DNA from: Cyclobacteriaceae bacterium
GTDB lineage: Bacteria; Bacteroidota; Bacteroidia; Cytophagales; Cyclobacteriaceae
Assembly (NCBI GenBank): GCA_025055435.1
Contig: JANWWN010000032.1
Span: 1 to 34,306, forward strand
Direction: 5' to 3'
Length of the DNA stretch: 34,306 nucleotides
Part shown: piece by piece, positions 1 to 34,306 of the stretch
How the letters are laid out: every line of letters starts with the position of its first letter
Position numbering within the stretch: the first letter of the stretch is position 1
Program-made: the position numbers and the translations under genes
Notes under the pieces: model-generated
Told to the model about the DNA's origin: nothing
Database searches by the model: none
What the model saw: the letters and a program-made list of their open reading frames with translations, nothing else

Positions 1-954
1 CGAAGTAGATGGCTTGAAGCCGGTGTCACGCATCAGGTCATTTACATCGGCATAGGTTTCCGGTACATCGCCATCCTGAATGGGAAGGAAATTTTTTTCT
101 GCCTTGCGGCCCAGTTTTTCTTCGAGAACTTCAATAAACCGCATCAGTTCCACCGGACTGTTATTGCCAATGTTATACAACCTGTAAGGGGCAAAGCTGG
201 TGGCTGGGTCCGGGTGCATGCCACTCCAGTTTGCATCGGGCTGCGGAATACGCGGCAACAGGCGCACCAGGCCTTCAACAATATCATCAATGTATGTGAA
301 GTCGCGTTTCATCCGCCCATAGTTATACACATCTATAGGCCTTCCTTCCAGTATGGCTTTGGTAAAGAGAAACAACGCCATATCCGGACGACCCCAGGGA
401 CCATACACCGTAAAAAATCGCAAACCCGTAGTTGGTATTTTATAGAGAGCCGCATAGGTATGTGCCATCAGCTCGTTGGCCTTTTTGGTGGCAGCATAAA
501 GCGAAATGGGGTGGTCCACATTATCGTGCACCGAAAAAGGCTGTTTGGTATTGGCACCATATACCGAGCTGGTGGAAGCATACACCAGATGCTCCGGCAT
601 GCGATGGCGGCACGCTTCCAGTATATTCAGAAAACCATACACATTGCTGTCGAGGTAAGCATACGGATTTTTCAATGAATAGCGTACCCCTGCCTGAGCG
701 GCCAGATGAACCACATAGTGAAAGCCGTTGCCAAAAATTTCATCAATAACCGGTTTGTCGGTAAGGTTTGCTTTTACGAATGTAAAACCGGGATTGGACA
801 TCAGCTTTTCCAGCCGGGCCTGCTTCAGGTTTACATCATAATAATCATTCAGATTATCCAGGCCGGTTACGCGGTAACCATCGGCAAGCAACCGGTTAGC
901 AAGATGAAAACCGATAAAGCCGGCAGCACCCGTTATCAAAACATTTTTTTTCAT
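1..954 (-). CDS. UDP-glucuronate 4-epimerase-like SDR enzyme (3' end outside window)
   Basis: An extended short-chain dehydrogenase that would interconvert UDP-glucuronate and UDP-galacturonate for surface polysaccharide synthesis in the cytoplasm. Reading from the ATG at 954 gives [17 protein letters not shown], with the NAD-binding GxxGxxG, an N-D-Y-Y-D stretch near residue 40, a serine-rich STSSVYG, and the catalytic YAATK (YxxxK) near residue 150. [15 protein letters not shown] and the [11 protein letters not shown] stretch follow, both typical of the UDP-glucuronate epimerase (CapI/WbpP-like) branch. 318 codons are present without a stop; the family usually has about 320-350 residues, so only the last residues are missing. 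It is divergent from ccmB, with 70 bases between the start codons. Family assignment is firm; the exact sugar substrate is inferred. Confidence 0.9.
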
Positions 955-1024
955 GCAGGCATACGGAAAGACGGCAAAGCTAATAATTATTGGGTTGGAA
1001 GCGCTAATTTGGCAACTTTGGCAC

Positions 1025-1690
1025 ATGACCGGCAGGATACTGGTTTTACTACACAAAGAATGGCTGCTTGAGTTGAGAAGAAAGTCCGTAATTGCCGGAC
1101 TGGGTCTTTATCTTTTCAGTCTGGTGTTTATTTGCTACCTCACTTTTGCGCTGCATCAACAGGCGTTGAATAAAGTTACCTGGGCTGCTTTGTATTGGCT
1201 AACCGTTCTTTTTTCCGTAGTGAATGCCGCAGCAAAAAGTTTTATTGGCGAACGTAGCGGTATTTTTCTCTACCTGTACACCGTAGCTTCGGCAGAGCAG
1301 GTGTTGCTTGCCAAATTAATCTACAATACCATCTTGTCGTGCCTGATGGCCCTGGCCGGATTCGTATTATTTGCCGTATTCATCTTCAATCCCGTTCAGG
1401 ACGTTTACCTTTTTTTGTTGATTGTTTTGTTAGCCTGCGCAGGTTTTGCCTCCTCGCTAACGCTCATATCGGGTATTGCTTCAAAGGCATCGAACAGCAA
1501 TGTTTTGATGGCTGTTTTGGGATTTCCGGTTGTGATTTCCATACTGCTTATAGCAATTCGCGCTACGCGCAATGCACTGGACGGACTGGGGCGCTCTTCA
1601 TCCACAGATGATGTGCTTATACTGGTGGCAATAAATGCGATAGCCGGTGCCATGGCGTATATTTTGTTCCCGTATATTTGGCGCAGTTAA
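1025..1690 (+). CDS. ccmB: CcmB, heme exporter permease subunit
   Basis: Inner-membrane permease of the CcmAB ABC machinery of system I cytochrome c maturation, which drives release of heme-loaded CcmE. I chose the ATG at 1025 ([13 protein letters not shown]), giving 221 residues, the usual length; upstream codons in the same frame run into the divergent epimerase start. About six hydrophobic segments are visible, and the N-terminal [10 protein letters not shown] cytoplasmic motif and the central [17 protein letters not shown] stretch are typical of CcmB. It is first of a ccmB-C-D-E-F series on the plus strand. No ccmA ATPase gene is adjacent, so it must be encoded elsewhere if the system is complete. 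Confidence 0.88.
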
Positions 1691-1767
1691 AAACCAGCTG
1701 GCTTTTCAACAAAAGGGTACGGGTGCTTTGTTTAAATGAAGTATTCAGTCGTACAGAAGTGTAAAGA

Positions 1768-2436
1768 ATGAAAAACGGTTTAAAAATAACGGCCATTGTT
1801 ATCCTGATTTACGTCCACATTGCTGGCCTGCTGATGGATGTGCCCCGCCTGGCTATTCTGAACGAAACCGTCCGTGCCCTTTACTTTCATGTGCCCATGT
1901 GGTTTGGCATGGTGTTGTTATATGTTGCATCCTCTTACTATGCCATACGCTACCTGCGTACCCAGCAACCGGATGATGATGTCCGGGCCGAGTCGTTCGC
2001 TCACACCGGTACGGCTTTTGGTTTGCTCGGCATATTTACCGGCATGTTATGGGCCAACTACACCTGGGGCTCGCCCTGGCATGGCGATCCGAAACAAAAC
2101 GGTGCCGCTATTGCCCTGTTAGTATATCTGGCTTATTTTGTGCTTCGCGGGTCAGTAGAAAACCGCGAGCAGCGTGCACGCCTCAGTGCGGTGTATAACG
2201 TGTTTGCGTTTGCCGCCATGGTGCCGCTTATTTTCATCATCCCACGGCTTACCAGCAGCATGCATCCGGGTAGTGGTGGTAATCCCGGCTTTAATGTGTA
2301 CGACCTGGACAGCCGTATGCGGTTTGTTTTTTATCCGGCAGTGGCAGGTTGGTTTATCGTTGGCTGGTGGATGGCCACGCTTCGTTATCGCCTGAAAAAA
2401 ATCAAAGAAAAACTGGACGAACGCGAATTCGCATGA
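1768..2436 (+). CDS. ccmC: CcmC, heme handling protein of system I
   Basis: Integral membrane protein of the CcmC/CcmF/CcsA heme-handling family that loads heme onto CcmE. 222 residues with six hydrophobic segments. The tryptophan-rich periplasmic motif appears as WGSPWHGDPKQN near residue 110. It keeps the W-G, W, D-P and N positions but is poorer in tryptophan than the classical WWD motif. The two histidines expected to flank it are plausible at HVPMW (about residue 42) and SSMHPGSGG (about residue 165). The stop codon overlaps the ATG of the next gene (ATGA at 2433-2436), indicating translational coupling. It lies 77 bases after ccmB. Confidence 0.9.
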   Translation: MKNGLKITAIVILIYVHIAGLLMDVPRLAILNETVRALYFHVPMWFGMVLLYVASSYYAIRYLRTQQPDDDVRAESFAHTGTAFGLLGIFTGMLWANYTWGSPWHGDPKQNGAAIALLVYLAYFVLRGSVENREQRARLSAVYNVFAFAAMVPLIFIIPRLTSSMHPGSGGNPGFNVYDLDSRMRFVFYPAVAGWFIVGWWMATLRYRLKKIKEKLDEREFA

Positions 2437-2642
2437 AAAAACTCCGCTTAACTTTTCTCTTCATTTTTCTGACTGTCCTGGCAGCCTTTGCCCAGACAGA
2501 TGTGGAAATGGCTGACCGCCTGCGGGCCGACGGAAAAATTTATGTTATCGTGCTGATTATCCTCATTGTGCTGGCTGGCCTGTTCATTTACCTGTTTCTG
2601 ATGGACCGCAAAATCAAAAAGCTGGAAGACCGCCTGAAATAA
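2433..2642 (+). CDS. CcmD-family small membrane protein
   Basis: 69-residue protein starting at the ATG that overlaps the ccmC stop. It has an N-terminal hydrophobic stretch ending in AAFAQ that could be a cleavable signal peptide, then a second membrane segment (about residues 35-55, YVIVLIILIVLAGLFIYLFL) followed by a charged tail DRKIKKLEDRLK. Position between ccmC and ccmE, size and the membrane segment plus basic tail are those of CcmD-like proteins of Bacteroidota. In other bacteria CcmD helps release holo-CcmE from the CcmABC complex. Sequence alone would be weak evidence; context makes the call. Confidence 0.75.
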   Translation: MKKLRLTFLFIFLTVLAAFAQTDVEMADRLRADGKIYVIVLIILIVLAGLFIYLFLMDRKIKKLEDRLK

Positions 2643-2716
2643 GTCACGTGCCCGGATGCTGGTAATCCCATCGGCACGGGTTAATTTTGCACACCGGATT
2701 TAAGCGGGCAAAGGGT

Positions 2717-3121
2717 ATGAAAAAATCGCACATTTTTCTTTTGATTGTTCTGGCTTCGGCTGTGGCCATCCTGATCACCACCTCGCGCGAGGCCAGCACC
2801 TACGTAACCTTTACGGAAGCCTATCAGATGGCCTCCCAGGGTAATACGCGCAGCATTCATGTAGTGGGCGAATTGAAAAAAAACGAGCAGGGCGAAGTAG
2901 TGGGAATAGAGCCGGGTGCCGATAAGGTCTCTTTTTCTTTTATCATGGTGGATGACAACGGACGGGAGCAGACGGTATTTTACAACCAACCCATGCCCCA
3001 GGATTTTATGCGTTCGGAAAAAGTTGTGGTTATCGGCCGCTACAAGGGCAACATTTTCTATGCCGAAAAGATTTTGTTGAAGTGTCCTTCCAAATACCAG
3101 GAAAATACCGTGAACGTGTAA
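2717..3121 (+). CDS. ccmE: CcmE, periplasmic heme chaperone (CxxxY variant)
   Basis: Membrane-anchored heme chaperone that carries heme from CcmC to CcmF. 134 residues starting MKKSHIFLLIVLAS (ATG 2717), with one N-terminal membrane anchor and an OB-fold beta domain (VVGELKK, VSFSFIMVDDNG, MRSEKVVVIGRY). In the classical protein the heme-attaching residue is the His of an HxxxY motif. Here the same place reads KCPSKYQEN, that is Cys123 and Tyr127, so this is the cysteine (CxxxY) form known from some other bacteria and archaea. A -7-like box, TAATTTTG, occurs at 2682-2689, so ccmE-ccmF might also be transcribed separately, although no matching -33 element is visible. Confidence 0.9.
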   Translation: MKKSHIFLLIVLASAVAILITTSREASTYVTFTEAYQMASQGNTRSIHVVGELKKNEQGEVVGIEPGADKVSFSFIMVDDNGREQTVFYNQPMPQDFMRSEKVVVIGRYKGNIFYAEKILLKCPSKYQENTVNV

Positions 3122-3182
3122 ACCCTGCGGGTGTGCAGGTTTGTTTTATTCTTGAACTTTTAATCCCGTAAGGGAAATATCT

Positions 3183-5717
3183 ATGCATTATTTCATCGGC
3201 AACCTCGGACATTTTTTTACAGTTACTTCGTTCGTTACCGCCTTGTTGGCGGCATTTTCTTACTACCGAGCAACCCGCAGTCAGCAGCCGGATATTCGGC
3301 AAGAATGGACCACAAACGGGCGCATTATCTTCCTCATTCACTCATTGGCCGTTCTGGGAACCATTCTTTCGCTGTTTGTCATCATCTACAATCACTATTT
3401 CGAATATTATTATGCCTACACCTACTCCGACCGCAGGTTGCCCGCACATTATCTGTTTTCAACATTCTGGAACGGACAGGAAGGAAGCTTTTTGCTGTGG
3501 ATTTTCTGGCATACCATACTGGGTATTATACTCATACGCACCAACCGCTTCTGGGAAGCACCCGTTCTCACGGTGTTTGCAGCCGTTCAGGCTTTTCTTA
3601 CTTCCATGATTTTAGGGGTAGTCATTCCCGGTCTGGAGTTAAAAATCGGAAGCTCGCCCTTCATATTATTACGCGATGCCATCAACGATCCCATCTTTAC
3701 CGTTCAGCCGGATTTCATTCCGGCCGATGGACAGGGACTTAATCCGTTATTGCAAAATTACTGGATGGTAATTCACCCACCTGTGTTGTTTCTGGGCTTT
3801 GCCTCCACATTGGTGCCTTTTTCTTTCTGCTTAGCCGGTTTGTGGACACGCAAGTATCGCGATTGGATTCGGCCGGCACTTCCCTGGGCTATTTTCTCCG
3901 GTGCTTCATTAGGCCTGGGTATCTTGCTGGGCGGCTACTGGGCCTATGAAACACTAAACTTTGGCGGCTATTGGAACTGGGACCCGGTAGAAAATGCCGT
4001 TTATGTTCCGTGGCTGGTGCTCATTGCTTCTATCCACACTATGATCAGCTTTAAGAACAGCCAAACTGCTCTTAAGGCTTCCATTGTGCTGGTCATCGCG
4101 GTGTTTGTTCTCATACTTTATTCCACTTTTCTTACGCGCAGCGGCGTGCTGGGCGATGCTTCGGTGCATTCGTTTACCGACCTGGGTCTGTCCGGACAAC
4201 TGCTCATTTACCTGTTCTTCTTCCTGATTGCCGGTGCAGTGCTGGCCGGAGTGCGCTGGAAGGAAATCCCATCGGATGAAAAAGAAGCCTCCGTCTACTC
4301 GCGCGAATTCTGGATTTTCATCGGGGCTTCGGTGTTATGCCTCATGGGCTTTCAGGTGCTGGTGCCTACCTCCTTTCCGGTAGTTAATAAAGTGGCCGGT
4401 TGGTTTGGGCTGAACAGCAACCTGGCCACACCGGCCGATCAGGTAGCTTTTTATTCCAGGTTTCAATTGTGGTTTGCCGTAGCTCTGGCCCTATTATCGG
4501 GAGTCGGGCAGTTTTTCTGGTGGAAGAAGATAGACAAGAAACAGCTTTTTAAAGAACTGTATTATCCCTTCCTGGCCACATTGGTATTGTTTATCCTCAT
4601 TATTACGCTGACCAAGATTTACCAACCGGCTTATTTGATTTTGCTGCTGGCTTCTTTGTTCACCATAAGTGCCAACTTCAAAATACTTTGGAGCGTATTT
4701 CGCAACAGTCCTTCGCTCTCGGGGGGCGCAATAGCCCATATTGGTGTAGGTTTGATGCTGGTGGGCATTTTGTTTTCATCGGGCTACTCGCGCGTGGTAT
4801 CACTCAACAACACGGGTATGCTCATATCGCGTCAGCTAAGCGAAGAGTTTAATCGTGAAAATCTGTTGCTGTTTGTTAACGAACCCCGCGAAATGTTTGG
4901 TTATGAAATTGAATATAAAGGTGAGCGGATAGAGCCGCGGCATAAAAAAGGTTACATCAGCAAACGCGATATTGAATTCACATCGAACCCGTACAAAGTA
5001 ATTGCCCGAAAAGACATCTATTATAAAGGAAGAAAGTTGTTCAATAAAGGTGATGAATTTGAAATCAATCCCGAAAACACGTTTTATGAAATTGAATTTC
5101 GCAAAAACGGTGAAGTGAAATTTGTTCAGTATCCGCGTGTGCAGGTCAATCCGCAGTTTGGCAACATGGCCTCACCCGACATTACCCGCAAGGTAAGTCT
5201 GGACTTATATACGCACGTATCAGCACCCATGACGGAAGAGGCAAAACAGGATTGGAGCGAACGTGAAGAAATACGCATCAAGCGTAATGCCCTGTTTTTC
5301 GCAAACGATTATGTTGCGCGGGTGGAAGAGTTGATGCGGGTGTATAACCTTGCCGGTGAGCCATTGGATTCATCGTTTCTGGCTATCAAGGCCCGAATTA
5401 CGGTAGAAGGCGAACGCGAAAATTACACCGCCGAGCCCGTTTTGATTTTCGGAACCCAGTCGCGTGGCGGCCTGCTGGCCGATGAAATACCTGAGCTGGG
5501 CCTGCGATTTACATTGATGAATGTTCACCCGCAAACCGATGAGCTGACCATTGGTGTGGAGAGCCGCCAGAAAGACTGGGTGGTAATTAAGGCGCTGGAA
5601 AAGCCATGGGTAAATATTCTATGGCTGGGCACGGCCTTACTCATGACCGGCTTCGGTATAGCCATCAGCCGGAGATTCAGGGAGTTCCGGTTAATGCGGG
5701 AAAAGGGACTGGAATAA
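3183..5717 (+). CDS. ccmF: CcmF-type cytochrome c heme lyase
   Basis: 844-residue multi-span protein that receives heme from CcmE and attaches it to apocytochrome c on the periplasmic side. Diagnostic parts are WNGQEGSFLLW (about residue 98) and the tryptophan-rich WWD domain GGYWNWDPVENAVYVPW at about residues 260-276. A further run of membrane helices extends to about residue 545. Then comes a long soluble periplasmic domain (about residues 545-800), and a last helix near the C-terminus precedes a basic tail. It is longer than proteobacterial CcmF (about 640-660). It ends the operon, and its stop codon directly abuts the stop of the convergent permease gene. Confidence 0.93.
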   Translation: MHYFIGNLGHFFTVTSFVTALLAAFSYYRATRSQQPDIRQEWTTNGRIIFLIHSLAVLGTILSLFVIIYNHYFEYYYAYTYSDRRLPAHYLFSTFWNGQEGSFLLWIFWHTILGIILIRTNRFWEAPVLTVFAAVQAFLTSMILGVVIPGLELKIGSSPFILLRDAINDPIFTVQPDFIPADGQGLNPLLQNYWMVIHPPVLFLGFASTLVPFSFCLAGLWTRKYRDWIRPALPWAIFSGASLGLGILLGGYWAYETLNFGGYWNWDPVENAVYVPWLVLIASIHTMISFKNSQTALKASIVLVIAVFVLILYSTFLTRSGVLGDASVHSFTDLGLSGQLLIYLFFFLIAGAVLAGVRWKEIPSDEKEASVYSREFWIFIGASVLCLMGFQVLVPTSFPVVNKVAGWFGLNSNLATPADQVAFYSRFQLWFAVALALLSGVGQFFWWKKIDKKQLFKELYYPFLATLVLFILIITLTKIYQPAYLILLLASLFTISANFKILWSVFRNSPSLSGGAIAHIGVGLMLVGILFSSGYSRVVSLNNTGMLISRQLSEEFNRENLLLFVNEPREMFGYEIEYKGERIEPRHKKGYISKRDIEFTSNPYKVIARKDIYYKGRKLFNKGDEFEINPENTFYEIEFRKNGEVKFVQYPRVQVNPQFGNMASPDITRKVSLDLYTHVSAPMTEEAKQDWSEREEIRIKRNALFFANDYVARVEELMRVYNLAGEPLDSSFLAIKARITVEGERENYTAEPVLIFGTQSRGGLLADEIPELGLRFTLMNVHPQTDELTIGVESRQKDWVVIKALEKPWVNILWLGTALLMTGFGIAISRRFREFRLMREKGLE

Positions 5718-7160
5718 TCAGTATTTCGCCCTGCTGTGTCCGTACAACAGATATATCATTAAACCAATCACGAGCCAGATACCACAGATCAGGAAAGTCA
5801 GCGGATTGAGAAATGCCATTACTCCGCTGCAGCAAATTACGCCTAATATGGGCACGACCGGAAATAAAGGTGTTTTAAACGGCCTGTTCAGTTCGGGATG
5901 GCGGTAACGTAAAATCAACACCCCCAGGCAAACAATTATAAAGGCCAGCAACGTACCAATCGAGACCAATTCGCCCAACACGGTGATAGGCAGTAGGCCG
6001 GATGCAATCAACGCAATGGCGCCGGTTACCAGTGTGGATATATGCGGTGTACCAAAGCGACTGTGTACTTTTGAGAAGGGCTGAAAAAACAATCCATCGT
6101 TGGCCATGGAGTAAAAAATGCGTGTCTGGCCCATCAGCATAACCAGAATTACGGAAGTAAGACCAGCAATGGCACCAATCTTAATCAACGGACTGAGCCA
6201 CTTCAGTGCATCTCCGGTTTTATCGATGGCCACGGCAATCGGTGCCGGTGTGTTCAACTCGGTGTAAGGTGCAATACCGGTCATCACCAGCGAAACGAGA
6301 ATATAAACAATGGTACAGATAAACAGTGAGCCCAGGATACCCCATGGCATATCTTTTTGCGGATTTTTGGCCTCCTGGGCGGCAGTGCTCACTGCATCAA
6401 AACCGATGTAGGCAAAAAAGATAACGGCAGATGCACGAAATATTCCGCTTATACCAAACTGACCAAACGTGCCGGTGTTTTCCGGGATAAACGGCACCCA
6501 GTTATCAGCCACTACATACTGCCATCCGAAAATGATGAAAAGAAAAATTACCGTGAGCTTAATCAACACAACGATGTTATTAAACGTTGCCGATTCTTTG
6601 ATGCCCCGATATAACAAAACAGTTACAATCGTGATGATGAAGGCGGCAGGCAGGTTAAACAAAGCTCCGGTAGCAACCAGATTATGATTTTCATCAAAGG
6701 TTAGTGGCGCATTGGCCAGCTCGGCAGGAATAACCACTCCTATTGAGGCCAGAAAGTTAACCACATAGCCACTCCAGCCCACTGCAACCGTGGAGCCGGC
6801 AAACAGATATTCCAGTACCAATGCCCAGCCGATAATCCATGCCACGCCCCGACCCATCGTGGCATATGAATAAGTATATGCACTACCCGCTATAGGAATC
6901 ATGGCTGCAAATTCGGCATAGCATAAGCCGGCAAAACCACAGGCTAATGCCGATACGATAAATGACAGCGAAACAGCCGGACCTGCATAGATCGCTGCTG
7001 CCTGACCGGTGAGCACAAAAATGCCTGCTCCGATAATAGCTCCTATTCCTAAAGCAATGAGATTGATTTTTCCTAAAGTCCGCTTTAAACCATGCGCATC
7101 GCCCGAGGCTTCCTTCATCAATACCTCCATGGGCTTTTTGTTGAAAAGCTGGTCGGTCAT
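5718..7160 (-). CDS. APC-superfamily amino-acid permease (cationic amino-acid transporter-like)
   Basis: 480-residue secondary transporter with about 12-14 hydrophobic segments. The first helix reads GIGAIIGAGIFVLTG, the glycine-rich APC signature that binds the substrate amino group and carboxylate. PIAGSAYTYSYATMG and FFAYIGFDAVSTAAQEAKNP are conserved marks of the CAT/YfnA branch, which moves cationic or branched amino acids by proton symport. It stands alone between converging ccmF and the ileS-lspA operon, with its own promoter at 7186-7215. The precise substrate cannot be read from sequence. Confidence 0.9.
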   Translation of the reverse strand: MTDQLFNKKPMEVLMKEASGDAHGLKRTLGKINLIALGIGAIIGAGIFVLTGQAAAIYAGPAVSLSFIVSALACGFAGLCYAEFAAMIPIAGSAYTYSYATMGRGVAWIIGWALVLEYLFAGSTVAVGWSGYVVNFLASIGVVIPAELANAPLTFDENHNLVATGALFNLPAAFIITIVTVLLYRGIKESATFNNIVVLIKLTVIFLFIIFGWQYVVADNWVPFIPENTGTFGQFGISGIFRASAVIFFAYIGFDAVSTAAQEAKNPQKDMPWGILGSLFICTIVYILVSLVMTGIAPYTELNTPAPIAVAIDKTGDALKWLSPLIKIGAIAGLTSVILVMLMGQTRIFYSMANDGLFFQPFSKVHSRFGTPHISTLVTGAIALIASGLLPITVLGELVSIGTLLAFIIVCLGVLILRYRHPELNRPFKTPLFPVVPILGVICCSGVMAFLNPLTFLICGIWLVIGLMIYLLYGHSRAKY

Positions 7161-7185
7161 CTTCCGGTTGGGTTTGGTTAACGCC

Positions 7186-7215
7186 TAAAAGTAAAAAGAT
7201 TATCCGGTTGGCAAA
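7186..7215 (-). promoter_or_regulatory. Bacteroidota-type promoter of the APC permease
   Basis: On the minus strand, TTTG (7212-7215) is followed after 18 bases by TACTTTTA (7186-7193). This matches the Bacteroidota sigma-A pattern TTTG-N about 18-TAnnTTTG in all but the last position of the -7 box. It lies 25 bases upstream of the permease ATG. Confidence 0.5.
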
Positions 7216-7251
7216 AAATCTTTCGTTAAAGACGGCTGATGAGAATGGTTG

Positions 7252-7908
7252 CTAATGCGGAAGTTGTTCGCTGGTTTCTTCCGCAGAAGCGGTAACAGCG
7301 GGTGGGTTATCACCGGGCTGTTCGTCCTGATTTTTAAAGAATTTTTTCTGCATGATAAAAATGATCATCACGCCTATGAAGATGAATGAATCAGCCAGAT
7401 TGAATACCGGGCTGAAGAATAAGAAGTAATCGCCACCCACAAAGGGTACCCATTCGGGCCACACAAAATCGAAGAGCGGAAAAAACAACATATCAATTAC
7501 CTGACCGTGAAACCACGGTGTAGGCGAATCCGGTGGAGCGTTGTTCAGCAACACCCCATAAAACGTGCTGTCAATCACATTACCCACCGCTCCGCCAAGT
7601 ATCAGTGCAATGCACAGCAACAGTCCGGGGTGCGCATTGCGTTTGGCAAGGCGGTGCAGATACACGGCAATGCCGATCATGGCGGCAATGCGGAATAGGG
7701 TAAGAGCCAGCTTTCCGAATTCGCTGTTCCACTTTATGCCGAAGGCCATCCCCGGATTTAGTAAATAGTGAATGCGAAACCAGTCGCCCAGCACGTTTAT
7801 TTCTTCATGCAGTTCCATGTTGTTTACCACCAGCATCTTCGATGACTGATCAGCTACTACCACCAGAAAGGCGATGAGAAAATATTTCTGCGACTGGGTC
7901 AGGAGCAT
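7252..7908 (-). CDS. lspA: Lipoprotein signal peptidase (signal peptidase II)
   Basis: Inner-membrane aspartyl protease that cleaves prolipoproteins before the lipidated cysteine. 218 residues with four membrane segments. The catalytic dyad is visible as Asp113 in GGAVGNVIDS and Asp173 in FNLADSFIFIG, and the NPGMAFG motif (residues 51-57) is conserved. The insertion between the two aspartates and the C-terminal hydrophilic tail (NQDEQPGDNPP) make it longer than the E. coli enzyme (164 aa), as is common in Bacteroidota. Its start overlaps the end of ileS by 10 bases, the usual ileS-lspA pairing. The many lipoproteins later in this window are its expected substrates. Confidence 0.95.
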   Translation of the reverse strand: MLLTQSQKYFLIAFLVVVADQSSKMLVVNNMELHEEINVLGDWFRIHYLLNPGMAFGIKWNSEFGKLALTLFRIAAMIGIAVYLHRLAKRNAHPGLLLCIALILGGAVGNVIDSTFYGVLLNNAPPDSPTPWFHGQVIDMLFFPLFDFVWPEWVPFVGGDYFLFFSPVFNLADSFIFIGVMIIFIMQKKFFKNQDEQPGDNPPAVTASAEETSEQLPH

Positions 7909-10900
7909 AACTTAATATTAACGTTAAGGGTCAGTTCATCCAGCTGAACAGAAACCGCGTTGGAAATGTTTTCACGAACTTCCAGGCTCAGGGCCTGGGT
8001 TTCAGTACGAATATACTGCGCGTGACGGTTTAATGCATGCATCAGTTGTTCGCCTTCACCATTGGCCAATGACTTTTTATCCACCTCTATGGCAATTTTA
8101 TCCAGCACCGCAAAACCCATGTCTTTACGAAGGTTTTGAATTCGGTTTACAAAATCGCGGGCCAGGCCTTCCTGTTTCAACTCATCGGTTAACGTAATAT
8201 CCAAAGCCACGGTCAGTCCATTGTCGGTAGCCACCAGCCAGCCGGGAATATCTTCCGAAGTAATCAGCACATCATCCTTGCTTAGCGTGAATCCGTTCTT
8301 TTGCAGGCTGCCCTGCTTTTCCAGTTCGTTGATTTCTTCGCGCGTCAGGGCGTTGATAACCGCGGCTACATCTTTAACCTTGGAACCGTACTGTTTTCCC
8401 AGTCGGGCAAAGTTGGGCTTCGCCTTTTTTATCAGTAACCCGGAAGCATCATCCAGGTACTCGACCGATTTAATGTTTACTTCTGCTTTTATAATGTCTT
8501 CTACGGTGCGGATGCGTTCAGCGAATTTTTCGTCCAGCACCGGCAGCAATATCTGCTTCAGCGGTGTGCGTACTTTTATTTTACTGCCTTTTCGCAAAGC
8601 GTGAACCATGGAGCAGATGCGCTGTGCATAATCCATGCTCTGCTCCAGTTCGGTATTGCGTTGCTCTTTTTCAGGCTGTACCAGGGTGGTTAAATGCACC
8701 GAATCAAACTGAAGGGGTGTGCTATTGGCACGGGCTTTATCGCGGATATTGTCAGTTAAGTTCTTATAAAGCCATTCGGCCATGAACGGTGCAATGGGCG
8801 ACATGAGCTGGGCTGTTACCAACAGGCAGTTGAACAACGTATCGTAAGCTGCCTTTTTGTCTTCCGAAAGTTCACCGCGTGAAGCAGGTTGCCAGAAGCG
8901 TTTGCGGTTCAGGCGCACATACCAGTTCGACAGGTGGTCGCACACAAATTCCTGTATGGCACGTGCAGCACGCGTAGGTTCATAGTCGTTGTAGGCATCG
9001 GTTACCGTGATGATTAACTCCTGCAGGCGCGATAATATCCATTGGTCCAGCAGGGTTCGTGCAGCTTCGGGTGCACTGTTCATTTCATCCTTTACATACC
9101 CATCAATGTTGGCATACAGGGCAAAGAAAGCATAGGTATTGAAGAGCGTACCAAAAAATTTCCGTTGCACTTCTTCCACGCCGGCCAGATTAAACTTCAG
9201 GTTTTCCCACGGTGGCGCATTTTCCACCATGTACCAGCGCACCGCATCGGGACCGTATTTAGCCAACGTATCAAAAGGATTAATAACGTTGCCCAGGCGC
9301 TTGGACATTTTATTGCCATCCTTATCGAGCAGCAGTCCGGTGCTGATTACATTTTTAAAGGCTACGCTGTCATACAGCAGTACCGCCAAAGCATGAAGAG
9401 TGAAGAACCACCCTCGGGTTTGGTCAACGCCCTCGCTAATGAAGTCGGCCGGATACGCTCCCTTCCAACCCTCGTTGAATGGTTCAGGATGATTTTTTTT
9501 CAACAGCTCCGGATTCAGTCCCCATTGGGCATACGGCATGGCCCCGCTGTCGAACCACACGTCCACCAAATCAGGCTCACGATACATGGGCTTACCCGAA
9601 TCGCTCACCAATACCCATTCATCCACAAACGGCCGATGCAAATCAAGTTGGTTGATATGTTCATGCCTCAAAACCGAAGGGTCGGGATTTTTTAAACCGG
9701 CCTGAATGGCTTTGTTAACTTCTTCGCGCAATTCTTCAATGGAGCCAATGCATTTTTCTTCGCTGCCGTCTTTGGTGCGCCATATCGGAAGTGGTGTGCC
9801 CCAGTAGCGCGAACGCGACAGATTCCAGTCAACCAGATTTTCCAGCCAGTTACCAAATCGTCCTGTTCCCGTTGACTCCGGTTTCCAGTTGATGGTTTTG
9901 TTTAGTTCGGCCATGCGCTCCTTCAGCGCGGTAGTCCGAATAAACCACGAATCGAGCGGATAGTATAACACGGGTTTATCCGTACGCCAGCAATGCGGAT
10001 AGGTATGTTCGTATTTTTCAACTTTAAAAGCTTTGTTTTCTTCTTTCAGAATAATGGAGATAATCACATCGGTTGATTTATAATCCGGATGCGTCTCGTC
10101 TTCATCGGTATAATTTTTTACATAGAAGTCATCAGCTGTAAGGGGTTTGTGGGTTTTGATACGGTATTTCTCCACACCTTCTTTCAGTTTCTCCCCGATT
10201 TGGCGTACAAATTTTCCTTTGCGGTCAACCACGGGTACTTCGTTGCCGGCTTCATCTTTCACGGTTAATGGCGGAATGTTGTATTGACGGGCAACCCGGA
10301 AGTCGTCTGCACCAAAGGTGGGCGAAGTGTGTACCACACCGGTTCCTTCATCGGTGGTTACAAAATCCCCCACAACAACCTGAAATGCGTTTTCGGTCAG
10401 GTACAGGGGTGTAAGGTACGGCATGAGTTGTTCGTACCGGATTCCGGCCAGTGATTTTCCGTCCGTTTCCATCACTACTTTCCAGGGAATAACCTTATCA
10501 CCGGGTTGGTAAGCGGAGAGCTCCAGGGTACTGCCTTTCTCGGAAAAATATTTCCCGGTTAAATCTGTAGCCAGAACTACCCTTACCGGCTGATACGTGT
10601 AGGGATTGTACGTATCAATTACGGAATAACGAATTTTTTCTCCTACAGCCAGGGCGGTGTTCGATGGAAGTGTCCACGGTGTGGTAGTCCATGCAAGTAT
10701 GTACACACCAAAGGAAGGCGCCGGTTGAAACAGAAACTCCGATTGTGCATTACGGATGACCCTGAACTGTGCTACAACAGAGGTATCTTTTACGTTTTTG
10801 TACGTGCCGGGCAGGTTGAGCTCGTGCGAGCTGAGGCCAGTGCCGGCCGCAGGTGAATAAGGTTGTATGGTATATCCCTTGTACAGCAGGCCTTTGTTAT

Positions 10901-11405
10901 AGAGTTGTTTTAAAATCCACCATAAGGTTTCAATATAGGCTGCTTCGTAGGTAATGTAGGGATGCTCCAGGTCAACCCAGTACCCCATTTTACGGGTCAG
11001 GTCGTCCCATTGATCCTTATACATCATTACCGTTTCACGGCATTTGCGGTTGTAATCGGCAATGGAAATTTTTTTTCCGATGTCTTCTTTGGTTATCCCC
11101 AGTTGTTTTTCTACCTGCAGTTCCACCGGTAAACCGTGCGTATCCCAACCGCCTTTGCGCTTTACCTGATAGCCCTGCAGGGTTTTAAAGCGACAGAAGA
11201 TATCTTTAATCGTCCGGGCCATAACATGGTGGATGCCCGGCGTGCCATTGGCCGAAGGCGGACCTTCATAAAAAGTGAATGAGGCTTCGCCTTCGCGGTT
11301 GTGCACCGATTTTTCAAAAATTTTCTCCTTTTCCCAGAAAGCCAGCACATCGGCTGCTATCCGGGGCAGGCTGAGTTGATTGTATTCAGGATACCTTTTC
11401 GACAT
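7899..11405 (-). CDS. ileS: Isoleucyl-tRNA synthetase with GIHH signature
   Basis: 1168-residue class I aminoacyl-tRNA synthetase that charges tRNA-Ile. The first ATP signature is GPPSANGTPGIHH (residues 48-60): the classical HxGH is replaced by GxHH. The second signature is NKMSKRLGN near residue 696. The editing (CP1) domain lies between them, with TTPWTLPSNTA and DEGTGVVHTSPTFG. A tRNA anticodon-binding domain and a long C-terminal extension follow, as in the eukaryote-like IleRS type. It starts at 11405, 45 bases below a -7 promoter box, and overlaps lspA at its end. Identity is certain; the consequence of the signature change is discussed as a finding. Confidence 0.97.
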   Translation of the reverse strand: MSKRYPEYNQLSLPRIAADVLAFWEKEKIFEKSVHNREGEASFTFYEGPPSANGTPGIHHVMARTIKDIFCRFKTLQGYQVKRKGGWDTHGLPVELQVEKQLGITKEDIGKKISIADYNRKCRETVMMYKDQWDDLTRKMGYWVDLEHPYITYEAAYIETLWWILKQLYNKGLLYKGYTIQPYSPAAGTGLSSHELNLPGTYKNVKDTSVVAQFRVIRNAQSEFLFQPAPSFGVYILAWTTTPWTLPSNTALAVGEKIRYSVIDTYNPYTYQPVRVVLATDLTGKYFSEKGSTLELSAYQPGDKVIPWKVVMETDGKSLAGIRYEQLMPYLTPLYLTENAFQVVVGDFVTTDEGTGVVHTSPTFGADDFRVARQYNIPPLTVKDEAGNEVPVVDRKGKFVRQIGEKLKEGVEKYRIKTHKPLTADDFYVKNYTDEDETHPDYKSTDVIISIILKEENKAFKVEKYEHTYPHCWRTDKPVLYYPLDSWFIRTTALKERMAELNKTINWKPESTGTGRFGNWLENLVDWNLSRSRYWGTPLPIWRTKDGSEEKCIGSIEELREEVNKAIQAGLKNPDPSVLRHEHINQLDLHRPFVDEWVLVSDSGKPMYREPDLVDVWFDSGAMPYAQWGLNPELLKKNHPEPFNEGWKGAYPADFISEGVDQTRGWFFTLHALAVLLYDSVAFKNVISTGLLLDKDGNKMSKRLGNVINPFDTLAKYGPDAVRWYMVENAPPWENLKFNLAGVEEVQRKFFGTLFNTYAFFALYANIDGYVKDEMNSAPEAARTLLDQWILSRLQELIITVTDAYNDYEPTRAARAIQEFVCDHLSNWYVRLNRKRFWQPASRGELSEDKKAAYDTLFNCLLVTAQLMSPIAPFMAEWLYKNLTDNIRDKARANSTPLQFDSVHLTTLVQPEKEQRNTELEQSMDYAQRICSMVHALRKGSKIKVRTPLKQILLPVLDEKFAERIRTVEDIIKAEVNIKSVEYLDDASGLLIKKAKPNFARLGKQYGSKVKDVAAVINALTREEINELEKQGSLQKNGFTLSKDDVLITSEDIPGWLVATDNGLTVALDITLTDELKQEGLARDFVNRIQNLRKDMGFAVLDKIAIEVDKKSLANGEGEQLMHALNRHAQYIRTETQALSLEVRENISNAVSVQLDELTLNVNIKLCS

Positions 11406-11449
11406 CAGAAAAACCGCTAACAGAGTTGATTTTCAGCTAAATAAGGGTG

Positions 11450-11457
11450 CAAAGATA
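11450..11457 (-). promoter_or_regulatory. -7 promoter box of ileS-lspA
   Basis: TATCTTTG followed by C on the minus strand, a perfect TAnnTTTG, 45 bases upstream of the ileS ATG. No clear TTTG element is found at the expected distance upstream, so only the -7 half is supported. Confidence 0.5.
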
Positions 11458-11479
11458 AGCACGAAAGGCCAATTGACGG

Positions 11480-13897
11480 CTATTCGGCTGCAGGGTGCCG
11501 GTTGTGTATCCGTATCTTGTTCAGGTCAATGGTCTGATCTTCTTCTTCGGTGTAGAAGTTACCGTCCACATCGTCAATCGGTAAGTAGCCGGAAGTAGCA
11601 GTTTTGTACTTATCAAACGTAAGTATCAGCGCCGGAAGCAACACCAGGTTGGTGAGCATGGACATGAACAACGTTATGGACGTGAGTTTGCCTAGGGCAA
11701 TGGTGCCGCCAAACGAAGAGAACGTGAAGATGATGAAGCCGGCAAACAGAATAATGGACGTGTAAATCATACTCTTGCCGGTTTCCAGTATCGTGTTGGT
11801 AACGGCAACGGGTATAAAGAATTTTCTGGCATGCAGTTCCTGACGGTATTTGGCCAGGAAATGAATGGAGTAATCAACCGAAATACCAAAAGCTATGCTG
11901 AATATCAACACCGTGCTTGGTTTCAGGGGTATGCCGAAATATCCCATCAGGCCGGCAGTAATCAGCATGGGAATTATGTTGGGAATAAGTGCAATGACAA
12001 TCATGCGCACATTGGCAAACAGCAGTCCCATGGTTACCGATATGAGAACGAATGCCAGCAAGAGGCTGCCTTTGAGGTTGGATATTAAAAATGAATTTCC
12101 TTTTACAAATAAGGGCGTTGTGCCGGTAATTTTTACTGTGATGGGTGTGTCTTTGAATACAGAATCTATTCCGGGCCTGATAACGCGGTTGATGAGTGAA
12201 TCCATTTTATTCGAGCCGATGTCGGCCATCTGAACCGAAATGCGCATTACCTGCAGGGTTGAATCGACAAATGAATGAAAAAGGCCGGAGCTGTCGGACT
12301 GTCCTTTCAGATAAGGCAGAATGAAATTCCTTTCGCGGCTATCGGGCAGGCCGTATCGTGCAGGGTTGTTGTTATAGAACGCCTGCCGGGCAGCCTTTAC
12401 AAAACTAACCAGTGATACGGGCGTGGAAAGGTCGGGCTGGGCTGCCAGAAATTTTTCCAGTTCTTCAATTTTCTGCAGGTTTTTTACATCAATCACACCT
12501 CTGCGTTTGCCGGTGTCCACCACCAGTTCCAATGGCATTACCCCGCTGAAGTTTTGTTCAAAGAAACGCAGGTCTTTAATTACCGTGCTGTCTTCCGGCA
12601 AATCATCCACCATATACGAAATGGTGTGAATACGCAGCATTCCGATAACGGCCAGTACCACAACCGTAATTGTTACAGCATAAATGACAAGCCGGTTACG
12701 GTGCACCTGAATATCAATGAATTGCAGAAATACATTCAGCGGCTTGATATCGAGATGGCGAAGATGTTTGGCGGATGGGGGTGGCATCCACGAAAAGAAC
12801 CCGGGTATTAAAATTAAACTCACCACAAAGGTGGCCATCACATTAAGCCCGGCTACAATACCAAACTCGCGCAGCACGGTAATATCGGCAGTAAGCAGTA
12901 CCAAAAAACCAATAGCGGTGGTCAGGTTGGTAAGAAAAGTGGCCAGGCCCACCTTGCGAATCACCCGGCTTATGGCCAGGAGCTTATTACGATGTGCTGC
13001 ATACTCGGCATGGTATTTATTCATGAGGTACACCGCATTGGGTATGCCGATAACCACGATGATGGGCGGCAGTAAACCACTAAGCAGCGTAATTTTATAG
13101 CCCAGTAATTCAATGGTGCCCAACACCCAGATTACCACAATACCGATAACCACCAGCGGGAAAATCATGGCCCGCACAGAGCGGAAGAACAGATACAAAA
13201 TGATAGCCGTTACCACCACCGACAGCGCAAGAAACAACTGCAACTCACGGTTTACCTCCTGCGAAATCACCGAACGCACAAAAGGCAGGCCGGCATAGTG
13301 TAAGTCTATACCGGTACTGCGGGTAAACTGCCCGCCTCTTTCCAGTATTTCATTGGTCAGCACCGTACGCTTACTTGAAGCCAGCACTTCTTTATCAACG
13401 GTAAGCAGGATGGCAATGGCACCGTTTTCTTCATTTACAATTCTTCCGAAATAGAATTTCTGTTTACGGCTTTCTTTTAACAGGCTGTCCAGTTCTTTTT
13501 GCGATTTGATTTTAGGCGGGAAGATATCCTGTAGTATAAACTGCTTGCGGGCGGTATCCTTTACCATCATCTTTATCTGCGGAAGCGAAATGACATTGGT
13601 TACTCCGTCAATCCACTTCAGCGCCACACACAGCTCGCGCAGCTTTTCAAAGTTTTTATAGTTATAAATACTGCTGTCCTTTAAACCGATGGCGATGACG
13701 TTACCATCTTCTCCGAATTGTTTACGGAACTTATCAAAAAAAACCTGCTCGGGGTCATGTGCAGGTACCGTGCCGCGGAAATCATAGCTCAGTTCGGCCT
13801 TTCGGGCATGGATGGCCATCCACACCGTAATGAGCAGGATGATAGCGGTGAGCGGCAGCTTGTATTTGATAATAAAATGAGCGATTCCTGTCCACAT
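11480..13897 (-). CDS. MMPL/RND-superfamily exporter
   Basis: 805-residue inner-membrane protein with the duplicated RND layout. A helix is followed by a periplasmic domain and a helix bundle (about residues 225-375), then the same again in the second half. The second half carries GISVDYSIHF (about residue 670), the GxxxD motif that supports proton coupling in MMPL proteins. The equivalent first-half stretch GIPNAVYLMNKY has Asn instead of Asp. Proteins of this size in Bacteroidota are annotated as MMPL or HAE3-type exporters of lipids or hydrophobic compounds; the substrate is unknown. The ATG at 13897 lies just after a -7 box, and the gene is not part of an obvious operon. Confidence 0.85.
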   Translation of the reverse strand: MWTGIAHFIIKYKLPLTAIILLITVWMAIHARKAELSYDFRGTVPAHDPEQVFFDKFRKQFGEDGNVIAIGLKDSSIYNYKNFEKLRELCVALKWIDGVTNVISLPQIKMMVKDTARKQFILQDIFPPKIKSQKELDSLLKESRKQKFYFGRIVNEENGAIAILLTVDKEVLASSKRTVLTNEILERGGQFTRSTGIDLHYAGLPFVRSVISQEVNRELQLFLALSVVVTAIILYLFFRSVRAMIFPLVVIGIVVIWVLGTIELLGYKITLLSGLLPPIIVVIGIPNAVYLMNKYHAEYAAHRNKLLAISRVIRKVGLATFLTNLTTAIGFLVLLTADITVLREFGIVAGLNVMATFVVSLILIPGFFSWMPPPSAKHLRHLDIKPLNVFLQFIDIQVHRNRLVIYAVTITVVVLAVIGMLRIHTISYMVDDLPEDSTVIKDLRFFEQNFSGVMPLELVVDTGKRRGVIDVKNLQKIEELEKFLAAQPDLSTPVSLVSFVKAARQAFYNNNPARYGLPDSRERNFILPYLKGQSDSSGLFHSFVDSTLQVMRISVQMADIGSNKMDSLINRVIRPGIDSVFKDTPITVKITGTTPLFVKGNSFLISNLKGSLLLAFVLISVTMGLLFANVRMIVIALIPNIIPMLITAGLMGYFGIPLKPSTVLIFSIAFGISVDYSIHFLAKYRQELHARKFFIPVAVTNTILETGKSMIYTSIILFAGFIIFTFSSFGGTIALGKLTSITLFMSMLTNLVLLPALILTFDKYKTATSGYLPIDDVDGNFYTEEEDQTIDLNKIRIHNRHPAAE

Positions 13898-13904
13898 GCG
13901 TGGC

Positions 13905-13912
13905 CAAAACTA
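13905..13912 (-). promoter_or_regulatory. -7 promoter box of the MMPL exporter
   Basis: TAGTTTTG on the minus strand matches TAnnTTTG and ends 7 bases before the ATG at 13897. A TTG about 22 bases upstream of the box may be the -33 element. The geometry predicts a transcript with almost no leader. Confidence 0.45.
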
Positions 13913-13933
13913 AGGAATTTATATGAGCCTTCT

Positions 13934-14110
13934 TCAAGAAACCCCTTGAACGGTAAGTATCAGCGGGTCCTGGTTTAGCAACCTGCTGATGTTATACATG
14001 CGGTACAGCAGATTTGAATCGGACGGGTGTTCGAAGAAGTTTTCAACGATTATGGCAAAAAATTTATGTTCGCCTTTCTCCCTCCGTGAAGGTCGGCCAC
14101 GAAAGTACAA
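13934..14110 (-). pseudogene. C-terminal remnant of an MtfA-like (M90) zinc peptidase
   Basis: Between glyS and the MMPL gene an open minus-strand frame without a credible start encodes HKFFAIIVENFFEHP followed by LLYRMYNISRLLNQDPL and a stop. The pattern (E/H)xFFAxxxExFFexP, then about 20 residues, then hxQDPL is that remembered for the C-terminus of MtfA/M90 metallopeptidases (E. coli MtfA regulates the PTS repressor Mlc). The HExxH catalytic part is absent, and the frame stops at 14111 upstream. It is most simply a decayed 3' end of a gene whose remainder was lost. The family call is from memory of a short stretch. Confidence 0.55.
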
Positions 14111-14139
14111 TTACACCGCAACCGGGATTAACTTCACCA

Positions 14140-15708
14140 TTATGGAAGTGCCAGCTTTTTCAGCAAGGTATTTACCGAGCAGGCTTCCGTAAGCAACTTT
14201 TCCAGGTGTGTCACCGGCACGCGCTCCTGCTTCATGGTATCGCGGTGCCGAATGGTTACCGTATCGTCCTGCAACGTCTGGTGATCAACCGTTACACAAT
14301 ATGGTGTACCAATAGCATCCTGTCTGCGGTACCTCCTGCCTATGGTGTCTTTATCTTCGTAGTAGCACTTCAGGCTGAACTTCAGCTGTTGTACGATTTG
14401 CTGCGCCTTTTCCGGCAGGCCATCTTTCTTAACCAAAGGAAGAACGGCAACCTTTACAGGTGCCAGGACGGGCGGAATGCTCAATACCACACGTTCACCT
14501 CCGTCCTCACCTTCAGCCGAAGTTACCTTTTCTTCGCGGTAGGCAGCCGATAAAACCGCCATCACCATGCGATCCAGTCCGATGGATGTTTCAATAACGT
14601 AAGGAATGTAGCTTTGATTGGTATCCGGATCGAAGTATTGCAGTTTCTTACCGGAATATTGCTCGTGATTTTTCAGATCGAAGTCCGTACGCGAATGAAT
14701 CCCCTCCAGTTCGCGGAAACCCATGGGAAAGTTAAACTGAATATCGCAGGCGGCATTGGCGTAATGTGCCAGATTGAGGTGGTCGTGAAAGCGGTAATTG
14801 TGTTCACCCAATCCGAGCGCGAGGTGCCAATTCAGGCGGTGCTCCTTCCAGAAAGCATACCATTTCATTTCTTCACCCGGCTTTACAAAAAACTGCATTT
14901 CCATCTGCTCGAATTCGCGCATGCGGAAAATGAACTGGCGCGCCACGATTTCATTACGGAAGGCTTTGCCCGTTTGGGCAATGCCAAACGGTATTTTCAT
15001 GCGGCCCGTTTTCTGAACATTTAAAAAGTTGACAAAAATACCCTGGGCCGTTTCCGGGCGCAGATAAATTTTGCTGGCCTCTTCGGCAAGCGAACCGATT
15101 TCGGTGGAGAACATGAGGTTAAACTGGCGGACATCGGTCCAGTTGCGTGACCCGGACTCGGGATCGGCAATCTCCAGGTCAATAATAAGCTGCTTCAGTG
15201 CGGCCATATCGCCTGAGCCCATCGCCTGCTTCAGCTTTTCATTAACTTCACCGACCTTTTTACGATATTCCAGCACACGCGGGTTGGTGGAGAGAAACAA
15301 TTCGCGGTTAAAATTTTCACCAAAACGCCTGGCTGCCTTCTCTGCTTCCTTTTCAATTTTGTCTTCCAGTTTCTCCACATACTTTTCGATAAGCTGGTCG
15401 GCCCGGTATCGTTTTTTCGAGTCGCGGTTGTCAATCATCGGGTCATTGAATGCATCTACATGGCCGGAGGCTTTCCATACGGTAGGGTGCATGAAAATTG
15501 CCGCATCAATACCCACGATGTTATCGTGCAGCAGGGTCATGGCCTTCCACCAGTAATCGCGAATGTTAAACTTCAGCTCGGCACCGTTCTGGCCGTAGTC
15601 GTACACGGCACTGAGGCCATCATAAATTTCGCTGGAAGGGAAAATGAATCCGTACTCCTTGGCGTGCGAAATAATTTTTTTGAGCTGGTTATCGTCTGCT
15701 TGTGCCAT
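14140..15708 (-). CDS. glyS: Glycyl-tRNA synthetase, single-chain dimeric type
   Basis: Class II aminoacyl-tRNA synthetase that charges tRNA-Gly. I use the ATG at 15708 (MAQADDNQLKK), giving 522 residues; an in-frame TTG three codons upstream overlaps the -7 promoter box. Family marks are FPSSEIYDGL near residue 25, RPETAQGIFVNFLN near 215-230, and the motif-2 region ARQFIFRMREFEQMEMQFF. Motif 3 is ETSIGLDRMVMAVL near residue 375. An anticodon-binding domain (VAVLPLVKKDG onwards) is at the C-terminus. This is the alpha2 form, not the alpha/beta GlyQ-GlyS form. It is transcribed away from the stress-protein gene. Confidence 0.96.
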   Translation of the reverse strand: MAQADDNQLKKIISHAKEYGFIFPSSEIYDGLSAVYDYGQNGAELKFNIRDYWWKAMTLLHDNIVGIDAAIFMHPTVWKASGHVDAFNDPMIDNRDSKKRYRADQLIEKYVEKLEDKIEKEAEKAARRFGENFNRELFLSTNPRVLEYRKKVGEVNEKLKQAMGSGDMAALKQLIIDLEIADPESGSRNWTDVRQFNLMFSTEIGSLAEEASKIYLRPETAQGIFVNFLNVQKTGRMKIPFGIAQTGKAFRNEIVARQFIFRMREFEQMEMQFFVKPGEEMKWYAFWKEHRLNWHLALGLGEHNYRFHDHLNLAHYANAACDIQFNFPMGFRELEGIHSRTDFDLKNHEQYSGKKLQYFDPDTNQSYIPYVIETSIGLDRMVMAVLSAAYREEKVTSAEGEDGGERVVLSIPPVLAPVKVAVLPLVKKDGLPEKAQQIVQQLKFSLKCYYEDKDTIGRRYRRQDAIGTPYCVTVDHQTLQDDTVTIRHRDTMKQERVPVTHLEKLLTEACSVNTLLKKLALP

Positions 15709-15714
15709 AAGGCG

Positions 15715-15722
15715 CAAATATA
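15715..15722 (-). promoter_or_regulatory. -7 promoter box of glyS
   Basis: TATATTTG on the minus strand is a perfect TAnnTTTG ending 7 bases before the chosen glyS ATG, so the transcript should be leaderless or nearly so. It also supports the start at 15708 over the longer in-frame reading. Confidence 0.45.
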
Positions 15723-15787
15723 CGGTAATGTTAAGTTTGGTTCGGATTACAAATGGGTATAGGAAAAAGCATTATTTTGTCCAGACA

Positions 15788-16648
15788 ATGGAACGTTTGT
15801 TTACCCGGATGGCGCTGGCTGCCGGCTTCACGCCGAGATTGAGCGCTTTGTTAAAAGAAGCGCACCGGTTAAGTGAGTTGTGGCAAAGTGAACTGATGTT
15901 GATACATGCCGGAGAACGGCAACCGGAAGCAGAAAATAAACTGCGTGAACTGATGCGGCAAAACGGCGTTGATGCCGATAAAACCCGAATCATTTGGGAA
16001 AGCGGCCCCCCGGCCCGCTCCATTATTCGGGTATGTAAAAGAGAAAAAATTGATTTGCTGATTGCCGGTGCCCTGCACCGGGAAAAAGTACTACAGTACT
16101 ACCTGGGCAGTGTAGCACGCAAGCTGTTGCGCAAATCAGCTTGTTCGGTGCTTATGCTTACTGACCCGGCAGTTTCGCCTGTTGGTTTTAAAAACGTTGT
16201 GGTGCAGGCCGATGAGGATAACCCGTATATGCAGGAAACCGTGCGCACCGCCTGCATGCTGGCCTGCAGCGAAGGCGCATCCTGGCTGCATGTGGTGCGA
16301 ACATTAAAGTGGTACGCTTTTCTTTCGGGTGCAGAAGAATTTTCGGAAGCCGAATACGAACATACACGTAACCAGCTTATTCAAACGGAAGTAGATGATG
16401 TGCAGCGCCTGTTGAATACCATTCCTCATCCGGGTGTCAAGGTGAATATTAAACTCATCTCCGGAAAATCCGGGCACGAACTGGCCCAGTTTGCCCGACG
16501 CAAACATGCCGACCTGCTGGTAGTGAGCGCCTCACCTGTAAAGCTATCCCTCCTGGACCGTCTTATGCCAAACGACCTGGAGTACCTGTTCAGCGACCTG
16601 CCCTGTAACCTGCTGGTAGTGAAACCAAAGAAAGGGGGTGCAGCATGA
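15788..16648 (+). CDS. Tandem universal stress protein (UspA-like)
   Basis: 286 residues from the ATG at 15788. Two UspA-type alpha/beta domains follow each other: residues 1 to about 130, ending in LGSVARKLLRKSACSVLML, and about 135-280, ending in DLEYLFSDLPCNLLVVKP. Each has the hydrophobic beta strand and the G-x-V/I-A-x-x-L-L type C-terminal signature, although the nucleotide-binding GxxG(x9)G(S/T) is incomplete, so ATP binding is uncertain. The stop overlaps the start of the antiporter gene (ATGA at 16645). The two products are therefore made together, and the Usp pair probably regulates or responds to the transporter. A longer reading from 15644 would overlap glyS and is rejected. Confidence 0.85.
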   Translation: MERLFTRMALAAGFTPRLSALLKEAHRLSELWQSELMLIHAGERQPEAENKLRELMRQNGVDADKTRIIWESGPPARSIIRVCKREKIDLLIAGALHREKVLQYYLGSVARKLLRKSACSVLMLTDPAVSPVGFKNVVVQADEDNPYMQETVRTACMLACSEGASWLHVVRTLKWYAFLSGAEEFSEAEYEHTRNQLIQTEVDDVQRLLNTIPHPGVKVNIKLISGKSGHELAQFARRKHADLLVVSASPVKLSLLDRLMPNDLEYLFSDLPCNLLVVKPKKGGAA

Positions 16649-17877
16649 GCCACGCTGAAGTTGTACGCCTGTTGGTTCAACTGGGTATCATGCTCATTGC
16701 CGGGCGGATATTTGCCGAGCTGGCCCGCCGGCTGAAACAACCGGCCGTGGTAGGCGAAATTCTGGCCGGCATTCTGCTCGGTCCCACGTTTCTGGGCATG
16801 GTTTCGCCCGAAAGTTTTTCCATCCTGTTTCCCCCAGGAACTTCGTCCACTGTGCTAAGTGGCTTTGTTCAGGTTGCCGTAGTGATGCTGTTATTTATTG
16901 CCGGCATGGAAGTGGACCTGCACATTGTATGGCAGCAGGGACGACAGGCACTACTTACCAGTGCCATGGGGCTTATTATTCCGTTTTTCACCGGCTTTAT
17001 CTTTCCCTATGTTTTTCCGGATTTCTTCGGTTATGCCGATGAAGGTAAGCGCCTCACCTTCGCCCTGTTTATGGGAACTGCCATGGCCATCACCGCCCTT
17101 CCGGTAATTGCCCGGATTTTGATGGACCTTAACCTGTTCAAAACCCGGCTTGGCATGTTAATCATTTCCTCGGCCATGGTTGATGATTTTATCGGGTGGT
17201 TGATTTTTTCGGTGCTGCTGGCCATGATTGGTAAAGGTCAGAATCATGTGGCTGCCTGGCAAACCCTGCTGCTCACCCTGGGTTTTGCCGCACTTATGCT
17301 TACCCTGGGTCGTGGAGTAATTAACCGCATGCTTCCGTGGATTAACAAACGACTGGCCTGGCCCGGGGGACTGCTGTCGCTGGCACTGGCCCTGTGTTTT
17401 CTATCGGCTGCTTTTACGGAATACATCGGTATCCATGCCATTTTCGGTGCTTTTATTTTTGGCGTGGCGCTGGGCGATTCGGAATACATGAGCGAACGCG
17501 CCAAGGAAATTATCTATCAGTTTATCAACAACATATTTGCACCTTTATTTTTCGTAGCTATCGGACTGAAAGTAAACTTTGCCGTTCATTTCGATTTCTG
17601 GCTTACCGTTGTCATTCTGCTCATCGCCTTTTCAGGAAAAATTTTCGGAAGTGGCTTGAGCGCACGCCTGGGCGGATTTTCATGGAAAGAGTCGCTGGCT
17701 ACGGGTTTTGGCATGAATGCGCGCGGAGCCATGGAAATCATACTGGGAAGCATTGCCCTGGAAAACGGACTAATCAATGAAAAAGTATTTGTTTCGCTGG
17801 TCATCATGGCGCTCATTACCAGCATGAGCAGCGGCCCGCTGATGCGATGGAGTTTAAACAGGAGATGGGGGAGGTGA
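16645..17877 (+). CDS. CPA2-family cation:proton antiporter
   Basis: 410 residues, about 12-13 membrane segments, Kef/NapA-like monovalent cation/proton antiporter. RLKQPAVVGEILAGILLGPT at residues 29-48 is the CPA2 signature helix. MVDDFIGW near residue 177 holds the acidic pair in the ion-binding helix, and GFGMNARGAMEIIL near 353 is the later conserved helix. No RCK/TrkA-N domain is attached, so gating by the upstream universal stress protein is a reasonable guess. The gene overlaps the Usp gene by four bases. The 115 bases after its stop hold no recognisable feature. Confidence 0.92.
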   Translation: MSHAEVVRLLVQLGIMLIAGRIFAELARRLKQPAVVGEILAGILLGPTFLGMVSPESFSILFPPGTSSTVLSGFVQVAVVMLLFIAGMEVDLHIVWQQGRQALLTSAMGLIIPFFTGFIFPYVFPDFFGYADEGKRLTFALFMGTAMAITALPVIARILMDLNLFKTRLGMLIISSAMVDDFIGWLIFSVLLAMIGKGQNHVAAWQTLLLTLGFAALMLTLGRGVINRMLPWINKRLAWPGGLLSLALALCFLSAAFTEYIGIHAIFGAFIFGVALGDSEYMSERAKEIIYQFINNIFAPLFFVAIGLKVNFAVHFDFWLTVVILLIAFSGKIFGSGLSARLGGFSWKESLATGFGMNARGAMEIILGSIALENGLINEKVFVSLVIMALITSMSSGPLMRWSLNRRWGR

Positions 17878-17992
17878 GGGTTTTATTAAGGCATGTAGCT
17901 TAAATTCAGATTTCAATTCAGCGGGTAATTTCCTTTTTTCATCAAAAAAATTATTATTGCAGGACGTGACAAACGATAACAACAAAAAAAAC

Positions 17993-19174
17993 TTAGTAGA
18001 CCAATTTTGCAACATACAAGATATTCTTTTCTGTCAGCTTAGGATCAACTTTAAAAATCAAACGATCAAAGCTTTCCGCATAAACCAGATGACGCAGTCG
18101 ATACGGTTGTTTTATGTCATCAAAAAGCTTATTTCCTTCGAGGCTATAAAATTGCAAATAACTATCTCGTCTGAAATACATATACTTTAATGTATTCAAG
18201 TCGTCCGGCAGATTTTCATCATGAACAGGCGCCTCGTATTGTTTCGTAATAACCAGGTTGAAATCGCTGGTGTAAAATGAATGAAACGTGAGATAGTTTA
18301 ATGCATTTTGTTTTATATTATATTTTACGTAATCAGTACCAAACTGCTTGTCTGCCTGACTGAATGATACGCCTTTTGCTTTGGGAAAATAACCGGAATT
18401 TCCATTTATTTTACGAACCAGTTCTCCCACTCTGTTATACAGGTAAATACAATCTTCATGGGCAAAAACTACTGCATAAAAATTATTGGGCAACTTGTTG
18501 ATACAGGGATCCAACGGACTTAAAAAAAATTGCTGACCTAAATATGGACTGCCTTCTTCATACGGAATATAATGTTTGTAAATATTTAAATCGGGCAAAT
18601 GTACGGTAAGCAATCTCGCATTTTTGTAATAATCAGGGTTTGTCATGTAATAGTATTTATCGCTGCGTCCCAAATACTCAAACACCAACCTCTTTGAGGT
18701 GTCCCGGTAAACATTCAGATAATTGTAAAAAATGGAAAACGTATTTAGAGGATCATTTTTAATGACATTCCAGCTATTTACATAATTACCTTCTTTGTTG
18801 AATAACAGTATTTTACCACTTTGGTAATCTGCAACAAAGATTGAGTCTGGCGAAAGCGTACTAATGCCGACTGGCAAATAGTAATTTTCTGGTGCGTATC
18901 CTTTTGTCCCAACCTTTCCTATATAACTTCCATCACTGCGAAGGAGGTAAACCTGTCCATTGTTAGCCAATGAAATAATATATCCTGACTTAAAGTTGTT
19001 CATCTTAAAATACAAAAAAGAAACCGAATCCGGTTCTAAAAAAATACTGTCTGTAATAACTAGTTCGGCTTTCTGCTGCGAATGAAAAAAACTATCATTC
19101 TCACTTTTTTTTCTGCAAAATGTAAATGAAAAGGCCAAGAATATGGACAAAATTAAATTCAGTTGGTTATTCAT
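17993..19174 (-). CDS. 6-bladed beta-propeller lipoprotein (BF3164/PF17170-like)
   Basis: 393 residues. The N-terminus MNNQLNLILSIFLAFSFTFCRKK is a signal peptide with a weak lipobox (F-T-F-C) placing the lipidated Cys at about residue 20. The body repeats propeller-blade elements. VYLLRSDGSYIGKVGTKGYAPENY is followed by SIFVADYQSGKILLFNKEGNYVNSW, matching the pattern of 6-bladed propellers of Bacteroidota (strand, D/G turn, then G-x-G-x-x-P-x-E-Y). Expected place is the outer membrane or its surface; the ligand is unknown. No cysteine peptide precedes it, but a decayed piece of the common leader does (19221-19274). Confidence 0.75.
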   Translation of the reverse strand: MNNQLNLILSIFLAFSFTFCRKKSENDSFFHSQQKAELVITDSIFLEPDSVSFLYFKMNNFKSGYIISLANNGQVYLLRSDGSYIGKVGTKGYAPENYYLPVGISTLSPDSIFVADYQSGKILLFNKEGNYVNSWNVIKNDPLNTFSIFYNYLNVYRDTSKRLVFEYLGRSDKYYYMTNPDYYKNARLLTVHLPDLNIYKHYIPYEEGSPYLGQQFFLSPLDPCINKLPNNFYAVVFAHEDCIYLYNRVGELVRKINGNSGYFPKAKGVSFSQADKQFGTDYVKYNIKQNALNYLTFHSFYTSDFNLVITKQYEAPVHDENLPDDLNTLKYMYFRRDSYLQFYSLEGNKLFDDIKQPYRLRHLVYAESFDRLIFKVDPKLTEKNILYVAKLVY

Positions 19175-19220
19175 ACTGTGAATTTTATAAAATTTAGGGC
19201 CTCAACATTTTCCCCCACGT

Positions 19221-19274
19221 TCAAAAGGTGAATGTTGATCCGAAATAAATAGCCTGTTATGAATTTTACAAATT
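19221..19274 (-). repeat. Degenerate fifth copy of the leader repeat (promoter part only)
   Basis: About 54 bases align with the promoter-proximal part of the four full repeats. Shared blocks on the plus strand include AGGTGAATGTTGATCCGAA, AAATA-CCTGTTA and GAATTTTACAAAT. The hairpin-forming part and the palindrome are missing. It lies about 47 bases upstream of the propeller gene starting at 19174, in the same orientation as the others. Confidence 0.75.
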
Positions 19275-19362
19275 ACGACCCATGATTTATCTATAAGCTA
19301 TTTTGGCCTTAAAACATAACAACCGGCATTTATTCAGGCGGAAGTCAACCAATTATGAGTTA

Positions 19363-19795
19363 CTAAGGACGAAGCAGATAGCCTTCAAAACTTAGCATCG
19401 CAGGAGAGTTCAAAAAATTTCCATAAATAAGTATATCCGAGTAAAAATAGCCAAATCGTTTCTTAGTATAAGCCACCGAAATTAGAAGCGAGTCGCCTGG
19501 AGGCACAGAAGCACCTATTCCTGACAGTGTAGTACAATCACAGGAAACTTCAATATTTTCTATAAAAAGAGTGTCTAAACCCACATTATGTACATAAAAC
19601 TGTGTTTTAGCCTGGTTAAAGTCTTTAATTTTACCTAAATTAAATTTTCTATTTTTTATATGTATCTGAGTGTTTTTTTTTTAACATCATCTTAGTTTGC
19701 GACTTCTCAAAGTCACGCTTTCGGCTCAGTATGGAGTAAATTAAAACCGCCACCGACAAGATAAAAAAAGTAACCACACTAACTCTTTTGATCAT
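19363..19795 (-). pseudogene. DUF1573-domain protein interrupted by a frameshift in an A10 tract
   Basis: An ATG at 19795 opens MIKRVSVVTFFILSVAV, a membrane anchor or signal peptide, and runs to a ten-A tract (19673-19682 on the plus strand as T). The frame then stops within 30 bases. Removing one A joins it to a frame that continues KNRKFNLGKIKDFNQ, then IENIEVSCDCTTLSG and PPGDSLLISVAYTKKRFG, to the stop at 19363. That is a complete small DUF1573 domain (the S-C-x-C-T motif is diagnostic), 143 residues in total. The start overlaps the upstream propeller gene by 17 bases, which supports the reading. It may be a pseudogene, a sequencing error, or a gene read by slippage. Confidence 0.7.
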
Positions 19796-20993
19796 ATTGT
19801 TCTTTCAATTTGAATCGCATGACAATAGGTGTTTCAAAAGATTTCATATTCTCCGTTAAGGTCCGATGCAATACTAAATCAATTTCCTTAATTTCTTTTA
19901 GAGCTGCATCTTTATCTGAAGAAATATAATCTGTAAAGTGTTCTACATCAGTAGCAACATAGTAACAATCACAGGAAAGTGAATAAGTAGGCAAATTATA
20001 GGGTCCGATAAAAAACATTTTTGTAAAAGCGTCGGATTTTTTCCCACTTCCATGTCTCAGATTGAAATGGCCAAAAATTTGTCCGCTCAAAAGCTTTAGG
20101 CCCAATGTAAATCCATACTCAGAGCCCTCTTTAAAGCTGTAGTAGAATAAAATTTCTTTTTCTTTTTTCCCTATCATAAATCTTGATAGTATGTGTTGCG
20201 ACATCCATTTTTTCGGATTAAGAAAATCAGCATGGTCAAATATTAAGTCTTCCGACCGGCCATCGGGAATATTAACTTTTATTCTTTTTTCATTGATAAA
20301 CTCGTTATAATAATAAATAGAACTTGACAATGGATAGGAATAAAAATTACCCACAACAAAACCCGTATAATCCATGGGCACAAGCTCCTTGCCCAAAGGA
20401 TACTGCATAGTCTTTCTAACAAGTATTCCGCTCGTGTCATAAATGTGAAGAATATGTCCATTCTCATCATCATATCCAAGATATAAGGCAAAATTACCCG
20501 ATTTTAGAACGGAAATTTGGTAACCCCATTTACCGATGCGCATCTTCTTTATGTGTTTCAAAGTACTGTCAAATTCGATGATCGCCTGATCCGGCCTGGA
20601 AAAAATAACTATTCTATTGCTTAAATAATTTATATCGAAATCAGTAACTTCTAAATACTCTTTTGGACCTGAACCCTTTTTGCCAACCTTGCCCAGATAA
20701 GTTCCTGTTAATGAATATGCAACTAACTCCTTTTTATGTCGGTCTAAAACCAAAATTTTATTATTAAATTCTAAAATTTTTTGAGCCGATGAAAGGTAAA
20801 AACTGTCTGTTTCTTTCAGTTTAATGTACTCGACTTCACTAAGAAGATCCCTGATGCTTATGAGCTGTTCTTGTTTTGGTATATTTGAAATATCAATAAA
20901 CTCCTCATATACATTTACATCTGATTCCCAACCCGAACTGGTGCAACATAAAAAAAATGTACCAACCAAAATAACTATGAAATACTTTACCAT
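19779..20993 (-). CDS. 6-bladed beta-propeller lipoprotein, partner of peptide 1
   Basis: 404 residues from the ATG at 20993 (MVKYFIVILVGTFFLCCTSS), a signal peptide with a lipobox-like F-L-C-C. An in-frame reading from 21089 is open but would place two hydrophobic stretches before the lipobox. Blade motifs are clear: KILVLDRHKKELVAYSLTG, then YLGKVGKKGSGPKEYLEV with the G-x-G-x-G-P-x-E-Y turn of BF3164/PF17170 proteins, then NRIVIFSRPDQAIIEFD. The gene follows peptide 1 (21096-21314) across a 102-base gap holding a strong hairpin, and overlaps the DUF1573 gene by 17 bases. It is probably an outer-membrane lipoprotein; its binding partner is unknown. Confidence 0.8.
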   Translation of the reverse strand: MVKYFIVILVGTFFLCCTSSGWESDVNVYEEFIDISNIPKQEQLISIRDLLSEVEYIKLKETDSFYLSSAQKILEFNNKILVLDRHKKELVAYSLTGTYLGKVGKKGSGPKEYLEVTDFDINYLSNRIVIFSRPDQAIIEFDSTLKHIKKMRIGKWGYQISVLKSGNFALYLGYDDENGHILHIYDTSGILVRKTMQYPLGKELVPMDYTGFVVGNFYSYPLSSSIYYYNEFINEKRIKVNIPDGRSEDLIFDHADFLNPKKWMSQHILSRFMIGKKEKEILFYYSFKEGSEYGFTLGLKLLSGQIFGHFNLRHGSGKKSDAFTKMFFIGPYNLPTYSLSCDCYYVATDVEHFTDYISSDKDAALKEIKEIDLVLHRTLTENMKSFETPIVMRFKLKEQYDQKS

Positions 20994-21043
20994 ACAGAAT
21001 TGAACAACCCCAAATGATAAGCTGACAAACCGAAACATAAGAA

Positions 21044-21080
21044 AATATATCTTACAAGATAAAATCTCGTAAGATATATT
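21044..21080 (-). terminator. Intercistronic hairpin between peptide 1 and its propeller
   Basis: AATATATCTTAC (21044-21055) pairs perfectly with GTAAGATATATT (21069-21080), and an inner AGAT/ATCT pair extends the stem. On the minus strand the stem is followed by TTTCTTATG, a U-rich tail. It fits a partial terminator or a 3' stabilising end for the peptide message. Confidence 0.6.
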
Positions 21081-21095
21081 CTTTAACATGAACTA

Positions 21096-21314
21096 TCATT
21101 GAATTGGACTACATTGATCACATGTATGGTCACGACAAGATTTTTGACCACTCACGCAATTATTACAATAAAATCCACCACTACATATTGTAGAAACATA
21201 TTGCTTGGTACCTCCCTCCAAAGCATATGTATTTACAGGAACAAAAGTAATGATAGTACTAATTAAGAGCAGGATCATCCCACAAGTTAAGAGAATATTA
21301 AACTTCGCTTTCAT
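21096..21314 (-). CDS. Secreted cysteine-rich peptide 1 (NVEALA-like)
   Basis: 72 residues. A lysine-containing start and a long hydrophobic segment (about residues 7-28) form a signal peptide or anchor. NTYALEGG, then a short cysteine-rich tail with six Cys (ICSGGFYCNNC, SCRDHTCDQC), make up the mature part. N-x-x-A-L-x-G-G at this place resembles the motif of the Bacteroidota NVEALA peptides (PF14055 from memory), which are also small, secreted and often next to propeller lipoproteins; the exact motif is not present. It is the first gene after leader repeat copy 1, with the repeat edge 18 bases above the ATG. Function unknown: a matrix, signal or bacteriocin-like role would all fit. Confidence 0.75.
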   Translation of the reverse strand: MKAKFNILLTCGMILLLISTIITFVPVNTYALEGGTKQYVSTICSGGFYCNNCVSGQKSCRDHTCDQCSPIQ

Positions 21315-21357
21315 AAAACATTGTTTAAGTATCCACCCACCCCTCCGGAGCAGTTCT

Positions 21358-21385
21358 CCCGCTGTCCCTTCGGACGACCGGCGGG
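21358..21385 (-). ncRNA. Conserved 5'-leader hairpin (candidate cis-regulatory RNA)
   Basis: On the minus-strand transcript an outer stem CCCGC/GCGGG encloses an inner stem GTCC/GGAC closed by a GAAG loop. The same fold is possible at 26225-26252, 32045-32072 and 33907-33934. The outer stem there is CCUGC/GCGGG (a G-U pair in place of G-C), and in copy 3 the inner stem is GUUC/GGAC (again a G-U pair), so both substitutions keep pairing. It lies 45-70 bases before the peptide start codon. A role as regulatory RNA is inferred. Confidence 0.55.
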
Positions 21386-21479
21386 TGATCTGTATAAAGG
21401 TGAATGTTGATTCGAAGTAAATAACCTGTTAGGAATTTTACAAATCAATCTGCACTTTTTTCTTACATGGTGTTTATTC

Positions 21480-21495
21480 GTTAACCCGGGTTAAC
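21480..21495. promoter_or_regulatory. Perfect 16-bp palindrome, candidate operator
   Basis: GTTAACCCGGGTTAAC is a perfect inverted repeat. It recurs at 34029-34044 (perfect) and at 26347-26362 (one mismatch), always in the same place, roughly 40 bases upstream of the TTTG of the leader promoter. It is absent from the shortened copies 3 and 5. A regulator-binding site is the natural reading. Confidence 0.5.
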
Positions 21496-21527
21496 TTTCT
21501 GCGTTTTCAGGGCATCTGAGCGATTTA

Positions 21528-21546
21528 ACACACACACACACACACA
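21528..21546. repeat. CA dinucleotide microsatellite in leader copy 1
   Basis: Nine CA units in copy 1. The equivalent place holds about six AC units in copy 2 (26393-26404) and three CA units in copy 4 (34080-34084). The length varies between copies, and the tract lies upstream of the palindrome. Confidence 0.85.
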
Positions 21547-21796
21547 TTAAAAATGTTACAAAAACACACAAAATCTTACATCTATTCCAAAAATTTTTAC
21601 TTGACTTATCCCAGGTATAAGTCCTTTCTTCTCGCATGATGACCATTCAGTTCACCAGCTTATCTGGTGTACTCTTTGAGCATGATATAAATGACAAGAA
21701 TCTTTTAGTCATGATGTGTTCTTGCCGGAGCTTTTATTTTACGCTGTTCCTCAACAATCATATCAAAACGTGAAAAGGAGGTTTTAACGAACAGGA

Positions 21797-21824
21797 TTAC
21801 CCCTTTTCGGAACAAACGGGGTAA
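21797..21824 (-). terminator. Possible terminator hairpin after the operon remnant
   Basis: TTACCCC (21797-21803) pairs with GGGGTAA (21818-21824) and lies a few bases past the stop of the CarboxypepD_reg-like remnant on the minus strand. The following tail is not clearly U-rich, so the call is weak. Confidence 0.3.
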
Positions 21825-21827
21825 ATA

Positions 21828-21959
21828 CTAACTGAACTCACCGGCTGAATTGGTGACCGTGCCCACACGGTGCTCCGGTATCAGCACATTCATATCAGCC
21901 ACCGGTTTATCCTGACGATCTTTTACTGTTTCTTCAATAAGAGACTGTCGTTTTTTTTT
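21828..21959 (-). pseudogene. Remnant of a CarboxypepD_reg-like (PF13715) domain
   Basis: An open minus-strand frame without a start codon reads ETVKDRQDKPVADMNVLIP, then HRVGTVTNSAGEFS and a stop. This is the core of the carboxypeptidase-regulatory-like fold found at the N-terminus of TonB-dependent (SusC/RagA-like) receptors and of many Bacteroidota surface proteins, in the form V-x-D-x-x-x-x-P-(L/V)-x-x-x-N-V-x-I then GT-V-T-x-x-x-G-x-F-S. The rest of any receptor is missing. An A9 tract at its upstream edge may mark a frameshift. It lies on the same strand as, and after, the STN-like gene 22136-22843. STN plus CarboxypepD_reg is the usual N-terminal order of such receptors. Confidence 0.6.
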
Positions 21960-22135
21960 GAATAAATGAATAATACACACTACACTCCCTGCTGCGAGTT
22001 ACATAATCGTAGTACGTTTGGGCATTGCATGGTATTTGCAATGTTGAAAAATTATCATGATGATGTGTAGAAACAGGTTTTTCATGAACCGATTTTAAGC
22101 GGTATAGTAAAAAATCATAAAAATTGTGGAGAAAA

Positions 22136-22843
22136 TTATTCCATATTTTTTTCCTTTGAAATTAGCTGATACCCTGTGAAGTCCCTATTTACCGTATCAA
22201 CATTAACATTCATTTTTGTCAGTATATCAGTTAATGTAATGCCGGATGCTTCATCCCATTCCAACTTACCGTTCCACGCCAGCGAATCATTTTCGGAAAA
22301 AAAGTTTGTATGGTAACGCCTGTTTAAAAAATCAGACAAGAAAGAAGGTGTCGGATTGATAATTACAACAGCGGAATTACTGTTTTGAATAAGCTTATTA
22401 AATTCAGTAAAAGTTGATACGGGAACGCTTTTTTCGAAAGTTATCATGAGGGCCGGTTCACTTGTTTTATGGGTTATTACGGAAAGGTCCCATCCTTTAG
22501 CAAGCAGTTTAATAATACGATCGTAATTAACCGGCCTGTTGTTTTTGAAGTAAGCAGTAAGGTTAAAGTAACCATTAGGATTAAATGATGAGTCTTTTTG
22601 AATTTTAACCCGGGCCATGCGCTGGATTTCCGAAAGAATTTCATCAGCCGTATATCCTTTAAATTCCACACGCGCCGGTCCTTTTGAGGAGGCCTTTACC
22701 GGTTTTTGCGATACCGATGCGATTTCAAAGAATAATTCAGCATCATCCACTGAAAGAATTACTCTTTCGTCTGACAGGTTTTCGTTTGTGCGACATCCGC
22801 TACTGAATAGGATAATACACAAAAAGAAAATTTTTGCCTTCAT
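22136..22843 (-). CDS. Lipoprotein with STN/DUF3738-like domains (second in operon)
   Basis: 235 residues. Signal peptide MKAKIFFLCIILFSSGC with a textbook lipobox S-S-G-C, so Cys17 is lipidated. Two alpha/beta units follow. ARVEFKGYTADEILSEIQRMARV with FNLTAYF is about residues 57-95, and the second unit ends in WNGKLEWDEASGITLTDILTKM. The pattern G-x-x-x-x-x-h-h-x-x-h-x-x-x-h then h-x-h-x-h resembles the secretin/TonB short N-terminal (STN) or DUF3738 fold. It overlaps the upstream propeller gene by 44 bases. It is similar in plan, though not in detail, to 24028-24750. Function unknown; an envelope interaction module is likely. Confidence 0.55.
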   Translation of the reverse strand: MKAKIFFLCIILFSSGCRTNENLSDERVILSVDDAELFFEIASVSQKPVKASSKGPARVEFKGYTADEILSEIQRMARVKIQKDSSFNPNGYFNLTAYFKNNRPVNYDRIIKLLAKGWDLSVITHKTSEPALMITFEKSVPVSTFTEFNKLIQNSNSAVVIINPTPSFLSDFLNRRYHTNFFSENDSLAWNGKLEWDEASGITLTDILTKMNVNVDTVNRDFTGYQLISKEKNME

Positions 22844-23933
22844 AGGTGATTTTTCTTTTCAGGTTATTTAATGATGTATCTAAAGGTTCAAAAGAATTTT
22901 TCAACAAATTATTCTCATTCAAAACTCCAATCAACAGGTCAGGAGTAATCAGTTCAGGAAAAGGAAGATTCCTGCCCAGCGAATGATTTATTTTTTTTGT
23001 GCAAAACTTTCTTCCCGATATCTTATCATGGTAATAAAATGCCGGTTGTCCATCAGCAATAAACTGAAAAACCTGAAACCGGTCGTTTTCCCTGAAAAAG
23101 AAAATGCCCGTATTATATTTTTTGTTTTCCATGATCATCTTCATTCTCTCAAACTCGTTTTTTATATGAGCATATTTCGCATAGTTCACCTTATTTTTAA
23201 AATCAATGTATTTATACAATTGAAAATTGCCGTTTGATGCATTGAAGTAAAAAACCGTATCACAAAAAGGCTTAATGTAAAAAATGGTTTTCTCCTGTTT
23301 CAAAATAGACTGTCCATTGCTGAGAATGGTGTTACTTTCATTCTGAATAACATACGGGTCGAAATGATTTGTGTTTCGATATGTATTTAAATCCAGAATT
23401 TGAATTCTATAGAATACCTTCGTCCCCGGTTCTATTCCTACGAGATTGTCTTTTTTCAGAAAAAGGAAGCCATCAGCCGATGTTTCTATTTCTGTAAATT
23501 TATTATCATCCAGCTTAGCTGAGCTGACCAAACTAAATTTTTGAAGATCGTATACATGCACTTCATCCCTGGTGCTTAAAATATAAAGAAACGGATAGGA
23601 AACACTGAAGTCAACCGGATTGATTTTTAATTCTTCAAATTCAATTTGTTTAATCAGCTTATCAATGGAAAGGTCATAAACCAATAATTCTTTTTTATCC
23701 GCATCGTTTGCCAGATACAAGTAGTTGTTTTCCGACCAGCGGATTCGGGTAATATTCAAAGGTTTATCCGTTTCTATCTCCTTGATAACCGGCCTTAAAA
23801 ATTCCGACACATCCACTTCATCATCAATTTTACTTATCCCAATAATCTGCGGATTGTTGGTATCATGGGGTCTAAAAGAGCAGGATAGGGATAATAAAAA
23901 ACAGAAACTAATCCGGATAATGAAACTACCCAT
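22800..23933 (-). CDS. Divergent beta-propeller lipoprotein
   Basis: 377 residues. Signal peptide MGSFIIRISFCFLLSLSC with lipobox S-L-S-C. Blade-like repeats are less regular than in the other propellers: NNYLYLANDADKKELLVYD, FLYILSTRDEVHVYDLQKF, KVFYRIQILDLNTY. The G-P-x-E-Y turn is missing, so the fold is inferred from these strand/turn repeats, length and context. It sits between two STN-like genes in the operon led by peptide 2: 94 bases after 24028-24750 and overlapping 22136-22843 by 44 bases. Confidence 0.6.
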   Translation of the reverse strand: MGSFIIRISFCFLLSLSCSFRPHDTNNPQIIGISKIDDEVDVSEFLRPVIKEIETDKPLNITRIRWSENNYLYLANDADKKELLVYDLSIDKLIKQIEFEELKINPVDFSVSYPFLYILSTRDEVHVYDLQKFSLVSSAKLDDNKFTEIETSADGFLFLKKDNLVGIEPGTKVFYRIQILDLNTYRNTNHFDPYVIQNESNTILSNGQSILKQEKTIFYIKPFCDTVFYFNASNGNFQLYKYIDFKNKVNYAKYAHIKNEFERMKMIMENKKYNTGIFFFRENDRFQVFQFIADGQPAFYYHDKISGRKFCTKKINHSLGRNLPFPELITPDLLIGVLNENNLLKNSFEPLDTSLNNLKRKITYEGKNFLFVYYPIQ

Positions 23934-24027
23934 TTACTGAATAAACTCAATTGATGGTTTTAAAGTACTTGTATGAATCTCAAATCTGATCATTTCAAAT
24001 TCCCTTAAAAGGAGTCCTTTTTCAATA

Positions 24028-24750
24028 CTACTTACTATTTACTAAGTAAATCTTTTTCAACCTCGTATCCTGATACATTTTAATGCCATATTTTAGCTCC
24101 AAAATTCGATCAACATCCGGCAATGACTCAAATTCAAATGCATAACGTTTCCCATCATCATTACCATTTAAAATTATTGAATATCCCTTCCTTTCGGCAA
24201 GCCAGTCGGCCAAATTAGTTAATGTAAAACCCTTAAGTGAAATTTTTCCCGCAGTTGAAACATGGGCTGACCGCAATGTGCCGGGTTCTTTGGATTTATA
24301 AATATAGGCAGAGAGTTTTAAAGGATTTTCAATGTGTAGTTGACCAGTTGTTAATTTTTCCCCGGTTTCCGTGACTGAAAAATTATACCACTCTGCGAGG
24401 GAGGTTAAGACAGGATGCCAAAGGTTTTCAAAATTGCCCGAAGGAAACTCTATTCTGAAAGCAACATGTGGATTGTGTTCAAGGCTTTTTATTATTACCG
24501 TATTACCAGTGTTTCTGGCTAAGGTAAATAAGGCATCTGAAAGCCTGTAACCTTTCACCTCAATGAATCTTTCACCTTTATCGAGACCTTTAGCGTTGTA
24601 GGGATTGTTTATGATTTTAAAAATTTTTATTGTAAAGCCTGTTCCGGTTATGCTTTGTTGATATTGTAAAATCGGATCTCCGACATCATCCTGACTGAAA
24701 ACCGGTTTTATTAGTATTGTAAAGATTACCAATATGTTAATTACTTTCAT
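24028..24750 (-). CDS. Secreted STN/DUF3738-like protein (first in operon)
   Basis: 240 residues. A cleavable signal peptide (MKVINILVIFTILIKPVFSQ, no lipobox cysteine) makes it a soluble periplasmic protein, unlike its lipoprotein counterpart. Unit one is IEVKGYRLSDALFTLARNTG (about residues 62-82), and unit two is ISLKGFTLTNLADWLAERKG (about 168-188) followed by YAFEFESLPDVDRILE. The latter is close to the DUF3738 pattern in which a x-G-h-x-h-x-x-h-A-x-x-L stretch is followed by h-x-F-x-h-E. It starts 15 bases after the stop of the propeller 24766-25887, so the two are surely co-transcribed. Confidence 0.55.
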   Translation of the reverse strand: MKVINILVIFTILIKPVFSQDDVGDPILQYQQSITGTGFTIKIFKIINNPYNAKGLDKGERFIEVKGYRLSDALFTLARNTGNTVIIKSLEHNPHVAFRIEFPSGNFENLWHPVLTSLAEWYNFSVTETGEKLTTGQLHIENPLKLSAYIYKSKEPGTLRSAHVSTAGKISLKGFTLTNLADWLAERKGYSIILNGNDDGKRYAFEFESLPDVDRILELKYGIKMYQDTRLKKIYLVNSK

Positions 24751-24765
24751 AAGTAGAACTTATGG

Positions 24766-25887
24766 TTAAACCTCTATAATCACTAAATAAGTCTTCCCAT
24801 CCTGAATGACGCTATCAATAATAGGGTGTATATTACTATAATTTTTTAAACCAAGATCTTCATAATGCTGCCCATCCAACACCATAACCCAGTAATTATC
24901 TGACTGAATGGACGGGAAGGGAAGAAGCAGATCACGACCATGCAGTGAAACTTTGAGTTCATCCATGCAATAGGTTAAATTTTTCTCTTTATCAACCAGG
25001 GTAAATCTGACCTGATTTTTTAAAATATATCGCCACCCTGTCCATTTTTTACTTTCGAGTTTTTTATTATTTATCAAGGAATAATTCGGAAAAATTTCTT
25101 CCATTACAACTTTTGGATTAGTTAAATCGAGCTGCCGTAGAACTTCATCGTTTAGATGATAGTTCAAAAAAACGATGGGCAGAGTATATAAACCGCGAAG
25201 GGTATCGTAAACATAATGATAATTACTTAAAGGCTGAAAAAACTCAAAGCCTCTTTTCGTAACATTTAAAGGGTCACTGAAAAAGGTCCAGACCCGCGGC
25301 AGATTTTTTTCAATAGTGAATTGGAATAATCTTCTCTTTACATTAAAATCATGATCCGTAATCAAAATGTTGTAGTAATATTCCTTCTTTTCTCTGGGCT
25401 GTTTGTTTTGGTTTTTAAAGACAATAAAACCATCTCCGGTTTTATAAATTCTGTGACAATAAAATTCAGAATGTCTGAAGCTTTCTAAACTGTAATCTGC
25501 ATTGAAAAAAAAGAAACCCTGATTAGCCGCATCATAAAACATCAATTTGCCATAATGATCGGTTATTAAACAAATGGGTTGAACAGGATTACCGTTTTGC
25601 AAATAATCTCCGTTGATACTCGTTATTAACCGGCCCTGACGGTCAAAAATTTCAATTTTCTGAAGAACTTTGTCCAAAACAAAAATTCTATTTTCATCAA
25701 CGATAACCTGGTCTACAGTACTAATTAAGGAGTTTAATTCCACAAACTGCCATCCTGGAAACAGCTCATGAAGGTCATAGCTCTTAAAATTTTCATTCCT
25801 TATAAAATGCCCTTCATGTTCTTCATATTTGCACTGACAGAAGGTTAAAAAGATTATAAAATTCAGTACTACGTGGACCAATTTCAT
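24766..25887 (-). CDS. 6-bladed beta-propeller lipoprotein, partner of peptide 2
   Basis: 373 residues. Signal peptide MKLVHVVLNFIIFLTFCQC with cysteines at 17 and 19, the latter likely lipidated. Blade repeats include QVIVDENRIFVLDKVLQKIEIFD followed by RQGRLITSING, then ITDHYGKLMFYDAANQGFFFFN. The strand / D-turn / IxxFDxxGxhI pattern is typical of PF17170-like propellers. The C-terminal KTYLVIIEV strand would close the ring. The gene lies 74 bases after peptide 2 with a hairpin in the gap, and heads propeller-STN-propeller-STN. Confidence 0.7.
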   Translation of the reverse strand: MKLVHVVLNFIIFLTFCQCKYEEHEGHFIRNENFKSYDLHELFPGWQFVELNSLISTVDQVIVDENRIFVLDKVLQKIEIFDRQGRLITSINGDYLQNGNPVQPICLITDHYGKLMFYDAANQGFFFFNADYSLESFRHSEFYCHRIYKTGDGFIVFKNQNKQPREKKEYYYNILITDHDFNVKRRLFQFTIEKNLPRVWTFFSDPLNVTKRGFEFFQPLSNYHYVYDTLRGLYTLPIVFLNYHLNDEVLRQLDLTNPKVVMEEIFPNYSLINNKKLESKKWTGWRYILKNQVRFTLVDKEKNLTYCMDELKVSLHGRDLLLPFPSIQSDNYWVMVLDGQHYEDLGLKNYSNIHPIIDSVIQDGKTYLVIIEV

Positions 25888-25904
25888 GAACTAATATTTT
25901 TTAG

Positions 25905-25943
25905 CGATACAGCCGGCATACGATTTTTGTACCAGCTGTATCG
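25905..25943 (-). terminator. Intercistronic hairpin between peptide 2 and its propeller
   Basis: CGATACAGC (25905-25913) pairs perfectly with GCTGTATCG (25935-25943) across a 21-base loop, with further G-U/G-C pairs inside. The minus-strand tail is A-rich, not U-rich, so processing or mRNA protection is as likely as termination. Confidence 0.5.
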
Positions 25944-25961
25944 TAGTTTATGTTTCAACAC

Positions 25962-26180
25962 TTATTCTTGAGCTTCCGAATCGGCTTTAACACATTTAGC
26001 ATTGAAAATACCGCATTTTGCATAATAACCCTCTTCACACTCAACACTCACGGCCCATCCTATCCCTAATATCTTAAACTCACGTGAGCAACTTTTTGCA
26101 CCCTCTCCTCCGGCAGCTTCAGCCGAAAGAGCCGTAATAAACCCAAGAAAAACCAAGAGAAGCTTTATTTGCTTTTTCAT
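25962..26180 (-). CDS. Secreted cysteine peptide 2 (NVEALA-like)
   Basis: 72 residues from the ATG at 26180 (MKKQIKLLLVFLGF); a longer in-frame start nine codons upstream would lengthen the n-region and is unnecessary. The signal peptide ends in ALSAEAAGG, giving a likely A-x-A cleavage and a glycine pair. The mature part of about 50 residues has four Cys (KSC, VEC, AKC, AKC), two possible disulfides, and ends acidic (ADSEAQE). It shares size, layout and leader with the other three peptides but almost no mature sequence. It heads the operon running to 22136. Confidence 0.75.
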   Translation of the reverse strand: MKKQIKLLLVFLGFITALSAEAAGGEGAKSCSREFKILGIGWAVSVECEEGYYAKCGIFNAKCVKADSEAQE

Positions 26181-26198
26181 GATTAATTTGATTGTATT

Positions 26199-26439
26199 TC
26201 CACCCACCCCTCCGGAGCAGTTCGCCCGCTGTCCCTTCGGACGACCGGCAGGCTAACTGTATAAAGGTGAATGTTGATTCGAAGTAAATAACCTGTTAGG
26301 AATTTTACAAATCAATCTGCATCATTTTCTTACACGGTGTTTATTCGTTAATCCGGGTTAACTTTCTGCGTTTTCAGGGCATTTGAGCGGTTACACACAC
26401 ACATCAAAAAAGTGATAAAACCGCACACAATCTTACATC
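26199..26439 (-). repeat. Leader repeat copy 2
   Basis: Full-length copy, colinear with copies 1 and 4 over about 240 bases. Hairpin stems are at 26225-26229 and 26248-26252, and the palindrome (one mismatch) is at 26347-26362. On the far side the RND permease starts divergently at 26507, so this 326-base gap holds promoters for both directions. No -7 box could be fixed with confidence for the permease. Confidence 0.92.
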
Positions 26440-26506
26440 GTACCGCAAAATTTTTTAGTCTTATCAGCTAACAGCCTGTTTCACATTCTTATCGTAAATT
26501 TATCTC

Positions 26507-29500
26507 GTGTTGAGCCCGTTTAAAACCATCCTGCTTTTTGTGCTTACCGCCCTCATCGGCTGGGCGCTGGTACCCCGCCTGTCGGTGGATTTGCAACCCA
26601 GCACCATGCCACCGGCTCTCACCGTAACTGCATCACTGCCCCATGCCCCGCCCGAAACGGTAGAACAGGAAGTAACCGCGCCACTGGAAAATGCTTTCTC
26701 TGCCCTGCCACAGCTTAAATCCATTTACTCCATATCGCATTACGGCAGCAGCACCATTGAGCTGAGTTTCGACCGCCATGCCGATATGGCCCTGAAAAAG
26801 TTTGAAGTCAGCTCGGCCATTCGTCAGTTGTATCCCAGACTCAACCCGGGTGTTTCTTTCCCGACTGTAGAACAACGTACCCGTACCAATGCCCGGAAAA
26901 ATCCACTGCTGATCTACCGCATCAATGCCCGGCTGGCGCCTTACCAGATCCGTCAGCTAACCGAAGAAAAACTGGCCGTTAACCTCAGACAGATAAATGG
27001 CGTTCATGACGTGCAGATCAGCGGTGCAGAGCGCATCCGGGTGATTATGGCCTTCGACCCTGCCCGGCTACTTCAGTTCGGACTCACTCCGGAAGACTTT
27101 CGCAACGTAATAACCCGTGAATTTGGCACCTCGTTTCCCGGAGCGGTTTACACGGCTGCCGGTGAAAAGTTTTCCGTGCAACTTTCACACCCTGTTGCCA
27201 CACTTTCCGAACTTGAAAATGCACCGCTCAACCTGAATAACGGGGTTATTGTTCCGCTTAAAAAACTCGTCAGCATTTATCTGGAAGAAGACCCTCCCCG
27301 CCAGCTGTTTCGCATCAACGGTCGCAACTCCATCAGCCTCAGTATTTATTCCGATGAACGTGTAAACCGTCTGGCCCTGGCCGGCAAGCTGAAGCAAGCC
27401 ATGGACGAACTTCGGACACAACTGCCACAGGGTTTTGAAGTTCAGCTGGATGTTGACGATACGGAGTTTCTGTCTCGCGAACTCCGCAAGAATACCTTCA
27501 GGGCCGGTTTGTCGATGGGTATTCTTATTCTTTTTATAATGATTAGCTATCGGAGCTTATCCTATTTGCTTATTCTTTTCTCCGGTATTTTTATCAGTCT
27601 GGGCATCACCGCATTGTTCGCCAACCTGCTGAACATCTCCATACACCTGTACACCATTGCGGGCTTAACCATATCCTTTGGTTTGTTACTCGATAATGCC
27701 ATTGTTGTGATGGATCATTTATACCGTCGGCCCGATGGTAAAATCGGGCTGGCCGTGATGGGGGCAACACTCACCACCCTCATTGCCCTGCTGGTGATAT
27801 TATTCCTTCCGGAAGATGAGCGGGCTAACCTTACGGAGTTTTCCGTTATTGTAAGCCTGGCCTTAGGCAGCTCGGTTTTAACGGCTTTGTTTTATACGCC
27901 TGCCGTCTTTGCCCGGTTTAACCTCATATCGGCTTACGGAAAAAGATTTACCCTAACCCAATTGCGCAGAAGGGTAAGGATGATGCAAAGATATGGCCAC
28001 TTCATAACCTTACTGGTGCGCTACCGAAAGCTGGTGTGGGTAGTGCTGATTTTGATGTTTGGGCTGCCCATCTTCCTTTTGCCAACATCCTTACCGGGTT
28101 ATGAGTGGTATAACCAAACACTGGGCAGCGAATGGTACCAGGATAACCTGCGGCCCTATGTTGACCGGTTCACCGGTGGCGCGTTACGTTTATTTATCCG
28201 CAATGTTTATGAACGCAGCGGTTATCGTGAGCCCGAACGCACCCGGTTGTATGTGTACGCCGAGCTGCCGCAGGGGCACACTTTACAGGACATGGACCGC
28301 ATCATGCAGGACACAGAAGGTTTTCTTTCTGATGCAGAAGGTGTGGAAAATTTCATCACCCAGATTTACTCCGGACAACATGCTTCCATCACTGTATCAT
28401 TTACTCCGGCAGCCGAACGCTCGGCCATACCTTTTCAACTCAAGGCACGGCTTATTGCCCGTTCGCTCGACTGGGGCGGCGTTCAGTGGAACATATTTGG
28501 TGTGGGGCAGGGCTTCAGTAATGCATCGTGGGATAACCTGCCCTCGTTCCGGGTTGAAATGACCGGTTATAATTATCGCGAACTTGAACGACAAGCCACT
28601 ATACTGGCAAATAAATTACTGGAGCACAAACGTATTCAACAGGTTAACACCAATGAACGCCTTAACTGGGATGAAAAAGCCGTCGATCAATGGGTGCTTA
28701 GTTTAAATCACAGTAAAATTCAGGAACACCATATTAACGGGAACACCGTAGTAAATGCCTTGCAGTGGACAGGCGAACGCCCTACGCCCGACCTTCAACT
28801 GGCTCTTAATAACCGCTTTATTCCTTTGTACATTGTGCCATTGGGTGATAAGCAACCCGATATCTTCAGGGTGTTAAATGAACCGCTCCGGGCAGATAAA
28901 AGAAAAGCCATCCAACCGGGAAGTGTTGCCGAATTCAAAAAAGAAAAAACTGCCAGTGCCATTCATAAAAAAGACCGGCAGTATATACGCATCGTGGGTT
29001 TTGAATATTACGGCAGCCATAAGTTCGGCAACGAATTTCTGGATGAAAAGCTCAAAGAAATGGAGAACGAAATGCCTGTAGGATATTCAGCTAAGAAAAT
29101 TTCATGGACCTGGTCGTGGGAAAAAGTTAAGCGGCAATACAGCCTGCTTTTAATTTTGTTTACCGGCGTATTTCTGATTTGCGCCATACTTTTCGAAAGC
29201 CTCAAACAACCGCTGCTCATCATGGGCATTATTCCTTTTTCATTTATCGGATTGTTCCTCACCTTCGCCTGGGGCGAATTATACTTCGACCAGGGCGGGT
29301 ATGCGGCATTCTTTCTGGTGGGCGGGCTGGCCGTTAACTCAGCTATTTTTGTCGTGAATGATTTCAACGGCCAGCGGATAAAAAATCATAACCGGGCAGT
29401 GCTTAAGGCGGTTACCGGCAAGCTCCGGCCGGTTTTGTTAACCACATTATCAACCTGTTTGGGTTTAACTCCTTTTCTTATTGGCGGCCAGCATGAAATA

Positions 29501-29611
29501 TTCTGGTACGCACTGGCAGCCGGCACCATTGGCGGACTGATGTTTTCCGTATTGCTGATTGTTACCATACTGCCTGTATGGATGTTTAAAAAATCCAATC
29601 TGAATAATTGA
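26507..29611 (+). CDS. RND (AcrB/CusA-like) efflux permease without partners
   Basis: 1034 residues from a GTG at 26507 (TTG at 26510 is possible), the full length of tripartite-pump permeases. Layout is standard: helix 1 at the N-terminus, a large porter loop, helices near residues 335-480, a second loop, and helices from about 880 to 1025. Helix 4 reads ISFGLLLDNAIVVMDHL: aligned by eye to AcrB, the Asp407 place is kept but the Asp408 place is Asn. In helix 10, LAVNSAIFVVND lacks the Lys940 equivalent. It therefore probably couples protons differently or exports an unusual substrate. No adaptor or TolC gene is adjacent; only TolC tail fragments occur at 32154 and 34178. Confidence 0.88.
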   Translation: MLSPFKTILLFVLTALIGWALVPRLSVDLQPSTMPPALTVTASLPHAPPETVEQEVTAPLENAFSALPQLKSIYSISHYGSSTIELSFDRHADMALKKFEVSSAIRQLYPRLNPGVSFPTVEQRTRTNARKNPLLIYRINARLAPYQIRQLTEEKLAVNLRQINGVHDVQISGAERIRVIMAFDPARLLQFGLTPEDFRNVITREFGTSFPGAVYTAAGEKFSVQLSHPVATLSELENAPLNLNNGVIVPLKKLVSIYLEEDPPRQLFRINGRNSISLSIYSDERVNRLALAGKLKQAMDELRTQLPQGFEVQLDVDDTEFLSRELRKNTFRAGLSMGILILFIMISYRSLSYLLILFSGIFISLGITALFANLLNISIHLYTIAGLTISFGLLLDNAIVVMDHLYRRPDGKIGLAVMGATLTTLIALLVILFLPEDERANLTEFSVIVSLALGSSVLTALFYTPAVFARFNLISAYGKRFTLTQLRRRVRMMQRYGHFITLLVRYRKLVWVVLILMFGLPIFLLPTSLPGYEWYNQTLGSEWYQDNLRPYVDRFTGGALRLFIRNVYERSGYREPERTRLYVYAELPQGHTLQDMDRIMQDTEGFLSDAEGVENFITQIYSGQHASITVSFTPAAERSAIPFQLKARLIARSLDWGGVQWNIFGVGQGFSNASWDNLPSFRVEMTGYNYRELERQATILANKLLEHKRIQQVNTNERLNWDEKAVDQWVLSLNHSKIQEHHINGNTVVNALQWTGERPTPDLQLALNNRFIPLYIVPLGDKQPDIFRVLNEPLRADKRKAIQPGSVAEFKKEKTASAIHKKDRQYIRIVGFEYYGSHKFGNEFLDEKLKEMENEMPVGYSAKKISWTWSWEKVKRQYSLLLILFTGVFLICAILFESLKQPLLIMGIIPFSFIGLFLTFAWGELYFDQGGYAAFFLVGGLAVNSAIFVVNDFNGQRIKNHNRAVLKAVTGKLRPVLLTTLSTCLGLTPFLIGGQHEIFWYALAAGTIGGLMFSVLLIVTILPVWMFKKSNLNN

Positions 29612-29754
29612 ACTCCTCGTAGGTAGAAGGCGGGAACAATTTCATTAATTAGCAACGTTTTTAATGTTTATTTCACCAAAAAATGCTACACCACGGAATA
29701 CAATATAACATAAGAAGCTAAAGGGTCTTAGTCCCGGGCGGCAGGCAGATATTT

Positions 29755-30524
29755 TTAATATTTTCTCACCTCGTAAACCGCAAAAATCATTTCTTCATCA
29801 CTGAAAATAGAATTAAGCGGGGATGGAGTTGAATATCCGTTCAGATATACATTCGGAAAATAATTTGTTCCCAGAAATGCATAGGGCAATTCACCAAATA
29901 CCATGGCTGTGTCCGTGTAAATGTTATACCGGCAATGCTTCATGGTAAGCTGGGCTGATCTGTTTTCAAGTATTCCGTTGTAAATCCAAAACCCTATGGC
30001 TTTTGTTTGCGGGTAGTAGGCAAATTCGTAAAACAATTTGTTGGTACCCCAGTAATCTTCTTTGTCATGAGGCAGGACAGAATGAATGCGACTCACCAAA
30101 TCGCCTTTACTGTTATAAATTTTCACCGAATTCATTTGCTCGGAATAAATAAAAAATATTGAGTCATCATTATGATAATAAAACCTGCCCGGATTATCGA
30201 TACTGTTCGGGCCTTCAGTCGGGAACTGTATGGAAAAGGATAATTTTCTTTCATTTAAATTATAGCCATATAGTCTGGATGTATATGAATTGTAAATCAG
30301 ATAATGGAGTGATCCATTGTACAGAATACGCTGATCATAGTAGTGCTGACTTTGCGTAACCGAGTCAACCGGCAGGGCTATGGTGTCAACAAGCACTAAA
30401 CCTGCTTTGAGAGATGATGTTCCGACTTCCTGCAACTGCCGGTTTTTTCAGGGTTCGTACATGACACAAAAAGAACAAAACTTAAAAATAATCCGGCCGA
30501 TTTTATAAAAAGCAGGAATTTCAT
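29755..30524 (-). pseudogene. DUF4221-like lipoprotein, frameshifted and shortened
   Basis: The ATG at 30524 opens MKFLLFIKSAGLFLSF and a lipobox F-V-S-C, but the frame leaves the body at an A6 tract (30443-30448 as T). One extra A would join it to the frame read from about 30437 to the stop at 29755. That frame contains YNSYTSRLYGYNLNERKL, then FPTEGPNSIDNPGRFYYH with a DDSIFFIYSEQMNSVKIYN stretch, the DUF4221 pattern of E-G-P-x-x-I-x-x-x-x-x-F then D-S-I. The restored product would be about 256 residues against about 390 for relatives; the C-terminal FAVYEVRKY strand is present, so the missing part is internal. It follows the propeller 30630-31796. Confidence 0.65.
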
Positions 30525-30629
30525 AGCCTATCCGGTAATACATTCAACGGGCCAAAAAATGCTTTATTACACCAGCCCGTTGAATTTTATATCAAGTCCT
30601 ATTTTCCATCCCTCAGAGAAAATCCATAT

Positions 30630-31796
30630 CTAAATCTGTAATTCGTATTCAACAACCGCATACGGAGCATCCACAACTAATCCATACAGCCGCCCTCTCT
30701 CCTCATCAATAACAAACGATATGATATCTTCGTCCAACTCAAGGATTTTTTTTACTGTACCCGCTTGACTAAAAACATATATGTACCTGCTAAGATGTGA
30801 ATTCCATTCCTTGTCCTGACGGTAGCGTCTTAAACTTAATATGTAATTACTGGTTACCTGCGGGCTGGAATAGCCTGCATAACATTCACTGCAAGGCAGC
30901 CCCTGACCCGCCTTATTTAGTTTATAACGGGGCGGAAAATTCTGTTCGGGTCCAATTATCCGGTATCTCAACGCACGGCTTTTCATGTCAAAAACCTCGA
31001 TGCAATCAACACGCAAGTACGCTACAACAAGACTCTGCCTGTCAGAACTCAAACAGATACCATGACTAAATAAATTTGATAATACATTGACCCGATATTC
31101 AGTATGCGTCATATTTTTTATTTCCCGGGTATGTTCCAAGTCCGGATATTCACCAAAATACTCCGGTGAAAATTCAAACCGATGATTTAGTATATTGAAC
31201 CGACCTCCGTGGCCTAACTCCGATGTGCTAAGATAGGTCGAATCGCTGTGATTAATTATAGATAAAGGCGTATCAGTTGTGTACGTCCATCGCAAACGCT
31301 TGTAAAAACGCGGTTGGTGGACACTGTATGCTAAGCTGTCTAAGTGCCCCTGCAATAAACGGCGCTCCTGAGTATCATAAAAATAAATATTTCTGTGCCC
31401 ATCCGTTACGATAGAAGATATGGATTGTATTTCGAAAGGACCATTTCCTTTAGGCATCATCACCCTGAGAAGGCTATCCTTACTCAGACTATATACTGCC
31501 AATATACCTTCTCTGTGATTGAGATCAACGATTAATAAGTTATTCTCTATTCTGAACATCCATAGTGGCGTGTAAAAACCTGGTATGGTTATGGTCCGAA
31601 GTAATTTTAATTTAACCGTTTCCGGCAGGTCTTTGCGGCTAAACCTTATCTCTTTAAAATTACGCTGCTCTTTTTCTGAAGTCGTACAAGAAACCATCAA
31701 GCCACACCCCCATACCATGATAGTCAGACGACAAAACAGGCGGAAAGTTTTTCCGCCCGTTTCAAATATGTCGCGGTAATTATGGAATGTCAGCAT
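30630..31796 (-). CDS. 6-bladed beta-propeller lipoprotein, partner of peptide 3 (BF3164-like)
   Basis: 388 residues from the ATG at 31796, which overlaps the stop of peptide 3 by 17 bases; further upstream reading is open but lies inside the peptide gene. The signal peptide lies after a short hydrophilic stretch (RLFCRLTIMVWGCGLMVSC), lipobox M-V-S-C. Blade marks: NNLLIVDLNHREGILAVYSL, then MPKGNGPFEIQSISSIV (the G-x-G-P turn), then NIYFYDTQERRLLQG. The C-terminal part has a CxxC-like pair GLPCSECYAGY near residue 300. Presumed outer-membrane lipoprotein. Confidence 0.75.
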   Translation of the reverse strand: MLTFHNYRDIFETGGKTFRLFCRLTIMVWGCGLMVSCTTSEKEQRNFKEIRFSRKDLPETVKLKLLRTITIPGFYTPLWMFRIENNLLIVDLNHREGILAVYSLSKDSLLRVMMPKGNGPFEIQSISSIVTDGHRNIYFYDTQERRLLQGHLDSLAYSVHQPRFYKRLRWTYTTDTPLSIINHSDSTYLSTSELGHGGRFNILNHRFEFSPEYFGEYPDLEHTREIKNMTHTEYRVNVLSNLFSHGICLSSDRQSLVVAYLRVDCIEVFDMKSRALRYRIIGPEQNFPPRYKLNKAGQGLPCSECYAGYSSPQVTSNYILSLRRYRQDKEWNSHLSRYIYVFSQAGTVKKILELDEDIISFVIDEERGRLYGLVVDAPYAVVEYELQI

Positions 31797-32001
31797 TGCG
31801 AAAACCAGGAATACGTAAAGTTTCCTCCCTGCATCCATTAATCCCGTCACAATTACAACACCACCATACCACTGTGCAATTGTTCTGATCAGATGCGCAG
31901 GTGTCCCCACCCGAAGCAACCGATTCCGTTGTAACTGCAAGTCCTCCGATTATGAAAAACACGGTTACGGCCAGCATTGCTTTTACTTTTCGTTTAATCA
32001 T
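31780..32001 (-). CDS. Secreted cysteine-rich peptide 3 (NVEALA-like)
   Basis: 73 residues from the ATG at 32001 (MIKRKVKAMLAV); a start three codons upstream is equally open. The basic start and hydrophobic core end in TTESVASGG, a pattern parallel to the -EAAGG and -ALEGG of peptides 2 and 1. The mature part carries six Cys, including WWCCNCDGINGC. Unlike the other three, no hairpin separates it from its propeller; instead the two genes overlap by 17 bases, so translation is probably coupled. It is headed by leader copy 3. Confidence 0.75.
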   Translation of the reverse strand: MIKRKVKAMLAVTVFFIIGGLAVTTESVASGGDTCASDQNNCTVVWWCCNCDGINGCREETLRIPGFRNADIP

Positions 32002-32018
32002 AAAACACATTTTTTATC

Positions 32019-32158
32019 TCCACCCACCCCTCCGGAGCAGCTCTCCCGCTGTCCCTTCGAACGACCGGCAGGTGAACTGTATAAATGTGAATGCTGATTC
32101 GAAGTAAATAACCTGTTGTAATTTTTACAAATCAACCTGCGCTTTTTTCTTACATGGT
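32019..32158 (-). repeat. Leader repeat copy 3 (shortened)
   Basis: Matches the peptide-proximal 140 bases of the other copies, including the hairpin (32045-32072, with a G-U pair in the inner stem) and the promoter-like stretch. It breaks off at TTACATGGTG, where the other copies continue with TTTATTCG. From there the sequence is the TolC tail. The palindrome and CA tract are lost. Confidence 0.92.
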
Positions 32159-32231
32159 GGCCGCTTACTTCGACCTGCGAAGACTTACGTTGTATGATTT
32201 TTCGGAAGGTAAGCCACTGCCGATTAAATAA
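32154..32231 (+). pseudogene. TolC-family C-terminal tail, copy A
   Basis: An ATG formed by the repeat edge (32154) runs in frame into AAYFDLRRLTLYDFSEGKPL and a stop after 25 residues. (A/Y)xxYxxRRLTLYDF is the typical last helix of Bacteroidota TolC-like outer-membrane efflux proteins. Everything else of that gene is missing. About 56 bases are identical to the tail at the window end. A remnant left by deletion is more likely than a real mini-gene. Confidence 0.65.
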
Positions 32232-32382
32232 ACCGCTAACTTAATTTTTAACTTTACGATCCGGTGATTAGTTTAAAGCAGGCAAATACAACTTCATTTT
32301 CCGATTTCGACTGGAAAGCCGGTTAAAATAAATGCCTTCTGTTCCATTGAATAAATTGAATAACTGGTATCAGGAAAGCCAA

Positions 32383-33570
32383 TTAAAAATATCTGAGGTC
32401 AAGTCTGGTAAAAATTATTGAATCTTCTCCCACCCGGTCATTATTTGGATGACACTCGGATAAATACAGACCCTTTTTGTTTATGAAGAAATTAGCAGCA
32501 TAAAATCTTTCATCAGGAAGCTTTGTTTCACCTATCCAGTTAAAATCTGAATCCAATATAACAATGACTGTTTTTGATGGGAATCTGGCGCTTTTCATCA
32601 GGTCCTGCGATATCAATTCCTCTTCTTCAGGCAGGTAAACCCATCTATAGTAAACTTTTCTATGCAGATCAAACAGAATAGTGCTGTATCTCCCGCTCCC
32701 GGCTATATATTTCATGTAATCCTGCATGGTCTGTTCTTTGGGTAAATTCTGAATATTCTTTAAGTAAGAAGTGCCTGCATAATGTTTGGAATAACCTAGA
32801 TGGTCAGCTGTAACATAAATATATTCATCTCCCCAAAAAGAGTATATAAAATGTTGGCCGTCAAAAATGCGTCCAAATACAGGCTCCTTTCTGCCATTTT
32901 GCCAATAATCAGAAGGGTATCCCCAACTAAGTTTGCTAACCTTTTTTGACATCGTATCCAGCTCAATACAAATCCTGGTATTAACAAAATCACGCTCTGA
33001 AATTTGTAACCAGTTGCCTTCAACCATACCGGGCAAATAAAACTTACCTCCAACCAAATCCAGCTCCTTATAGGGATCCATGCCAAGTCGAACAGGATAA
33101 ATTAATTCACCGTCAATACTTGTTCTGTAGCTATATGATTGAAGAATTTTTCCTTTGCCATCAATTAGAAAAATCTTGCTTATTTGCCGGGAGGTGATCA
33201 AAATGGAGTCCGGTGAATAAACTTTAAATCCCTGAATAGTCCCTGCTCCATCCGGGCCTTCAACGGGAACCCTTATCCGATGTATCGGATTTTCCTTTTT
33301 TGCATCATAAATCAGAATTTCATTTTTAACTCGATTTAAAAAAAACAGCAGTTCCTTATCATGATGATTAAGATACTGAATATAATCGAACCGGTTAAGA
33401 GTGGAAGAGTCAGCATGCAGGATAATTTTATCATCAGTAATCATTAAACTGGCCTTCGCTACCCGTGCAGAACTCTCGGAAGATTGGTTTATGCAACCAG
33501 CTATGTAAGCTGTCAGGGCTACAATAACTATACTTAAAATCACTGAAATTTTTAAGTTAACATGGTTCAT
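32383..33570 (-). CDS. DUF4221-family lipoprotein, partner of peptide 4
   Basis: 395 residues. Signal peptide with a good lipobox (AYIAGC, lipidated Cys26). The N-terminal half has FLNRVKNEILIYDAKKENP, then RIRVPVEGPDGAGTIQGFKV with a PDSILITSRQISKIFLID stretch, which is the DUF4221 signature (E-G-P-x-G-x-G-x-I-x-G-F then D-S-I). DUF4221 proteins are predicted beta-propellers of Bacteroidota with unknown role. The gene is single after peptide 4, from which it is separated by 90 bases containing a perfect 12-bp hairpin. The 151 bases after its stop hold nothing recognisable before the TolC tail. Confidence 0.78.
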   Translation of the reverse strand: MNHVNLKISVILSIVIVALTAYIAGCINQSSESSARVAKASLMITDDKIILHADSSTLNRFDYIQYLNHHDKELLFFLNRVKNEILIYDAKKENPIHRIRVPVEGPDGAGTIQGFKVYSPDSILITSRQISKIFLIDGKGKILQSYSYRTSIDGELIYPVRLGMDPYKELDLVGGKFYLPGMVEGNWLQISERDFVNTRICIELDTMSKKVSKLSWGYPSDYWQNGRKEPVFGRIFDGQHFIYSFWGDEYIYVTADHLGYSKHYAGTSYLKNIQNLPKEQTMQDYMKYIAGSGRYSTILFDLHRKVYYRWVYLPEEEELISQDLMKSARFPSKTVIVILDSDFNWIGETKLPDERFYAANFFINKKGLYLSECHPNNDRVGEDSIIFTRLDLRYF

Positions 33571-33600
33571 AAAATTCCCTCTTCAAATTCATACAATGAA

Positions 33601-33642
33601 AATGCACATCCAAATTCACTCCCTGAAAAGTGGATGTGCATT
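33601..33642 (-). terminator. Intercistronic hairpin between peptide 4 and its DUF4221 gene
   Basis: AATGCACATCCA (33601-33612) pairs perfectly with TGGATGTGCATT (33631-33642) across 18 bases. On the minus strand the stem runs into TTCATTG, a short U-rich tail. Same place relative to the peptide gene as the hairpins at 21044 and 25905. Confidence 0.6.
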
Positions 33643-33660
33643 CTTCGAAATCGCAAAAAA

Positions 33661-33861
33661 TTATTTCTTAGGTTTAATTACAGGACCATCATCATCACAA
33701 GCAGTACATCCAACAAAGCCTGATGGGTCGCAGCCATACTCATAATCGAACCAACAAGTTGGCACAGACTGAGCTCTGCTGTATGGTAAAATTAATAAGC
33801 TCAAAAAAAAAGCTACAACAATGCCAGCCATCAGGAGGATAGACTTTTTTAAAATTTTCAT
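33661..33861 (-). CDS. Secreted cysteine peptide 4
   Basis: 66 residues from the ATG at 33861 (MKILKKSILLMAG); an earlier in-frame ATG at 33885 lies inside the conserved leader and is disfavoured. The hydrophobic segment ends in YSRAQ, a likely signal-peptidase site. The short mature part has four Cys in PTCWFDYEYGC and GCTACDDDG, and a basic tail IKPKK. It lacks the glycine pair of peptides 1-3. It is headed by leader copy 4 and followed by a hairpin, then the DUF4221 lipoprotein gene. Confidence 0.72.
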   Translation of the reverse strand: MKILKKSILLMAGIVVAFFLSLLILPYSRAQSVPTCWFDYEYGCDPSGFVGCTACDDDGPVIKPKK

Positions 33862-33880
33862 AACAAATTTGTTACAAGTA

Positions 33881-34119
33881 TCCACCCACCCCTCCGGAGC
33901 AGTACTCCCGCTGTCCCTTCGGACGACCGGCAGGTGAACTGTATAAAGGTGAATGTTGATCCGAAGTAAATAACCTGTTAGAAATTTTACAAATCAATCT
34001 GCACTTTTTTCTTACATGGTGTTTATTCGTTAACCCGGGTTAACTTTCTTCGTTTTCATGGTATCTGAGAGGTTTCCCACACACTAGAAATGTTACAAAA
34101 TCAATCAAAATCTTACATC
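33881..34119 (-). repeat. Leader repeat copy 4
   Basis: Full-length copy with hairpin stems at 33907-33911 and 33930-33934, a perfect GTTAACCCGGGTTAAC at 34029-34044, a short CA run and the AAAATCTTACATC end block. Divergently, on the plus strand, it faces the short frame at 34178. Confidence 0.92.
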
Positions 34120-34177
34120 GGGTTGTTAAATTTTTTTCAGCCTGAATTTATCCTGTAACATTAATGGCAGTATAATT

Positions 34178-34306
34178 ATGCCGTATGAACAACAACCCCC
34201 TCACAGCTGTGTGCAGGCCCTGCGCAGTTTTTGGGCCGCTTACTTCGACCTGCGAAGACTTACGTTGTATGATTTTTCGGAAGGTAAGCCGCTGCTGAGT
34301 AAATAA
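34178..34306 (+). pseudogene. TolC-family C-terminal tail, copy B, joined to a foreign start
   Basis: An ATG at 34178, preceded by TATAAT, opens MPYEQQPPHSCVQALRSFW and continues in frame into the same AAYFDLRRLTLYDFSEGKPL tail as at 32154, ending in LSK and the stop at the last base of the window (42 residues). The first dozen residues do not resemble a TolC protein; VQALRSFWAAYF onward does. It looks like the product of an internal deletion, although it is an intact small frame with a possible promoter. Beyond it the window ends. Confidence 0.6.

Follow-up and report, generated by a model that had tools for sequence, protein, structure and literature searches.

The window, by which we mean the whole stretch of DNA analysed, is a complete contig of 34,306 nt from a Cyclobacteriaceae-type genome (labeled G000 in the comparisons). 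It carries four cassettes, each composed of a leader, a peptide gene and a propeller gene, together with one leader copy that has only the promoter part. The cassettes interrupt an operon for an RND efflux pump that is otherwise contiguous. A second contig of the same genome holds two further cassettes and one leader at the contig end, so the array proposed in the first-pass annotation was confirmed and is larger than had been claimed. The features of the window are the following, with cassettes named w21, w26, w32, and w34.

17993–19174, minus strand: propeller-like lipoprotein gene behind the promoter-only leader copy; weak NCBIfam NHL match below the cut-off, none in Pfam
19224–19273, minus: promoter-only copy of the leader block, without the RNA core, preceding the gene at 17993–19174
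19366–19665, minus: DUF1573 domain (Pfam E=1.6e-18); likely signal-bearing start in another frame
19779–21089, minus: DUF5128/DUF4934 propeller lipoprotein (PF17170, E=1.2e-21)
21096–21314, minus: signal-bearing peptide of w21, 72 aa, 6 Cys after the signal
21332–21404, minus: leader RNA copy w21; block with promoter 21310–21600
22136–22843, minus: probably exported protein (“STN-like”); 38% to the G013 gene L027:4849-5319 and 21% to 24028–24750
22800–23933, minus: further propeller-like lipoprotein, 377 aa; weak propeller matches below the cut-off
24028–24750, minus: probably exported protein of unassigned family (“STN-like”); no Pfam match over the cut-off; 21% to 22136–22843
24766–25887, minus: DUF5128 (PF17170) propeller lipoprotein, 373 aa (Pfam E=5.5e-9)
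25962–26180, minus: signal-bearing peptide of w26, 72 aa, 4 Cys after the signal
26199–26271, minus: leader RNA copy w26, in divergent orientation to RND1
26507–29611, plus: RND efflux pump gene RND1 (Pfam ACR_tran, E=2.7e-103), with antisense cassettes on both sides
29755–30435, minus: DUF4221 propeller, probably broken; signal/lipobox-like start, recognized by eye, in another frame at about 30396–30524
30630–31838, minus: TolB_like propeller, 402 aa (PF15869, E=1.8e-13)
31780–32001, minus: signal-bearing peptide of w32, 73 aa, 6 Cys after the signal
32019–32091, minus: leader RNA copy w32, truncated in its upstream region; homologous over 31998–32159
32159–32231, plus: TolC 3′-end remnant, 94.5% identical to the complete TolC gene of contig C56
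32383–33570, minus: DUF4221 six-bladed propeller lipoprotein, 395 aa (Pfam E=4.4e-33)
33661–33861, minus: signal-bearing peptide of w34, 66 aa, 4 Cys after the signal
33881–33953, minus: leader RNA copy w34, a predicted structured 5′-UTR of 74 nt; homologous block with promoter about 33857–34135
34204–34306, plus: TolC 3′-end remnant, 97% identical to the complete TolC gene of contig C56

The claim that four transcription units begin with the same leader held as to the four copies, but the nature of the leader had to be corrected: as read from its sequence, it is a promoter plus a structured 5′-UTR RNA. Homologous minus-strand copies lie at 21321–21536, 26188–26403 (91%), and 33870–34085 (92%), while the copy at 32008–32223 (minus) shows 69% identity across 216 nt, the leader itself making up only some 160 nt there (31998–32159). 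The pattern TCCGGAGGGGTGGGTGGA occurs four times in the window, against 0.02 expected, and exactly six times genome-wide, every time inside the cassettes; four other sites match it with three mismatches, a distribution that does not fit a genome-wide repeat. The conserved core is the 74-nt RNA, of which a model search found 19 copies in 4 of the 17 genomes of the genus, the only genus in which it occurs. Its fold is backed by covariation, with 26 cells in which both sides had changed compared with 9.5 in shuffled controls, none of the 500 shuffles reaching as high a value. In Rfam 15, no family scored over the gathering cut-off in the window, and two leader regions gave below-cut-off matches only. 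One of these, to SCARNA7 (E=0.0014), was taken as chance, since it is far below the cut-off of that family and falls in the T/G-rich upstream part. No tRNA was found in the leader, and viral contigs showed no exact match to the leader pattern.

Downstream from 17 of the 19 leader copies, an intact peptide with a signal and cysteines starts within 17–29 nt, the distance being 17–22 nt in 16 of these 17 cassettes and 29 nt in g16c. The two remaining copies precede damaged peptide genes, one without a start codon and one truncated. Thus every one of the 19 model hits in the genus is associated with a peptide gene, if these two damaged ones are counted. Each full leader of the window is followed, 17–19 nt on, by the signal-bearing cysteine peptide of 66–73 aa that had been described, and then by a propeller gene. 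Judged by eye, the window peptides have ordinary signal peptides, and their export is predicted on this basis. The number of cysteines is even in all 17 intact leader-borne peptides when counted after residue 18, and likewise after residue 25; among related or analogous peptides without the leader, a script counted an even number in 7 of 14, which is the chance level.

The proteins encoded behind the peptides belong by profile to the propeller families PF13970, PF17170, and PF15869, in agreement with the statement that each peptide is followed by a propeller or DUF4221 protein: by Pfam, two are DUF5128, one is TolB_like, and one is DUF4221. For the last (32383–33570), membership in PF13970 is indicated both by the profile and by the model fold (AlphaFold pLDDT 79.9), whose nearest PDB structure in Foldseek was the DUF4221 protein 3s9j (TM 0.78). 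Among the additional modules, the DUF1573 domain is present at 19366–19665. The label “STN-like” for 22136–22843 and 24028–24750 is unproven, since Pfam gives no STN match and the structure model of 22136–22843 is unusable (pLDDT 38.9). CxxC proteins are encoded in the related arrays of G013, G016, and G002, with the motif conserved in 6 of 6 aligned sequences; their best PDB profile match was thioredoxin, at a weak E=0.0099, and neither a thioredoxin match in a single-sequence search nor a Pfam match over the cut-off was obtained.

Across the genus, a propeller-family gene follows the peptide in 19 of 19 cassettes (18 by Pfam over the cut-off, g13_8 being partial, and g13_2 as a near-copy of g13_1). 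Peptide and propeller also covary, as had been anticipated: the Mantel correlation was 0.58 over 16 cassettes and 0.62 when restricted to pairs from different genomes (p=0.0008, permuting within genomes). This correlation comes mainly from two shared payload types, and for only 4 of the 16 cassettes is the most similar peptide elsewhere found together with the most similar propeller. A correlation of this kind would also arise, with no physical contact between the two proteins, if each cassette were simply inherited as a whole. Type-A peptides are conserved across genera, and their mature part is better conserved than the propeller. Locus L066 carries two tandem type-A peptides, with no propeller gene within the stretch examined, and type-A matches in G111 and G141 were judged spurious from their surroundings.

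The leaders of G000 are on average 92% identical to one another, and this identity extends beyond the RNA into the promoter and the DNA farther upstream. Leader identity between the cassettes of G000 and those of the shared payload types A and B in other genomes is 56–61%. In G000, and for the most part in G013, leaders thus remain similar where peptide and propeller diverge, a pattern that recombination could have produced. Such homogenization is not general, since in G016 mean leader identity is only 61%, a value below the 74% between the type-A leaders of G016 and G014. Remnants of TolC lie upstream of w34, w32, g13_2, and g13_3 and may mark cassette duplications; on this reading, the array would have grown by tandem duplication of leader-peptide-propeller units, at times together with a neighboring TolC that later decayed. 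The tandem multiplication under a shared leader, with its own propeller for every signal-bearing cysteine peptide, is supported. In the recent duplicate g13_1/g13_2, the peptide shows three amino-acid and no silent codon changes, all at positions 45–49, counts too few for a selection test.

The layout of a peptide gene beside a propeller lipoprotein gene, which is no part of the Pfam definition of NVEALA, is not confined to arrays with the leader. It was found without it in G002 of the same genus and in other genera of the family (G077, G151, G193, and G158), and with NVEALA peptides outside the order, as expected from the earlier remark that such neighbors are known from Bacteroidota. Because the pair recurs across genera and orders, it is a widespread kind, and the special feature here is the leader-RNA array; only to this extent can the system be called undescribed. 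A literature search by propeller and peptide family names returned no title on peptide-propeller pairs (titles only), and a full-text search on NVEALA found no paper. The closest known kind is the NVEALA (PF14055) peptide-propeller arrays, themselves uncharacterized, which share with the present locus a small signal-bearing cysteine peptide followed by a propeller lipoprotein, a tandem arrangement of units whose mature peptides differ, and CxxC/DUF1573 proteins nearby. However, the conserved part of NVEALA proteins is the N-terminus with its motif, whereas here it is the promoter and 5′-UTR RNA; both NVEALA arrays examined contain a signal peptidase I-like gene (by eye), and here the cassettes interrupt an RND operon. 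The suggested resemblance of the window peptides to NVEALA found no profile support, as PF14055 gave no match at E≤10 in the genome and no match at E≤0.1 among 16 leader-borne peptides. Together with the lack of such a GC-rich leader upstream of eight aligned NVEALA genes, this makes it rather improbable that these are plain NVEALA-type operons with nothing new, despite the common gene order and the common occurrence in arrays.

The position of the cassettes raises the idea of a dedicated RND-HlyD-TolC pump exporting the peptides. All eight starts of RND1, RND2, and array TolC examined in G000, G013, and G016 face a leader at 236–502 nt, and all four genomes of the genus with a close RND1 ortholog (53% or more) have cassettes beside it. 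This face-to-face geometry, however, follows from the antisense insertion, and RND1 is common in the family, where 94 of 245 genomes carry it, including G000 and G016. Among 28 loci from other genera, 22 have RND2 upstream in the same orientation, and two show a propeller within 1.5 kb; a simple signal/Cys filter on ORFs beside outgroup RND genes returned mostly antisense noise. A small ORF also lies between g16a and RND2, the two NVEALA arrays examined have no RND gene, and G014, in which TolC is broken and an RND1 ortholog is absent, still has a leader, a peptide, and a propeller. The pump is thereby weakened as an obligate partner, and we regard its dedication to the peptides as unlikely. 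Other TolC matches in the genus, in the four regions examined (G002, G011, G016, and G009), were rejected as array TolC; by eye, their order of HlyD, ABC permease, and TolC is that of a MacAB-type operon.

Two further explanations appear to us equally improbable. The leader block could be a recombinogenic repeat spreading with the cassettes, its RNA fold being functionless, which would suit the very high identity in G000, upstream DNA included, and the remnants of neighboring genes that accompany it; the compensatory changes in the RNA, the narrow spacing to the start codon, and the constant association with a peptide gene in the genus argue against it. Alternatively, the pairs could be bacteriocin-like toxins with a propeller lipoprotein protecting the producer, as suggested by tandem arrays of different mature peptides, each with a private partner, by the amino-acid changes in g13_1/g13_2, tiny as these counts are, and by locus L152 of another genus (G134). 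There, beside the same RND gene, a cysteine peptide precedes two genes, the second of which encodes a DUF4221 propeller; this peptide, without a family match, we take by eye to be of the double-glycine-leader type of Bacteroidota, a type from which the window peptides differ in their signal peptides. The conservation of the type-A peptide between genera is unlike an arms race, and PADLOC gave no match among six window proteins.

The interpretation first put forward is thus supported in part. The favored reading is that of exported peptides, each probably bound by its own propeller lipoprotein, and we give an even chance to an expanding family of two-gene cassettes with a shared leader RNA, a Sec-exported disulfide peptide, and a dedicated binder propeller. 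A cassette would consist of the promoter, the structured 74-nt 5′-UTR RNA, the peptide gene, and the propeller lipoprotein gene, the RNA presumably placing the cassettes under common expression control at the mRNA level. The peptide, of about 40 mature residues, would be exported through Sec and its paired cysteines would form disulfides, as suggested by the signal, the cysteine parity in the leader-borne set, and the CxxC proteins in related arrays. The constant pairing, the correlated similarity, and the recurrence in other genera point to the propeller as the dedicated binding partner of the peptide on the cell envelope. The most likely broad role would be that related cells recognize or antagonize one another, each propeller serving as the cognate binder and acting perhaps as a receptor, an immunity protein, or a carrier. 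More tentatively, a recombination-homogenized promoter and RNA before interchangeable peptide/partner pairs may provide a coordinated repertoire for surface recognition or antagonism, diversifying by duplication.

The array adds an RNA element without a match in Rfam 15. Many pairs stand behind a single regulatory element in one genome, one duplicate is recent, and relatives share payload types; cognate binding, export, and regulation are thereby directly testable, and the array is a good setting in which to learn the role of a little-studied kind of peptide.

As the first-pass annotation had proposed, an array of leader, signal-bearing cysteine peptide and propeller was confirmed, with four cassettes in the window and two more at the end of C56, a second contig of the same genome (G000, an assembly of 100 contigs totalling 2.79 Mb), where another leader is truncated by the contig end. 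The window comprises the entire 34,306 bases of contig C26.

19.8–34.1 kb, minus strand: four cassettes, each made up of leader, signal-bearing cysteine peptide and propeller
19224–19273: promoter-only copy of the leader, upstream of a further propeller-like gene

In the DUF1573 gene (19363–19800, minus strand), the likely signal-bearing start is out of frame with the domain, at an A run; the gene may be a pseudogene, be read by frameshifting or carry an assembly slip. In cassette w32, the second propeller gene (DUF4221; 29755–30524, minus strand) has a lipobox-like start in another frame and seems broken.

The sequence comparisons indicate that the conserved leader is a structured RNA. The alignment of 19 copies from four genomes (76 columns) gave a consensus fold of two stems, one outer and one central, and a small hairpin. 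Changes on both sides occurred in six pairs and amounted to 26 cells; shuffles gave 9.5, none of the 500 reached 26, and versions of the fold slid along the alignment did worse. In the outer stem, 0 of 10 pairs had both-side changes, and a single copy folded by itself was only moderately better than shuffles (z −2.2). No Rfam family matched the leader above cut-off. Within the genus, a covariance model detected it in 4 of 17 genomes, with hits at the 19 sites from which the model was built and nowhere else. Across 245 genomes sampled from the family it had no hit in any other genus; this draw had stricter filters and did not include G013 of the same genus. The exact leader pattern matched only two Cyclobacteriaceae MAGs of this genus (KatS3mg032 and ACE_BAC7) in genome_contigs, where records close to the window may be omitted, and gave no match in viral_contigs.

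Upstream of most leader copies is a TTTG...TTAYTTCG-like motif, less clear in g13_8, g13_9, g16a and g16b (cassettes of G013 and G016), which resembles the Bacteroidota promoter motif TTTG/TAnnTTTG (PMC6847099), with two mismatches in the second half. Judged from this motif, transcription would start at about the first leader base. The GGAGG inside the leader is probably too distant for ordinary ribosome binding, because it lies roughly 30 nt 5′ of the start codon. About 75 nt 5′ of the G000 leaders is a 16-bp palindrome, GTTAACCCGGGTTAAC, of which four copies are exact and the other two carry one mismatch; it was not seen among the aligned G013 leaders and is a possible candidate for a regulator site.

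Window 21480–21495, 34029–34044 and 26347–26362: palindrome GTTAACCCGGGTTAAC
Locus L009 4600–4615, 9644–9659 and 7882–7897: the same palindrome

Intact ORFs of 62–73 aa with a signal (by eye) were found 17–29 nt downstream of 17 of the 19 leader copies; the g13_5 peptide frame (L025 12810–13160) lacks a start codon (ATG, GTG or TTG), and the g13_8 peptide is truncated. All 17 intact peptides have 2, 4 or 6 cysteines after residue 18. Elsewhere (G002, G077, G134 and type-A relatives) the number is even in only 7 of 14, and parity is therefore a property of the leader-borne set. Pfam and NCBIfam recognised none of the 16 leader-borne peptides queried, a set without g13_2, and the NVEALA profile (PF14055) did not match them. 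Two payload types recur between genomes, type A (GTLMGN...FCCA.GTN.C) in G000, G014 and G016, and type B in G000 and G013. Beyond the genus, type-A-like peptides with a propeller downstream occur in G151, G193, G158, L067, L068 and L070; the genes following those in L069 and L071 resemble these propellers by appearance, and L066 has a tandem pair of such peptides with no propeller gene in the stretch examined.

A propeller-family gene follows every one of the 19 leaders. Pfam matches were above cut-off for 18 of these, g13_8 being a partial one among them, and the g13_2 propeller was assigned as a near-copy of g13_1. Peptide and propeller similarity were correlated (r=0.58 over all pairs and 0.62 for pairs from different genomes; p=0.0008 with labels permuted inside genomes) over 16 cassettes, excluding g13_2 as a near-copy, g13_5 and g13_8 for having no intact peptide, and the cut contig-end leader. 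This correlation rests on few shared types, and the closest peptide and closest propeller elsewhere agree in 4 of the 16 cassettes. The structure model of a DUF4221 propeller (pLDDT 79.9) was nearest to 3s9j. Binding of the peptide by its cognate propeller is the best-supported predicted mechanism.

Promoter and leader identity averaged 92% over the 15 pairs of G000 and 81% over the 36 pairs of G013, where the minimum was 55%; it was 56–61% between G000 cassettes and shared type A/B cassettes elsewhere (three pairs). G016 differs: its three leaders averaged 61%, yet its type-A leader shares 74% with the G014 leader. TolC remnants lie on the 5′ side of four leaders, w34 and w32 in the window plus g13_2 and g13_3 in G013. 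On C56 and on contig C12 of G013, a full TolC gene faces a leader; the TolC piece of G014 has the opposite orientation. The arrangement fits duplication of units with TolC carried along and then decayed. A recent duplicate shows three amino-acid and no silent changes in the peptide (67 codons), and four and one, respectively, in the propeller (403 codons), which is suggestive, the counts being too few for a test.

Close orthologs (53% or more) of the efflux pump gene RND1 are present in 4 of 17 genus genomes, with cassettes adjoining in all four. In G002, one of these four, two peptide-propeller-CxxC units without leader RNA lie between RND2 and RND1. G014 kept one cassette and has no RND1 ortholog and a broken TolC. 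RND1 is common in the family (94 of 245 genomes, G000 and G016 among them). Among the 28 best-scoring loci outside the genus, 22 had RND2 0–1111 nt upstream of RND1 on the same strand, and a search of limited sensitivity in the 1.5-kb flanks detected a propeller in 2. In G077, HlyD-RND2-RND1 is followed by an antisense peptide-propeller pair. Therefore, the pump is an ordinary one, whose operon the cassettes most likely entered.

The closest known kind of peptide, NVEALA, matched in 5 of the 345 genomes sampled from the class, and 10 of 19 loci were inspected. In 9 of the 10, the peptide gene is directly followed by a lipoprotein-like ORF of 286–393 aa, and in L079 a 194-aa ORF precedes it; all four neighbouring ORFs tested are DUF4221, DUF5128 or TolB_like propellers. 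Two NVEALA regions, from two genomes of the class, are arrays with CxxC/DUF1573 proteins and, by eye, a signal peptidase I-like gene inside or beside them (L121 12835–13725, L122 265–1137); no RND gene was seen by eye in the two arrays inspected. The w21 cassette of the window, with a peptide, a DUF5128 propeller and DUF1573, has a similar arrangement. The upstream regions of eight NVEALA genes showed likeness only between recent duplicates. Within the arrays of G013, G016 and G002 lie short, probably exported CxxC proteins, which a weak profile match to the PDB likens to thioredoxin.

L029 4829–5284: CxxC protein
L027 8551–9042: CxxC protein
L025 16522–17016: CxxC protein
L120 5922–6503 and 8738–9343: CxxC proteins

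A search of one open-access library found no paper on NVEALA. The peptide-propeller pair is of a kind already known and uncharacterised, and the window array stands apart within it through its shared RNA leader and its splitting of an operon. In G134 (L152 1908–4960), beside the RND pump, a cysteine peptide whose leader is of the double-glycine type stands before two genes of propeller type; Pfam assigns the second to DUF4221. This locus links bacteriocin-type leaders to propellers.
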